Source of the DNA: Arenimonas composti TR7-09 = DSM 18010
Lineage (GTDB): Bacteria; Pseudomonadota; Gammaproteobacteria; Xanthomonadales; Xanthomonadaceae
Reading direction: 5' to 3'
Assembly (NCBI RefSeq): GCF_000426365.1
Contig: NZ_AUFF01000006.1
Coordinates: forward strand, 1 to 64,000
DNA length: 64,000 nucleotides
Shown: positions 1 to 64,000 of the stretch, one piece after another
Numbering within the stretch: position 1 is the stretch's first letter
Layout of the letters: each line of letters starts with the position of its first letter
Program-made: the position numbers and the translations under genes
The notes under the pieces: generated by a model
The model's database searches: none
The model's input: the letters and a program-made list of their open reading frames with translations, nothing else
What the model was told of the DNA's origin: nothing

Positions 1-239
1 CCGGGCGCGCCCGACGATGCGAGCGAACCTGCCGAAGAGAACCAGCCGAGCCCAGAGCGCTGGCCTAAGCTGGTCAGCGGCCAGCGCGAACGAACACCGT
101 CCGAAGCGTTTCACCGAAGACTCGATGCCTGCCGAGCGAAAAGCTGCAGCGCGCTTGTGAACTCACCCGAAGCTCGAACGCCTGGCGAAGCGACGAAGCC
201 GCAGATCGCAACGAACGCCCAAGTGGTCTGCTCTTAGCG
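1..239. other. Part of a further cassette, no convincing ORF
   Basis: This stretch lies beyond the leftmost attC and should be the next cassette of the minus-strand array. I find no ORF with a plausible start and length on either strand. It could be a non-coding cassette or carry a gene that starts further left. Confidence 0.35.
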
Positions 240-295
240 GCCTAACGCCCGAGTTAAGCCGCGCCGAAGGCGTCGGCTTGAATGATTAGTTAGGC
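240..295 (-). repeat. attC recombination site (56 bp)
   Basis: The outer core boxes are GCCTAAC (240-246) and GTTAGGC (289-295). The interior is an imperfect palindrome in which CCGCGCCGAAGGCG forms the loop region. It differs from the second site at 713-768 by one base (position 11, C against T) and resembles the short attC of aadA cassettes. The TAA stop of the upstream cassette gene lies inside the 289-295 box. Confidence 0.85.
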
Positions 296-706
296 GCTGC
301 CGCGGCTGCGTTCTGACCAATCGTCCCAGTAGGCTGCACTTGCCTGTAAGAGCTCTTGGACCGAAACGGGCTCTCCGGAATCGAGCGCCAACGATACGGA
401 AGTGTATTCCAGAAAGAGCGTGCCCATGACGCAGTTGACGATGATGGGGTGCGAGCTTTCCAGCGAGAGGATCTCGATCTCGCGCCGGGCGATGTCCTCC
501 AGAGTGCTGCTCGCAGCGCCCTCGTAAGGCTCGTACCGGAACGAAGTGCATTCGGCGAGGCTTAGCACAAACCCAGTCCCACTGCCGGGAAAGCGCTGCC
601 GCAGATAGCGGATAGAGACTGCAACGCGAACGCTGCCAGGAACAGCGCCCGATACGTCAGTGATCCGGCCATCGTGAAGATACTTCCAAACATCCGCGTT
701 ACTCAT
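290..706 (-). CDS. Hypothetical cassette protein (138 aa)
   Basis: I do not recognise this protein. It is 138 residues, soluble by composition, with no signal peptide or membrane segment, and ends in a Trp/Arg/Ser-rich tail (YWDDWSERSRGSA). The ATG lies six bases downstream of the cassette core GTTAGGC (713-719 read on the minus strand), leaving almost no leader. The stop codon is embedded in the R box of the following attC. This compactness marks it as a cassette gene, probably expressed from an upstream promoter. Small unannotated proteins of this size are typical cassette cargo (immunity, toxin-antitoxin or modifying enzymes), but nothing here assigns one of those roles. Confidence 0.7.
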   Translation of the reverse strand: MSNADVWKYLHDGRITDVSGAVPGSVRVAVSIRYLRQRFPGSGTGFVLSLAECTSFRYEPYEGAASSTLEDIARREIEILSLESSHPIIVNCVMGTLFLEYTSVSLALDSGEPVSVQELLQASAAYWDDWSERSRGSA

Positions 707-712
707 TGCAGC

Positions 713-768
713 GCCTAACGCCTGAGTTAAGCCGCGCCGAAGGCGTCGGCTTGAATGATTAGTTAGGC
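713..768 (-). repeat. attC recombination site (56 bp)
   Basis: Core boxes are GCCTAAC at 713-719 and GTTAGGC at 762-768, with the same interior as the site at 240-295 except for one base. It separates the two cassette genes. Near identity between neighbouring attC sites is typical of sedentary chromosomal integrons. Confidence 0.85.
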
Positions 769-774
769 CATCGC

Positions 775-1119
775 CTAGTAAGGCCGCAGCTGCACATTTA
801 CAGATGCTTCCAAGCTTGGCGAGACCGCGAGTGCAACAGAATAGCGACCACCACCCTCAAGGTACGTGTCCAGCGCTGGCACGACTCGTTTACCCATTGC
901 GGTGAAGGCGATCGACAAGCCGGACTCGCCGTGCGGCCGAACGTGTGCATGAGCGGTGGCACCTGGCTGGATATCTCCAAGGTCCGCGCTGAACCCATCG
1001 CCAGATACAACAACAGCCTGAAGCAAAACTCCTGATCGGTTCTCCACAGAAAGCGGAGTCGAGCTGTTACAGCCAGCGAGGCCAAAGATAGCTAAGACCA
1101 GAAGGAGTGCAGCCCGCAT
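775..1119 (-). CDS. Small predicted lipoprotein in cassette (114 aa)
   Basis: The product starts MRAALLLVLAIFGLAGCNSS, a type II signal peptide with lipobox LAGC and mature Cys18. The body is about 95 residues, Val/Ser/Gly-rich and probably beta-structured; no family is recognised. I chose the ATG at 1119 because the signal peptide begins there and the cassette core GTTAGGC (1131-1125) lies just upstream; the frame stays open further but would cross the recombination site. The TAG stop falls six bases before the next attC. As the first cassette in the visible order it should be the best expressed. Role unknown. Confidence 0.7.
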   Translation of the reverse strand: MRAALLLVLAIFGLAGCNSSTPLSVENRSGVLLQAVVVSGDGFSADLGDIQPGATAHAHVRPHGESGLSIAFTAMGKRVVPALDTYLEGGGRYSVALAVSPSLEASVNVQLRPY

Positions 1120-1124
1120 AGATG

Positions 1125-1131
1125 GCCTAAC
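1125..1131 (-). other. Terminal cassette core site, attI-like or decayed attC
   Basis: GCCTAAC on the plus strand (GTTAGGC on the minus strand) sits five bases upstream of the lipoprotein ATG. No matching second core box is found in the next 150 bp, so this could be the remaining half of an attI or of a truncated attC. Confidence 0.5.
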
Positions 1132-1385
1132 GCCAAGTAGGCCTCCTAAGCGAGGCGTATGACCGTATGGTCCGCCCCGCCGCGCAGCCAGGTCAATCGT
1201 CATCCCAGTCGATTCAACGCGTTGCACACGCGGGGCGCTTCGACCCCCGTCGTGCCGCAGGGTGTTATTCCACGCAAGCGAGGAATATTCCCGACTTCGC
1301 CGCGCAGGCGAGGAATAGCGCGGAGGCCGGCGATGCCCGCGTCGTGGCCCCCGGGGACGCGCTGGCGCTCGTCACGTCGCGGCGG
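1132..1385. other. Intergenic stretch between cassette array and nrd promoter
   Basis: Nothing coding is convincing here. It holds a small palindrome (GCCTC...GAGGC, 1140-1156) and the word GCGAGGAATA twice (near 1279 and 1310). No integrase remnant is recognisable. Confidence 0.4.
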
Positions 1386-1415
1386 TTGACCCTTCACGTC
1401 CGCCCCCACTATCTT
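1386..1415 (+). promoter_or_regulatory. Sigma-70 type promoter of nrdAB
   Basis: TTGACC at 1386-1391 is followed after 18 bases by TATCTT at 1410-1415. Transcription would start near 1422, exactly at the first helix of the riboswitch, which supports both calls. Confidence 0.65.
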
Positions 1416-1420
1416 GGGGC

Positions 1421-1610
1421 CGTCGGTCCCGGGCGCCACAACCGCTTGGGTTAATAGGGAAGCCGGTGCGATTCCGGCGCTGCCCCGCAGCGGTATGTGG
1501 AAACGAACGCCGTCACACGCACTGGGAGCGCGCTCCCGGGAAGCGACGGCCAGTAGGCGGAATGGGAACGCATGTTCCCACCATGTCCACGAGCCCGAAG
1601 ACCTGCCGAC
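1421..1610 (+). promoter_or_regulatory. Cobalamin (adenosylcobalamin) riboswitch
   Basis: The conserved B12 box is visible at about 1457-1494: AGGGAAGCCGGTGCGATTCC continues into GGCGCTGCCCCGCAGCGGTA. Downstream are GGAAACGAACGCC and the 3' signature AGCCCGAAGACCTGCCGAC. The closing helix pairs GTCGG (1422-1426) with CCGAC (1606-1610). An extra hairpin lies at 1564-1579. Such riboswitches lower expression when coenzyme B12 is abundant. Here the downstream genes are a B12-independent ribonucleotide reductase, as described for Streptomyces nrdABS, where B12 availability favours the class II enzyme. Confidence 0.92.
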
Positions 1611-1675
1611 AGCCGCGCGGTTCCAAGCACGCCGCGCGGTCACCGGCCCAGGAGTCTCCGGGGGGAGGCGGCGCC

Positions 1676-1706
1676 GGTGTCGCGCGGTCTCGTTCCGCGC
1701 GACACC
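1676..1706 (+). terminator. Hairpin between riboswitch and nrdA, possible expression platform
   Basis: A perfect 12-bp stem (GGTGTCGCGCGG at 1676-1687 with its complement at 1695-1706) closes a 7-base loop. No T-run follows, so it is not a classical intrinsic terminator. It could act with Rho, as an mRNA stabiliser, or as part of the riboswitch output. Confidence 0.4.
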
Positions 1707-1844
1707 CGGATCCCATTCTCCGAACGGAACTTCGCACGCCCGCGGGGGCGAGGCCGCGAATGCATCCGTGCGTTCGTGGCCGGTCCTCCGCACGCCGCCC
1801 CGCGAGGGAGGGACGGCGCAGTGCACCACGCACCGGAGAACGCC

Positions 1845-4259
1845 ATGACCCCGCCCGTCGTCGACACCGTCGCCGCTCCCTCGTCCACGCCCGCCGCCGC
1901 CGCGCCTCCGTCGCCGCCGCAGTTCGAACTGACACCGCCCGCGACCGCGCTGTCGATGACCGTCACCAAGCGCAACGGCCGGCGCGAGCCGGTCGACCTC
2001 AACAAGATCGTGCGCGCGGTGCAGCGCGCCGCGGACGGTCTGTATGCGGTCGACCCGATGCGCGTCGCCACCCGCACCATCAGCGGCCTGTACGACGGCG
2101 CGACCACGCGCGAACTCGACGAGTTGTCGATCCGCACCGCGGCGCTGCTGACCGCCGAGGAGCCGGAGTACGGCCGCCTCGGCGCGCGCCTGCTGGCCGA
2201 ATTCATCGCGAAGGAGGTGTCGGGGCAGGAGATCCACGCGTTCTCGCAGTCGATCGCCCGCGGCCACGAGACGGGCCTGATCAACGACCGCCTGCTCGGG
2301 TTCGTGCAGCAGAACGCGCGCAAGCTCAACGACGCGCTCGACCCCGCGCTCGACCGGCGCTTCGACTACTTCGGCCTGCGCACGCTCTACGACCGCTACC
2401 TGCTGCGCCACCCGACGAAGCGCACGGTGATCGAGACGCCGCAGCAGTTCTTCCTGCGCATCGCCTGCGCGCTGAGCCGCGACGTCGCCGAGGCGCTGGC
2501 GCTGTACCGGCGCATGGGCAACCTCGACTACCTGCCGAGCTCGCCGACGCTGTTCAACGCCGGCACCACGCACGAGCAGCTGTCGAGCTGCTTCCTGCTC
2601 GATTCGCCGGAGGATTCGCTGGAGTCGATCTACCGCAAGTACGGCGAGATCGCGCAGCTGTCGAAGTTCAGCGGCGGCATCGGCGTCAGCTGGACGCGCG
2701 TGCGCTCGCGCGGCGCGCTGATCCGCAGCACGAACGGCCACAGCAACGGCATCGTGCCGTGGCTGAAGACGCTGGATTCTTCGGTCGCCGCGGTGAACCA
2801 GGGCGGCAAGCGCAAGGGCGCGGCCTGCGTGTACCTGGAGCCGTGGCATGCCGACGTCGAGGAATTCCTGGAACTGCGCGACAACACCGGCGACGACGCG
2901 CGGCGCACGCACAATCTCAACCTCGCCAACTGGATCCCGGACCTGTTCATGCGCCGGGTCGAGGCCGGCGGCGACTGGTCGCTGTTCGATCCGCACGCGC
3001 TGCCCGAGCTCGTCGACCTGTACGGCGAGGCGTTCGACGCCGCCTACGAACAGGCCGAGGCGCGCGGCTTGGCGGTGCGCACGCTGAAGGCGCGCGACCT
3101 GTACGCGAAGATGATGCGCACGCTCGCGCAGACCGGCAACGGCTGGATGACCTTCAAGGACAAGTGCAACCGCGCCAGCAACCAGACCGCGAAGGCCGGC
3201 AACGTCATCCACCTGTCGAACCTGTGCACCGAGATCCTCGAGGTGACGTCCGGCGACGAGACCGCGGTCTGCAACCTCGGGTCGATCAACCTCGGCAACC
3301 ATTTCGACGACGACCGCTTCGATTTCGCGCGCCTGGCCGAGACGGTGGCGCTGGCGGTCCGCCAGCTCGACCGCGTGATCGACCTGAACTTCTACCCCGT
3401 CGAGGCCGCCCGCCGCGGCAACCTGCGCTGGCGGCCAGTCGGGTTGGGGATGATGGGGCTGCAGGACGTGTTCTTCCGGCTGCGCCTGCCTTTCGACGCG
3501 CCGGAGGCGCGCGAACTGTCGGCGCGCATCGCCGAGGAGATCTATTTCGCCGCGCTGGAGACGTCCTGCGAGCTGGCGCAGGAATTCGGCCGGCATCCCA
3601 ACTTCGACGAGACCCGCGCCGCCCGCGGCGAGCTGCAGTTCGACGCCTGGGGGGTGCAGCCCCGCGACGCCGCGCGCTGGGACGCGCTGCGCGCGCGCAT
3701 CCGCGAACACGGCCTGCGCAACTCGCTGCTGGTCGCGATCGCGCCGACCGCGACGATCGCGTCGATCGCCGGCTGCTACGAGTGCATCGAGCCGCAGGTG
3801 AGCAACCTGTTCAAGCGCGAGACGCTGTCGGGTGACTTCCTGCAGGTCAACCGCCACCTCGTCGCCGAACTCAAGCAGCTCGGCCAGTGGACGCCCGAGA
3901 TGCGCGACCGCATCAAGCTCGCCGAAGGCTCGGTGCAGGGCATCGCCGAGCTGCCGGCCGAGCTGCGCGCGATCTACCGCACGGTCTGGGAGCTGCCGAT
4001 GCGCAGCCTGATCGACATGGCCGCCGACCGCGGCGCGTTCATCGACCAGAGCCAGTCGCTGAACCTCTTCATGGAGTCGCCGAACATCGGCGCGCTGTCG
4101 TCGATGTACATGTACGCGTGGAAGAAGGGCATCAAGACCACGTACTACCTGCGCTCGCGCGCGGCCACCCGCATCGCCAAGACCACCGTCGCCGGCGGCG
4201 ACCAGGCGGCGGTGATGTGCTCGCTCGAGAACCCCGAGAGCTGCGAGGCGTGCCAGTAG
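1845..4259 (+). CDS. nrdA: Ribonucleoside-diphosphate reductase, alpha subunit (class Ia)
   Basis: The large subunit makes deoxyribonucleotides from ribonucleoside diphosphates. It is 804 aa. An ATP-cone regulatory domain begins near residue 38 (TVTKRNGRREPVDLNKIV). Catalytic residues are clear: Cys249 in SSCFLL and Cys476 in CNLGSINL as the redox pair, and Asn459, Cys461 and Glu463 in NLCTEI. The radical-transfer tyrosine pair is in KTTYYLRSR (about 767-768) and the C-terminal CxxC (CEAC) is at 800-803. The ATG at 1845 follows GGAG; the open frame extends upstream only through the riboswitch leader. nrdB follows after 15 bases. The B12 riboswitch upstream implies repression when cobalamin is present. 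Confidence 0.95.
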   Translation: MTPPVVDTVAAPSSTPAAAAPPSPPQFELTPPATALSMTVTKRNGRREPVDLNKIVRAVQRAADGLYAVDPMRVATRTISGLYDGATTRELDELSIRTAALLTAEEPEYGRLGARLLAEFIAKEVSGQEIHAFSQSIARGHETGLINDRLLGFVQQNARKLNDALDPALDRRFDYFGLRTLYDRYLLRHPTKRTVIETPQQFFLRIACALSRDVAEALALYRRMGNLDYLPSSPTLFNAGTTHEQLSSCFLLDSPEDSLESIYRKYGEIAQLSKFSGGIGVSWTRVRSRGALIRSTNGHSNGIVPWLKTLDSSVAAVNQGGKRKGAACVYLEPWHADVEEFLELRDNTGDDARRTHNLNLANWIPDLFMRRVEAGGDWSLFDPHALPELVDLYGEAFDAAYEQAEARGLAVRTLKARDLYAKMMRTLAQTGNGWMTFKDKCNRASNQTAKAGNVIHLSNLCTEILEVTSGDETAVCNLGSINLGNHFDDDRFDFARLAETVALAVRQLDRVIDLNFYPVEAARRGNLRWRPVGLGMMGLQDVFFRLRLPFDAPEARELSARIAEEIYFAALETSCELAQEFGRHPNFDETRAARGELQFDAWGVQPRDAARWDALRARIREHGLRNSLLVAIAPTATIASIAGCYECIEPQVSNLFKRETLSGDFLQVNRHLVAELKQLGQWTPEMRDRIKLAEGSVQGIAELPAELRAIYRTVWELPMRSLIDMAADRGAFIDQSQSLNLFMESPNIGALSSMYMYAWKKGIKTTYYLRSRAATRIAKTTVAGGDQAAVMCSLENPESCEACQ

Positions 4260-4274
4260 GCAGGGAGAGACCCG

Positions 4275-5327
4275 ATGAATCCGCCCGAAGTCCGCACCCC
4301 CGTCCCCGGTTCCCTTTCCCGGGAGTCGAAGCTCCTCGATCCCGGCTTCGAACTCACGCTCCGCCCGATGCGCTATCCGCAGTTCTACGAGATGTACCGC
4401 AACGCCATCCGCAACACGTGGACGGTGGAAGAGGTGGACTTCTCGCTGGACACCAACGACCTGAAGAACAAGGTGGGTCCGGCCGAGCGGCACCTGATCG
4501 AGCGGCTGGTGGCGTTCTTCGCCACCGGGGACTCGATCGTGTCGAACAACCTGGTGCTGAACCTGTACCAGCACATCAACGCGCCCGAGGCGCGCATGTA
4601 CCTGTCGCGGCAGCTGTACGAGGAAGCGCTGCACGTGCAGTTCTACCTGACGCTGCTCGACACCTACCTGCCCGAACCGGAAGCGCGGGCCAGGGCCTTC
4701 GCGGCCGTCGAGAACATCCCGTCGATCCGGCGCAAGGCCGCGTTCTGCTTCCGCTGGATCGACAGCGTGCATGCGCTGCGCCGGCTGGAGAACCGCGACG
4801 ACCGGCGCGCGTTCCTGCTCAACCTGATCTGCTTCGCCGCCTGCATCGAGGGGCTGTTCTTCTTCGGCGCGTTCGCCTACGTCTACTACCTGCGCTCGCG
4901 CGGCCTGCTGCACGGCCTGGCCGGCGGCACGAACTGGGTGTTCCGCGACGAGAGCATGCACATGGCGTTCGCGTTCGAGGTCATCGACGTGGTCCGCGGC
5001 GAGGAGCCGGACCTGTTCGACGACGCCCTGCGCGCGCAGGTGGTGGAGATGCTGGAGGAAGCGGTGGAGTGCGAGTTCGCGTTCAGCGAGGACGTGCTCA
5101 GCGGCGGCGTCGCCGGAATGTCCCCGCGCGACATGCGCGAGTACCTGCGCTACTGCGCCGACCAGCGACTGGTCCGACTCGGCATGCCCAGGCACTTCGG
5201 TGCCCGCAACCCGTTCCCGTTCATGGACCTGCAGGACGTGCAGGAGCTCACGAACTTCTTCGAGCGGCGGGTTTCGGCCTACCAGGTCGCGGTGGAAGGC
5301 GAGGTGGCCTTCGACGCGGCGTTCTAG
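4275..5327 (+). CDS. nrdB: Ribonucleoside-diphosphate reductase, beta subunit
   Basis: The radical-generating small subunit is 350 aa and partners NrdA. The diiron ligands and radical tyrosine are present in YEEALHVQFY: Glu117, His120 and Tyr124 match E115, H118 and Y122 of the E. coli protein, so it is a tyrosyl-radical type and not the Phe-bearing Chlamydia-like class. The second ligand set includes EGLFFFGAF and RDESMHMAF. A Shine-Dalgarno AGGGAGAG precedes the ATG. The TAG stop (5325-5327) is also the first half of a TAGAAT sequence, a possible -10 element for the next gene. Confidence 0.94.
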   Translation: MNPPEVRTPVPGSLSRESKLLDPGFELTLRPMRYPQFYEMYRNAIRNTWTVEEVDFSLDTNDLKNKVGPAERHLIERLVAFFATGDSIVSNNLVLNLYQHINAPEARMYLSRQLYEEALHVQFYLTLLDTYLPEPEARARAFAAVENIPSIRRKAAFCFRWIDSVHALRRLENRDDRRAFLLNLICFAACIEGLFFFGAFAYVYYLRSRGLLHGLAGGTNWVFRDESMHMAFAFEVIDVVRGEEPDLFDDALRAQVVEMLEEAVECEFAFSEDVLSGGVAGMSPRDMREYLRYCADQRLVRLGMPRHFGARNPFPFMDLQDVQELTNFFERRVSAYQVAVEGEVAFDAAF

Positions 5328-5336
5328 AATGTCCGC

Positions 5337-6314
5337 ATGACCCTGGCCACCGGCGTACTGATCGTCCTGGTACTGACGTGGGCGGCGAGCGCCGCCTACG
5401 TCTACCACCTGCGGGGCGCGACGCGCTACACGGGCCCGCAGCAGTACCTGCGCAAGAACTGGCCGCTGTTCGCGCCGCTGAACTGCCTGCTGTACGCGTG
5501 CACGCGGCGCGGCGCGCGGACCCCGGTCGTCGCGCCCGAGGCGCTCGACGCCGACCTGCGGCAGGGGCTCGCGCTGCTGCGCGGGAACTGGACGGTGATC
5601 CGCGACGAGGCGCTCGCGCTGCACGCGCGCGGCCGCCTCGAGGCGCCGGTACGCGGCGCCCCGGCGTCCTTCGACGTCGGCTTCCGCACGTTCTACAAGC
5701 GCGGCTGGAGCCGCTTCTACCTGCACTGGTACGGCTACACGCATCCCTCCGCGCGCGCCGAATGCCCACGCACGCTCGAACTGCTGGCGCGGACGCCGGG
5801 CGTGCAAGCGGCGATGTTCTCGATCCTGCCGCCGGGCGGCCAGCTCACGCTGCACGCCGATCCGATGGCGTGTTCGCTGCGCTGGCATCTCGGCCTCGCG
5901 ACGCCGGGCGACGACGCCTGTTTCATCGCGATCGACGGCGAGCGGCGGAGCTGGCGCGACGGCGAGGAGTTCGTCTTCGACCAGACCTTCCTGCACCACG
6001 CCCGCAACGACACCGCCGAGCCGCGCTTGATCCTGATGGCCGACGTGCGCCGGCCGATGGCGTGGCCGGGCCGCTGGCTGAACGTGCCGTACCGCTGGCT
6101 GAGCCGGCTGCTGCTGGCCCCGAATGACGCCCGCGACGGTCGCGGCGCGGCCAGCGCGGTCTTCGCGGCGGTTGCGCCAGCCATCGCGGCCGGCCGGCGC
6201 CTCCATGCGCGGGCGCCGGTCGCCTACGCGGTCGTCAAGTGGACGGTGAACGCGCTGCTCGTCGCCGGTGTGCTCGCCGCCGCATGGTGGGGGCTGCGAT
6301 TCGTGACCGGTTGA
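5337..6314 (+). CDS. LpxO-like aspartyl/asparaginyl beta-hydroxylase
   Basis: A predicted Fe(II)/2-oxoglutarate dioxygenase of 325 aa, similar in layout to LpxO, which hydroxylates a lipid A acyl chain at the inner membrane. An N-terminal membrane helix covers residues 3-23. The iron facial triad is visible as His173-x-Asp175 (LTLHADP) and His220 or His221 (FLHHARN), and Arg230 probably binds 2-oxoglutarate. Residues 295-318 form a C-terminal hydrophobic segment. The ATG begins six bases after TAGAAT, so the gene may be transcribed leaderless from a promoter inside the nrdB end, or read through from nrdAB. Substrate (lipid A or another lipid) is inferred from family only. Confidence 0.8.
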   Translation: MTLATGVLIVLVLTWAASAAYVYHLRGATRYTGPQQYLRKNWPLFAPLNCLLYACTRRGARTPVVAPEALDADLRQGLALLRGNWTVIRDEALALHARGRLEAPVRGAPASFDVGFRTFYKRGWSRFYLHWYGYTHPSARAECPRTLELLARTPGVQAAMFSILPPGGQLTLHADPMACSLRWHLGLATPGDDACFIAIDGERRSWRDGEEFVFDQTFLHHARNDTAEPRLILMADVRRPMAWPGRWLNVPYRWLSRLLLAPNDARDGRGAASAVFAAVAPAIAAGRRLHARAPVAYAVVKWTVNALLVAGVLAAAWWGLRFVTG

Positions 6315-6351
6315 GCGGTGGCTCGAAGGTCGCCGTGCGAGAATGCGCGCC

Positions 6352-7179
6352 ATGACTTCCCCCGAACTGAGCCCGCTGGGCAAACCGGTCGGCTACGGCG
6401 CCGACTACGACCCCTCCCTGCTGTTCCCGATCCCGCGCGCGCAGCAGCGCGCCGCGCTCGGGCTGGACGCCGAACTCCCGTTCACCGGCGTCGATTTCTG
6501 GAACGCGTACGAACTGAGCTGGCTCGATTCGCGCGGCAAGCCGCGCGTCGCGATGGCCGAACTGCGGGTGCCGGCGGCCTCGCCGAACCTGATCGAGTCA
6601 AAGAGCCTGAAGCTGTACCTGGGCAGCTACGCGCAGCAGCAGTTCGGCGACACGGACAGCCTGCGCGCGCAGCTCGTGCGCGACCTCGGCGAGGCCTGCG
6701 GCGCGCCGGTGACCGTGGTGCTGACGCCGGTGGCGTCGAACAACGCCGCGATCATCGAGAACCTCGAGGGCGAGGTGATCGACGACCTGCCGGTCGAGAT
6801 CACGCATTACGGGCCGCCGCGCCCGGATTTCCTGCAGGTCGACGACGAGAAGAAGGTCGACGAGGTGCTGGTCTCGCACCTGTTCCGCTCCAACTGCCCG
6901 GTCACCGGCCAGCCGGACTGGGCCAGCCTGCAGATCCGCTACGCCGGCCCGCGCATCCTGCGCGACGGCCTGCTGCGCTACCTGGTCAGCTACCGCATGC
7001 ACGCCGATTTCCACGAGCAGTGCGTCGAGCGCATCTTCATGGACCTGATGCAGCACTGCACGCCGAGCCGGCTGGCGGTGTACGCCCGCTACACCCGCCG
7101 CGGCGGCCTGGACATCAACCCGTTCCGCGCCACGCCGGGGCTGCCGCTGCCGGGCAATCCGCGCACGGCCCGCCAGTAA
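6352..7179 (+). CDS. queF: NADPH-dependent 7-cyano-7-deazaguanine reductase (QueF, type II)
   Basis: This enzyme reduces preQ0 to preQ1 in queuosine tRNA modification. It is 275 aa, the two-domain type II form as in E. coli. The QueF motif ESKSLKLYLGSY starts at residue 82, the catalytic Cys182 is in SNCPVTGQPDW, and the C-terminus keeps YARYTRRGGLDINP. I prefer the ATG at 6352, which lies seven bases after GAGAAT; an in-frame ATG at 6343 would add MRA. No other queuosine gene is nearby. Confidence 0.93.
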   Translation: MTSPELSPLGKPVGYGADYDPSLLFPIPRAQQRAALGLDAELPFTGVDFWNAYELSWLDSRGKPRVAMAELRVPAASPNLIESKSLKLYLGSYAQQQFGDTDSLRAQLVRDLGEACGAPVTVVLTPVASNNAAIIENLEGEVIDDLPVEITHYGPPRPDFLQVDDEKKVDEVLVSHLFRSNCPVTGQPDWASLQIRYAGPRILRDGLLRYLVSYRMHADFHEQCVERIFMDLMQHCTPSRLAVYARYTRRGGLDINPFRATPGLPLPGNPRTARQ

Positions 7180-7188
7180 GCCCCCCCT

Positions 7189-7281
7189 CCCCCCGCATTT
7201 GTAGGAGCGCCTTCAGGCGCGATCCGTGCCTTTCCGGACAGGTGGCATCGCGCCTGAAGGCGCTCCTACAAATGCGGGGGG
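7189..7281. repeat. REPIN: inverted pair of REP sequences
   Basis: Arms of 35 bp at 7189-7223 and 7247-7281 are perfect inverted copies. Each carries GTAGGAGCGCCTTCAGGCGC, the REP type widespread in Xanthomonadales and Pseudomonas and usually mobilised by RAYT transposases. The spacer is 23 bp. It fills nearly all the space between queF and the next lipoprotein gene and may also act as a terminator. Confidence 0.88.
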
Positions 7282-7302
7282 GTGATACGGCAGAATCCGC
7301 CG

Positions 7303-7809
7303 ATGCGCCGACTGCTGCCGACCCTGCTCGCCACCGCCCTGCTGGCCGCCTGCGGCGGGTCGCCCGAACCCGCCGCGCCCGATGCCGCGGCCCCGCCGGC
7401 ACCGGGCGCCGAGCTCGGGTCGGTACCGGCGCCCGCCGATCCGGTGACCGGCGAGCCGGCGCCACCGCCGATGCCGTCCGGCGACTTCCGCATCGTCGCG
7501 GTCGAGCTCGACGACGCGATCGATGCCGAAGGCCGCGCGGTCACGCCGACCCTGGCGTTCCGGCGTGGCGACCGCATCCATGCCTCCGTGGTCGGCGTCG
7601 GCGGCAGCCAGGGCCTGACGCTGTCGGCGCGCTGGTTCGGCCCCGACGGCGCCGAAATCGCCAATGCCGGGCAGTCGCTGGTGCCGGACAAGCCGACCGT
7701 CGTGACCTTCGCGATCAGCCAGCCGCAGCCGTGGCCGGTCGGCGAGTACCGGCTGGAAGTCGCGATCAACCAGCGGGTCGTCGAAACCCGCGAATTCGAG
7801 GTCCGCTGA
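7303..7809 (+). CDS. Predicted lipoprotein (168 aa)
   Basis: The N-terminus MRRLLPTLLATALLAACGGS is a lipoprotein signal with lipobox LAAC and mature Cys17. A Pro/Ala-rich linker (to about residue 60) leads to a beta-rich C-terminal domain of about 105 aa (VTPTLAFRRGDRIHASVVG ... EYRLEVAINQRVVETREFEV) that looks like an immunoglobulin-like fold. The ATG at 7303 lies six bases after CAGAAT; a GTG 21 bases upstream is less likely because it would precede the signal peptide by seven residues. Function is not recognised; envelope location is inferred. Confidence 0.8.
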   Translation: MRRLLPTLLATALLAACGGSPEPAAPDAAAPPAPGAELGSVPAPADPVTGEPAPPPMPSGDFRIVAVELDDAIDAEGRAVTPTLAFRRGDRIHASVVGVGGSQGLTLSARWFGPDGAEIANAGQSLVPDKPTVVTFAISQPQPWPVGEYRLEVAINQRVVETREFEVR

Positions 7810-7860
7810 AGCCCGCACCACCGGCGCATCCGATCCGCAACCCCCGAGCGCTCCTGCGTC

Positions 7861-10571
<2,711 letters not shown>

Positions 10572-10584
10572 CTCCCTCCTGCTC

Positions 10585-10616
10585 GAACATCGGAGCGCTC
10601 CGGCGCTCCGATGTTC
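10585..10616. terminator. Strong hairpin between convergent icd and histidine kinase genes
   Basis: A perfect 14-bp stem (GAACATCGGAGCGC at 10585-10598 and its complement at 10603-10616) with a TCCG loop. There is no T-run on either side. It probably acts as a bidirectional terminator or 3'-end stabiliser. Confidence 0.6.
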
Positions 10617-10620
10617 CCTG

Positions 10621-10650
10621 GTTCGTAGTTCATACGAGGTACGAACTAGG
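10621..10650 (-). repeat. Heptad repeat array (GTTCGTA/CGAGGTA type)
   Basis: Four successive 7-bp units are readable: GTTCGTA 10621-10627, GTTCATA 10628-10634, CGAGGTA 10635-10641, CGAACTA 10642-10648. The TAG stop codon of the histidine kinase (10648-10646) lies inside the last unit. It is the same unit order as at 22758-22785. Confidence 0.75.
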
Positions 10651-12205
10651 GTTTCTGCAGCAACGCCGTCAACCGCCCGATGTCCGCCGGCTTCAGCAGG
10701 TGCGCGTCGAAGCCGGCCGCGGCGACGCGCTCGCGGTCGTCGGGCTGGCCCCAGCCGCTGAGGGCGATCAGCAGCAGGCCGTCGTTGGCGGGATCGGCGC
10801 GCAGGCGGCGGGCGAGTTCGCAGCCGTCCATGCCGGGCATGCCGATGTCGAGGATCGCCGCCGCCGGGCGGCGCCGGCCGGCGAGCGCGAGCGCCTGCAC
10901 GCCGTCGTAGGCGACTTCGGTGTCGGCACCGAGCACGTCCAGATACATCGCCAGCGTGTTCGCCGCGTCCTGGTTGTCGTCGACGATCAGGATCGGCCCG
11001 CGCAGCGGCGCGTCGGGCGCCGCGGGAAGGCCGTCGCCACGGGCCGTGCTCGCGAGCGCGGCCGCCTCGGCGAGCGGCAGTTCGACCACCATCTCGGTGC
11101 CGAGCCCGTCGCCGGCGCTGAACGCCTGCACGCGGCCGCCGTGCATCTCCACGAGGCTGCGCACCAGCGTCAGGCCGATGCCCAGCCCGCCCTGTCCGGC
11201 GCGCGAGGTGCTGCTGACCTGCACGAACATGTCGAACACGCGCGGCAGCATCGTCGCGGGGATGCCGACGCCGTCGTCGCGCACGCGCACGCGCACCGAA
11301 CCCGGGCCGCTCTCGGCGGGCACGCGCTCGACGCGGACCTGGATCCGGCCGCCACGCGGCGTGTATTTCGCGGCGTTGTTCAGCAGGTTCGCGAACACCT
11401 GCGTGAGGCGCACGCCGTCGCCCGTCAGCATCCAGTCGCCCGGCGCGATCTCGAGGCTGAACTCGTGCCCTTCCATCTTCGGCCGGCTCAGTTCGACCGC
11501 TTCCTCCAGCACGGTGCGCAGCGACAGCGGCTCGGGCCGCAGCGCGATGCGGCCGCGGGTGATGCGCGAGACCTCCATCAGGTCGTCGATCAGCCGCACC
11601 ATGTGCTCGACCTGCCGGTCCATCATTTCGAAGTGACGCTGCGCCGCGTCCGGCGGGAGGTCGGCGTGGCGCAGCAGCGCGAGCGCGGTGCCGAGCGGGG
11701 CGAGCGGGTTGCGCAGTTCATGCGCGAGCGTGGCCAGGAATTCGGTCTTGCGCTGGTCGTCCTCGCGCAGGCCGGCGAGCAGCCGCCGCATCTCGTACTG
11801 GCGCTGCCGCGCACGCAGCGCGCTGCGCACGGTGCTGACGAGGGCGGAGATGCGCAGCGGCCGTTCGATGACGGTGACGTTGGCGATGCGCTCCATCGCC
11901 TCGCGGATCGCGCCGGAGTCGGCACCCGGCCGTGCGAGCACCAGCACCGGCAGGTCCGACCACGGCTCCTGGCGGCGCAGCTGTTCCATCACGTCGAGCA
12001 TCGCCGGTTCGCCGAGAACCTCTTCGGCGAGCAGCAGCGTGCCGGCACCGGCCCGCATCTCGACGTCGATGCACGCCACGTCCGGGCACGCGAGCGCCGG
12101 GATGCCGGCCTGCTCGAGCACGCGCAGCGCCAGCGTCGCGTCGCGCGCGGTCGCGGTGCGCAGCAGGACCCGCGACTCCGCGGGATCCGGGGCCGGATCG
12201 CTCAT
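10646..12205 (-). CDS. Hybrid sensor histidine kinase with C-terminal receiver
   Basis: A 519-aa soluble protein without membrane segments. Residues 1-135 look like a degenerate receiver-like domain. HisKA follows with the phospho-acceptor His162 in [12 protein letters not shown], and HATPase_c has [16 protein letters not shown] (N box), DDGVGIP (G1) and [12 protein letters not shown] (G2). The C-terminal receiver (403-519) has Asp453 in [11 protein letters not shown] and Lys505. The ATG at 12205 is 28 bases after the stop of the KaiC-like gene, so the two are surely cotranscribed. It probably relays a signal tied to the KaiC-like ATPase; the downstream target is not in view. Its stop codon lies in a heptad repeat. 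Confidence 0.88.
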
Positions 12206-12233
12206 GCGTACGTCGCCGGTTCGGGGCGGGGCG

Positions 12234-13733
12234 TCATCGCAACTCGCGGGGATCTTCGTCGGTGCGGCTCGGCACCCCGGTGAGGATGCCGCGGAATTGC
12301 CGCAGCGGCGGCCCGACATGCAGACCGTCGTCGCGCATGGAGAAGCCCCGGATCGTGCGCTCGTGCGCGCCACCGCGTTTCTTCAGCACCGAGATCGCCT
12401 GGTGCACTTCGCCTTCCGATTCGAAGTAGCGCAGCATCACGACCGCGTCGGCGAGATAGCTCGCGTCGACGGGCGTCGACATGTTCACGCCGATCAGCCC
12501 GTGCTGGGCGCCGATGAGGATCGTCGCGACGCCGGACTGGCCGAGGAAGGTCAGCAGTTCGTGCAGGTGCACGATCAGGAAGCGCTCGTCCGGCATCGCG
12601 TTGAGGAAGCCGTTGAGGCTGTCGAGGACGACCACTTTCGCGCCGCCCTGCTCGACCATCGCGCGGATGTCGTGCGCCAGCTCACCCGGCGTGAGTTCCG
12701 CCGGATCGATCTGGCGGACGCGGATGCGCCCGGCCTCGATGTGATCCTCGAGACCCATGGTCATCCCGTCGCAGCGGGTGCGCAGGGTTTCCTCGCTTTC
12801 GTCGAACAGGTACACCGCCGCGACCTCCCCGCGGCGCGCGGCCGCCACCGCGTACTGCATCGCGACCGTGGACTTGCCGGTGCCGGGCGCGCCGACGACC
12901 AGCGTGCTCGTGCCCGACTCCAGGCCACCGCCGAGCAGGTCGTCGAGGGCGGCGATGCCGCTCTTGAGGCGGGTGCGCGCCGTCTCGGGGCGGTGTTCGG
13001 CGGCGATCAGGCGCGGGTAGACCTTCAGGCCGCCGTGCAGGATGCGGTAATCGTGGAAGCCGCCGCGGAAACCCTGGCCGCGGAACTTCACGACGATCAG
13101 CCGGCGCCGTGCGGCACCGTAATCGGACACGTTCTGCTCGAGGCGGATCACCGCATGCGCGATCGACTGCACGTGCAGGTCGTGCTCCATCGCGGTCATG
13201 TCGTCGAGCAGCAGCACGGTGCAGTCGCGGCCGGCGAAGAACTGCTTCAGCGCCAGGATCTGCCGCCGGTAGCGCAGCGAGTTGCCGGCCAGCAGGCGCA
13301 GTTCCGACAGCGAATCGAACACCACGCGCGTGGGCTTGAGCGTCTCGACGTCGGCGATGATGCGCTGGCTGGTCGCGCCCAGCTCGACCTCGGAGGGGTG
13401 GAACATCGTGTACTGCTCGTCGGGCTGCAGGCTGTCGGCCGACGGGAGCAGCTCGCGCATCTGCACGCCGGTCAGGTCCCAGCCGTGCGACGCGGCGACG
13501 CCCTGCAGTTCGACCTCGCTCTCCGAGAGCGTCACGTACAGCACCGACTCGCCGTTGCGCACGCCTTCGATCAGGAACTGCAGCGCCAGGGTGGTCTTGC
13601 CCGAGCCGGGCGTGCCCTCGATCAGGTAGAGGCGCGAGGGGGCCAGGCCGCCACCCAGGACATCGTCGAGCCCGGGGACGCCGGTGCTGATCAGCGGTCG
13701 CGACGAGGGCGCGTCCGGGCCGGTTTGTTTCAT
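12234..13733 (-). CDS. KaiC-like double-domain RecA-family ATPase
   Basis: This 499-aa protein has two tandem KaiC domains, each with a Walker A motif: GTPGSGKTT at 40-48 and GAPGTGKST at 281-289. Walker B-like strands are [10 protein letters not shown] and [11 protein letters not shown]. Each domain has an acidic pair after its second strand ([16 protein letters not shown]), as in KaiC catalysis. The start MKQTGPD at 13733 is preceded by GGAGCGATC. No KaiA or KaiB gene is nearby. KaiC-like ATPases next to hybrid histidine kinases are common outside cyanobacteria and are thought to serve signalling and stress responses, so calling it a circadian clock gene would be unsupported. Confidence 0.9.
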
Positions 13734-13874
13734 GGATCGCTCCGAGAGGGTCACGCACTCCCCGCAGCGTGCGTGGAACCAGGGTAGCCAGCGCCGCATC
13801 GCGGACGCGTGAAGCCGGGTCGTGGCGGCCGGGCAAGCCTAGAATCGGACCTTTCCGCCCGCAAGGTACCCGCC

Positions 13875-15638
13875 ATGAACCGTCCCGCCCCGTCCACCCC
13901 GCGCGGATTCCAGGCGACGTCGAGCGTGGCGAAGAGCCTGGCGCTGGGCGAGATCCTCGAACAGAACCTGTTCCCGTACCCGGCGGTCCGCGAACGCGAC
14001 CGCGAGATGCTGGGGATGATGGTGGACGCGATCGACCGTTTCCTGGCCGGCCACGCCGACGATTTCGCGGCCTGGGACGCGGCCGCGGAGCAGCCGCCGG
14101 AATTCATCCAGGCGTTGCGCGAGCTGGGCCTGTTCGGGCTGATCATCCCGGAGGAGTTCGGCGGACTGGAACTGAGCAACGCCGCGTATGCGCGCGTGCT
14201 CGCGCAGACCAGCGCCCACGACAGCTCGGTGTCGCTGACCATCGGCGCGCACAGCTCGATCGGCATGAAGGGCCTGCTGCTGTTCGGTACCGACGAACAG
14301 AAGCAGCGCTACCTGCCCCGCCTGGCGAGCGGCGAGATGATCGCCGCGTTCTGCCTGACCGAACCGGGCGCCGGTTCCGACGCCGCGGCGATCCGCACGA
14401 AGGCGGTCCGGAACGACGACGGCTCGTGGACGCTCGACGGCGGGAAGCTCTGGATCACCAACGGCGGCATCGCCGATTTCTACACGGTGTTCGCGCGCAC
14501 CGACGGTCCGGAGGGGAAGATCACCGCGTTCCTGGTCGAGGCGGCCTGGAACGGCGTGAGCCGCGGTCCGCACGAGGACAAGCTCGGGATCCGCGCCTCG
14601 TCGACCACCACGGTGTCGTTCTCCGGCGTGCGCGTGCCGGCGGAGAACGTGCTCGGCGACGTCGGCAAGGGCTTCAAGGTCGCGATGGGCATCCTCAACA
14701 ACGGCCGCACCGGCCTCGGCGGCGGCGCGGTCGGCGGCATGAAGGCGCTGATCCGCAAGGCCTGCGCGCAGGCGCAGGAACGCCGCCAGTTCGACACCCC
14801 GATCGCCGAGTTCGGCCTGGTGCGGGAGAAGATCGCGCAGATGACCGTCGAGTGCTTCGCCGCCGAGGCGACGGTGTGGATGGTCGCGCACTACATCGAC
14901 AGCGGCCATGCCGACTATTCGGTGGAGGCGGCGATCAGCAAGGTCTACGCCAGCGAGGCAATGCAGCGCGCCGCCTACGAAGCGCTGCAGATCGCCGGCG
15001 GCAACGGCTACATGAAGGAATTCCCGTACGAGCGCTTCGTGCGCGACGCGCGGATCCTGCCGATCTTCGAGGGCACCAACGAGATCCTGCGCCTCTACGT
15101 GGCGCTGTCGGTGCTCAAGGGCGTCGGCGCGTCGCTGGGGGAGCTGCAGTCGGCGCTCGGTTCGATCTTCAACGACCCGATCAAGGGCTTCGGCGTGCTC
15201 GGAGGCTATGCCGAGCGCCGGTTCGCGCAGGCGACCGGTCTGTTCGGCGACCGCATCGGCCACGCGCTGGCGCCGGAGCTGGCGCCGCTGGCGCGGGTCT
15301 ACGAGAAGTACGCGGTCGAGCTGGCGCGGGTCGCCGACGCGGCGCTGCGCCGGCACGGCAAGCAGATCGCCGACAGGCAACACGTGCAGAAGCGCATCGC
15401 CGACCTGGTGATCGACCTGTTCGTCGGCCTGTGCGTGCTGTCGCGCGCGCAGTCGCTGGTGGAAGCCGACCCGGCGCAGGCGCCGCTGGTGATCGACGTC
15501 GCCCGCACGTTCACTCGCCAGGCGCGGCGGCGGATGGCGCGCAACGTGCGCGGCTTCGAACACAACGAGGACGCCGCGGTCGAGGCGATCGCCGGGGCGA
15601 TCCTCGAACGCGGCGCCTATCCCTGGGACGTGCTCTGA
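13875..15638 (+). CDS. Acyl-CoA dehydrogenase (long/very-long-chain type)
   Basis: An FAD-dependent acyl-CoA dehydrogenase of 587 aa, longer than the usual 380-400 because of a C-terminal extension (from about 420), as in VLCAD/ACAD9-like enzymes. Family motifs include AFCLTEPGAGSDAAAIRT, KLWITNGG, GGNGYMKEFPYERFVRD and the catalytic-base region PIFEGTNEILR. It performs the first oxidation of fatty-acid beta-oxidation. The ATG at 13875 follows AAGGT; a TAGAAT -10-like sequence is at 13840-13845. It is divergent from the KaiC-like gene and convergent with katG, 24 bases apart. Confidence 0.9.
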   Translation: MNRPAPSTPRGFQATSSVAKSLALGEILEQNLFPYPAVRERDREMLGMMVDAIDRFLAGHADDFAAWDAAAEQPPEFIQALRELGLFGLIIPEEFGGLELSNAAYARVLAQTSAHDSSVSLTIGAHSSIGMKGLLLFGTDEQKQRYLPRLASGEMIAAFCLTEPGAGSDAAAIRTKAVRNDDGSWTLDGGKLWITNGGIADFYTVFARTDGPEGKITAFLVEAAWNGVSRGPHEDKLGIRASSTTTVSFSGVRVPAENVLGDVGKGFKVAMGILNNGRTGLGGGAVGGMKALIRKACAQAQERRQFDTPIAEFGLVREKIAQMTVECFAAEATVWMVAHYIDSGHADYSVEAAISKVYASEAMQRAAYEALQIAGGNGYMKEFPYERFVRDARILPIFEGTNEILRLYVALSVLKGVGASLGELQSALGSIFNDPIKGFGVLGGYAERRFAQATGLFGDRIGHALAPELAPLARVYEKYAVELARVADAALRRHGKQIADRQHVQKRIADLVIDLFVGLCVLSRAQSLVEADPAQAPLVIDVARTFTRQARRRMARNVRGFEHNEDAAVEAIAGAILERGAYPWDVL

Positions 15639-15662
15639 GCGGGCACGTCCGCCTTCGCGGCC

Positions 15663-17980
<2,318 letters not shown>

Positions 17981-18094
17981 GGTCATCGCCTGCCGCGTGG
18001 CCACGCAGGCGCGGAAGCTGGCGCGTGCCCGCGTTTTCCGGCCGCGGCGGCCGGTGGTAGCCTCGGGGCCCCTGCCGCCTTCCGGAGTCCGCCG

Positions 18095-19033
18095 ATGCGC
18101 CCGTCGATCGCCCCGCTCGCCGCCGCCCTCGCCACCGCCCTGCTGCTCGCCGCCTGCGGCTCGTCGAACGCGCCCGACGCGACCATCAACGATGCGCCGG
18201 CCGACGCGCTCGCCGCGGCGGCGACGCCTGCCGAGGCCGCCGCCGCCGAGGAAGCCGCGCTGCGCGACCGCGAGACCGATCCGCTCGACGCGATCCTCGC
18301 CGGCGACTGGCGCGACCCGAAGAACACCGCCCGCGACACCTGGCGGCATCCGCGCGAGACGCTGGCCTTCTTCGAGGTCGGCGCCAGCCAGCGCATCATC
18401 GAGATCAGCCCGGGTGGCGGCTGGTACACCGAGATCCTGGCGCCGCTGGCGCAGGGCAAGGGCAGCTACACCGGCGTGATCAACGATCCGGCGGCGTTCG
18501 CCGACGAGCGCACGCGCAACTACTACACCCGCAACAACACCGCGCTGCGCGACAAGCTCGCCGCGCGCGCCGACGTGTTCGGAAACGCCCGCCTGGTCGA
18601 GATCGATCCGCAGGCGCCGGTGCTCGGCGAGCCGAGCTCGGCCGACGTCGTGCTGACCTTCCGCAACGTGCACAACTGGGTCATGGACGGTTACGAGCGG
18701 CAGATGTTCCAGGCCTTCTTCGACGTGCTCGCTCCGGGCGGCGTGCTCGGCGTCGTCGAACACCGCGCGGCCGCCGGGCGCACGCTCGAGGAAGTGAAGG
18801 AGAGCGGCTACCTGCCGGAGGATTACGTGATCCAGCTCGCCACCGACGCCGGTTTCGTGCTCGAGGAGAAGAGCGAGATCAACGCCAACCCGGCCGACAC
18901 CAAGGATCATCCCAACGGCGTCTGGACCCTTCCGCCCGGCAACAACCACGACGCCGCCGACGCCGCGAAGTACGCCGCGATCGGCGAGAGCGACCGCATG
19001 ACCCTGCGCTTCCGCAAGCCGAAAGACGAGTAA
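18095..19033 (+). CDS. Predicted lipoprotein with class I SAM-methyltransferase fold
   Basis: 312 aa. The first 22 residues are a lipoprotein signal (ALLLAACGSS, lipobox LAAC), followed by an Ala-rich linker. The remaining part resembles the predicted methyltransferase family COG4798: motif I is altered to IIEISPGGGWYTEIL, followed by DVVLTFRNVHNW and FFDVLAPGGVLGVVEHR. Family members usually are exported, so a SAM-dependent reaction in the envelope is doubtful; the fold may have been recruited for another purpose. The stop TAA (19031-19033) is part of a heptad repeat. Confidence 0.8.
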   Translation: MRPSIAPLAAALATALLLAACGSSNAPDATINDAPADALAAAATPAEAAAAEEAALRDRETDPLDAILAGDWRDPKNTARDTWRHPRETLAFFEVGASQRIIEISPGGGWYTEILAPLAQGKGSYTGVINDPAAFADERTRNYYTRNNTALRDKLAARADVFGNARLVEIDPQAPVLGEPSSADVVLTFRNVHNWVMDGYERQMFQAFFDVLAPGGVLGVVEHRAAAGRTLEEVKESGYLPEDYVIQLATDAGFVLEEKSEINANPADTKDHPNGVWTLPPGNNHDAADAAKYAAIGESDRMTLRFRKPKDE

Positions 19034-19115
19034 CGAGGGGAGAGGAACGAGTAACGAGTAGGAGCGGCTTCAGCCGCGATCCTCTCCACTCTTCGCTCTC
19101 CACTCTTTACTCGCC
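19026..19115. repeat. Heptad repeat inverted pair enclosing a REP sequence
   Basis: Left arm units in perfect register: ACGAGTA 19026-19032, ACGAGGG, GAGAGGA, ACGAGTA, ACGAGTA to 19060. The arm runs directly into a REP element (GTAGGAGCGGCTTCAGCCGC at 19058-19077). The right arm, 19081-19115, reads CCTCTCC, ACTCTTC, GCTCTCC, ACTCTTT, ACTCGCC, again in 7-bp steps and in reverse orientation. Confidence 0.8.
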
Positions 19116-19164
19116 TTTCGCGGCGCTGGCCGCACGCTCGGGCTCCCACCCAGGAGCCCGCGCG

Positions 19165-19554
19165 ATGAATCCCCACACCCTGCTCGGTACTGTGCTCGTG
19201 CTGCTGGCGCTGTCGGCGCTCGGCGGCATCGCGATGGGTCTCATCCGCCTCGCCGGCAAGCGCAACCCGCCGCCGTGGATGTCGATGGCGCACGGCCTGA
19301 TGGCCGGCGCCGGCTTCACCCTGCTGGTCTACGGGCTGTTCGTGCTGGCGTTGCCGCGCAGCGCCGGCTGGGGCGCCGGCGCCCTGGCGATCGCCGCCCT
19401 CGGCGGCGTGGTGATGAACCTGGGCCACGACCAGAAGCAGCGGCTGATCCCGCGCAACCTGCTGGCCGCGCACGCCGTGCTGGCGATCGCCGGTTTCGCC
19501 CTCGTCGCCCTCGCCTGGACCGGCACCGATCCGCAGACCCTCGTGGCCCCCTGA
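19165..19554 (+). CDS. Small membrane protein with four predicted TM helices
   Basis: 129 aa, almost entirely hydrophobic: helices near residues 5-27, 42-63, 68-88 and 99-121. A conserved-looking HGLMAGAGFTLLVYG and GHDQKQ loop are the only polar landmarks. No family is recognised with certainty. It stands alone between two heptad-repeat sites; the ATG follows AGGAGCCCGCGCG. Confidence 0.75.
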   Translation: MNPHTLLGTVLVLLALSALGGIAMGLIRLAGKRNPPPWMSMAHGLMAGAGFTLLVYGLFVLALPRSAGWGAGALAIAALGGVVMNLGHDQKQRLIPRNLLAAHAVLAIAGFALVALAWTGTDPQTLVAP

Positions 19555-19573
19555 CCCGCCAGGCGGCCCAGCC

Positions 19574-19615
19574 GTTACTCGTTACTCGTTACTCTCCACT
19601 CGTTACTCGCTCTCC
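19574..19615 (-). repeat. Heptad repeat array overlapping ABC transporter 3' end
   Basis: Six units in register on the plus strand: GTTACTC three times (19574-19594), TCCACTC 19595-19601, GTTACTC 19602-19608, GCTCTCC 19609-19615. Read on the minus strand, this encodes the last 13 residues and the stop codon of the ABC transporter. Its 28-bp core is identical to both arms of the pair at 56352-56458. Confidence 0.85.
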
Positions 19616-21362
19616 CGGTCTGCAGCCGCCACAGCGCCGCATACGCCCCGCCGCGGGCGACGAGTTCGTCGTGCGTGCCGGATTCGACGATGCGCCCGGC
19701 CTCCATCACGTGGATGGCGTCGGCGTGGCGGACGGTGCTGAGGCGATGCGCGACGACGAGGGTCGTGCGCTCGCGGCCGGCGCGCGCCAGCGAATGCTGG
19801 ATCGCCGCCTCGGTCTCGTTGTCGACCGCGCTGGTCGCCTCGTCGAGCAGCAGGATCGCCGGGTCGCGGTAGAGCGCGCGCGCCAGGGCGATGCGCTGGC
19901 GCTGGCCGCCGCTGAGGTTGCCGCCGCGCTCGCCGACCGGGGCGTCGTAGCCGCCGGGCAGCGCGGCGATGAAGTCGTGGGCCTCCGCCGCGCGCGCCGC
20001 CGCCTCGATACGCGCACGGTCGTGGCCGATGTCGCCGTAGGCGATGTTGTCGGCGACGCTGCCGTCGGTCAGGAAGGGTTCCTGCGCCACATAACCGAGC
20101 CAGCCGCGCAGTGCCGCCGGGTCGAGCGTGGTGATGTCGGTGCCGTCGACGCGGATCGTGCCGCGCTTGGGGTCGAGGAAACGCAGCAGCAGCTTCAGCA
20201 GCGTGCTCTTGCCGGCGCCGGTACCGCCGACCAGGGCGACGGTGGCGCCGGCCGGCACCGCGAACGTCACCGCCTGCAGGGCCTGCCTTCCGTCGTAGTC
20301 GAACGCGACGCCGGCGAAGCTCAGCTCGCCGCGCGGACGTTTCGGCAGCTGGCCCTCGCCGCGCACCGGTACCGGCGTGTCGAGCAGGTCCATCACCCGG
20401 TTCACCGAGGCCATCGCGCGCTGGTAGAGGTCGACCATGTCGGCGAGCCGGGTCAGCGGCCACAACAGGCGCTGCGTCAGATAGACCAGCGCCGAATACG
20501 AACCGACACCGAGCTCGCCGCGCAGGGTCAGCACGCCGCCGTAGAGCAGGGTCGCGACGAAGCCGCAGAGGATCGCCATGCGGATCACCGGTGTGATCGC
20601 CGCCGAGAAGCGGATCGCCTCGGCATTGCGGGCGCGGAAACCGTCGCTGGCCTGGCGCAGGTGTTCGGCCTCGAAGGCTTCGGCGGTATAGGCCTGGATC
20701 GTCGCCATGCCGCCGAGGTTGTTGTTCAGCCGCGCCGACACCGTCGCCGCCGCCTCGCGCGCGGCGGCATAGCGCGGCGCCAGCCGCTTCTGGAACCAGA
20801 ACGCGCCGACCAGGATCAGTGGGATCGGCAGGAAGGCGAGGAAGGCCAGCTTCGCGGTCAGGAAGAAGAACACCGCGCCGACCAGCAGCGACGACACCGC
20901 GACCTGGATCAGGTCGTTGGCGCCGGTGTTGAGGAAACGTTCGATCTGGTTGACGTCCTCGTTCAGCAGGGCCATCAGCCGGCCGCTGCGCTCGCGTTCG
21001 ATCACCGCCGGTGGCAGCTGCTGCAGATGCCCGTAGGCGGCCTGGCGCAGCCCGTGCTGCAGTTCCTGCGCGAGGCCGCGCCAGCGCAGCGCGTACAGGT
21101 ATTCGAACAGCGATTCGAGCACCCACACGATGATCGTCAGCGCCACCAGCACGTAGAGCTGGTGCAGCGGTTCGGGAAAGCCGGCGCGGGCGAGGAAGGA
21201 GTCGCGCTGGTTGACGACGACGTCGACCGCGACGCCGATCAGCAGTTCCGGCAGGACGTCGAACACCTTGTTGAGCACGGAATAGAGCGAGGCGCTCGCG
21301 ACCGTGCGGCGGTGCGGACGGGCGAAGCCGGCGAGGCGGCGCAGCGGATGATCGGGCGACAT
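19575..21362 (-). CDS. ABC exporter, fused permease and ATPase (MsbA/MDR type)
   Basis: 595 aa. Residues 1-310 form a six-helix type-1 ABC transmembrane domain. The ATPase follows with Walker A GGTGAGKST, Q-loop YVAQEPF, signature LSGGQRQRIALARAL, Walker B ILLLDEATSAVD and H-loop AHRLSTVRH. It should work as a homodimeric exporter of lipid or drug-like substrates; the substrate cannot be told. I chose MSPDHPLRR at 21362, after AGGACGTCCC. The last 13 residues (ASNEWRVTSNE region) are encoded by a heptad repeat, which also gives the TAA stop, so the native C-terminus may have been shorter or different. Confidence 0.9.
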   Translation of the reverse strand: MSPDHPLRRLAGFARPHRRTVASASLYSVLNKVFDVLPELLIGVAVDVVVNQRDSFLARAGFPEPLHQLYVLVALTIIVWVLESLFEYLYALRWRGLAQELQHGLRQAAYGHLQQLPPAVIERERSGRLMALLNEDVNQIERFLNTGANDLIQVAVSSLLVGAVFFFLTAKLAFLAFLPIPLILVGAFWFQKRLAPRYAAAREAAATVSARLNNNLGGMATIQAYTAEAFEAEHLRQASDGFRARNAEAIRFSAAITPVIRMAILCGFVATLLYGGVLTLRGELGVGSYSALVYLTQRLLWPLTRLADMVDLYQRAMASVNRVMDLLDTPVPVRGEGQLPKRPRGELSFAGVAFDYDGRQALQAVTFAVPAGATVALVGGTGAGKSTLLKLLLRFLDPKRGTIRVDGTDITTLDPAALRGWLGYVAQEPFLTDGSVADNIAYGDIGHDRARIEAAARAAEAHDFIAALPGGYDAPVGERGGNLSGGQRQRIALARALYRDPAILLLDEATSAVDNETEAAIQHSLARAGRERTTLVVAHRLSTVRHADAIHVMEAGRIVESGTHDELVARGGAYAALWRLQTGRASNEWRVTSNE

Positions 21363-21459
21363 GGGACGTCCTGGGCGGGCGCCGCGCCGTGGCGGGCGGC
21401 GGGCGGTGGCTGGAATCGAAACGACGGCAGCCAGTTTCCCACGGGCGTACACTCGACCC

Positions 21460-22005
21460 ATGCTGATCGCCTTCAACAAGCCCTTCGGCGTGTTGTGCCA
21501 GTTCACCGACAAGACGGTGCCGCCGCGGCCGACGCTCGCCGGTTTCGAGCTGCCGCCGGGCGTCTATGCGGCCGGCCGCCTGGACCAGGATTCCGAAGGC
21601 CTGCTGCTGCTCAGCGACGACGGCCCGCTGATCGCCCGCATCAGCTCGCCGAAGTTCCACTGGCCGAAAACCTATCTGGTCCAGGTCGAGGGCGATGCGG
21701 ACGAGGAACAGCTGGCGGCATTGCGCGCCGGCGTCACCCTCGCGGACGGGCCGACGCGGCCGGCGAAGGTTCAGCGCCTGATCGGCCAGCCCGACTGGCT
21801 GTGGCCGCGGGATCCGCCGGTGCGTTTCCGCAAGTCGGTGCCCGAGAGCTGGATCGAGATGACGATCACCGAGGGCCGCAACCGCCAGGTGCGGCGGATG
21901 ACCGCGGCGGTCGGACTGCCGACGCTGCGCCTGGTGCGGATCGCGGTCGGGCCGCACCGGCTCGAAGGCCTCGCCCCCGGCCACTGGCGCGAACTGGTGC
22001 AGTAG
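21460..22005 (+). CDS. rluE: 23S rRNA pseudouridine synthase, RluE type
   Basis: 181 aa, RsuA-family synthase without an S4 domain, the form of RluE, which modifies U2457 in E. coli 23S rRNA. The catalytic motif is GRLDQDSEGLLLLSDDG with the essential Asp, and the C-terminal block is EGRNRQVRRMTAAVGLPTLRLVR. The ATG at 21460 begins the conserved LIAFNKPFGVLCQF; it lies six bases after TACACT, so a leaderless mRNA is possible. Divergent from the ABC exporter and 16 bases ahead of a methyltransferase gene. Confidence 0.9.
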   Translation: MLIAFNKPFGVLCQFTDKTVPPRPTLAGFELPPGVYAAGRLDQDSEGLLLLSDDGPLIARISSPKFHWPKTYLVQVEGDADEEQLAALRAGVTLADGPTRPAKVQRLIGQPDWLWPRDPPVRFRKSVPESWIEMTITEGRNRQVRRMTAAVGLPTLRLVRIAVGPHRLEGLAPGHWRELVQ

Positions 22006-22021
22006 GCGGGGCCGGCCGGCG

Positions 22022-22765
22022 ATGGGCTTCAAGGATCATTTCTCCGGCCACGCGGCGATCTACGCGGCAGCGCGGCCGACCTATCCCGATGAACTGTTCG
22101 ACTGGCTGGCGGCGCAATGCCCGTCGCGGACCCTGGCCTGGGATGCCGGCTGCGGCAATGGCCAGGCGAGCCTGGCACTGGCCGACCGCTTCGACCACGT
22201 GCATGCCACCGACGCGAGTGCGGCGCAGATCGCCGCGGCACCGGCGCATCCGCGCATCCACTGGGCGGTGGAGCCGGGCGAAACGAGTTCGCTGGCGGAC
22301 GCCAGCGCCGACCTCGTCACCGTCGCGCAGGCCTGGCACTGGTTCGATCATCCGCGCGCGATCGCCGAATTCCGCCGGGTGCTGCGCCCCGGCGGGGTGG
22401 TGGCGCTGTGGACTTACGGCATCTCGCGGGTCGATGCGGCGGTGGATGCGGTGTTCGACCGCCTGTACGACGGCCCGCTCGGGCCGTACTGGCCGCCGGA
22501 GCGGCGGCATGTCGAGAACGGCTATCGCGAACTGCCCTTCCCGTTCGCGGAAGTCACCACACCGGCGTTCGCGATGGTGCAGCGCTGGACGCTACCGCAA
22601 TACCTGGCCTACCTGCGCAGCTGGTCGGCGAGCCAGCGCCACCTGGCGGCGACGGGCGTCGACGCGGTGAGCGCGATGGAAGCGGACTTCGCGGCCGCCT
22701 GGGGCGCGCCTGAGATGGGGCGCGAGGTGCGCTGGCCGCTCGGTCTGCGCGTTGGTAGTTCGTAG
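22022..22765 (+). CDS. Class I SAM-dependent methyltransferase
   Basis: 247 aa. Methyltransf_11-type domain: motif I is LAWDAGCGNGQASLAL, followed by HATDASAAQI, the HWF box AQAWHWFDHPRAIAEFRRVLRPGG, and a C-terminal half typical of bacterial YafE/Crg1-like methyltransferases. The substrate is unknown. It is probably cotranscribed with rluE. The TAG stop (22763-22765) and the last two serines are read from a heptad repeat (GTAGTTCGTAG). Confidence 0.87.
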   Translation: MGFKDHFSGHAAIYAAARPTYPDELFDWLAAQCPSRTLAWDAGCGNGQASLALADRFDHVHATDASAAQIAAAPAHPRIHWAVEPGETSSLADASADLVTVAQAWHWFDHPRAIAEFRRVLRPGGVVALWTYGISRVDAAVDAVFDRLYDGPLGPYWPPERRHVENGYRELPFPFAEVTTPAFAMVQRWTLPQYLAYLRSWSASQRHLAATGVDAVSAMEADFAAAWGAPEMGREVRWPLGLRVGSS

Positions 22766-22857
22766 TTCGTACGAGGTACGAGGTAGGAAAGCGCGCGCTT
22801 CGCGCGAGGAGGTAGCCGCTCACCGCGACTACCTCCTACCTCGTACGAACTACGAAC
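22755..22857. repeat. Heptad repeat inverted pair between convergent genes
   Basis: Left arm: GTAGTTC 22755-22761, GTAGTTC, GTACGAG, GTACGAG to 22782, then GTAGG. Right arm (reverse): TACCTCC 22830-22836, TACCTCG, TACGAAC, TACGAAC to 22857. A GCGCGCGCTTCGCGCG hairpin (22791-22806) lies between. Each arm contains the TAG stop codon of its adjacent gene. Confidence 0.85.
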
Positions 22858-23260
22858 TGGTCTTGCTCGCGGCCTTGCGCGTGGTCTTCTTCGCCGGCGA
22901 CTTCTTCGCGGCGGCGCCGGTCGACTTCGCCGTGGCGGTGGCCTTCTTCGCGACGACGTTGCGCGAGGTCTTCTTCGCCGGCGCGGCACCGCCGTCCTTC
23001 TTGCGCTTGTTGACCAGATAGACGGCGCCACCGACCGCGGCGAGCGCGGCGGCGGTGACCGCGGCGCCGACCGGGTGCTTGCGGACGGTGCGCACGGCGG
23101 CGGTGCCGCCCTTCTTCACCGCGGCGACGGCCGCCCCGGCACCGACGACGGCGCTGGCCTTGCTCGCCAGGTCGGAATTCTTCCAGGCCTTCTTCGCGAT
23201 CTCGCCGCCTTCGTTCAACTTGGTCAGCGCGGTCGACACCAGTTCCTTCGTCTTGCTCAT
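22850..23260 (-). CDS. Lys/Ala-rich histone H1-like protein with a central hydrophobic segment
   Basis: 136 aa. The N-terminal half (KTKELVSTALTKLNEGGEIA) is amphipathic and helical. A 20-residue hydrophobic stretch (VGAAVTAAALAAVGGAVYLV) follows. The C-terminal 50 residues are AKK-type repeats (APAKKTSRN, AAAKKSPAKKTTRKAASKT), resembling eukaryotic H1 tails and bacterial AlgP/Hc1-like proteins. It may bind nucleic acid while membrane-associated, but this is inference. The ATG at 23260 follows GGAGAATCC. The stop TAG lies in a heptad repeat. Confidence 0.75.
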   Translation of the reverse strand: MSKTKELVSTALTKLNEGGEIAKKAWKNSDLASKASAVVGAGAAVAAVKKGGTAAVRTVRKHPVGAAVTAAALAAVGGAVYLVNKRKKDGGAAPAKKTSRNVVAKKATATAKSTGAAAKKSPAKKTTRKAASKTSS

Positions 23261-23327
23261 CGCGGATTCTCCGGGGCGTGGTCCAATCGGGGACAGCAGA
23301 CTGCGACACCAGCCTACTGCAATCCGT

Positions 23328-23371
23328 GAAACCGGGGTCGCTGGTGCGGAAAGTACTCCGACCCCGGTTTC
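23328..23371. repeat. 13-bp inverted repeat between hrpB end and histone-like gene
   Basis: GAAACCGGGGTCG at 23328-23340 and its exact complement at 23359-23371, with an 18-base spacer. The right arm touches the hrpB stop codon. It can form a terminator-like hairpin; its sequence looks like a dispersed repeat, but only one copy is in the window. Confidence 0.55.
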
Positions 23372-25878
23372 TACGTCCCCCGCGGCTTCGCCCGGTGCGT
23401 CGCCACCGCCGTCCAGGGATCCTCCGGCCACGGATGCCGCGGGTACCGTCCCTTCATCTCCCGGCGCACTTCCGGATAGGTGTTGCTCCAGAAGCTGCGC
23501 AGGTCGGCGGTGACCTGCAGCGGTTTACCGCCCGGCGACAGCAGGTGCAGGGTCAGCGGCACCCGGCCGTCGGCGATGCGCGGGGTATCGGCGAGGCCGA
23601 ACAGTTCCTGCAGCTTCACCGCCAGCACCGGCGCGGCGCCGTGCCGGTAGTCGATGCCGCGCTCGAGGCCTGACGGCACCGCGATCCGCCGCGGCGCCAG
23701 GCGGTCGAGCTGCTGGCGCAGGGACCAGTCCAGCAGCGAGCGCAGCGCGTCTCCGAACTCCTCTTCGGAAAGGGCGTCCAGCCGCGTCTTGCCGGCGAAG
23801 GCCGGCTTCAGCCAGGTGTCGCGGGCGGCGAGCAGGGCGTCGTCCGAGAAGTCGGGCAGGCCCAGCTCCGGCATCCAGTCGCGCAGGCAGCGCACGCGTT
23901 CGCGCCACTGCTGCAGGGCTTCCGTCCACGGCAGCGACGCCAGCCCGAGTTCGCCGACCGCATCGGTGAGCGCCTGCGCGGCCGCCGCCGGATCCGGCCG
24001 ACCAGCCGGGCGGCTGTCGACGACGATGCGTTCGAAGCGGCGTTCGCGCCGCGCGACCAGCCCGCGGGCCTGCGGATCCCAGCGCACCACGTCGCCCTCG
24101 AACCAGCCGGCGGCGAAGTCGCGCTCGAGCACCGCCTCGTCGACCGGCGCCGCACGCATCACCAGCGAATCCTTCGCCTCGAAGCGCAGCTCGACCGCGA
24201 CGATCCAGGGTTCGCCGAATACCGCGCTGTCGTCGTGGATGCGCGCCATGCGGCCGTTGGCGAGCTGGTAGCGGCGCGGGTCGCCGGGATGCTGGCGGGC
24301 GATGCGGTCGGGGAAGGCGTGCGCGAGCAGGTCGCCGAGCCGGTGCGCCGGCACGTCGACCGGTGGCGCGGCGTCGCAGCGCAGGCGGCGGCGCCACTGC
24401 TTCGCGGCCTGGTCGATCGCCGCGAGCGCGCCGCGGTGGGCATGGCCGGGCGCGCGTCCGGCGCGGAAGGCGGCCAGCGCCTGCCAGCGGGCGGCGAGGC
24501 CGTCGCTGCGTTCGCGCAGGGGATCGCGCGCTTCCAGCAGGGCGGCGAGGTCGCCGGCGAGGGCGACATCGGCTGGCGCCCTCGGCGCGCAGAGCATCGC
24601 CGCCAGCCGCGGATGCGTACCCAGCGCGAGCAGGCGGCGGCCGAACGCGGTGATGCGGCCGTCGCGGTCGAGCGCGCCGAGCCGGCGCAGCAGTTCGTCG
24701 GCGGCCGCGAGTGCCCCCGCCGGCGGCGGATCCGGGAAGCGCAGGTCGCGACTGCCCCAGGCCGCCAGTTCCAGCGCCAGCCCCGCGAGTTCGACCTGGG
24801 CGATTTCCGGCGTGCGGTTCGGCTCCAGCCGCAGCGAGGCCGGCCACAGCCGATACGCCCAGCCCTCGGCGACACGACCGGCGCGGCCGGCGCGCTGGTC
24901 GGCCGAGGCCTGTGAGATGGCGACCGTCTCCAGCCGCGAGAAACCCGAATTCGGGTCGTAGCGCGGTTCGCGCGCCAGGCCGCTGTCGATCACCACGCGC
25001 ACGCCGGGCAGGGTCACCGAGGATTCGGCGACATTGGTCGCCAGCACGATGCGGCGGCGACCCTGCGGATCCGGCTGCAGCGCCGCCTGCTGCGCCTCGA
25101 CCGGCAGTTCGCCGTGCAGCGGCAGGACGACGACGTCTGCCGGCTGCCCGCCCTCGCCCGCCGAGGACTGCAGGCGTTCCTGCAGCTGCGCACTCGCCTC
25201 GGCGATCTCGCGCTGGCCGGGCAGGAACGCCAGCAGGTCGCCGGGATGCGAGGACAGCGCGTGTTCGATGCAGCGGCGCAGCTGCACGGTGGCGGCTTCG
25301 TCGCGGCGCCCCGCGAAATGCGCGATCTCGACCGGGAAACTGCGCCCGGCGCTGCTCAGCCGCGCTGCATCGAGGAAGCTCGCGAGGCGTTCCCCGTCCA
25401 GGGTCGCCGACATCACCACGAGGCGCAGGTCCTCGCGCAGTTGCGCCTGCACGTCCAGCGCCAGCGCCAGCCCGAGGTCGCCGGAGAGATGGCGTTCGTG
25501 GAACTCGTCGAAGATCACCGCGGCGACACCGTCGAGCAGCGGGTCGTCCTGGATCATCCGGCTCAGGATGCCTTCGGTGACCACCTCGACCCGCGTGCGC
25601 GCCGACACCTTCGCCTCGAAGCGGATGCGGTAGCCGACGGTCTCGCCGACCGGCTCGCCGAGCTGGCGCGCCATGAAGCCGGCCGCCGCGCGCGCCGCGA
25701 CCCGGCGCGGCTCCAGCATCAGGATGCGGCCGTCGCCGCGCCAGGCCGCATCGAGCAGGGCCAGCGGTACCTGGGTGGTCTTGCCGGCGCCGGGCGGCGC
25801 TTCGAGCACGAGGCGCGAATGCGTCGCCAGGCTGTCGAGCACCTTCGGCAGCAGGGCGGCGATCGGGAACTGCGTCAT
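23371..25878 (-). CDS. hrpB: ATP-dependent helicase HrpB
   Basis: 835-aa DEAH-type helicase. Motif I is EAPPGAGKTTQVPLALL, motif II is DEFHERH, motif III SATLDGERL, motif V ATNVAESSVT and motif VI QRAGRAGRVAEG. The HrpB C-terminal domain is present. RNA helicase activity is assumed from the family; HrpB affects growth and virulence-linked functions in some bacteria, but its exact target is unsettled. The ATG (25878) lies in the arm of a REPIN that fills the spacer to tatD. Confidence 0.93.
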   Translation of the reverse strand: MTQFPIAALLPKVLDSLATHSRLVLEAPPGAGKTTQVPLALLDAAWRGDGRILMLEPRRVAARAAAGFMARQLGEPVGETVGYRIRFEAKVSARTRVEVVTEGILSRMIQDDPLLDGVAAVIFDEFHERHLSGDLGLALALDVQAQLREDLRLVVMSATLDGERLASFLDAARLSSAGRSFPVEIAHFAGRRDEAATVQLRRCIEHALSSHPGDLLAFLPGQREIAEASAQLQERLQSSAGEGGQPADVVVLPLHGELPVEAQQAALQPDPQGRRRIVLATNVAESSVTLPGVRVVIDSGLAREPRYDPNSGFSRLETVAISQASADQRAGRAGRVAEGWAYRLWPASLRLEPNRTPEIAQVELAGLALELAAWGSRDLRFPDPPPAGALAAADELLRRLGALDRDGRITAFGRRLLALGTHPRLAAMLCAPRAPADVALAGDLAALLEARDPLRERSDGLAARWQALAAFRAGRAPGHAHRGALAAIDQAAKQWRRRLRCDAAPPVDVPAHRLGDLLAHAFPDRIARQHPGDPRRYQLANGRMARIHDDSAVFGEPWIVAVELRFEAKDSLVMRAAPVDEAVLERDFAAGWFEGDVVRWDPQARGLVARRERRFERIVVDSRPAGRPDPAAAAQALTDAVGELGLASLPWTEALQQWRERVRCLRDWMPELGLPDFSDDALLAARDTWLKPAFAGKTRLDALSEEEFGDALRSLLDWSLRQQLDRLAPRRIAVPSGLERGIDYRHGAAPVLAVKLQELFGLADTPRIADGRVPLTLHLLSPGGKPLQVTADLRSFWSNTYPEVRREMKGRYPRHPWPEDPWTAVATHRAKPRGT

Positions 25879-25975
25879 CCCCCCATTGTAGGAGCGCCTT
25901 CAGGCGCGATGCTTTCCTGCGCTGCGCGCAGGAAGCAGGGCATCGCGCCTGAAGGCGCTCCTACAATGGGGGGAT
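25877..25975. repeat. REPIN occupying the full hrpB/tatD divergent spacer
   Basis: A near-perfect palindrome of 99 bp built from two inverted REP sequences (GTAGGAGCGCCTTCAGGCGC and complement), with outer arms ATCCCCCCATT...AATGGGGGGAT. It overlaps the start codons of hrpB (minus) and tatD (plus) at its two ends, leaving no other promoter DNA between them. Confidence 0.9.
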
Positions 25976-26795
25976 GGAACTCATCGATATCGGCGCCAAC
26001 CTGGGCCACGAATCCTTCGCCCACGATTTCGACGCGATGCTGGCGCGTGCCCGCACCGCCGGGGTCGTGCAGATGGTCGCCACCGGTGCCAGCCGCGAGG
26101 GCTCGCCGAAGGCGCTGGAACTCGCCCGCGCGCATCCCGGCCTGCTGTTCGCGACCGCCGGCGTGCACCCGCACCACGCCACCGAGGTCACCGCCGAGGG
26201 CGAGAACGAGCTGCGCGCGCTGCTGCGCGAACCCGAGGTGGTGGCGGTGGGCGAATGCGGCCTCGACTACTTCCGCGACTTCTCGCCGCGGCCGGCGCAG
26301 CGCCGCGCCTTCGAACGCCAGCTCGAACTCGCGGTCGAATGCGGCAAACCGCTGTTCCTGCACCAGCGCGACGCGCACGCGGATTTCGTCGCGATCCTGC
26401 GCCAGTTCGAGGGCCGCATCGGCCCCGCCGTCGTGCACTGCTTCACCGGAACGAAGGCCGAGTGCTTCGAGTGCCTGGACCACGACTGGCACATCGGCAT
26501 CACCGGCTGGCTCTGCGACGAGCGCCGCGGCCAGCATCTGCGCGAGTTCGTGAAGGACATCCCGGCGCACCGGCTGATGGTCGAGACCGACGCGCCCTAC
26601 CTGCTGCCGCGCACGCTGCGGCCGATGCCGAAGGACCGCCGCAACGAGCCGGCCTTCCTGCCGCATATCGTCGAGGAGCTCGCGAAGGACCGCGGCGAGG
26701 CGGTCGAGGTCACGGCCGCCGCCACCACCGCGACCGCGCGCAGCTTCTTCCGCCTGCCGCTGCCGACGCAACGGTCGGAACCGTCGGAACCGTAG
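25974..26795 (+). CDS. tatD: TatD-family metal-dependent deoxyribonuclease
   Basis: 273-aa TIM-barrel hydrolase. The usual TatD metal ligands appear, though the first site deviates: MELIDIGANLGHESF has N and H where many members have DxHxH. VAVGECGLDYFR, CGKPLFLHQRDA, VVHCFTGT and VETDAPYLLPR hold the remaining Glu, His and Asp ligands. It probably degrades DNA or acts in DNA quality control. The stop TAG (26793-26795) is contributed by a REP element, and the last codons form a short tandem repeat (CGGTCGGAACCGTCGGAACC), so the C-terminus looks shaped by repeat insertion. Confidence 0.92.
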   Translation: MELIDIGANLGHESFAHDFDAMLARARTAGVVQMVATGASREGSPKALELARAHPGLLFATAGVHPHHATEVTAEGENELRALLREPEVVAVGECGLDYFRDFSPRPAQRRAFERQLELAVECGKPLFLHQRDAHADFVAILRQFEGRIGPAVVHCFTGTKAECFECLDHDWHIGITGWLCDERRGQHLREFVKDIPAHRLMVETDAPYLLPRTLRPMPKDRRNEPAFLPHIVEELAKDRGEAVEVTAAATTATARSFFRLPLPTQRSEPSEP

Positions 26796-26909
26796 GAGCG
26801 CCTTCAGGCGCGATGCCCCTCACCGCGCCACCGTAGGAGCGCCTTCAGGCGCGATGCTTTCCTGCGCGGTGCGTAGGAAGAAGGGCATCGCGCCTGAAGG
26901 CGCTCCTAC
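26792..26909. repeat. REP cluster: one single REP plus one REPIN
   Basis: Three REP copies: direct at 26792-26814 and 26833-26855, inverted at 26887-26909. The last two form a REPIN whose spacer starts GCTTTCCTGCGC, as in the copy at 25912-25942. They lie between convergent tatD and the ABC permease gene. Confidence 0.88.
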
Positions 26910-26922
26910 AGGGGGGAGGGGG

Positions 26923-27692
26923 TCAGCTGCGGAGGCCGACGCCGCGCTTGAGCAGGTACAGGCCGACGCCGCCCAGCACGATCACGAAGGCCAGCATCAG
27001 CGCATACGCGGTCCCGACCGGCACGTCGCTGGTGCCGAGCAGGCCGTAGCGGAAGGCGTTGACCATGTAGAAGATCGGGTTCAGGCGCGTCGCCGATTCG
27101 GCCCAGCCCGGCAGCAGCGTCACCGAATAGAACACGCCGCCCAGATACGTGAGCGGGGTCAGGATGAAGGTCGGCACCAAGGCGATATCGTCGAACTTCT
27201 TCGCATAGACCGCATTCACGAAGCCGGCCAGCGAGAAGATCGTCGCGCCGAGCAGCACGGTCGTGAACGTGACCAGCGGATGCGGGATCGCGACGCGCAC
27301 GAACAGGGTCGCGATGCACAGCACGATCGCGCCGACCATCACCCCGCGCAACACGCCGCCGGCGACGTAGCCGCCGAGGATCACCCAGTTCGGCATCGGG
27401 CTGACCAGCAGCTCCTCGACGTGGCGGCCGAACTTCGCGCCGAAGAACGACGACGAGATGTTGCCGTACGCGTTCTGGATCACCGCCATCATCACCAGGC
27501 CCGGGACGATGAACTCCATGTAGGAGATGCCGTCCATCGGCCCGATGCGGCTGCCGATGAGCGTGCCGAAGATCAGGAAGTACAGCGTCATCGTGATCGC
27601 CGGCGGCACCAGCGTCTGCGCCCAGATGCGCAGGATGCGCGAGACCTCGCGGCGGGCGATCGTGCGGATCGCGACCAGGTTCGGATGCGCGC

Positions 27693-27696
<4 letters not shown>
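26923..27696 (-). CDS. ABC-2 type transporter permease (YadH-like)
   Basis: 257 aa with six predicted membrane helices and the ABC-2 signature in the C-terminal half (ILTPLTYLGGVFYSV, NPIFYMVNAFRYGLLG). It pairs with the ATPase encoded just upstream; start ATG and the upstream gene's TGA overlap (ATGA, 27693-27696), so translation is probably coupled. E. coli YadGH has no settled substrate; related systems export lipids, polysaccharides or drugs. A REP cluster lies directly after the stop. Confidence 0.9.
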
Positions 27697-28646
<950 letters not shown>

Positions 28647-28796
28647 GGAACTCCTGGAAAACCTGGCGCGGCGCGTGATGGCGGTTCGGCCCGGTCGGCG
28701 AACCTGCGCGCTGCGACGACGGGCCGTATCATAGCGGCCCTTCCGTCGCCGGCCCGGCCGGTCCGACGGGACAGTGTTTCCCGACCCGGAGCCGCC

Positions 28797-29561
28797 TTGG
28801 CCATCGTCCATTTCCCGCTGAAGCTGCAGGGCAGCCGCATGCTCGCGCCGACGGTGCGCCACCTCGAGTTCAGCCGCGACGACGGCAAGCCGCTGGATTT
28901 CGTCCCCGGCCAGTTCATCCAGGTGCACTTCAACTACGCCGACGGCACCCCGACCAAGCGCAGCTATTCGCTGGCGACGATGCACGACCACGCCCTCGGC
29001 CCCGGGGAAACCATCGAGATCGCCGTCAGCTACGTGCCCGGCGGCGCCGCGACGGCGCTGTTCGCGGCGCTCGACGAGGGCCAGCAGATCATGGCCAGCG
29101 GCCCCTACGGCCGCTTCTGCCTGATGCCGGCCGACGCCAACCGCCGCTACCTGCTGGTCGGCACCGGCACCGGCGTGACCCCGTACCGGGCGATGCTGCC
29201 GCAGCTCGCGGAGATGATGGCCGGCCGCGGCGTCGAGGTCGTGCTGCTGTTCGGCTGCCGCACCCCGGCCGAACTGCTCTACGGCGACGATTTCCGCGCC
29301 TTCGCCGCGGCCCACCCGGGCTTCCGCTTCGTGCCCTGCTTCAGCCGCGAACTGCCGGCACCCGGCCACCCGGCCTTCCACGCCGACATGCGCCGCGGCT
29401 ACGTCCAGGACGCACTGGTCGAGTTCGCGCCGGACGCCGCCACCGACATCGCCTACCTCTGCGGCAACCCGAACATGGTCGACGCGGTGTTCGAGTCCCT
29501 GAAGGGCGCCGGCCTGGCGGTGCCGCACATCCGCCGCGAGAAATACGTCTCGAGCAAGTAG
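28797..29561 (+). CDS. Ferredoxin/flavodoxin--NADP+ reductase family protein
   Basis: 254 aa, FNR fold. The FAD-binding motif is RSYSLATMHDH and the NAD(P) nucleotide motif is LVGTGTGVTPYRAML; the C-terminal YLCGNPNMVDAV box is present. It ends in EKYVSSK. I placed the start at TTG 28797 because GGAG lies five bases upstream and the sequence from AIVHFPLKLQ fits the family; an internal ATG at 28839 would remove the first beta strand. The likely role is electron transfer between NADPH and ferredoxin or flavodoxin, including oxidative-stress defence. Confidence 0.86.
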   Translation: MAIVHFPLKLQGSRMLAPTVRHLEFSRDDGKPLDFVPGQFIQVHFNYADGTPTKRSYSLATMHDHALGPGETIEIAVSYVPGGAATALFAALDEGQQIMASGPYGRFCLMPADANRRYLLVGTGTGVTPYRAMLPQLAEMMAGRGVEVVLLFGCRTPAELLYGDDFRAFAAAHPGFRFVPCFSRELPAPGHPAFHADMRRGYVQDALVEFAPDAATDIAYLCGNPNMVDAVFESLKGAGLAVPHIRREKYVSSK

Positions 29562-29640
29562 AAGGCTTCGCGTTCGTCACATTCGCGGCGGCGGTCCCGT
29601 CTGTCATCCTGTGCGCCGCTTTCGGCGATGGGAGTCCGAC

Positions 29641-31094
29641 ATGAAGCCGTTGTTGTTGCCGCTCGCCCTCGGGCTCGCGCTGGCCGCCGTGCCGGCGCAG
29701 GCCCGCACCTGGGGCAGCCTGGAATTCAGCGAATGCGAGCTCGCGCAGGCCGGGAGCGGCGCCACCGTGCGCGCCGAGTGCGCGACGCTCGAGGTGCCGG
29801 AGAATCCGGACCAGCCCGATGGCCGCCGCATCACCCTGAAGATCGCGATGGCCGCCTCCCGTGCGGCCGAGCCGCGGCCGGACCCGGTGATCTTCTTCGC
29901 CGGCGGCCCCGGCCAGGCGGCGACCGAGAGCTGGGCGAACATCGCCGCGGGTTTCGCGCGCATTCTCGAGAAGCGGCACGTCATCTTCGTCGACCAGCGC
30001 GGCACCGGCGGCTCGAACCGGCTCGCCTGCGCGATGCCCGAAGACTTCGCAGCCGACAGCGAGGTCGCGGACGTGCAGGTTCGGATGGCGCGCGACTGCC
30101 TCGCCGGTTTCGCCGACACGGACGTCGCGATGTACACCACGTCGGTCGCGGTGCGCGACATCGAAGCGGTGCGGCAGGCGATCGGCGCGCCGCAGCTCAA
30201 TCTCTACGGCGGTTCCTACGGCACCCGCGTCGCCCAGGAATACGCGCGCCGTTTTCCGCAGGCGGTGCGCAGCATCATCCTCGACGGCGTGGTGCCGGCC
30301 GAGCTCGCGCTCGGCAGCGAGCACGCGGTGAACCTGGAGGCCGCGCTGAAGGGGATCCTCGCCCGCTGCGCGCAGCAGACCGGCTGCACCGAGGCCTTCG
30401 GCGATCCCTACGCGACCCTGTACACGCTGCGCGACCGCGCGCGCGCCCAGCCGCTGCCGGTGAGTGTGCGCGATCCGCTCAGCCATCGCCCGCGCGACCT
30501 GCGCCTGGACGAGGCGGCGGTGGTGACGATCGCGCGCCTGTTCGCCTATGCGCCCGAGACGGCGGCCCTGCTGCCGCTTCTGCTCGACGAGGCCGCGAAG
30601 GGGCGGCCGGAGTCGCTGGTCGCGCAGGCCTCGCTGGTCTTCGACTCGCTGGCCGGGCAGATCAACCACGGCATGCAGCTGTCGGTGATCTGCGCCGAAG
30701 ACGCACACCGGCTCGGTGACCGCGCCGACGATGCCGCGCTGATCCTCGGCAATTCGATCGTCGGCGTCACCGCCAACCAGTGTGCGGTCTGGCCGAAGGG
30801 GCCGGTGTCACCGGACTTCAACGCGCCGCTGCGCACCGACATTCCGGTGCTGCTGCTGTCGGGCGAGTTCGACCCGGTGACGCCGCCGCGTTACGGCGAG
30901 CAGGTGCTCGCGCATCTCGGCAAGGCGCGCCACCTGGTCGGTCCGGGCCAGGGCCACATCCTGCTCAACCGCGGCTGCACGCCGCGCCTGGCGGCGGAGT
31001 TCGTCGAGGGCCTGGATCCGGCGGCGCTGGAAACCGCCTGCCTGGACGCGCTGCGACCGCTGCCGTTCTTCCTCGACTACAACGGAGCCGCGCC

Positions 31095-31098
<4 letters not shown>
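29641..31098 (+). CDS. Secreted alpha/beta hydrolase (proline iminopeptidase/TAP-like)
   Basis: 485 aa with a cleavable signal peptide (MKPLLLPLALGLALAAVPAQA). The nucleophile elbow is YGGSYGTR (Ser), the acid is in GEFDPVTPP and the His in GPGQGHI. The oxyanion region FFAGGPGQAA is typical of tripeptidyl-peptidase (SlpD/TAP) relatives. It likely cleaves peptides in the periplasm. The stop overlaps the start of natA (ATGA, 31095-31098), which ties it to the transporter operon. A peptidase joined to an ABC-2 exporter suggests handling of a peptide or modified export product. Confidence 0.85.
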
Positions 31099-31825
<727 letters not shown>

Positions 31826-31829
<4 letters not shown>

Positions 31830-33001
31830 GCGCCGCACGCACCGTTTTCTGGAAGGAAGTGATCGAGAACCTGCGCGACCGCAAGACGGTGTTCAACGCG
31901 CTGGTGCTCGGCCCGCTGCTGGGCCCGGTCGTCTTCATCATGATGATGAAGTTCATGATCAGCCTGCAGATCACCAGCGCCGAGAAGCCGCTCGAGCTGC
32001 CGGTGATCGGTGCGGAGCACGCGCCGAACCTGGTCGACTGGCTGCGCGGCCAGGGCGTCAGCGTGAAGGATCCACCGTCCGACGCCGAGGCCGCCGTGCG
32101 CGGCGGCGACGCGATGATGGTGCTGCTGATCCCGGCGGATTTCGCGACGCACTGGCGCCGCGGCGAGACCGCGCAGCTCGAGCTGCTGTTCGACAGCTCC
32201 GACCAGAAGGCGCGGGCGCCGGTCGCACGGATCGACGGACTGCTCGAGGCCTACGGGAGGCAGACCACCGCGCTGCGCATCGCCGCGCGTGGCCTGCATC
32301 CGGCGCTGCTGCGGCCGCTCGTCGTCGCCGACCGCGACATCGCCAGCCGCCAGCAGCGCGCCGGCCAGCTGCTGAGCTTCCTGCCCTACCTGCTGGTGAT
32401 CGGCGCCTTCCTCGGCGGCATGTACCTGGCGATCGACACCACCGCCGGCGAACGCGAGCGGCAGTCGCTGGAGCCGCTGCTGGCGAGCCCGGCGACGCGC
32501 GCGCAGATCGTGCTCGGCAAGCTCGGCGCGACCTTCGGTTTCGCGATGACGAGCATGTTGCTGAGCCTGGTCGCGTTCGCGCTCGCGTTCCCGTTCATCC
32601 CGCTCGACAGGCTCGGCATGAACGTCGACTTCGGGCCGGGCCTGATCCTGCGCGCGGCCCTGCTGATGGTGCCGCTGGTGATGTGCTTCGCGGCGCTGCA
32701 GACGATCGTCGCCGCCTACGCGAAGAGCTACCGCGAGGCGCAGACCTACCTGTCACTGCTGATGCTGCTGCCGATGCTGCCGTCGCTGGTGCTGATGATG
32801 AACCCGATGCGCGGCGAACTGTGGATGTCGGCGGTGCCGCTGCTGTCGCAGAACGTGCTGGTGATGGAGATCGCCCGCGGCGAGACCGTCGAGCTGCTGC
32901 GCTTCGCCCTCAGTTTCGGCTCGACCCTGGCGCTGGCGGTGCTGCTGGTGATGCTCGCGGTGCGCATTTATCACCGGGAGCAGCTCGCCGTCTCCGCTTG
33001 A
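31826..33001 (+). CDS. natB: ABC transporter permease, NatB-like
   Basis: 391 aa, ABC-2 type with one N-terminal helix (about residues 20-42), a long extracytoplasmic domain (about 45-175) and five further helices (from LLSFLPYLLVIGAFLGGM on). Conserved block ERERQSLEPLLASP is typical of NatB. It is encoded last in the operon hydrolase-natA-natB and overlaps natA by four bases. Its stop is followed by a heptad repeat and a strong terminator. Confidence 0.9.
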
Positions 33002-33025
33002 GGAGGCGGCGCGGCGGCCCACTCA

Positions 33026-33067
33026 CTCGTTCCTCCTCTTTCGAGAAACGAGGAACGAGGAACGAGT
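33026..33067. repeat. Self-complementary heptad repeat after natB
   Basis: Six units in register: CTCGTTC 33026-33032, CTCCTCT, TTCGAGA, AACGAGG 33047-33053, AACGAGG, AACGAGT 33061-33067. The two halves are inverted copies and can fold into one hairpin. A GCGCTTCGCGC core follows at 33076-33086, as in the pair at 22755-22857. Confidence 0.8.
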
Positions 33068-33093
33068 GAGGGCCCGCGCTTCGCGCGAAAAAC

Positions 33094-33121
33094 AAAGAGC
33101 CCGGCCTAGGCCGGGCTCTTT
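33094..33121. terminator. Bidirectional terminator between natB and the TonB-like lipoprotein gene
   Basis: A 28-bp perfect palindrome, AAAGAGCCCGGCC followed by its complement with a TA centre. A-run and T-run at the ends make it work in both directions. It separates the convergent natAB operon and lipoprotein gene. Confidence 0.85.
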
Positions 33122-33170
33122 GCTTTCAGAGGGGGAGAAAGTGGTGGAGCCACAGGTTCGCGGCGAACCA

Positions 33171-33198
33171 CTCGTTCCTCGTTCCTCGTTTCTCGTTC
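33171..33198 (-). repeat. Heptad repeat array after TonB-like lipoprotein gene
   Basis: Four units: CTCGTTC 33171-33177, CTCGTTC, CTCGTTT, CTCGTTC to 33198 (minus-strand GAACGAG/AAACGAG). It begins six bases after the stop codon of the gene at 33205 and reads in its sense direction. Confidence 0.8.
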
Positions 33199-33204
33199 CT
33201 CGCC

Positions 33205-34221
33205 TTACGGCCGGAAAGTGAAAGTGCGCTGCATCGTCGCCGGCGCGTCCATCGGCTCGAACTGCCAGCCCTTGACGGTGTTGATGACGCCGCGCTCGAA
33301 CTCGCCGCGCGGCTGCGCGCGGATCACGCGGACGTCGGTGACGCTGCCGTTGGCGGCGATGCTGATTTCGACGGTGACCTCGCCGGTGATGCCCGCGCGG
33401 ATCGCCGAACGCGGGTACTCCGGCTGCGGGGTGCGCACGCCGACCGGGGTCGTGCGGCGCGGGGCCGGGGTCGCGGCCGGAGCCGGCGGCGGCGTCGGGG
33501 TAGCGACGGTCGCCGGCGGCGGCGTCACCGGCGCCGGGGTCGGCTCGGGCGTCGGGGCCGGGGTCGGTTCCGGAGTGGGCGCCGGCGCCGGGGTGGCGGG
33601 GGCGGCGGCCGCAGCGGCGGCTTCGGCAGCGGCGCGGGCGGCGGCGGCTTCGGCGTCGCGGCGGCGCTGCTCCTCGCGGGCGGCTTCCTGGGCGACGCGG
33701 TCGGCGGCGGCGGCCTGACCCTTGGCGATCGAGTCCTTGATGCGCGGCAGCGCCGGCGCCTGCGGGTCGGTGTTCTCGATCAGGGTGCGCAGACGCTCGG
33801 CCTCGATGAAGTCCTCGCGGTTGATCGCCTGTTCGGCGGCGATGATCGCGTAGGGCATCAGGTCGATCAGGGCGCTCTCGGCCGAGGCGTCCGGGGTCGC
33901 GCTGCGCGACCGCAGCTTCAGGAAGTACTCCATCGCGTTGTCGCCGGCCGGGGCGTACAGACGCTGCTCGCGCAGGGCCTGGTTGCCGCGCTCGCGCAGC
34001 TCTTCCGGGCTCAGCGCGTCGAGGGCGGCGGCGGCTGCGGCGGCCGCTTCACGGGCAGCGATTTCCTCGGCGCTCGGACCCGCCGGGGCGGCGGCCGCGG
34101 GCGCACTATCGCCGTCGGCAGCCGGCTCGTCGCCGCCACCGCAGGCAGTCAGGCCCAGTCCCAGGCCCAGGACGATGGCCCAGCCGAGGACCCGTTTCGG
34201 TGCAGCGAGCGACGCATTCAT
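33205..34221 (-). CDS. Lipoprotein with C-terminal TonB domain
   Basis: 338 aa. The N-terminus has a lipobox (GLGLTACGGG). An Ala/Glu-rich helical region (about 50-75 and 165-210) and a Pro/Thr/Ala-rich linker (APTPEPTPAPTPEP) follow. The C-terminal about 85 residues are a TonB_C domain (PQPEYPRSAIRAGITGEVTVEISIAANGSVTDVRV ... TFTFRP). Typical TonB is anchored by an N-terminal inner-membrane helix; lipidation instead is unusual. It may sense or transmit at the inner face of the outer membrane, or the anchor may stay in the inner membrane. No exbBD is adjacent here. Confidence 0.82.
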   Translation of the reverse strand: MNASLAAPKRVLGWAIVLGLGLGLTACGGGDEPAADGDSAPAAAAPAGPSAEEIAAREAAAAAAAALDALSPEELRERGNQALREQRLYAPAGDNAMEYFLKLRSRSATPDASAESALIDLMPYAIIAAEQAINREDFIEAERLRTLIENTDPQAPALPRIKDSIAKGQAAAADRVAQEAAREEQRRRDAEAAAARAAAEAAAAAAAPATPAPAPTPEPTPAPTPEPTPAPVTPPPATVATPTPPPAPAATPAPRRTTPVGVRTPQPEYPRSAIRAGITGEVTVEISIAANGSVTDVRVIRAQPRGEFERGVINTVKGWQFEPMDAPATMQRTFTFRP

Positions 34222-34317
34222 GGTTTTCCCCTGGGTAAACGATGCATGACCTTCAGCACACTAGGACTTGGCCGTATTGTCAAGCAGATGCCGTCTCGGC
34301 TGCGACGTCCGACACAC

Positions 34318-35658
34318 TTACTTGCCGATGCAGAAGCTGGCGAAGATGCGGCCCAGCAGGGCGTCGGCATCGACCCTGCCGGTGATCTCGCCGAGGGTGT
34401 CCTGGGCCAGCCGCAGTTCCTCCGCCGCCAGCTCGCCGGAACCTGCCGCGAGGTGGCCGGCGGCGGCGGCCAGACGCGCGCCGGTACGGGCCAGCGCGTC
34501 GAGATGGCGGGCGCGGGCACTGAAGCTGCCGTCACTGCCCTCGCCCAGGCCGGCGGCCTGGCGCAGGCGCGCCCGCAAAAGGTCCAGGCCGGCGCCGGCG
34601 CGCGCCGACAGCCACAGGTGCTCGCCGTCGTCGCGGGGTTCCGCGTGCGGTGCGACGCCGCTGAGATCGCACTTGTTGTGCAGCCACAGCACCGGCAAGC
34701 CGGTCGGTAGCGCGAGGTCGCCGTCGGCGACCGGTGCGGCCAGGCTGTCGTCGAGCACCGCCAGCACCAGGTCGGCGCGCTGCAGCTCGGCGCGGGCGCG
34801 GCGGATGCCCTCGGCCTCGACCTCCTCGGGGGTGTCACGCAGGCCGGCGGTGTCGACCAGGGTCAGTTCGATGCCGTCGACGGCGATGCGCTCGCGCAGC
34901 AGGTCGCGCGTCGTGCCGGCCACTGCGGTGACGATCGCGCGGTCCTCCCCGGCCAGCGCGTTGAGCAGCGAGGACTTGCCGGCATTCGGGGCGCCGGCGA
35001 TCACCACGTGGAGGCCGTCGACCAGGCGCTTGCCGCGTTCGGCCCCGGCATGCAGCGCGGCGAGTTCGGCGCGCAGGGTGGCGAGCCGCTCGCGCAGTTC
35101 CGGGGCGGCGAGGAAGTCGACTTCCTCTTCGGGGAAATCCAGCGCCGCCTCGATCCAGACGCGCAGCGCGGTCAGCGCCTCGACGAGGGCCTCGACCCGG
35201 CGCGAGAACACGCCGTCGAGCGAGCGGCGGGCGGCGCGTGCCGCGGCCTCGCTGCCGGCGGCAATCAGGTCGGCGACCGCCTCGGCCTGGGCCAGGTCCA
35301 GCCGGCCCTCGAGGAAGGCGCGTTCGGTGAATTCGCCCGGCCGCGCCGGCCGCGCACCGAGCTGCAGGCAGCGGCGCAGCAGCTGCGCAAGCAGCACCGG
35401 GCTGCCGTGGCCCTGCAGTTCGAGCACGTCCTCGCCGGTATACGAATGCGGCGCCGGGAAGAACAGCAGCAAGCCGTCGTCGATGACCTCGCCGTCGCCG
35501 TCGCGAAAGCGCGCCCAGTGCGCATGCCGCGGCCGCGGCGGCCGCCCCAGCAGGACGGCGGCGATGCCCGGGCAGGCCGGGCCGCTGAGGCGGACGATGC
35601 CGACGCCGGCGGCGCCGGCGGCGGTGGCGATCGCGGCGATGGTGTCGCGGTCCGACAT
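34318..35658 (-). CDS. mnmE: tRNA modification GTPase MnmE
   Basis: 446 aa. With MnmG it adds carboxymethylaminomethyl to wobble uridine 34 of tRNAs. The N-terminal tetrahydrofolate-binding domain, central helices and G domain are all present: [12 protein letters not shown] (G1), GTTRD (G2), DTAGLRDT (G3), NKCDL (G4). The C-terminal CIGK motif holds the catalytic Cys443. It follows yidC by 16 bases in the rpmH-rnpA-yidC-mnmE operon. Confidence 0.96.
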
Positions 35659-35674
35659 CGCCGGCGGTCGCGGC

Positions 35675-37381
35675 TTACTTCGCGGCGGCCTTCGCCGGCG
35701 TGGCGCCGCCGTAGCGCCGCGTCATGATCCACTGCTGCAGCAGGCCGAGCAGGCCGTTGGTGCACCAGTACAGCACCAGGCCGGCCGGGAAGAAAGCCAT
35801 CACGACGCCGAACGCCAGCGGCATGAAGGTCATCATCTTCTTCTGCATCGGGTCCATGCCCGGCATCGGCGTCATCTTCTGGGTGAGGTACATCACCGCG
35901 AGGTTCAGCGCCGGCAGCACGTAGTACGGGTCGGGCGCGGTCAGGTTCTGGATCCAGCCGATCCACGGCGCCTGCCGCATCTCGACGCTCTCGAGCAGCA
36001 TGTAATAGAGCGCGATGAAGATCGGGAAGGTCACCAGGATCGGCACGCAGCCGCCGAGCGGATTGATCTTCTCCTTGCGGAACAGCTCCATCTGCGCCTG
36101 CGCGTACTTGTTGCGGTCGTCGCCGTAACGTTCCTTCAGCGCCTCGAGCCGCGGCTGGATCGCGCGCATGCGCGCCGCGCTCTTGTACTGCTTGGCGCTG
36201 ACCCACAGCAGCGCCAGCTTGATGATCACCACGGTCAGGATGATCGCCCAGCCCCAGTTGCCGGTCAGCTTGTGCAGCGGCGACAGCACGTAGTCGAACA
36301 TCGGCTGGGCGATGAAGGTGAAGATGCCGTAGTCCAGCGTCTTGTTCAGGCCCGGGGCGATCTGCTGCATCTGCTCCTGCAGTTTCGGGCCGACCCAGAT
36401 CCGCACCTCGCGGGTGAGCTCGGAACCCGGCGCGACCTCGAACGCGGCGCCGATGCCGCGCACCTGGTAGCGCTGGTTGCCGGCGAGCGCCTGCATCGTG
36501 AACTTCTGCGGCTCGTCGGTCGCCGGGATCCAGGCCACCGCGAAGTGGTGCTGCAGCATGCCGATCCAGCCGCCGGTGGCGTCGCGGCTCAGCGCGCCGT
36601 CGTCGATCAGGTCCTCGGTCTTGACCTTCTCGAACTTCTCGATCGGGTCGTACCAGGCGGCGCCGACGAAGCTGTAGGTCTCGGGATTGGTGAAGCTGTA
36701 GCCGCCCGAGCCCTGGATGGCCCGCTGCAGCTGGGTGTAGCCGAAGCCGCGCCACGGCGCGGCGCCGCGGTTGGCGATCTCGTGGCGGACGGTGACCGCG
36801 TAGGAGCCGCGGCTCAGCACGAACACCTTGCGCACGCTCAGGCCGGTGGCCGGGTCGGTCCACAGCAGCGGCACCTCGAGGCTGTCGGCACCGTCGGCGA
36901 GACGGAACGCGGTCTGGCCGCCTTCGACCTGGAACAGCGCCTCGTGGGTCGGGGCAGCGCCGCCGCCGACCGCGGCCAGGCCGCTGTGCGCGACCGACCA
37001 GGTACGCGGCTGGCCGCTCAGCAGCTGCACGCGGACGTCCGGGGTTTCCTTCTTCACCGGGTACTGCAGCAGCTCGGCGCCGACCAGGGTGCCGCCGCGG
37101 GTGTCGATGCGCAGGTCGAGCACGTCGGAGGCGACGCTGATCGTCCGCGCGTTCGTCTCGACCACGACCGGGGCCGGCGCGGCTTCCGGCAGCGGGCCGG
37201 TGCTCGGCGCGGTCGGCGGCGCGGAGCCGTCGTCGGCGAGGACCGGCGGCGCATCCGCGGGGATCGCGGCGGCGGTCGGGTCGGCGGCGGGCACGACGGC
37301 GGTCGGCTCGTTCCAGCGCATGAACAGCAGCACGGCGACGGCGATCCACGCGAACAACAGGAAGGTACGGGTCTGGTTCAT
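35675..37381 (-). CDS. yidC: Membrane protein insertase YidC
   Basis: 568 aa. An N-terminal signal-anchor ([19 protein letters not shown]) precedes a large periplasmic beta-sandwich domain (about 60-340). The conserved insertase core of five helices follows, including the [21 protein letters not shown]-like block ([20 protein letters not shown]) and the C-terminal [16 protein letters not shown]. It inserts proteins into the inner membrane alone or with Sec. A yidD gene, often found between rnpA and yidC, is missing from the 49-bp spacer. Confidence 0.96.
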
Positions 37382-37430
37382 GGGCAGGCGGCGCGGCAGC
37401 GGCGAAACGCCGGGCGGCGCGAGATCTCGG

Positions 37431-37865
37431 TCAGGATTCGGGAGCCGGAGGGGCGACGCCTTCCGGGGAGGCCGGCATTGTGCCGGGCGGGGGTACGGCC
37501 TTCAACGACCGCACCCGTGCCAGCAATTGCAGGAACTGGGCCCGCAGCTCGGCATTTTCCAGGGTACGGCTGCCCGGCTGGGCGATCAGTACGTAGTCGC
37601 CGCCCGGCAGGCCGGCGCGTTCGTGGCGGAAGGCGTCGCGCAGCACGCGCTTGATGCGGTTGCGGCCGACGGCGCGCTTGTCGACCTTTCTGGACACGGC
37701 GACGCCGAGCCGGGGCGGAGCCTCGGCCCGGGGCAGGGCGAACAGGCGGAGCTGCGGACTGTTGAAGCGTCGGCCGCCGTCGAAAACCGCCTTGAACTCG
37801 GCGGCGCTGCGCAGGCGCGCAGCGGGCGGGAACGAGCGGTCCGGGGCGGGCGGCGGCGTGGTCAC
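37431..37865 (-). CDS. rnpA: Ribonuclease P protein component
   Basis: 144 aa, a little longer than usual (about 120) because of Pro-rich ends. The signature RNR-type block is VGRNRIKRVLRDAFR, with PRLGVAVSRKVDKRAV ahead of it. It binds the RNase P RNA and helps process tRNA 5' ends. The start is a GTG at 37865, 39 bases after rpmH. A hairpin between them may uncouple expression of the abundant ribosomal protein from that of RnpA. Confidence 0.93.
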   Translation of the reverse strand: MTTPPPAPDRSFPPAARLRSAAEFKAVFDGGRRFNSPQLRLFALPRAEAPPRLGVAVSRKVDKRAVGRNRIKRVLRDAFRHERAGLPGGDYVLIAQPGSRTLENAELRAQFLQLLARVRSLKAVPPPGTMPASPEGVAPPAPES

Positions 37866-37879
37866 GTCCCGCGCGGTCG

Positions 37880-37897
37880 GCGCCGGCGAACCGGCGC
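37880..37897 (-). terminator. Hairpin between rpmH and rnpA
   Basis: GCGCCGG-CGAA-CCGGCGC forms a stable 7-bp stem with a CGAA loop, eight bases after the rpmH stop. It has no T-run; it may be an RNA-processing site or partial attenuator that keeps rpmH mRNA in excess. Confidence 0.5.
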
Positions 37898-37904
37898 CGG
37901 GAAA

Positions 37905-38045
37905 TCAGACGGCGAGGCGGGCACGACCCTTGGCGCGGCGGCGCGCCAGGATCTTGCGGCCGTCGGCGGTCTTCATGCGGGCGCGGAAACCGTGGTCGCG
38001 CTTGCGCTTGAGGTTGCTGGGCTGGTAGGTGCGCTTGGTGGCCAT
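37905..38045 (-). CDS. rpmH: 50S ribosomal protein L34
   Basis: 46 aa, beginning [20 protein letters not shown] and ending [12 protein letters not shown], the full L34 sequence. It lies 172 bp from the dnaA start and is divergent from it, the classical rpmH/dnaA arrangement. First gene of the rpmH-rnpA-yidC-mnmE operon. Confidence 0.97.
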
Positions 38046-38144
38046 GGCGGCAAGGGATTCTTGGGCGGAAAGACCGGCGACTATAGCCGTCGCGGCGGCG
38101 GGCGGTCAAGCCGGATTCGCGTGGCAGGCCCGGGGCGGCGGCGC

Positions 38145-38174
38145 TAGACTGCCCGTCCCCGAAACTTATCCACA
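38145..38174 (+). promoter_or_regulatory. dnaA promoter -10 element and DnaA box
   Basis: TAGACT (38145-38150) is a likely -10. Downstream, TTATCCACA at 38166-38174 is a perfect DnaA box, within the expected leader. Binding of DnaA there would repress its own gene. Confidence 0.75.
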
Positions 38175-38217
38175 GCGCCCGTCCGCGAGCGCTGCGGGCT
38201 GGAATGCCACTTTGAAC

Positions 38218-39537
38218 ATGGATGCTGCCTGGCCGCGCTGCCTGGAACGCCTCGAATCCGAACTGCCGGCGGACGAGGTCCACACCTGGCTGCGACCGCT
38301 GCAGGCCGAGGCCCTGGCCGACGGTCTGACCCTCTACGCCCCGAACGAATTCGTCGTCGACCGGGTCCGCGAGCACTACCTGGCGCGGATCCGCGAGCTG
38401 GTGGCGCATTTCGCCGGCGGCCCGGCGGCGGTCGCGGTCGCGGTGGGCTCGATCCGCCGCCCGGACGCGCCCGTCGCGAGCCCGGCCACTGCCGCGGCGC
38501 GGCCGGTGGTCGAGTTCGCGGGCAACCTGGACCCGCACTACACCTTCGAGAACTTCGTCGAGGGCCGCAGCAACCAGCTCGGCCGCGCCGCCGCGCTGCA
38601 GGTCGCGCAGAACCCCGGCAAGGCCTACAACCCGCTGCTGCTATACGGCGGCTCGGGCCTGGGCAAGACCCACCTGATGTACGCCGCCGGCAACCTGATG
38701 CGGAAGAACAACCCCGGCATGCGCGTGCTCTACCTGCGCTCGGAGCAGTTCTTCAGCGCGATGATGAAGTCGCTGCAGGAACGCTCGATGGACCAGTTCA
38801 AGCGGCAGTTCCAGCAGGTCGACGCGCTGCTGATCGACGACATCCAGTTCTTCGCCGGCAAGAACACCACGCAGGAGGAGTTCTTCCACACCTTCAATGC
38901 GCTGTTCGACGGCAAGCAGCAGATCATCCTGACCTGCGACCGCTACCCGCGCGAGGTCGAGAACCTGGAGACGCGGCTGAAGACGCGGCTGACCTGGGGC
39001 CTGAGCGTGGCGATCGAGCCGCCGGACTTCGAGACCCGCGCCGCGATCATCGCCGCCAAGGCGATCGAGCGCGGCATCGCGCTGCCGGACGACGTCGCCT
39101 ACCTGATGGCCAAGCGGATGCGCTCGAACGTGCGCGACCTCGAGGGCGCGCTGAACACGCTGGCCGCGCGCTCGAACTTCATGGCCAGGCCGATCACCGT
39201 CGAGTTCGCGCAGGAGACCCTGCGCGACCTGCTGCGCGCCCAGCAGCAGGCGGTGTCGATCAGCAACATCCAGAAGACCGTGGCAGACTACTATCAGCTG
39301 CGAATCCAGGACCTGTTGTCGAAGCGGCGGACGCGTTCTCTGGCGCGGCCGCGGCAGATGGCGATGGCGCTCAGCAAGGAACTGACCGAGCACAGCCTGC
39401 CCGAAATCGGCGATGCCTTCGGTGGCCGCGACCACACCACCGTGATGCACGCCTGCAAGGTCATGCGCGAACTGCGCGAGACCGACGGCCGGCTGCGCGA
39501 GGACTGGGACAAGCTGCTGCGCAAGCTCAGCGAGTGA
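38218..39537 (+). CDS. dnaA: Chromosomal replication initiator DnaA
   Basis: 439 aa. Domain I (1-80) and a very short domain II lead to the AAA+ domain with Walker [13 protein letters not shown] (144-152), Walker [10 protein letters not shown] and sensor regions. Domain IV has the DnaA-box binding signature [16 protein letters not shown] at 38218 gives the family-typical [17 protein letters not shown]. The gene begins the dnaA-dnaN-recF-gyrB cluster. DnaA boxes lie on both sides of it. Confidence 0.98.
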
Positions 39538-39750
39538 TTCCTGGGGGCGGGCTGTGGACAAGTTGGGGAGCGAATCCGGTGCCCGGATTTGTCCACAGCT
39601 TGTCCCACCGTCACGGGGGCTTCACCCACAGCTTGGACGAGTCGATTTTTTGCTTTCGAATCAAGTGGTTGGACCAGTTGTCCCGGGAAATTCCGGACTC
39701 TACCGCCACCAGTTTTTGATCTATCCACTTTCTGGAGCTTGGGGACCCGC
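39538..39750. other. Probable origin of replication (oriC) between dnaA and dnaN
   Basis: This non-coding stretch carries DnaA boxes in both orientations: TGTGGACAA at 39553-39561 (inverted), TTGTCCACA at 39589-39597, TCACCCACA at 39622-39630 (one mismatch class) and CTATCCACT at 39721-39729 (weak). An AT-rich patch (GATTTTTTGCTTTCGAATCA, 39643-39662) could be the unwinding element. Related Xanthomonadales have oriC in this interval. Confidence 0.85.
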
Positions 39751-40851
39751 ATGCGTTTCAGCCTGACGCGAGAAGTACTGCTCAAACCGCTGCAGCAGGT
39801 CGTCAATGTGGTCGAGCGGCGGCAGACGCTGCCGGTGCTGGCGAACCTGCTGGTCAATGTCGACGGCAACCGCCTGTCGATGACCGGCACCGACCTCGAA
39901 GTCGAAATGGTCGCCCGCGCCGACGTCGACGACGCCCAGCCCGGCGAAACCACGATTCCGGCGCGCAAGCTGTTCGAAATCGTCCGCGCCCTGCCCGACG
40001 GCTCGAAGGTCACTCTCAGCCAGTCCGGCGAGAAGGTCACCGTCCAGGCCGGCCGCAGCCGCTTCACCCTGGCCACCCTGCCCGCCAACGACTTCCCGGC
40101 CGTCGAGGACGTGGAACCGGTCGAGCGCATCCGGGTGCAGGAAGGGGCCCTGAAGGAGCTGATCGAGCGCACCGCGTTCGCGATGGCGCAGCAGGACGTC
40201 CGCTACTATCTCAACGGCCTGCTGCTGGACCTGCGCGAGGACTCGCTGCGCTGCGTCGCCACCGATGGGCATCGCCTGGCGCTCTGCGAGGCGCCGCTGC
40301 CGGCCGGCGCCCAGACCCGCAAGCAGATCATCGTCCCGCGCAAGGGCGTGCTCGAGCTGCAGCGCCTGCTCGAGGGTGGCGACCGCGAGATCGAGCTCGA
40401 GATCGGGCGCAACCACGTGCGGATGCGCCGCGAGGACGTCACCTTCACCTCGAAGCTGATCGACGGCCGCTTCCCCGACTACGACGCGGTGATTCCGATC
40501 GGCGCCGACAAGGAAGTGAAGGTCGACCGCGAGGCCCTGCGGGCCGCCCTGCAGCGCGCCGCGATCCTGTCGAACGAGAAATACCGCGGCGTGAAGCTGG
40601 AGATCAGCCCGGGCCAGCTGAAGATCGTCGCCCACAACCCGGAACAGGAAGAGGCCCAGGAAGAGGTCGAGGCGGAAACCCGCGTCGACGGCCTCGGCAT
40701 CGGCTTCAACGTGACCTACCTGCTCGACGCGCTCGGCGCCTTGCGCGAGGACATGGTGATCATCAACCTCCGCGACGCCAATTCGTCGGCCCTGGTCCGC
40801 GAGGGCAGCCATGAACGCAGCCGCCACGTGGTGATGCCGCTGCGCCTGTGA
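39751..40851 (+). CDS. dnaN: DNA polymerase III beta sliding clamp
   Basis: 366 aa, three repeated clamp domains, starting MRFSLTREVLLKPLQQVVNV and ending SSALVREGSHERSRHVVMPLRL (the MPLRL/MPMRL end that lies at the clamp groove). It encircles DNA and tethers polymerases. The ATG lies downstream of the oriC boxes. A hairpin with a short T-run lies between dnaN and recF. Confidence 0.97.
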   Translation: MRFSLTREVLLKPLQQVVNVVERRQTLPVLANLLVNVDGNRLSMTGTDLEVEMVARADVDDAQPGETTIPARKLFEIVRALPDGSKVTLSQSGEKVTVQAGRSRFTLATLPANDFPAVEDVEPVERIRVQEGALKELIERTAFAMAQQDVRYYLNGLLLDLREDSLRCVATDGHRLALCEAPLPAGAQTRKQIIVPRKGVLELQRLLEGGDREIELEIGRNHVRMRREDVTFTSKLIDGRFPDYDAVIPIGADKEVKVDREALRAALQRAAILSNEKYRGVKLEISPGQLKIVAHNPEQEEAQEEVEAETRVDGLGIGFNVTYLLDALGALREDMVIINLRDANSSALVREGSHERSRHVVMPLRL

Positions 40852-40874
40852 CCGCAACGGTTTCCGCGTTTCCC

Positions 40875-40907
40875 CGCCGCCCGGTTCACGCCGGGCGGCG
40901 TCGTTTT
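40875..40907 (+). terminator. Terminator-like hairpin between dnaN and recF
   Basis: CGCCGCCCGG (40875-40884) pairs with CCGGGCGGCG (40891-40900) around a TTCACG loop and is followed by TCGTTTT. It could reduce transcription of recF and gyrB relative to dnaN. Confidence 0.65.
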
Positions 40908-40924
40908 GGGCGAAGCTCGCCGCG

Positions 40925-42004
40925 ATGCAGCTGACCCGTCTCGACATCGCCCACCTGCGGATCCTCGAACAGGTCCGCTTCTGCCCCGCTCCCGGCCTGA
41001 ATCTGGTGACCGGCGGCAATGGCGCCGGCAAGACCAGCCTGATCGAGGCCGTGCACCTGCTCGGCTACGGCCGCTCCTTCCGTGGCCGCGTCCGCGACGG
41101 CCTGATCCGCAGTGGCCAGCCGCATCTGGAGCTGTACGCCGAATGGCAGGACGTCTGTGCCCGCGCCCGCCGCGCCGGCCTGCGGCATACCGGCGGGGGC
41201 TGGGAGGCGCGCATCGATGGAGCCCCCGCGCCCAGCCTGACCGAGCTGTGCGCCGAGATCGCCGTCGTGACCTTCGAGCCCGGCAGCCACGAGCTGATCG
41301 GTGGCGGCGCCGAGAACCGCCGTCGCTTCCTCGACTGGGCCTTGTTCCACGTGGAACCGGAGTTTCTGCCGGTGTGGCGGCGCTACGCCCGCGCACTCAA
41401 ACAGCGGAACGCGCTGCTGAAGCGCCAGCCGGCGCCGTCGGCGCTCGATCCCTGGGACCGCGAACTGGCCGAAGCCGGTGAGGCCCTGACCCGGATGCGC
41501 GACGGCTACCTGCGCCGGCTCGAACCCGTGCTCGTCGCGACAGCCGCGGAGTTCCTGCCTGAACTCGGTGCCGCCGGCTTGCGTTTCCTGCCCGGCTGGC
41601 GCCGCGAGGAGCAGCGCCTGGCCGACGCACTGCTGCTGGCCCGCGAGCGCGACCTCGCCAGCGGCCATACCGCGGTCGGGCCGCATCGCGCCGACTGGCA
41701 GGTCGACTATCTGGCCCTGCCGGGGCGCGAGGCCCTGTCACGTGGCCAGGAGAAGCTGACCGCCCTCGCCTGCGTGCTCGCCCAGGCACGCGCCTTCGCC
41801 GACGACCGGGGCGAATGGCCGCTGGTGTGCCTGGACGATCTGGCTTCCGAGCTCGACCGCCCGCACCAGGAGCAGGCGCTGACCGCGATCCTGGCCTCCG
41901 GCGCCCAGGTGCTCCTGACTGCAACCGACGCCGGTACCCTTCCGCCGGCACTGCAGCCCGAACGCCGGTTCCACGTGGAACGTGGTGTCCTCCGCGAAGT
42001 CTGA
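40925..42004 (+). CDS. recF: DNA replication and repair protein RecF
   Basis: 359 aa, SMC-like ABC ATPase that loads RecA at gaps. Walker A is GGNGAGKTSLIEAV, the signature region is REALSRGQEKLTALACVL and Walker B is LVCLDDLASELD. The start MQLTRLDIAHLRILEQV is typical. It is in the dnaA cluster, 73 bases after dnaN. The TGA stop is followed by a 175-bp spacer to gyrB. Confidence 0.95.
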   Translation: MQLTRLDIAHLRILEQVRFCPAPGLNLVTGGNGAGKTSLIEAVHLLGYGRSFRGRVRDGLIRSGQPHLELYAEWQDVCARARRAGLRHTGGGWEARIDGAPAPSLTELCAEIAVVTFEPGSHELIGGGAENRRRFLDWALFHVEPEFLPVWRRYARALKQRNALLKRQPAPSALDPWDRELAEAGEALTRMRDGYLRRLEPVLVATAAEFLPELGAAGLRFLPGWRREEQRLADALLLARERDLASGHTAVGPHRADWQVDYLALPGREALSRGQEKLTALACVLAQARAFADDRGEWPLVCLDDLASELDRPHQEQALTAILASGAQVLLTATDAGTLPPALQPERRFHVERGVLREV

Positions 42005-42053
42005 CCGGCGTCGCCGGCCTGGCCGGCACCTCCCCGCTCCGCGCCACCACTAG

Positions 42054-45405
<3,352 letters not shown>

Positions 45406-45477
45406 GCCCGGGCTTACACTGGTGCGTCGCCTAAGGCGCGGCCGGACGGGGAGCCGGGCGCCACTACCGGGATCGCC

Positions 45478-47112
45478 ATGAGCAAACGCCACCTCTACCT
45501 GCTGGCCGTCGCGATCATCGCGGTCGCCCTGTCGGCGATGTACTACAAGTGGGACAAGCTGAAGTTCCCGCTGCACGCCGACGAGCAGGTGCAGGTCTGG
45601 ACGGTGCAGGCGCACGTCGAATACCACCCGAAGCGCGGTCCGAACACCGTGACGCTGCAGCTGCCGGCGACGACGCCCGGCTTCACCGTGCTCGACGAGC
45701 GCTACATCGCCCGCGACTACTCCAAGCTCGAGGAGAAATCCTCCGAAGGCCGCGAGGTGCAGTGGGCGATCCGGCGCGCGCTCGGCGAGCAGGACCTGTA
45801 CTACCGCGCGACGATCGTGCGCGCCGACGCCTACGAGCAGGTCGGTCTCGACTTCGAACCGGTGCTCGCCGAACTGCCCTCGCTGGAGGAGCCCTACCTC
45901 ACCGCCGCGCACACCCTGCTCGAGGCGGTGCGCGCGCGCTCGTCGAACATCGTCACCTTCGCGCGCCAGCTGGTGATCCGCCTCAACGGCGGTGACGGCG
46001 ACAGCGACGAGGTCGCGCTGCTCGCGGAGAAATACGGCAAGGACGAGGTCGCCCGCGCCGAATTCATCGTGCGCCTGCTGGCGATCCGCAACATCCCCGC
46101 GCGCGTCGTGCACGGCATCCGCCTCGGCGACGCCGCGACCGCCAGCGAGGCCCGCATGCAGGCCTGGATCATCGTCAACGACGGCCAGGCCTGGTACATG
46201 CTCGACCCGCGCACCGGCGCCGAAGGCATGCCTTCCGACCTGTTCCTGTGGAGCGCGAGCGCCAAGCCGCTGCTCGACATCGAAGGCGGGCCGCCGGCGA
46301 CGCTGGCGTTCAACGTCAGCGTCAACCTCGCCGACGCGATGGCGACCGCCGAGCGCCGGCTCGAGGTGCACGACGCCAACCTCGTGCGCTATTCGCTGCT
46401 GAGCCTGCCGCTGCAGGCGCAGCAGACCTACCGCATCCTGCTGATGGTGCCGATCGGCGCCTTCATCATGCTGATCCTGCGCAACCTGGTCGGGGTGAAG
46501 ACCTACGGCACCTTCATGCCGGTGCTGATCGCGCTGGCGTTCCGCGAGACGGCGCTGGTCGCCGGCGTCGTGCTGTTCGTGCTGGTGGTCGGCTTCGGCC
46601 TGCTGGTCCGCTTCTACCTGGAACGGCTGCGCCTGCTGCTGGTGCCGCGATTGACCGCGATCCTGATCCTGGTCGTGCTGCTGATGTGCGGCGTCAGCGT
46701 GTTCTCCAACCGGCTCGGTATCGAGGTCGGCCTGTCGGTAGCGCTGTTCCCGATGGTGATCATGGCGATGACGATCGAGCGCATGTCCGTGGCCTGGGAC
46801 GAACGCGGCGCCGGCACCGCGATCCGCGAGGGAATCGGCACCCTGATCGTCGCCGCGCTCGCCTACGTGGTGATGAGCTGGCCGCCGCTGGAGCATCTGG
46901 TGTTCGTGTTCCCGGAAACGCTGCTGGTGCTGTTCGCGCTGGCGCTGCTGCTCGGCCGCTACTCCGGCTATCGCCTCAACGAGCTGCTGCGTTTCCGCGC
47001 GCTGGCCCGCGAGCCGGACCCGATCACGCCGCCGCCGCCGGCGCCGGACACCGCCGCCGTCGATGCACCGCCGCCCGGGACGGATGCCGGCACGCCGGGT
47101 GTGCGCGGCTGA
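45478..47112 (+). CDS. Inactive transglutaminase-like protein with seven membrane helices
   Basis: 544 aa. A signal-anchor helix (8-25) is followed by a soluble transglutaminase-like region (to about 310) in which the family lacks the catalytic triad. Seven helices cover about 320-500 (TYRILLMVPIGAFIMLILRNL on), followed by a Pro-rich tail. It is the partner of the ATP-grasp gene directly downstream, one base apart. This pair, often with a retropepsin-like protease, is a recurring module suggested to modify peptides or proteins; no protease gene lies next to it here. Confidence 0.85.
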   Translation: MSKRHLYLLAVAIIAVALSAMYYKWDKLKFPLHADEQVQVWTVQAHVEYHPKRGPNTVTLQLPATTPGFTVLDERYIARDYSKLEEKSSEGREVQWAIRRALGEQDLYYRATIVRADAYEQVGLDFEPVLAELPSLEEPYLTAAHTLLEAVRARSSNIVTFARQLVIRLNGGDGDSDEVALLAEKYGKDEVARAEFIVRLLAIRNIPARVVHGIRLGDAATASEARMQAWIIVNDGQAWYMLDPRTGAEGMPSDLFLWSASAKPLLDIEGGPPATLAFNVSVNLADAMATAERRLEVHDANLVRYSLLSLPLQAQQTYRILLMVPIGAFIMLILRNLVGVKTYGTFMPVLIALAFRETALVAGVVLFVLVVGFGLLVRFYLERLRLLLVPRLTAILILVVLLMCGVSVFSNRLGIEVGLSVALFPMVIMAMTIERMSVAWDERGAGTAIREGIGTLIVAALAYVVMSWPPLEHLVFVFPETLLVLFALALLLGRYSGYRLNELLRFRALAREPDPITPPPPAPDTAAVDAPPPGTDAGTPGVRG

Positions 47113-47113
47113 G

Positions 47114-48085
47114 ATGGCCCTCTTCAATCCCTTCCGGGTCGCGAAGCGGCTGCGCCAGATCGGCCTGGTCGGCATCGGCCAGCGCAACGCCGACTACGTG
47201 CTGCTGTACAACCCGCGCAAGTTCTATCCGCGCGTCGACGACAAGCTGCTGACCAAGAAGCTGGCGCTGCAGGCCGGCCTGCCGGTGCCGGACCTGTACG
47301 CGGTGGTGCGCGAGGAACACGAGATCGCCGAGCTGCACAAGGTGCTCGAGCGGCGCGAGGCGTTCGTCGTGAAACCGGCGCACGGTTCCGGCGGCGACGG
47401 CATCCTCGTGATCACCGGCCGCCGCGGCGACAAGTACCGGCGCGCCAGCGGCAGCCTGATGTCGCGCGACGAGTTCGAGCACCATCTGTCGAACGGCCTG
47501 TCCGGCCTGTTCTCGCTCGGCGGCCAGCCCGACCACCTGATCGTCGAGTACTGCGTGCAGTTCGATCCGATCTTCGACAACGTCAGCTACAAGGGCGTGC
47601 CCGACATCCGCATCATCGTCTTCCTCGGCTATCCGGTGATGGCGATGATCCGCCTGCCGACGCGCATGTCCGACGGCAAGGCGAACCTGCACCAGGGCGC
47701 GATCGGCGTCGGCATCGACATCCCGACCGGCAAGACCAAGCGCGGCGTCTGGGGTACCGAGATCATCCGCGAACACCCGGACACCGAGCACAGCATCGTC
47801 GGCTTGCAGATCCCGCACTGGCAGGACCTGCTGGCGATGGCCTCGCGCTGTTACGAACTGTCGGGGCTCGGCTACGTCGGCGTCGACTTCGTGCTCGACC
47901 GCGACAAGGGCCCGCTGATCCTCGAACTCAATGCCCGCCCCGGCCTCGCGATCCAGATCGCCAACGGCAACGGCCTCGAGCATCGCCTGCGCAAGGTCGA
48001 GGCGCTGAAGGCTGCCGGGACCCTGTCGACCGACGCGGACGAACGCGTGGCCTTCGCGATGGCGAACTTTCCGACCACGGGCTGA
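47114..48085 (+). CDS. Alpha-L-glutamate ligase-like ATP-grasp protein (RimK-related)
   Basis: 323 aa. ATP-grasp elements are visible: FVVKPAHGSGGDGILVI (nucleotide loop), LIVEYCVQFDPIF, DIRIIVFLGYPVMAMIRLP, and metal ligands in FVLDRDKGPLILELNARPGL. By family it ligates an amino acid, perhaps glutamate, to a carboxyl group of a protein or small molecule. It starts one base after the stop of the 7TM protein gene, so both work as a unit. The acceptor is unknown. Confidence 0.88.
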   Translation: MALFNPFRVAKRLRQIGLVGIGQRNADYVLLYNPRKFYPRVDDKLLTKKLALQAGLPVPDLYAVVREEHEIAELHKVLERREAFVVKPAHGSGGDGILVITGRRGDKYRRASGSLMSRDEFEHHLSNGLSGLFSLGGQPDHLIVEYCVQFDPIFDNVSYKGVPDIRIIVFLGYPVMAMIRLPTRMSDGKANLHQGAIGVGIDIPTGKTKRGVWGTEIIREHPDTEHSIVGLQIPHWQDLLAMASRCYELSGLGYVGVDFVLDRDKGPLILELNARPGLAIQIANGNGLEHRLRKVEALKAAGTLSTDADERVAFAMANFPTTG

Positions 48086-48198
48086 ATTCGCCCGGGGCGC
48101 TTAACGGCGTTTTTACGGCAGCGATGCGCCGAGGCCTCAAGCTGCACCCCGAAGGGGAATCCGGAACGGTGGCGGAAGGAATTCGCGGCCATGCAGGG

Positions 48199-48228
48199 TT
48201 GAGCAATCACTCAGTTCCCCGTTAGTCT
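48199..48228 (+). promoter_or_regulatory. Candidate sigma-70 promoter of the TPR gene
   Basis: TTGAGC (48199-48204), 18-base spacer, TAGTCT (48223-48228). The ATG at 48271 would follow a leader of about 35 bases. Confidence 0.45.
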
Positions 48229-48270
48229 TGTCGGCCCAGTCCCGCTTCGAGCGGCGCCCGAGGAATTCTC

Positions 48271-49569
48271 ATGAAAGCAAGCCACCCGCTGACCGTCGCG
48301 ATCGCCCTGCTGCTCGGGACGTCCGTCGTCGCCAACGATGCCTGGGCCCAGTTGGCCGGTCGCGACCGCGACGACCGCCGTGGCCGCTCGGAGCAGGCCG
48401 CCGCGCCGGCCGAGGACTTCCCGAACGCGACCCGCGAGTCGCCGAAGCCGTCGTCGAACCAGCGCACGCAGCGGCTGATGAAGCGCCTGCAGGATTCGTA
48501 CGACGCCGAGGGCAAGGAGCGCGACGTCCTGACGACCGCCGACGAGATCCTCGCCAACGAGCGCGCGACCCCGTACGAGAAGGGCATCGCGGGCCTGATG
48601 GCCGGCAGCGCGGCGATGAACCTCGAGGACTACGACGGCGCCGTCCGTTACCTCGAAGGCGCGATCGCCGGCAACGCGCTTCCGAACAACAACCACTTCA
48701 ACGCGATGCTGATCCTCGGCCAGGTGCACTTCAACGAGGAGCAGTACCCGCAGGCCGTCGAGACCCTGACGAAGCTGATCGCTGAGTCCGGCACCACCGA
48801 TTCCACGACCTACCTGCTGCTCGGTGCCGCCTACTACCACCAGGAGCAGTACGAGCAGGCGATCGCGCCGCTGCAGAAGGCGATCGAGCTCGACACCGCC
48901 GGCCGCAACACCCAGGCCATGTCGATGCTGATGTCGGCCTACGAGGAGACCGACCGCGGCGGCGAAGCCCTGGCGATGGCCGAGGCGATGTATCAGAAGA
49001 ACCCGGACGACAAGCGGGCGCTGCTGAACCTGGTCAGCCTGTACACCAATGCCGACATGACCGACAAGGCGGTCGCGCTGCTGGACCAGGCGCGTGCCAA
49101 GGGCATGATCACGACCGCCGACGACTATCGCCGGCTCTTCGGCACCTATTTCAACCTGCAGCGCGAGGCCGATGCGGCCGCAGTGATCCAGGAAGGTCTG
49201 GACAAGAACATCCTGCCCAAGGATGGCGCCACCTATACGTATCTCGCCCAGGCGCATTACTTCAGCGAGAACATCCCCGGCGCGATCGCCGCGGCCCAGG
49301 CCGGGCTGCCGCACGCGCAGGACGGCCAGCTGGCCCTGTTCCTGGCCCAGGTGCTGAATCAGGAGGACCGCAACGCCGAGTCGATCGCGGCCGCCCGCGA
49401 GGCTCTGGCCAAGGGTCTGCAGAAGCCCGGTGAGGCCTGGATGGTGATCGCCCGGGCCGAGTACTACAGCGACAACGTCGCCGGCGCGCGGGCTGCTTTC
49501 CAGGAGGCCGCGAAGGATCCGAGCACCCGGTCACAGGCCCAGGCGGAACTCGCCAAACTCAACCGCTGA
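48271..49569 (+). CDS. Periplasmic TPR protein, probable TonB-system component
   Basis: 432 aa with a signal peptide (MKASHPLTVAIALLLGTSVV ... AWA). Several TPR units are readable, such as YLLLGAAYYHQEQYEQAIAPLQKAIEL and LILGQVHFNEEQYPQAVETL. It stands 105 bp before tonB. TPR proteins encoded with tonB-exbB-exbD operons are known in Vibrio TonB2-type clusters, where they are needed for full activity; the same role here is inferred from position. Confidence 0.82.
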   Translation: MKASHPLTVAIALLLGTSVVANDAWAQLAGRDRDDRRGRSEQAAAPAEDFPNATRESPKPSSNQRTQRLMKRLQDSYDAEGKERDVLTTADEILANERATPYEKGIAGLMAGSAAMNLEDYDGAVRYLEGAIAGNALPNNNHFNAMLILGQVHFNEEQYPQAVETLTKLIAESGTTDSTTYLLLGAAYYHQEQYEQAIAPLQKAIELDTAGRNTQAMSMLMSAYEETDRGGEALAMAEAMYQKNPDDKRALLNLVSLYTNADMTDKAVALLDQARAKGMITTADDYRRLFGTYFNLQREADAAAVIQEGLDKNILPKDGATYTYLAQAHYFSENIPGAIAAAQAGLPHAQDGQLALFLAQVLNQEDRNAESIAAAREALAKGLQKPGEAWMVIARAEYYSDNVAGARAAFQEAAKDPSTRSQAQAELAKLNR

Positions 49570-49572
49570 GCG

Positions 49573-49602
49573 TTGGTAATCGATTCCCCTTGGGGTTAAG
49601 CT
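49573..49602 (+). promoter_or_regulatory. Candidate promoter of tonB-exbBD
   Basis: TTGGTA (49573-49578) and TAAGCT (49597-49602) are separated by 18 bases. A CCCGCCG...CGGCGGG hairpin follows in the leader. No Fur box is recognisable. Confidence 0.35.
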
Positions 49603-49674
49603 AACTAATTCCCGCCGGTCCTCGGCGGGCATCGGCGTCCTGCCGACCGAACACGAGCTCGAGCCGCCACCCGC

Positions 49675-50331
49675 ATGACGGACAGAACCTACAAGTACGA
49701 CGAAACCCCGACGGGCATCAGCTGGGCGCGGATCGCTGGCAACTCGTTCGCGATCGCCCTGCATGCCGTGGCTTTCATGCTGATGATGGCGCCGGTCAAT
49801 CCGCCGGACCTGGAGAAGGTCGAGGAAGAAGCCACCCTGGTGACCTTCATCGAACCGCCGCCGCCGCCGCCTCCGCCGCCGCCGCCGCCGCCGGAACCGC
49901 CGCGCGTGGTCCAGCGCATCATCGAGCAGCCGCGGCCGACTCCGGTCCCGCCGCCGGAAGAGCCGCCGCCGGTCGTCTTCGACGATCCGAGCCCCATCGA
50001 CATCCCCGCGCCGCCGCCGGCTCCGCCGGCCCCGCCGGCCCCGCCCGCCGACTACGAGCCGGCCGTGGATCCGAGCGGCCAGCGCCTGAATCCGCCGCGT
50101 TATCCGCCGCGCGAGGCCCAGCAGGGCGTCGGCGGTACCGTGGTGCTCCGCGTCACCATCGATGCCCAGGGCAATGTGCTCGATGTGGCCGTCGAGCGTT
50201 CGAGCCGCAACCGCAACCTCGACCGTTCAGCCATGGAAGCGGCGCGGCGTTGGAAGTTCAACGCCGGTATGCGGAATGGCCAGCCGGTCGGCGGCATCGT
50301 GCTGGTGCCGGTCAAGTTCACCCCTCCGTAA
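49675..50331 (+). CDS. tonB: Energy transducer TonB
   Basis: 218 aa. One N-terminal membrane helix (WARIAGNSFAIALHAVAFML), then a long proline tract (13 consecutive prolines near residues 62-74) and Pro-Ala-rich linker that spans the periplasm. The C-terminal TonB domain runs from LNPPRYPPREAQQGVGGTVV to VLVPVKF. With ExbB and ExbD it transmits the proton-motive force to outer-membrane receptors. The operon order matches the Xanthomonas tonB-exbB-exbD1-exbD2 locus near pdxJ. Confidence 0.94.
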   Translation: MTDRTYKYDETPTGISWARIAGNSFAIALHAVAFMLMMAPVNPPDLEKVEEEATLVTFIEPPPPPPPPPPPPPEPPRVVQRIIEQPRPTPVPPPEEPPPVVFDDPSPIDIPAPPPAPPAPPAPPADYEPAVDPSGQRLNPPRYPPREAQQGVGGTVVLRVTIDAQGNVLDVAVERSSRNRNLDRSAMEAARRWKFNAGMRNGQPVGGIVLVPVKFTPP

Positions 50332-50378
50332 TGCCCGCTCTTCTCCCGTAACGGTCAACTACAAAGAAAGGCACACTT

Positions 50379-51158
50379 ATGCTGCAGGACATCCTCCTCA
50401 TCGCCAGCTCCGCCGGTGGCGCTGCCGGCAACGCCCAGGCCCTGACGGAAATGGGCTTCTCCAACCTGATGCACGAGATGATCGCGGACCCGGTCGAGTT
50501 CCTCGTCTCGTGGGCCGTGCTGATCATGCTGGTCGTCATGTCGGTCGGCTCCTGGTGGTTCACGATCGTCAACGCGATCAAGAACACCGTCGTCGCCGCC
50601 CGTGCCGACACCGTCGTGCGCACCTTCTGGGAAACCCCGAACGCGCAGGACGCGATCCGCTTCATGGAAGAGCAGCCGGCCAACGAGCCGTTCTCGAAGA
50701 TCGCCCTCGACTGCGCCCAGGCCGCTGCCCACCACCAGCGCCATGAGGGCAGCCGTCTGGTCGACGCCCTGAACCGCTCCGAGTTCATCGACCGCGCCCT
50801 GCGCCAGGCCGTGACCCGCGAGAGCGCCCGGCTCGAGAACGGCCTGACCTGGCTCGCCACCGTCGGTGCGACCGCCCCGTTCGTCGGTCTGCTCGGTACC
50901 GTGTGGGGCATCTACGGCGCCCTGATCCGCATCGGTGCCACCGGCCAGGCGTCGATCGACGCGGTCGCCGGCCCGGTCGGTGAGGCGCTGATCATGACCG
51001 CGCTCGGCCTGTTCGTCGCGATTCCGGCGGTGCTGGCGTACAACGCCTTCGTCCGCGCGAACCGCAACACCTACGCCAAGTTCGACACGTTCGCGCACGA
51101 CCTGCACGACTTCTTCGCCACCGGTTCGCGCGTCGGCGAAGTCCCGGCCAAGCGCTGA
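50379..51158 (+). CDS. exbB: MotA/TolQ/ExbB proton channel protein ExbB
   Basis: 259 aa. Three membrane helices: about 44-66 (VSWAVLIMLVVMSVGSWWF), 160-185 (TWLATVGATAPFVGLLGTVWG) and 205-230. The ExbB signature GATAPFVGLLGTVWGIYGAL is complete. It forms the pentameric channel that surrounds ExbD and energises TonB. It follows tonB by 47 bases and precedes the first exbD by 26. Confidence 0.95.
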   Translation: MLQDILLIASSAGGAAGNAQALTEMGFSNLMHEMIADPVEFLVSWAVLIMLVVMSVGSWWFTIVNAIKNTVVAARADTVVRTFWETPNAQDAIRFMEEQPANEPFSKIALDCAQAAAHHQRHEGSRLVDALNRSEFIDRALRQAVTRESARLENGLTWLATVGATAPFVGLLGTVWGIYGALIRIGATGQASIDAVAGPVGEALIMTALGLFVAIPAVLAYNAFVRANRNTYAKFDTFAHDLHDFFATGSRVGEVPAKR

Positions 51159-51184
51159 TCCGTCGGACCTAAGGAGCCGAAGTC

Positions 51185-51598
51185 ATGGCTTTCTCCAGCA
51201 ACTCCTCGGGCGGCGGCCCGATGGCCGACATCAACGTCACGCCCCTCGTGGACGTGATGCTGGTGCTGCTGATCATCTTCATGATCACGGCGCCCCTGAT
51301 GTCGCACAAGGTCAAGGTCGAACTGCCCCAGGCGACGCTGGACAGCAAGCCGGAAATCCTGGTTCCGCCGGTGACGGTGGCCGTGAAGTCGAACGGCGAG
51401 ATCTTCTGGAACGACGAGAAGGTCAACAAGGACCTGCTCGAGGCCCGTCTCGCGGTGATGGCGCAGGAAGTGCCCCAGCGCCAGCTCGACATCCGCGCGG
51501 ACAACTCGACCCGTTACCAGATCATCGCCGACGTGGTGCGCAGCGCCCGCGTCGCCGGCATCCGCAAGGTGGGCTTCGTGTCCACCCCCGAGCGCTGA
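51185..51598 (+). CDS. exbD: Biopolymer transporter ExbD (first copy)
   Basis: 137 aa. One N-terminal helix with the proton-carrying Asp in NVTPLVDVMLVLLIIFM, then a periplasmic domain ending in RVAGIRKVGFVSTPER. Part of the TonB motor. It shares a perfect 69-bp DNA repeat with the next gene (51215-51283 against 51638-51706), covering the helix. Confidence 0.94.
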   Translation: MAFSSNSSGGGPMADINVTPLVDVMLVLLIIFMITAPLMSHKVKVELPQATLDSKPEILVPPVTVAVKSNGEIFWNDEKVNKDLLEARLAVMAQEVPQRQLDIRADNSTRYQIIADVVRSARVAGIRKVGFVSTPER

Positions 51599-51706
51599 GG
51601 AGACAGGACGATGGCGTTTTCCTCCAACTCCGGCGGTGGCCCGATGGCCGACATCAACGTCACGCCCCTCGTGGACGTGATGCTGGTGCTGCTGATCATC
51701 TTCATG
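51215..51706 (+). repeat. 69-bp perfect direct repeat in two exbD genes
   Basis: Copies at 51215-51283 and 51638-51706 are identical, while the flanking exbD sequence has diverged. The spacing is 423 bp, a multiple of three, so recombination would fuse the two exbD genes in frame. Confidence 0.85.
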
Positions 51707-52027
51707 GTGACCGCCCCGGCCCTGTCGTATCAGATCCAGGTCGACCTGCCGCAGCGTACGAATACCCCGCCGCCGCCGCCGCCGCGTGACCCGCCGAAGC
51801 CGATCCGCATCGAGGTGCAGGCCGGCGACACGGTCACCTGGAACGGCTCGCCGGTGTCGCTGAACGACCTGCGCGGCCTGCTGGCCGAACAGGCCGCGCT
51901 GCAGCCGCAGCCGACCCTGGAAATCGAAACCGAGAACGATGCCGCCTACGAAACCCTGGCCCGCGTGCTGGCCCGGGCCAAGAATGCCGGCATGGAAAAG
52001 ATCGCATTCGTGGAGCCCGGCGCCTGA
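51611..52027 (+). CDS. exbD: Biopolymer transporter ExbD (second copy)
   Basis: 138 aa. The same helix with NVTPLVDVMLVLLIIFM, but a divergent periplasmic part with a Pro-rich linker (NTPPPPPPRDPPKP). In Xanthomonas campestris a second exbD at this locus is dispensable for iron uptake but needed for plant-related functions; a similar split of tasks is possible here. It is followed by a clear terminator. Confidence 0.93.
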   Translation: MAFSSNSGGGPMADINVTPLVDVMLVLLIIFMVTAPALSYQIQVDLPQRTNTPPPPPPRDPPKPIRIEVQAGDTVTWNGSPVSLNDLRGLLAEQAALQPQPTLEIETENDAAYETLARVLARAKNAGMEKIAFVEPGA

Positions 52028-52049
52028 CGCCGCTTCCCGCACCTGCAGC

Positions 52050-52077
52050 AACGCCGCCTCCGGGCGGCGTTTTTTTT
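52050..52077 (+). terminator. Intrinsic terminator after tonB-exbB-exbD-exbD
   Basis: AACGCCGCC (52050-52058) pairs with GGCGGCGTT (52063-52071) and is followed by an eight-T run (52070-52077). It ends the operon before the third exbD. Confidence 0.92.
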
Positions 52078-52182
52078 GCCCGCGCGGCAGCCCCGGGCGA
52101 CGGCGCGAGGCGCGTCGCCCCGCTTGTCCTCGCCCGGGTGCGGGCGTAAAACCGGAGGCGCCACCCCGCCGAGGAGTACGCC

Positions 52183-52578
52183 ATGGCCTTTTCCGCCCGT
52201 GCCGCATCCGCTTCGATGGCCGACATCAACATCACCCCGCTGGTCGACGTGATGCTGGTACTCCTGGTGATCTTCATGGTCACCGCGCCGCTGCTCGACA
52301 ACCGCCAGCTGCTGACCCTGCCCGCCACGCACATCAGCGACACCCCGAAGGTCGAACCGCGCGAGCTGCAGGTCGAGGCCGGCGAGATCTTCCGGCTCGA
52401 CGGCGTCGCGCTGGCGCCGGCCCAGCTCGAGCTCGCCCTGCGCGACTGGCGCCAGGCCACGCCCGACGGGATCCTCAGGCTCGTGGTCGCCGATGACGCC
52501 GACTACCAGTCGACAGCCCGGGCGATGGCCGCGGCCGAACGGGCCGGCGTCGAACACATCAGCCTCGCCGGGCTCTGA
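52183..52578 (+). CDS. Biopolymer transporter ExbD/TolR family, third copy
   Basis: 131 aa. Helix with NITPLVDVMLVLLVIFMV and the essential Asp; the periplasmic part (KVEPRELQVEAGEIFRLDGV) differs strongly from the first two copies. It has its own start region after a terminator, so it is expressed separately. It may feed the same ExbB or another channel. It ends 15 bases from the convergent pdxJ. Confidence 0.87.
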   Translation: MAFSARAASASMADINITPLVDVMLVLLVIFMVTAPLLDNRQLLTLPATHISDTPKVEPRELQVEAGEIFRLDGVALAPAQLELALRDWRQATPDGILRLVVADDADYQSTARAMAAAERAGVEHISLAGL

Positions 52579-52593
52579 GCCCGGCCGCATGGA

Positions 52594-53373
52594 TCAACCG
52601 GTGGCGGCCGACCCGGCCGCGGCCCCGGCCTGCGCGATGACCCGCAGATAGGCCTGCACCGTCGGTGCCAGACCGGCGTGCAGCGCCTCGCCGATCAGGG
52701 CGTGCCCGATCGACACCTCGAGCACGCCCGGCACCTCGCCCAGGAAACGACCCAGATTCGCCTGGCTCAGGTCGTGCCCGGCATTGACCCCGAGGCCCAG
52801 TGCGACGGCCTCGCGGGCGGTCGCGGCGCAGCGCTCGAGCGCCGCCCCGGGGTCCCCGGCGGCGAAGGCCGAGGCATAGGGCCCGGTATAGATCTCGATG
52901 CGATCGGCGCCGATCTCGCAGGCAAGTTCCAGGGCGTCGGCCCCGGCGTCCATGAACAGCGACACCCGCGCGCCGAGCTCCTTCAGGCGTGTGACCAGCG
53001 GCCGCAGCCGCCCGGCATCGCGGCGCAGGTCGAAGCCGTGGTCGGAAGTCAGCTGGCCGTCGCCGTCGGGGACCAGGGTCGCCTGCTGCGGCCGCACCGC
53101 CTCGACCAGCGCGATGAAGCCGGGATAGCCCGCCCGCGGCGGCGCGAACGGATTGCCCTCGAGGTTGTACTCGACCCGGCCGGAAACCACGTCCGCCAGG
53201 GCGAAGACATCGTCGGGCCGGATGTGGCGCTGATCCGGCCGCGGGTGCACGGTGATGCCCCCGGCGCCGGCTGCGATGGCCGCTTCCGCGGCGCCGACCA
53301 CCGAGGGTTCGTCGCCGCCGCGGGAATTCCGCAACACGGCGACCTTGTTCACGTTGACGCTGAGCACGGTCAT
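52594..53373 (-). CDS. pdxJ: Pyridoxine 5'-phosphate synthase PdxJ
   Basis: 259 aa. Makes pyridoxine 5'-phosphate from 1-deoxyxylulose 5-phosphate and aminoacetone phosphate. Typical blocks: [68 protein letters not shown] and [12 protein letters not shown]. The ATG (53373) comes six bases after TAGGCT. Its position after exbD2-type genes matches Xanthomonas. Confidence 0.96.
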
Positions 53374-53452
53374 CCGCGAAGCCTACCCGCGGCCGGGTTC
53401 CGGGGCATCCCCTGCGCCGGTTCTACCGTGAAGTTTGCGTGATAATCCCGGC

Positions 53453-56353
53453 ATGTCCCCTCGCCCGAACCTCTCCGGACCGATCGCTGCCGGCCGCCTT
53501 CGCCGTGGCCTCGCCATCGGCCTGCTCGTCCTGGCCTCCCTGGTCGGCCCCGCTGCCGCCGAACCGCTGCCGGCCTCGCCGCTGTTGCAGCACTACGGCG
53601 TCGACCAGACCAAATCCGCGCCCGGCCATCACGGCGTCGCCATCGACCGCGACGGCGCCCTGCTGGTCGCCAGCGCCGAGGGCGTCCTGCGCTACGACGG
53701 CGTCGACTGGGAGCTGAGCGGACTGCCGGGGCGGTCGCGGGCACGCTCGATTGCGATCGGTGACGACGGCCTGGCCTACGTCGGCGGCGTCGACACCTTC
53801 GGACGACTCGCCCGCAGCCGCGACGGCGAACTGATGTACGAAGAACTGCTGACCCGGGCCAACCTGCGCGGCGCCCGCCGTCATGTCGGCATCGTCTGGA
53901 ACACGCTGCCGACCCGGACCGGCGTCTACTTCCGCGCCGAGAAGAGCCTGTTCTTCGTGCCCTACGGCGAAGGCCCGGCGCAGTCCTGGCCGCTCGGCGA
54001 CGAGGTACGCGGTTTCCACACCGCCGACGACCGGCTCTACGCCCGCGTCGAGGGCGTCGGTTTCACCGTCTTCGACAACGGCCGCTTCCGGCCGGAACCC
54101 GGCGCCGAGGTCTTCTCCCGCCAGCTGCTGGCCGGTGTGGTCGACCGCGGCGACTGGTTGCTGCTCGTCGGGCGCGAGGGCCTCTACCGCGCCGACGCCG
54201 AGGGCATCCACCGGCTCGACGGACCCGCCAGCGACGCGATCGCCGGCGTCCGCAGCTACAGCGTGCATGCGCTGGACGACGGCAGCTTCGTCGCCGGTAC
54301 CCTCGACGGCGAACTCCTGCGCGTCGATGCCGACCTGCGCCTGCGCGAACGCGTCGACCTCGGCGCTTTCGCGGTGCGCGACATGAGCGTCGACCGGGAG
54401 GGCGGCCTGTGGGCGGCGACCGAGGGCGACCTGGTGCGGCTGGCGATGCCCTCGCCCTGGTCGTGGCTGGGCCCGGTGCAGGGCCTGACCGGCACGCCGT
54501 CGGACTTCGAGTGGTACGACGGCGCGCTCTGGCTCGCGTCGAGCAACGGCCTGTCGCGGCTGCAACCGCGCACCGATGCGACACCGGTACCCGAAACCCT
54601 GCCGTGGACGAGCATGGAGGCCACCGCCCTGCACGCCAGCGATGCCGGCCTGCTGATCGGTGTGCGCGAGGGCCTGCTCGTGCTGGACCGCGGCGCGAGC
54701 CGGCCGCGGCAGTTGTTCGACAGCGGTTTCGACAGCGTCTACTGGCTGGTCGCTTCGCGGCACGACCCGGCCTGGGTCTACGGCCTGAGCAGCGAGCGCC
54801 TGCTGCTGCTGCACGAAGACGCCGGCCGCTGGACGCTGCGCGCGGCCCTGCCGCTGGATGGCCTGAACATCAACGGCATGGTCGAAGCCGGTGCCGGCGA
54901 GTTGTGGTTCGGCGACACCCGCGGGCCGGTGCAGCGCTGGCGACTGGACCTGGCCGCCGGCGCGCTCCTCGACCGCCGGACCTTCGCCGACGCCGACGGC
55001 CTGGCGCTCGTGCCGGGCAACGGCACGTCGGTATTCCGTCTCGACGAGCGGGTGCACGCGATCAGCAGCGAGCGCGGCTTCGTGCTCGACGGCGAACGCT
55101 TCGTCGCCGACGTCGCGCCGCCGCTGACCCTGGTCGACCGCCCGTGGGAATTGCAGGTCGAGGAGACCGCCCTCGGCGACTACGCCTACACCAGCCGTGA
55201 GCTGTGGCACCGCCCGGCCGATGGCGGCGACTGGCAGCGCCTGTTCCCCGGCGCCCAGGGCGCGGTCGGCTACACCTGGCTGCGGACCGGCCGCGACGGC
55301 GTGCTGCGGCTCGCCACGTGGAACGGCCTGCTGCAGTTCGACCCGGAGGAGCGGGCGGTGCCGTCACAGCCGCTGCGGCTGACGATGGAGCGGGTGATCG
55401 CCCGCGGCCCCGATGGCGAGACCCTGCGGCTGCCCTCCAGCAGCGAACCGATCCCGGTACGGGTCCCGGCCGGACACAGCCTCAACCTGCGCTTCGGCAT
55501 GGTCAGCATGGAAAGCGGCGCCGAGTTCCGCTACGTGCTGCACGGCGTCACCCCCGACTGGAGCAGCTGGACCGACCGCGACCTGTTCATCCGCGCATTG
55601 CCGCCGGGCGACTACGTGCTCGAGGTCGAGGCGCGCACCCGCAACGGCCGCCGCGCGCCGAGCATGAACTACCACTTCCAGGTCGAGCACTTCTGGCACG
55701 AACAGTGGTGGATGCGGGTCCTGCTGCTGATCGCCGCGCTCGCCACGCTGACCGCGGTGACGCTGTGGATCGTGCGCCTGCGCACCGAGCGCTACATCGC
55801 GGCCAACCGCCGCCTCGAGAGCCGGATCGCCGAACGCACGCGCGAACTCGAGGAACTCAATCGCCAGCTCGCCGAGCTGGTGACCGAGGACGCCCTGACC
55901 GGCGTGGCCAACCGCCGCGCGCTCGAGAACGGCCTGCGCCGCGAGTGGATGCGCTGCCTCGACCAGCGCCGGCCGCTGTCGGTGCTGATGATCGACGTCG
56001 ACAACTTCAAGGCCTACAACGACAGCCATGGCCACCTCGAAGGCGATCTGCAGCTCAAGGGCATCGCCCAGAAGCTGTTCGCCCAGCACGACCCGCAGCG
56101 CGAACTGCTCGCCCGCTACGGCGGCGAGGAGTTCGCCCTGCTGCTGCCCGGCGTACACGCCGACGACGCACTGCGCCGCGCCGAGCAGATCCGCCAGGCC
56201 GTCGCCGACAGCGCCATCGGCATGACCGTCAGCATCGGCGTCGCCGGCTTCGTCCCCGACGTCCAGGCCGAGCCGGACAGCCTGCTGCGCCGCGCCGATG
56301 CCGCCCTGTACGCCGCGAAGCGGGGCGGGCGGAATCGGGTCGAGGGCGAATAA
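53453..56353 (+). CDS. Diguanylate cyclase with periplasmic beta-propeller sensor
   Basis: 966 aa. After a signal peptide (about 1-35) come repeated short beta-propeller blades (Reg_prop type; for example GLWAATEGDLVRLAMP and VLRLATWNGLLQFDP). A Y_Y_Y domain follows (LNLRFGMVSMESGAEFRYVL to LEVEARTRNGRR), then one membrane helix (about 758-780), a coiled coil (RRLESRIAERTRELEELN) and a GGDEF domain with RYGGEEFALLLPG. It should make cyclic di-GMP in response to a periplasmic signal. The ATG is six bases after GATAAT. Its TAA stop lies at the edge of a heptad repeat. Confidence 0.9.
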   Translation: MSPRPNLSGPIAAGRLRRGLAIGLLVLASLVGPAAAEPLPASPLLQHYGVDQTKSAPGHHGVAIDRDGALLVASAEGVLRYDGVDWELSGLPGRSRARSIAIGDDGLAYVGGVDTFGRLARSRDGELMYEELLTRANLRGARRHVGIVWNTLPTRTGVYFRAEKSLFFVPYGEGPAQSWPLGDEVRGFHTADDRLYARVEGVGFTVFDNGRFRPEPGAEVFSRQLLAGVVDRGDWLLLVGREGLYRADAEGIHRLDGPASDAIAGVRSYSVHALDDGSFVAGTLDGELLRVDADLRLRERVDLGAFAVRDMSVDREGGLWAATEGDLVRLAMPSPWSWLGPVQGLTGTPSDFEWYDGALWLASSNGLSRLQPRTDATPVPETLPWTSMEATALHASDAGLLIGVREGLLVLDRGASRPRQLFDSGFDSVYWLVASRHDPAWVYGLSSERLLLLHEDAGRWTLRAALPLDGLNINGMVEAGAGELWFGDTRGPVQRWRLDLAAGALLDRRTFADADGLALVPGNGTSVFRLDERVHAISSERGFVLDGERFVADVAPPLTLVDRPWELQVEETALGDYAYTSRELWHRPADGGDWQRLFPGAQGAVGYTWLRTGRDGVLRLATWNGLLQFDPEERAVPSQPLRLTMERVIARGPDGETLRLPSSSEPIPVRVPAGHSLNLRFGMVSMESGAEFRYVLHGVTPDWSSWTDRDLFIRALPPGDYVLEVEARTRNGRRAPSMNYHFQVEHFWHEQWWMRVLLLIAALATLTAVTLWIVRLRTERYIAANRRLESRIAERTRELEELNRQLAELVTEDALTGVANRRALENGLRREWMRCLDQRRPLSVLMIDVDNFKAYNDSHGHLEGDLQLKGIAQKLFAQHDPQRELLARYGGEEFALLLPGVHADDALRRAEQIRQAVADSAIGMTVSIGVAGFVPDVQAEPDSLLRRADAALYAAKRGGRNRVEGE

Positions 56354-56458
56354 CGAGTGGAGAGTAACGAGTAACGAGTAGGAGCTCGCGCTTCGCTCGG
56401 TCGCGCCACAGGCGCGGGCCCTCACTCGTTACTCGTTACTCTCCACTCGTTCCTCGCG
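56352..56458. repeat. Heptad repeat inverted pair between convergent genes
   Basis: Left arm 56352-56379: units AACGAGT, GGAGAGT, AACGAGT, AACGAGT. Right arm 56424-56451 is the exact inverted copy, with one more unit CCTCGCG up to the stop codon of the next gene at 56459. Between them lies a GCGCTTCGCTC core. The same 28-bp order recurs at 19574-19615. Confidence 0.9.
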
Positions 56459-56710
56459 TTACGCTTTTCGGAGAACGCGCGCGATCGCGACCAGGATCAC
56501 CGCGCCGATGAAGGCGGTGATGAACAGGCCGATCTCGCCGCCGAAGCGCAGGCCGAACTTCGGCAGCAGCCAGCCGCCGAAGAAGGCGCCGATCACGCCG
56601 ATGACGATGTTGACGACGACGCCGTAACCGCGGCCCTTCATCACGACACCGGCGAGCCAGCCGGCGAGGGCGCCGATCAGCAGGAACACGGCGATCTGGA
56701 TCACGCTCAT
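56459..56710 (-). CDS. GlsB/YeaQ/YmgE-family small membrane protein
   Basis: 83 aa, three glycine-rich membrane helices (AVFLLIGALAGWLAGVVMKG, VVNIVIGVIGAFFGGWLLP, LFITAFIGAVILVAIARVL). The family, transglycosylase-associated or stress-response membrane proteins, is common and its function is poorly known. It lies ten bases after another small membrane protein gene on the same strand, probably one operon. Confidence 0.9.
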   Translation of the reverse strand: MSVIQIAVFLLIGALAGWLAGVVMKGRGYGVVVNIVIGVIGAFFGGWLLPKFGLRFGGEIGLFITAFIGAVILVAIARVLRKA

Positions 56711-56720
56711 CGGCAGCTCC

Positions 56721-56999
56721 TCAGCGCGGCTCGTCGTCGTTGGCGGCCGCCGTCGGCGGGGTCTGCGCGGCCTTGCGCGCCTCGGCCTGCTCGCGCATCT
56801 GCCGCAGCAGCTCCGGGCTGATCACCTGGCCGATGTCGCGCGAGGCGCCGGAGACGCGTGCCGACATCCAGCCGACGATCCACGCGACGACGCCGACGAA
56901 GGCGCCGATCACGAACAGCAGTACCAGCGGACTCGGCATCGTCTTGACCATCGCGAGGGCCAGACAACAGAAGGCGGCGAGCAGGTAGAGCCAGTGCAT
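56721..56999 (-). CDS. Small hypothetical membrane protein (92 aa)
   Basis: Starts MHWLYLLAAFCCLALAMVKT and has two hydrophobic helices (2-17, 27-48), then a charged tail (SPELLRQMREQAEARKAAQ). No family is recognised. The ATG at 56999 lies five bases after GGGGTGTCC; earlier in-frame sequence is non-conserved and Arg-rich. Likely cotranscribed with the GlsB-like gene. Confidence 0.68.
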   Translation of the reverse strand: MHWLYLLAAFCCLALAMVKTMPSPLVLLFVIGAFVGVVAWIVGWMSARVSGASRDIGQVISPELLRQMREQAEARKAAQTPPTAAANDDEPR

Positions 57000-57069
57000 G
57001 GGACACCCCGGGGTCGGTGGCGGCCAGTTTACCCGCGCCCGTGGCGCATGCCAGCGTCCCCTCGGCCGC

Positions 57070-58479
57070 TCAGAGCAGCGGCGACAGCAGCCGCGCCCAG
57101 GCCTCGGCCAGCCGTTCCCGCAGCGGCGCCGGCGCGCGGTCGGCGCGGACCTCGACGCTGGCATCCAGATTGGCCTGCAGTTCCGCCTCGAGCCGCCGGC
57201 AGAAGCCGGCGTCGTGCAGCAGCAGCGCCAGCTCGAAGTTCAGCCGGAAGCTGCGGTGGTCGAAGTTCGCGCTGCCGATCAGCGCGCTGTCGTCGTCGAA
57301 CAGGATCGCCTTGCTGTGCAGCATGCCGGGCTGGTACTCGAAGACCCGCACGCCGGCCTCGAGCAGGGCGTCGTGATACGAGCGCGCGGCGAGGGTGACG
57401 ATCGCCGAGTCGCTGCGCTTCGGCACGATCACCCGCACATCCAGCCCGCGCTGCGCCGCCGAGCACAGCGCCATCAGTGCCGCCTCGCCGGGCACGAAGT
57501 ACGGCGTCACCAGCCAGACCCGGCGGTCGGCCTGGTGGATCGCCTCGACCTGCACCTTGTGGATGGCTTCCCACGGCGAATCCGGACCGGCCGGGATCAC
57601 CTGCGCGAGGATGCCGCCGGCTTCCGCCTCCGGCCACAGCCGCTGGTCGCGCAGCGCCACTTTCGTCGCGTAATGCCAGTCCTCGAGGAAGGCCAGCTGC
57701 AGCCAGCGTACGACCTGGCCCTCCAGGCGCAGGTGCATGTCGCGGAACGCGGCGGAGTTCACCCGCTCGTCCTGGTCGTCGCAGATGTTGATGCCGCCGG
57801 TGAAGGCGATCTCGCCGTCGACGATCACCAGCTTGCGGTGATTGCGCAGGTTCATCCGCGGCCGCCAGATGCGCTTGAGCTTCATCGGATGGAACCAGCC
57901 GATCTCGACGCCGGCCTCGCGCAGCGGCGCCAGGAAGCTGCGCGACAGCCGGCCGGAACCGATCGCGTCGAGCAGCAGGCGCACGCGCACCCCGGCGCGC
58001 GCGCGCTCGGCGAGCGCGTCGCGGAACACCGTGCCGGTGCGGTCCGGCTCGAAGATGTAGTACTCGACGTGCAGGTGGTGGCGCGCCGCGGCGACCGCCT
58101 CGAGCAGGCGCGAATAACACTGCTCGCCACCGACCAGCAGGTCGACCCGGCGGGCGGTCGACGGTGCGAACCCGGTCGTCGTCCGCGCCAGTCGGGCGAC
58201 CGTGCGCGCATCGTCGCTGGGCGTGAGTTCCGGCGGCAGCGCGCGGCCGAGGTTCTGACGGGCGCGGGCGCGGCTCATGCGGTGGCGTCGGATCCGCTGC
58301 GGCCCGAGGAAGTGGTAGACCAGCAGGCCGATCACCGGCAGCGCCGCCAGCGACAGCAGCCAGCTCAGGGTCGCGATCGGTTCGCGCTTCTGCAGCACGA
58401 TCCAGCAGGCGAGCACGATCAGGTAGGCCACCCACAGGCCCCAGAGCCACGGCTTCAGTTCGTCCCAACCGATCGTCAT
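57070..58479 (-). CDS. cls: Cardiolipin synthase (phospholipase D family)
   Basis: 469 aa. Two N-terminal membrane helices (KPWLWGLWVAYLIVLACWIV; ATLSWLLSLAALPVIGLLVY) are followed by two PLD domains with HKD motifs HRKLVIVDGE and HSKAILFDDD. It joins two phosphatidylglycerols, or uses phosphatidylethanolamine, to make cardiolipin. The ATG at 58479 begins MTIGWDELKP. E. coli-type ClsA layout. Confidence 0.91.
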   Translation of the reverse strand: MTIGWDELKPWLWGLWVAYLIVLACWIVLQKREPIATLSWLLSLAALPVIGLLVYHFLGPQRIRRHRMSRARARQNLGRALPPELTPSDDARTVARLARTTTGFAPSTARRVDLLVGGEQCYSRLLEAVAAARHHLHVEYYIFEPDRTGTVFRDALAERARAGVRVRLLLDAIGSGRLSRSFLAPLREAGVEIGWFHPMKLKRIWRPRMNLRNHRKLVIVDGEIAFTGGINICDDQDERVNSAAFRDMHLRLEGQVVRWLQLAFLEDWHYATKVALRDQRLWPEAEAGGILAQVIPAGPDSPWEAIHKVQVEAIHQADRRVWLVTPYFVPGEAALMALCSAAQRGLDVRVIVPKRSDSAIVTLAARSYHDALLEAGVRVFEYQPGMLHSKAILFDDDSALIGSANFDHRSFRLNFELALLLHDAGFCRRLEAELQANLDASVEVRADRAPAPLRERLAEAWARLLSPLL

Positions 58480-58582
58480 CGCGTGTCCGCCGGTCCGGCC
58501 ACCGGGGCCGGGCGGGGGAATGATCGCAGAAGCGTCCGTGGTCGCGGCGGCAATGCGGCGCTGCCGGGGGGTGCCGGGCCGC

Positions 58583-59668
58583 TCAGAACAGCGCCAGCTG
58601 CGGGCCGCGCCTCGCCGGCGGCACGAAGCGCGTGGTGTCGAGCTGCGGCAGTTCGCCGAAACCGAGGCGTGCGTGCGCGATCCGGAAGCGCTGCCGCAGC
58701 AGGTCGGCGAACGGCCCGGCGCCACGCATGCGGTGACCGAAACGGCTGTCGTAGTCGCGACCCCCGTGCATCTGCTGCAGCAGGCTCAGCGAATGCGCCG
58801 CGCGCTCCGGCAGGTGTAGTTCCAGCCACTCGCGCCACACCTCCTTCAGTTCGTGCGGGAGGCGCAGCAGCACGTAGGCGGCGGACTGCGCGCCCGCGTC
58901 GCGGCAGGCCTCGAGGATGCGCTCGAGTTCGGCGTCGGTGACCGCGGGAATGACGGGAGCCACCAGCACGCCGACAGGCACGCCGGCCTCGCGCAGCGCG
59001 CGGATCGTCTTCAGCCGCGAATGCGGCGCTGCCGCGCGCGGCTCGAGCTTGGCCGACAGCTGATTGTCGAGCGTCGTCACCGACAGGTGCACCTGCGCCA
59101 GATCCTCGCGCGCCATCGCTGCGAGCAGGTCGATGTCGCGCACGACCAGCGCGCTCTTGGTGACGATGTGTACCGGGTGCTTCGTTTCCGCGAGCACCTC
59201 GAGGGCGGCGCGGCTGATCCCGCGCTCGCGCTCCAGCGGCTGCCAGCCGTCGGTGTTGATGCCGAGCGCGATCGGCGACGGCACGTAACCCGGCTTCGCC
59301 AGCTCCTCGCGCAGCTTCGCGGCGGTGTTCACCTTCGCGAACAGCCGCGACTCGAAATCCAGTCCGGGCGAAAGGCCCAGGTAGGCATGGCTCGGTCGCG
59401 CGAAACAGTAGACGCAGCCGTGCTCGCAGCCGCGGTACGGATTCACCGACTGCGAGAAGCCGACGTCGGGCGACTGGTTGCGGCTGATGACCGAACGCGC
59501 CGTTTCCTCGCTGACCGTGGTCCGCAGGCGCGGCGCTTCTCCGGCATCGGCGTACACCGAGCCCCAGCCGTCGTCCTCGGCCACCGGCGTGGTGACTTCG
59601 AAACGGCCGGCGGGCCGGGACGAGGAGCCGCGGCCTTTCATCGGTCGGGTGGGTTTCGATGCGTCCAT
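58583..59668 (-). CDS. PA0069-family radical SAM protein
   Basis: 361 aa. The 4Fe-4S cluster motif is GCEHGCVYCFARPSHAY (CxxxCxxC). It continues as ALGINTDGWQP, HIVTKSALVVRD and LSVTTLDNQL, typical of the PA0069/SplB-like group. The reaction is unknown; members are often near DNA-repair genes. The N-terminus carries RGSSSRPAGRFE. A heptad repeat pair lies 40-154 bp upstream of its start. Confidence 0.88.
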   Translation of the reverse strand: MDASKPTRPMKGRGSSSRPAGRFEVTTPVAEDDGWGSVYADAGEAPRLRTTVSEETARSVISRNQSPDVGFSQSVNPYRGCEHGCVYCFARPSHAYLGLSPGLDFESRLFAKVNTAAKLREELAKPGYVPSPIALGINTDGWQPLERERGISRAALEVLAETKHPVHIVTKSALVVRDIDLLAAMAREDLAQVHLSVTTLDNQLSAKLEPRAAAPHSRLKTIRALREAGVPVGVLVAPVIPAVTDAELERILEACRDAGAQSAAYVLLRLPHELKEVWREWLELHLPERAAHSLSLLQQMHGGRDYDSRFGHRMRGAGPFADLLRQRFRIAHARLGFGELPQLDTTRFVPPARRGPQLALF

Positions 59669-59707
59669 GGTGGCGTCGATTCTGCGCGCTCGCGTCGCAA
59701 TGGATGA

Positions 59708-59822
59708 GAAACGAGAAACGAGGAACGAGAAACGAGTGGCGCCTGCGGCGGCGCGCTCACGCGCGAGTGAAGAGTGGGTTGCGCGACGCTTTCACTCGTT
59801 CCTCGTTTCTCGTTCTTCGCTC
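59708..59822. repeat. Heptad repeat inverted pair (GAAACGA type)
   Basis: Left arm 59708-59735: GAAACGA, GAAACGA, GGAACGA, GAAACGA. Right arm 59795-59815: CTCGTTC, CTCGTTT, CTCGTTC, then TTCGCTC (59816-59822), reaching the stop codon of the transporter. The centre holds GCGCGCTCACGCGCG. Confidence 0.85.
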
Positions 59823-61629
59823 AGGGCCAAAGCGGCCCCCCGAGCCAAAGCCACCGCGCCAGCCAGGCACTGGCCAGGCTGATGCCGACCGTCATCGGCA
59901 GGCCGACCTTCAGGAAGTCGCCGAAGGTGTACTGGCCGGGGCCGAGGATCAGCAGGTTGCCGTGGTGGCCGATCGGGGTCAGGAACGAGGCGACGGCGCC
60001 GAGCGCGATGCAGACGACGAACGGCGCCGGCGGCAACCCGAGGGCGGTGGCCACCGCGAACGCCACCGGTGCCAGCAGCACCGTCGTCGCCGCGTCCGAC
60101 AGGATCTGGGTCAGCAGCGCCGCCGCCCAGAACATCACCAGCAGCACCGCCAGCGGACTCCAGTCGGCGGCCACCCGCAGCACCTGGTCGGCGAACAGCT
60201 GCGCGGTGCCGGTCTTCTGCATCGCCGCGCCCAGCGGGATGACGCCGGCGATCATCACGAAGATGCGCACGTCGATCTCGCGGTAGGCACGTTCGATGTC
60301 GACGCAGCGCAGCAGCACCATGCCCACCGCACCGAGCAGGAAGGCGATCTGCGCCGGCAGCAGTTCGGTCGCCGCCAGGAAGACCGTCGTCAGCATCACC
60401 CCGATCGCCATGCCCGCCTTGCTGCGCAGCCGCGGCGCGCCGGTGAACGGCACCAGCATCAGGAAGGCGCGGTTGCCGGCGAGCGCCGCGAGATTCTGCT
60501 GCCGTCCCCACAGCACCAGCAGGTCGCCCTCGCGCAGCTCGACGTTCGCGAGCTCGCCGCGGAACCAGCCGTCCCGCCGCCACAGCCCGACCAGCACCAC
60601 GCCGAGCGTGCGCGCGAAGTCGATCTCGCCGACGCTGCGGCCGACGAACTCGGAATCGGACGCGACCACGGCCTGCACGATCTGTTCCTCGCCGAGCAGT
60701 TCGCTCTCGCGGCCATCGCGGCGCGCCTCGCCGTAGCGCGCGACGCTGTGCAGGGCCACGCCGGGCTCGTCCTTGATCGAGGCGATCTCGTCGGGCGAGG
60801 TGCGCACCAGCAGCACGTCGCCGGCCTGCAGCGGCTGCCCGGGCTCGCGGCCACGCCGGCGCACGCCGTGGCGCAGCCAGTCGACGATGTCCAGGCGGCG
60901 CGCGAAGCGCTTCTGGAATTCCGCGTAGCTGCGGCCGATCCACGGCGAGTCGGCCTCGATCAGCAGCTCGGTGTAGTAGTGGTCCAGGCGCAGGTAGTCG
61001 CTGTCGCCGCCACCGCCGGTGCGCTTGGGCAGCAGCCAGCGACCGAGCAGCATGCAGGCCATGCCGACCAGCACCAGGGTCGCGCCGATCGGCGTGATCG
61101 AGAAGATGTGCAGGCCTTCGCCGCCGTTGCGCTCGAGCAGGTCGGAGGCGAGCAGGAAGGCCGGCGCGCTGAACAGCGTCAGCGTCGTGCCCAGCGACGC
61201 CGCCAGCGACATCGGCATCAGCAGCCGCGAGGCCGGCAGGTTCTTGTCGCGCGCCAGTCGCAGCATGATCGGCAGCATCATCGCGGTGACCATCAGGTGG
61301 TGCGACACCGACGCGAGCAGGGCCACCGTCGGGATCGTCACCGCGATCGCCCGCCACTCGCTGCCGCCGGCGGCGCGCCCGATCATCGCGCCGATGCGGT
61401 CGGTGACGCCGGTCGACGACAGCCCGGCCGACAGCACGAAGACCCCGGCGACGATGATCGCCGGTTCGCTGGCGAAGCCCGCCAGCGCCTCCTTCGCGTC
61501 GAGGATGCCGGTGAGGGCGAGCGCCATCAGCGCCAGCATCGCCACCAGGTCGACCCGGAGTTTCTCGCTGATGAACAGCAGCAGCGCGCCGCCCAGGATG
61601 ACGAGAAAGATGAGCTGCTGCGGGTCCAT
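59821..61629 (-). CDS. SLC13/CitM-type transporter with TrkA-C domains
   Basis: 602 aa. An N-terminal half of about six helices, two soluble TrkA_C (RCK_C-like) domains in the middle (SDYLRLDHYYTELLIEADSP ... LLVRTSP; IVQAVVASDSEFVGRSVGEI), and another block of helices. This arrangement is known for SLC13-family permeases of the SAC1/YbiR kind, which may move sulfate or other anions, with the soluble part regulating transport. I took MDPQQLIFLVILGG at 61629 as start; an ATG at 61698 would add a 23-residue polar leader. Confidence 0.85.
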   Translation of the reverse strand: MDPQQLIFLVILGGALLLFISEKLRVDLVAMLALMALALTGILDAKEALAGFASEPAIIVAGVFVLSAGLSSTGVTDRIGAMIGRAAGGSEWRAIAVTIPTVALLASVSHHLMVTAMMLPIMLRLARDKNLPASRLLMPMSLAASLGTTLTLFSAPAFLLASDLLERNGGEGLHIFSITPIGATLVLVGMACMLLGRWLLPKRTGGGGDSDYLRLDHYYTELLIEADSPWIGRSYAEFQKRFARRLDIVDWLRHGVRRRGREPGQPLQAGDVLLVRTSPDEIASIKDEPGVALHSVARYGEARRDGRESELLGEEQIVQAVVASDSEFVGRSVGEIDFARTLGVVLVGLWRRDGWFRGELANVELREGDLLVLWGRQQNLAALAGNRAFLMLVPFTGAPRLRSKAGMAIGVMLTTVFLAATELLPAQIAFLLGAVGMVLLRCVDIERAYREIDVRIFVMIAGVIPLGAAMQKTGTAQLFADQVLRVAADWSPLAVLLVMFWAAALLTQILSDAATTVLLAPVAFAVATALGLPPAPFVVCIALGAVASFLTPIGHHGNLLILGPGQYTFGDFLKVGLPMTVGISLASAWLARWLWLGGPLWP

Positions 61630-61802
61630 GCGTGTCCAGGTCTGGCGCCGTCCGGTAGCGGGTCGCGCCGGACTGGTGGCGAGGGCAGCATTGTCCATGC
61701 CTTGCGCCGCTCGCGGGAGTGAAGGCCGCGACTTGCCCGCGTGCGCCGGGAGTCGCATCCTTCGCCGACGCCGCAAGCCGGCCGCCACAGGGGGCGGATC
61801 AG

Positions 61803-63809
61803 ATGCGCGATCACCGGTCCGCGAGGGCGCGGTTGCCGTGGTACGTCGGAGCACTGCTGGCCCTGCCGCTGGCTGCCGCCGCCGCGTGTCCGGACAGCGC
61901 CACCCGCGCCCGCCTGCGCCAGGACGCCGAGGCGCTGAATGCGCCCGGGATCGCCGTGGACGTCGCCCCGGAGCGGCTGCGCGCATCCTGGGAGGCCGTG
62001 CTCGCGGCGACCCGCGCCTGTGCCCCCGCCGATCCCCGCGCCGAGGCCGAGGTGCTCGCCGCCTGGGCCGAAGCGGCCCGCAGCACCGGCGACGCCGACA
62101 CCGGCTACGTGCTCGAGGAGCGCCGGCTCGCCTTCGCCCGCGAGCACGGGCTGGCCGACCACCGCGGCGATGCCGCGCTGCGCCAGGGCGCGGCCCTCGT
62201 CGCCCGCAGCGCGTTCGACCGCGCCCGCGAGCGCCTGCATGAAGCCCTCGCCGCCTTCGGGGAAACCGGCGACACCGCCCGCATCGCCGCCGCCCACTCG
62301 GAACTCTCGCGGCTCGACCGCCGCCGCGGCGACTACCTGCCGGCGCTGCGCCAGGAGCTGGCGGCCCTCGCGCTGCGGCGCTCGCTCGACCCACCGCCGG
62401 AGCTGTCGCGGTCGCTGCTCAACCTGGCGGTGCTGTACGAGCAGCTCGAACTGTTCGACGAGGCACGCCAGCACTACCACGAAGCCCTGCTCGCGGCCGA
62501 GCTCGAGGGTGTGCCGCTGGGCGTCGCCGACGTGCTCAACGGCTACGCCGGCTTTCTCAACGACTTCGGTGCGGCCGACGCCAGCGAGGCGCTGCGCATG
62601 GCCGAACGCGCGCTGGAGATCGTCCGCCGGCACGGCAATCGCGCGCGGATCGGCTCCTGCCTGCTGCAGGTCGGGCGCGCGCAGATGAACCTCGGCGACC
62701 GCACCGCGGCGGCGCAGAGCCTGCTGGCGGCCCTCGCCGAAGCCGACGCCGCGGCATCCGCGGCATTGCGCGCGCACGTGCAGTTCCGCCGCGGCGAACT
62801 GCTCGCCGCCGACGGCGACGTCGCCGGCGCCCTCGCCCTGGTCGAGGAAGCCAGGCGCGCCTACGAGCAGCAGGGCAACCGCCACCGCCTGATCAAGGTG
62901 CACGCGGTGCTGGAGCGCCTGTATGCCGCGCGCGGCGACAAGCTGGCGGCGCTGCAGTCGGGCCGCGAACACTACCGGCTGCGCAACGAGCTGCTCGGAG
63001 CCAACGCGACCGGCAAGCTCGGCGAACTGCTCGGCAACTTCCAGCTCGACGAGGAGCGCCTGCGCAGCGAACGTCTGCGCCAGGAGAACGCGCTGGCCGA
63101 GGCGGCCCTGCGCAGCGAACGCGAGATGCGCTCGCGCACGATCCTGCAGTCGGCGGCGATCGCGCTGGCGATGCTGCTGCTCGCCTGGCGGCACCTGAGC
63201 ACGCGCCGGCTCAATGCGCTGCTGGAAGAAAAATCGTCCGAACTCGAAGCCCAGCGGCAGCTGCTGGCGGACGCCAACCGCGAGTTGACGAACTTCTCCG
63301 ACGAATTGCTGGCGCGCAGCCGCATCGACGCCCTGACCGGTCTGGCCAGCCGCAGCCACGGCATGCAGCGCCTCGCCGAACGCCTCGCCGGCGACGACCC
63401 GCACTGGGCGCTGATGATCCTCGACATCGATCACTTCAAGGCGATCAACGATCGCTACGGGCACCCGATGGGCGACCAGGTGTTGATCGCGGTGTCGTCG
63501 GCGTTGCGCGAGACGGTGCCGGAAGGCGCCGAACTGGCGCGCATCGGCGGCGAGGAATTCATGGCGATCGTGCCCGATTTCCCGCGCGGCCTCGCCCGCG
63601 AACTCGGCGAGGCGATCTGCGCGCGCGTGCGCCTGCTGCGGATCGATCTCGGCGGCACGGTCGTGCAGGTCAGCATCAGCATCGGCCTGCTCGAGGTCGC
63701 CGAGGCCTCGGTGACGTCGGTCCGCGATGCCCTCGTGCGCGCCGACCGCGCGCTCTACGTCGCCAAGCGCGACGGCCGCGACTGCGTGCGGGTCGCCGCC
63801 GACGCGTGA
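61803..63809 (+). CDS. Diguanylate cyclase with N-terminal TPR sensor region
   Basis: 668 aa. Signal peptide (LPWYVGALLALPLAAAAAC), about 350 residues of TPR-like helices (LNLAVLYEQLELFDEARQHYHEALLAAEL), one membrane helix (TILQSAAIALAMLLLAW), a coiled coil and a GGDEF domain with RIGGEEFMAIVPD. It should synthesise cyclic di-GMP with a periplasmic TPR sensor, like TPR-GGDEF proteins of Xanthomonadales. Start ATG at 61803, after GCGGATCAG; upstream frame is unlikely. It is divergent from the transporter gene. Confidence 0.88.
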   Translation: MRDHRSARARLPWYVGALLALPLAAAAACPDSATRARLRQDAEALNAPGIAVDVAPERLRASWEAVLAATRACAPADPRAEAEVLAAWAEAARSTGDADTGYVLEERRLAFAREHGLADHRGDAALRQGAALVARSAFDRARERLHEALAAFGETGDTARIAAAHSELSRLDRRRGDYLPALRQELAALALRRSLDPPPELSRSLLNLAVLYEQLELFDEARQHYHEALLAAELEGVPLGVADVLNGYAGFLNDFGAADASEALRMAERALEIVRRHGNRARIGSCLLQVGRAQMNLGDRTAAAQSLLAALAEADAAASAALRAHVQFRRGELLAADGDVAGALALVEEARRAYEQQGNRHRLIKVHAVLERLYAARGDKLAALQSGREHYRLRNELLGANATGKLGELLGNFQLDEERLRSERLRQENALAEAALRSEREMRSRTILQSAAIALAMLLLAWRHLSTRRLNALLEEKSSELEAQRQLLADANRELTNFSDELLARSRIDALTGLASRSHGMQRLAERLAGDDPHWALMILDIDHFKAINDRYGHPMGDQVLIAVSSALRETVPEGAELARIGGEEFMAIVPDFPRGLARELGEAICARVRLLRIDLGGTVVQVSISIGLLEVAEASVTSVRDALVRADRALYVAKRDGRDCVRVAADA

Positions 63810-63814
63810 AAACA

Positions 63815-63902
63815 GTTCATGGTGCATACGAGGGATCGGCCGCAAGCCGCTAGAGTGTCCTTCCGACCGCTGCGGTTGCTGCCTCGTACGGACCACGAAC
63901 CG
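63815..63902. repeat. Degenerate heptad repeats between DGC and aldolase genes
   Basis: Left: GTTCATG 63815-63821, GTGCATA, CGAGGGA to 63835. Right (reverse): CCTCGTA 63882-63888, CGGACCA, CGAACCG to 63902. They match the GTTCGTA/CGAGGTA type with several substitutions, so this copy is older. Confidence 0.5.
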
Positions 63903-63910
63903 GAGATCCG

Positions 63911-64000
63911 ATGAGCACGATCCCGTCTCCCCTGCGCCAGCTGCTCGCCCTGGCCCCGGTCATCCCCGTCTACACGCCGCAGTCGGTCGGCGAGGCGGTG
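63911..64000 (+). CDS. eda: Probable KDPG aldolase, N-terminal fragment (30 codons)
   Basis: MSTIPSPLRQLLALAPVIPV continues YTPQSVGEAV and runs off the window edge. It matches the start of 2-dehydro-3-deoxyphosphogluconate aldolase (Entner-Doudoroff), whose N-terminus carries a similar APVIPV strand. GGAG lies seven bases before the ATG. With only 30 codons the call is tentative. Confidence 0.6.
   Translation, partial: MSTIPSPLRQLLALAPVIPVYTPQSVGEAV

Follow-up and report, generated by a model that had tools for sequence, protein, structure and literature searches.

Heptanucleotide repeats in cyanobacteria, Xanthomonas, Geobacter, and Beggiatoaceae have been regarded as separate curiosities, and the pertinent passages of the literature invoke slippage, quadruplexes, or regulator binding. 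In Xanthomonas campestris and Xanthomonas citri, GGGAATC heptamers form intergenic arrays, many with at least four units, that are mostly nearer to the 5′ neighboring gene and include 70 and 75 close opposite-strand pairs (parts of PMC4692102). Portions of that study treat the heptamers as quadruplex-forming simple sequence repeats generally not associated with mobile elements, and its main text does not mention xcc0516, four-helix, intervening sequence, or S23. The STRR sequences of cyanobacteria are intergenic heptad arrays able to form hairpins (parts of PMC2670836). In Geobacter metallireducens, five tandem heptads with the consensus MTYCTGA occur in sites that are depicted as strand-switching loops and are mostly paired; they were read as possible IHF/HU sites in passages that do not refer to IVP (PMC2700814). 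The 23S rRNA intervening sequence (IVS) of Coxiella carries an S23/IVP gene, has terminal inverted repeats that pair into a long stem, and was termed a selfish element in PMC4990558, a paper that uses neither the term heptad nor the term tandem repeat. No literature linking IVP/S23 to heptad repeats was found in open-access PMC.

The window analyzed here is a 64,000-nt stretch of the host genome. Like the Xanthomonas heptamers, its arrays consist of 7-nt units in inverted pairs, but the host units are degenerate and follow a fixed order. They also share tandem 7-nt intergenic units with STRR, whereas the passages of PMC2670836 describe no gene-bearing mobile unit having such arms. The elements resemble the 23S rRNA IVS in the protein family, the size of ~0.4 kb, and the placement of the IVP gene within terminal inverted repeats. 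The IVS sit inside 23S rRNA, whereas no Rfam match was found at 18 of the present IVP loci, and the host IVP copies with inspected flanks lie outside rRNA. REPINs and BIMEs, which are associated with RAYT, are short, dispersed, non-autonomous inverted pairs. The host elements are likewise short dispersed inverted pairs, but their sequence design and linked gene differ, and no RAYT linkage was observed. It is likely that these heptad arrays form the inverted ends of a small mobile element whose sole gene is IVP/S23.

Heptad arrays in the window and the host genome

The preliminary description reported nine stretches of 7-bp units in register, and all were recovered, two of them (10621 and 63815) in degenerate form (Table 1). 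The strict 7-bp periodicity also held. At a cut-off of 18/21 self-matches, the window has four period-7 arrays and none of period 4, 5, 8, 10, 11, or 13; the one to four arrays at each of the periods 3, 6, 9, 12, and 15 are ascribed to codons. Across the 29 contigs (3.16 Mb) of the host genome, matches to the type-1 pattern numbered 134 + 153 versus 4 + 9 with the reversed pattern, and those to the type-2 pattern 44 + 54 versus 0. Both main types named previously (AACGAGT/GGAGAGT/GAAACGA and GTTCGTA/CGAGGTA) are thus enriched across the genome, and the arrays are not confined to the 64 kb, as had been considered possible. The unit order 1-2-1-1, said to be common to distant copies, proved to be mostly fixed in the arms. 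The unit number is not free to vary as an STRR assignment would have it, being exactly four in 54 of 82 paired type-1 arms. The same order recurs in other letters in three genomes of the genus (G023, G041, and G004), which points to homology and not slippage. A search of relatives found 24 same-genus genomes without any type-1 match, and an array is absent beside 20 of 20 orthologues of one neighboring gene. The preliminary description cited heptads of cyanobacteria and no account for this lineage; a related kind had already been reported, namely, the inverted GGGAATC heptamer pairs of Xanthomonas (parts of PMC4692102).

Arm–core–arm structure of the elements

Most arrays have an inverted partner on the other side of a core of ~20–180 bp, a feature that the preliminary description overlooked. 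Among 99 sampled host clusters, there were 50 close (+,−) arm pairs and no (−,+) pair. The family is indeed dispersed and copied as whole units, but the unit is the inverted pair and not, as proposed earlier, the array. The arms usually abut or contain gene stop codons, and the core differs between copies in both length and sequence. Except at L009/L293, the cores of gene-less copies are unlike pieces of the IVP gene. Both arms belong to one subtype in 38 of 41 type-1 pairs. Arm-to-arm correction in the hairpin (template switching) was rejected: in subtype 1a, same-element arms scored barely above random pairs, with 0.868 by letters versus 0.864 (1593 of 5000 shuffles as high) and 0.537 by whole units versus 0.475 (216 of 5000), and in subtype 1b they were no more alike (letters, 4064 of 5000). 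The arms of one element mainly have the subtype in common.

Table 1. Heptad arms and cores in the window
Feature	Position	Strand	Remarks
Short degenerate type-2 element, GTTCGTA/CGAGGTA inverted pair	10621..10647	.	Sequence; convergent genes on both sides: IDH + (end 10571), histidine kinase − (end 10646)
Left type-1 arm	19026..19058	+	Stop TAA 19031–19033 within first unit; gene ending here, 18095–19033, has weak methyltransferase match below curated cut-off
Core, single GTAG-type REP (GTAGGAGCGGCTTCAGCCGCGA)	19059..19081	+	
Right type-1 arm	19082..19112	−	
Lone type-1 arm	19578..19608 (about 19574–19609)	−	3′ end of ABC-transporter gene (19575–21362 −), whose stop is at the end of the arm
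Left type-2 arm	22751..22786	+	Contains stop of methyltransferase gene (end 22765)
Right type-2 arm	22829..22858	−	97% complementary to left arm
Left type-1b arm	33043..33066	+	Between convergent ABC2 permease (+) and TonB (−) genes
Core with intrinsic-terminator-like hairpin (AAAGAGCCCGGCC...GGGCTCTTT)	33067..33170	.	Sequence
Right type-1b arm	33171..33201	−	
Left type-1a arm	56346..56378	+	Outermost unit holds stop of 53453–56353 gene (+)
GC-rich core hairpin	56379..56424	.	
Right type-1a arm	56425..56457	−	Adjoins stop of Transgly_assoc gene (56459–56710 −)
Left type-1b arm	59706..59736	+	
Right type-1b arm	59795..59820	−	Abuts stop of CitMHS gene (59821–61629 −)
Degenerate type-2 inverted pair	63815..63902	.	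3′ of GGDEF gene (end 63809)

IVP gene between the arms

The preliminary description suggested a linked transposase, RAYT, or reverse transcriptase; the linked gene is instead that of IVP/S23, a small four-helix-bundle protein with a ring-forming relative. Four host arm pairs flank a gene for 23S_rRNA_IVP/S23 (PF05635), one copy being truncated and one having degenerate arms. The PF05635 scores are 112.2, 114.8, and, for the truncated copy, 41.7 bits against the Pfam cut-off of 33.8, and those for TIGR02436 are 110.7, 111.1, and 42.1 against 24. Matches of bAvd and Avd profiles to IVP are weak and below the curated cut-offs. No transposase was found between arms, and no other gene was seen in the complete forms inspected. 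Only four of ~100 sampled host copies carry the gene; the others consist of one arm alone or of two arms enclosing a short core and so look like MITE-like, non-autonomous derivatives. As in a MITE and its partner, the terminal inverted repeats are common to gene-less and IVP-bearing copies (type-1a and type-2 arms), but the gene-bearing partner has IVP between its arms in place of a transposase. Two diverged IVP pairs with one member in common gave dN/dS values of 0.10 and 0.14, which show that purifying selection acts on IVP.

Within the genus, IVP is present in 3 of 27 genomes (the host, G023, and G004) and heptads in 4 (the same three and G041). The DGR accessory protein Avd (parts of PMC10053308) has a fold homologous to that of IVP, but RVT_1 matches numbered zero in the host, G023, and G004, and a reverse transcriptase was accordingly rejected as the partner. 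One reverse transcriptase each was found in G010, G018, G021, and G041, the last of which has heptads without IVP.

Association of IVP with heptads across bacteria

Among the 118 loci listed by a heptad pattern scan, which are the matches listed and not a census, only two had a match to a small IVP profile. Most arrays thus lie away from an IVP gene, and the test was therefore run in reverse on the flanks of IVP genes. In Pseudomonadota, a period-7 array lay within 250 bp on at least one side at 39 of 47 sampled IVP loci versus 1 of 42 control loci, and on both sides at 21 of 47 versus none of 42. It was absent at the other 8, and any other period was found at no more than 2 of the 47. Conversely, IVP is encoded by 44 of 50 genomes selected solely by heptad pattern, with period 7 or 8 at 28 of 30 IVP loci of heptad-selected genomes. 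At the 34 both-sided loci, the inverted relation was stronger in 30 and the direct one in three, with one tie. Among 64 IVP-flanking arrays, the commonest unit number was four (32 arrays). Heptad or octad arms are present at each of the 12 plasmid IVP genes fetched, and those of Nostoc, Calothrix, Anabaena, and others have heptad arrays as arms. GGGATTC/GGGAATC arrays flank two IVP genes, L325 and L326, in one same-family and one same-order genome.

Presence and absence at related sites

Closely related plasmids differ by the presence or absence of a 410–520 bp IVP unit: a unit of 420 bp distinguishes L398 from L400 and L401 (97–99% identity), and one of 461 bp distinguishes L393 from L411 (96–99% identity). 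As judged from these sequence comparisons, the differences indicate that the unit moves. The junctions are not uniform. Repeats of 4–8 bp, which are candidate target-site duplications, occur in some comparisons (8 bp with one mismatch, 5 bp, or 4 bp), and 7–42 bp of spacer is replaced in others. Counting against a mobile reading, for 90% of the Xanthomonas heptamer repeats, the neighboring genes are the same in two species (parts of PMC4692102), which speaks for slow turnover there.

Alternative explanations

The arrays could be simple sequence repeats grown by polymerase slippage at gene ends, with IVP beside them by chance or spacer accumulation; a length of 7 nt has been related to polymerase contact (parts of PMC4692102). 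Long arrays of near-identical units in some lineages (G036, L296, and L329) agree with slippage. However, most host arms have the same unit number and order, which are common across species, close pairs show a single sense of inversion, and the IVP flanks show period 7 or 8 with few arrays of other periods. The unit is also present or absent as a block, arms together with the gene (L398 versus L400), and we regard slippage as very unlikely. It is highly improbable that the elements are REPINs with enlarged REP heads as arms, moved by RAYT (Y1 transposase). GTAG REPs do form the cores of several elements, with the REP head, as judged by eye, in register with the heptads, and one of the five Y1 transposases of the host is flanked by GTAG REPs. 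None of the five genes, however, is directly flanked by a type-1 or type-2 array, the sole array in their loci being a type-2 arm ~1.4 kb away, and RAYTs occur in 21 of the 27 genus genomes versus heptads in 4. RAYT was thus rejected as the linked mobilizer.

A reading as domesticated bidirectional terminators or RNA-processing hairpins, kept for function at gene ends and mobile only in origin, has a minor but appreciable probability. Four window elements have strong predicted RNA hairpins (z −5.5 to −13.0), and terminator-like hairpins occur in two cores (33067–33170 in the window and L040). Elements lie between convergent genes in 41 of 99 cases versus 37 of 354 element-free gaps, and 80 of the 101 arms facing a 3′ end overlap the stop or come no further than 10 bp from it. 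On the other hand, the copies are lineage-specific, and their cores vary in length and sequence. IVP may also be a passenger, with an unlinked enzyme moving whatever DNA the heptad arms enclose. Copies without the gene are far more numerous than those with it, and IVP has no known catalytic site. This is nevertheless unlikely, as IVP presence closely tracks heptad presence within the genus, its diverged copies are under purifying selection, and the complete forms inspected held no other gene.

Proposed mechanism and implications

Here, we propose how the element with IVP as its sole gene may work. The complete form is ~0.4–0.6 kb long and consists of a heptad arm, one IVP/S23 gene, and an inverted heptad arm. 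IVP probably recognizes the arms, and may do so via NAG triplets placed every 7 nt on the G-rich strand, as RNA or single-stranded DNA. A canonical arm would offer five NAG triplets, one for each subunit of a pentameric ring. An enzyme of the host, or one acting in trans, would cut and join the DNA, and copies may survive mostly just 3′ of stop codons because they do the least harm there. The TRAP ring reads GAG/UAG triplets, and an IVP ring would read NAG triplets in much the same manner. By this analogy, we tentatively suggest a class of transposase-free mobile elements across many phyla, in which a pentameric IVP ring might wrap the G-rich strand of the arm around itself, each subunit taking one NAG at a spacing of 7 (or 8) nt. 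At period-7 IVP loci, AG is kept in phase at 0.649 versus 0.543 ± 0.038 in column-permuted arrays (0 of 1000 as high). Three observations count against the triplet idea: AG is the best or co-best dinucleotide in 31 of 64 arrays and not in all, the best-kept dinucleotide of period-8 arrays is TT or GG, and in the host arrays AG (0.76) is hardly above GA (0.72). If the ring model is true, its spacing would account for a period of strictly 7 nt, for the looseness of the letters from one AG to the next, for arms of four units, and for how the STRR and GGGAATC repeats arose.

IVP/S23 is a widespread family, and the heptad link would show where the repeats come from and assign the protein a likely function, namely, binding the arms of its own element. 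It would also account for the scattered 7-letter repeats of unrelated bacteria, make the long-standing question of why the unit is 7 nt long open to a binding assay, and point to a very small, transposase-free way of spreading DNA. For annotation, it is relevant that genes take stop codons from the elements, which also occur within CRISPR and conjugation gene clusters on plasmids.

Heptad arrays as arms of a two-armed element

The preliminary description listed nine stretches of the window as a dispersed family of 7-bp repeats whose arrays move or are copied. All nine proved to be true 7-bp arrays (two degenerate), and the copied family is real, except that the array is not its unit but half of an element. 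Most window arrays form inverted pairs flanking a core, as listed in the table.

Heptad arms in the window, by inverted pair
Feature	First arm	Second arm
Inverted pair	56346-56378	56425-56457
Inverted pair	22751-22786	22829-22858
Inverted pair	33043-33066	33171-33201
Inverted pair	59706-59736	59795-59820
Inverted pair	19026-19058	19082-19112
Degenerate type-2 inverted pair	at 10621	
Degenerate type-2 inverted pair	at 63815	
Lone arm	19578-19608	

The dispersion extends well beyond the window. The type-1 pattern (GAGNRRM x3) had 134+153 matches genome-wide versus 4+9 for the reversed control, and the type-2 pattern had 44+54 (control 0). Fifty-eight stretches were fetched around listed matches, a sample picked for elements and not random; with the window added, they contained 151 arms, grouped into 99 clusters. 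In 50 of the 99, a single + arm preceded a single − arm, and the opposite order (−,+) did not occur; with the strict pattern there were 33 and 14 single-arm clusters, one (+,+) and one (−,−). A typical arm of subtype 1a reads GAGTAAC GAGTGGA GAGTAAC GAGTAAC GAG-TGA, subtype 1b uses GAAAC/GGAAC, and the type-2 arm is AGTTCGTAGTTCGTACGAGGTACGAGGTAG. Exactly four units were present in 54 of 82 paired type-1 arms. Both arms were of one subtype in 38 of 41 type-1 pairs, and same-subtype arms within an element were hardly more similar than random pairs; thus, the element seems to arrive as a single two-armed unit and to mutate later. Strong RNA hairpins were predicted for four window elements (z −5.5 to −13.0).

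Gene calls were made with a simple codon model for which eight genes of the window served as training set. Elements lay between convergent genes in 41 of 99 cases, versus 37 of 354 element-free gaps in the same stretches. Arms facing a gene 3' end were within 10 bp of the stop or over it in 80 of 101 cases, and those facing a 5' end were that close in only 6 of 46. The gene end was overlapped in 40 cases facing 3' ends, often by 6, 13, 20, 27 or 34 bp, lengths that fit the TAA of successive units.

An IVP gene between the arms

Between arms separated by ~340-520 bp lies a small ORF, which matches 23S_rRNA_IVP/TIGR02436 (IVP; E ~1e-32) in two copies and is truncated in a third. Of the 27 genus genomes, three have IVP: the host with four copies, and G023 and G004 with one each. 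Clear inverted heptad arms flank five of these six copies and degenerate arms the other (L292). Another genus genome, G041, has heptads and lacks IVP. Most copies in the host look like derivatives of the IVP-bearing element that lack the gene. An apparent in-frame internal deletion of the IVP gene lies between type-2 arms at L009:1910-2155, possibly a step towards gene-less copies. An IVP element occupies apparently the same place in two species (L288 in G004, L290 in G023), where the coding sequence on its flanks is similar and looks by eye like ribonucleotide reductase; because the position looks common to both, this copy looks vertically inherited.

The type-1 pattern was absent from the 24 same-genus genomes searched and matched in three of the 16 same-order genomes of that search (1, 2 and 8+3). 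The genome with 8+3 had 56+52 matches to the reversed pattern, so its heptads are of other letters. Among 27 genus genomes, a looser NAG pattern gave 109+122 matches in the host (reversed 5+16), 56+54 in G023, 4+2 in G041, 0+2 in G004 and none in the remaining 23, two of which had 1 and 3 reversed matches. Many G023 and G041 arms resemble NAG-GAAC-TAG-TGAA-GAG-GAAA-TAG-GAAC-TAG, keeping the unit order 1-2-1-1 although the letters differ from the host; G023 also has longer uniform arrays. A generic self-match scan (17/21 matches) found 85 period-7 arrays in a 515 kb host sample and two, one of them in G023, in 427 kb from 42 same-genus loci. No array was present at the 3' end in any of 20 orthologues of the gene that lies to the left of 56346, the spacer to the next called gene being −4 to 206 bp. 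In several relatives (L184-L189, L191, L192 and L196), the convergent pair has a longer spacer where the host has the heptad element, with an apparent (by eye) extra small gene, possibly DUF2256-like.

Generality of the link

IVP was present in 62 of 398 Pseudomonadota genomes. Fifty loci were taken (30 from the search, plus 20 chosen within the same class, order and family), and three cut by contig ends were dropped. A period-7 array (15/21 matches) lay within 250 bp of the gene on at least one side in 39 of 47 loci and on both in 21, and was absent within that distance at eight; every other period from 4 to 13 reached at most 2/47. As controls, 48 RAYT and GGDEF loci were taken, all within the host genus and hence in a different set of genomes; the 42 that were usable gave 1/42 and 0/42 for period 7 and up to 7/42 for other periods. 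Conversely, 44 of the first 50 distinct genomes among the matches listed in the heptad-pattern scan encode IVP, the baselines, which are not phylum-matched, being 62/398 (Pseudomonadota), 3/27 (genus) and 0/14 (named controls). Thirty IVP loci from these heptad-picked genomes had period 7 in 18 and period 8 in 10 (either in 28), with other periods in at most three. Across the two sets, heptads flanked the gene on both sides at 34 loci; the stronger relation was the inverted one in 30 and the direct one in three, with one tie. Period 8 replaces period 7 at the IVP genes L346, L347, L348, L351, L354, L356, L360, L361, L371, L373, L395 and L399.

In one same-family and one same-order genome (L325, L326), the IVP arms consist of GGGATTC and GGGAATC, which is the heptamer reported for Xanthomonas (PMC4692102). 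The rRNA intervening sequences are related to the IVP-bearing element in gene and design, but they sit in rRNA, whereas the elements here lie outside rRNA and have heptad arms. No paper joining IVP/S23 to heptad repeats was found in open-access PMC.

Plasmid copies and mobility

IVP matches included 26 plasmid records. All twelve plasmid loci fetched, eleven cyanobacterial and two (L391 and L392) being one insertion counted twice, had an array on one side or both, of period 8 only in two; the gene bounds of L399 are an estimate. Nine were queried for relatives without the IVP unit. Trichormus plasmid C (L398) differs from Nostoc linckia and Tolypothrix plasmids (97-99% identical) by a 420 bp unit with arms at both ends and GTAATTAA in common between its flanks, with one mismatch. 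Between the Stanieria loci L393 and L411 (96-99%), the difference is 461 bp, accompanied by a 4 bp repeat; heptad-like letters remain in the empty copy (L411). L396 differs from L406 (89-91%) by 413 bp with a 5 bp repeat and from L405 by 425 bp replacing 7 bp. At lower identity, the unit takes the place of spacer sequence, 11 bp in L390, 36-42 bp in L391, 32 bp in L395 and 16 bp in L397. The comparisons of L388 (a different 273 bp in the other record) and of L397 with L413 were unclean, and no usable relative was found for L389. L410, on a Nostoc sp. C052 plasmid, is no empty site but a copy that has lost a part; it adjoins the same gene as L398 and keeps the left arm and IVP start, the rest missing. 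Since junctions vary between repeats and spacer replacement, there is no single junction rule. These alignments indicate that the IVP unit moves, although present/absent pairs do not formally separate gain from loss.

Two plasmid elements lie in CRISPR-Cas clusters, between cas10/cmr2 and cmr3 in L395 (Picosynechococcus PCC 7003) and between cas6 and cas4 in L388 (Anabaena sp. 90); in the annotation, no neighbouring gene is marked as broken.

Proposed reading of the arms

dN/dS was 0.14 and 0.10 for two diverged plasmid IVP pairs (L397 common to both) and uninformative for two close pairs, one more pair being left out as unreadable; from the former values, the protein seems to be kept by selection. 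Among solved structures, the closest to it is XCC0516 (2gsc), which has five chains and is reported to form a toroidal pentamer (PMC4990558). Dinucleotide phase was scored on the strand running from outside inwards at 39 period-7 IVP loci. AG in phase was the best-kept dinucleotide (0.649 versus 0.543 ± 0.038 with columns permuted, 0/1000 as high), being higher than GA at 22 loci, lower at nine and equal at eight. AG was not the best-kept dinucleotide in period-8 arrays, and in host arrays AG (0.76) and GA (0.72) hardly differed. Unit number peaked at four (32 of 64 arrays). Based on the pentameric relative, the AG phase and the four-unit peak, we propose that an IVP ring may read about five NAG triplets per arm. 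Such a ring would resemble TRAP.

REPs and Y1 transposases

GTAG-type REP inverted pairs (GTAGGAGCGCCTTCAGGCGCGAT) at window 7189-7281, 25855-25997 and 26792-26919 are a separate repeat family, and the host RAYT at C2:479978 (L179) has GTAG-type REPs on its flanks. By eye, the REP head (GTAGGAG or variant) is in register with adjoining heptads at L006, L009, L012 (− arm), L019, L026, L044, L052 and window 19026-19081, and out of register at L008, L012 (+ arm), L014, L047 and L050. A further Y1 transposase gene, in L177, has copies of an unrelated inverted repeat (GTGTCAGAGACAGTT) on either side.
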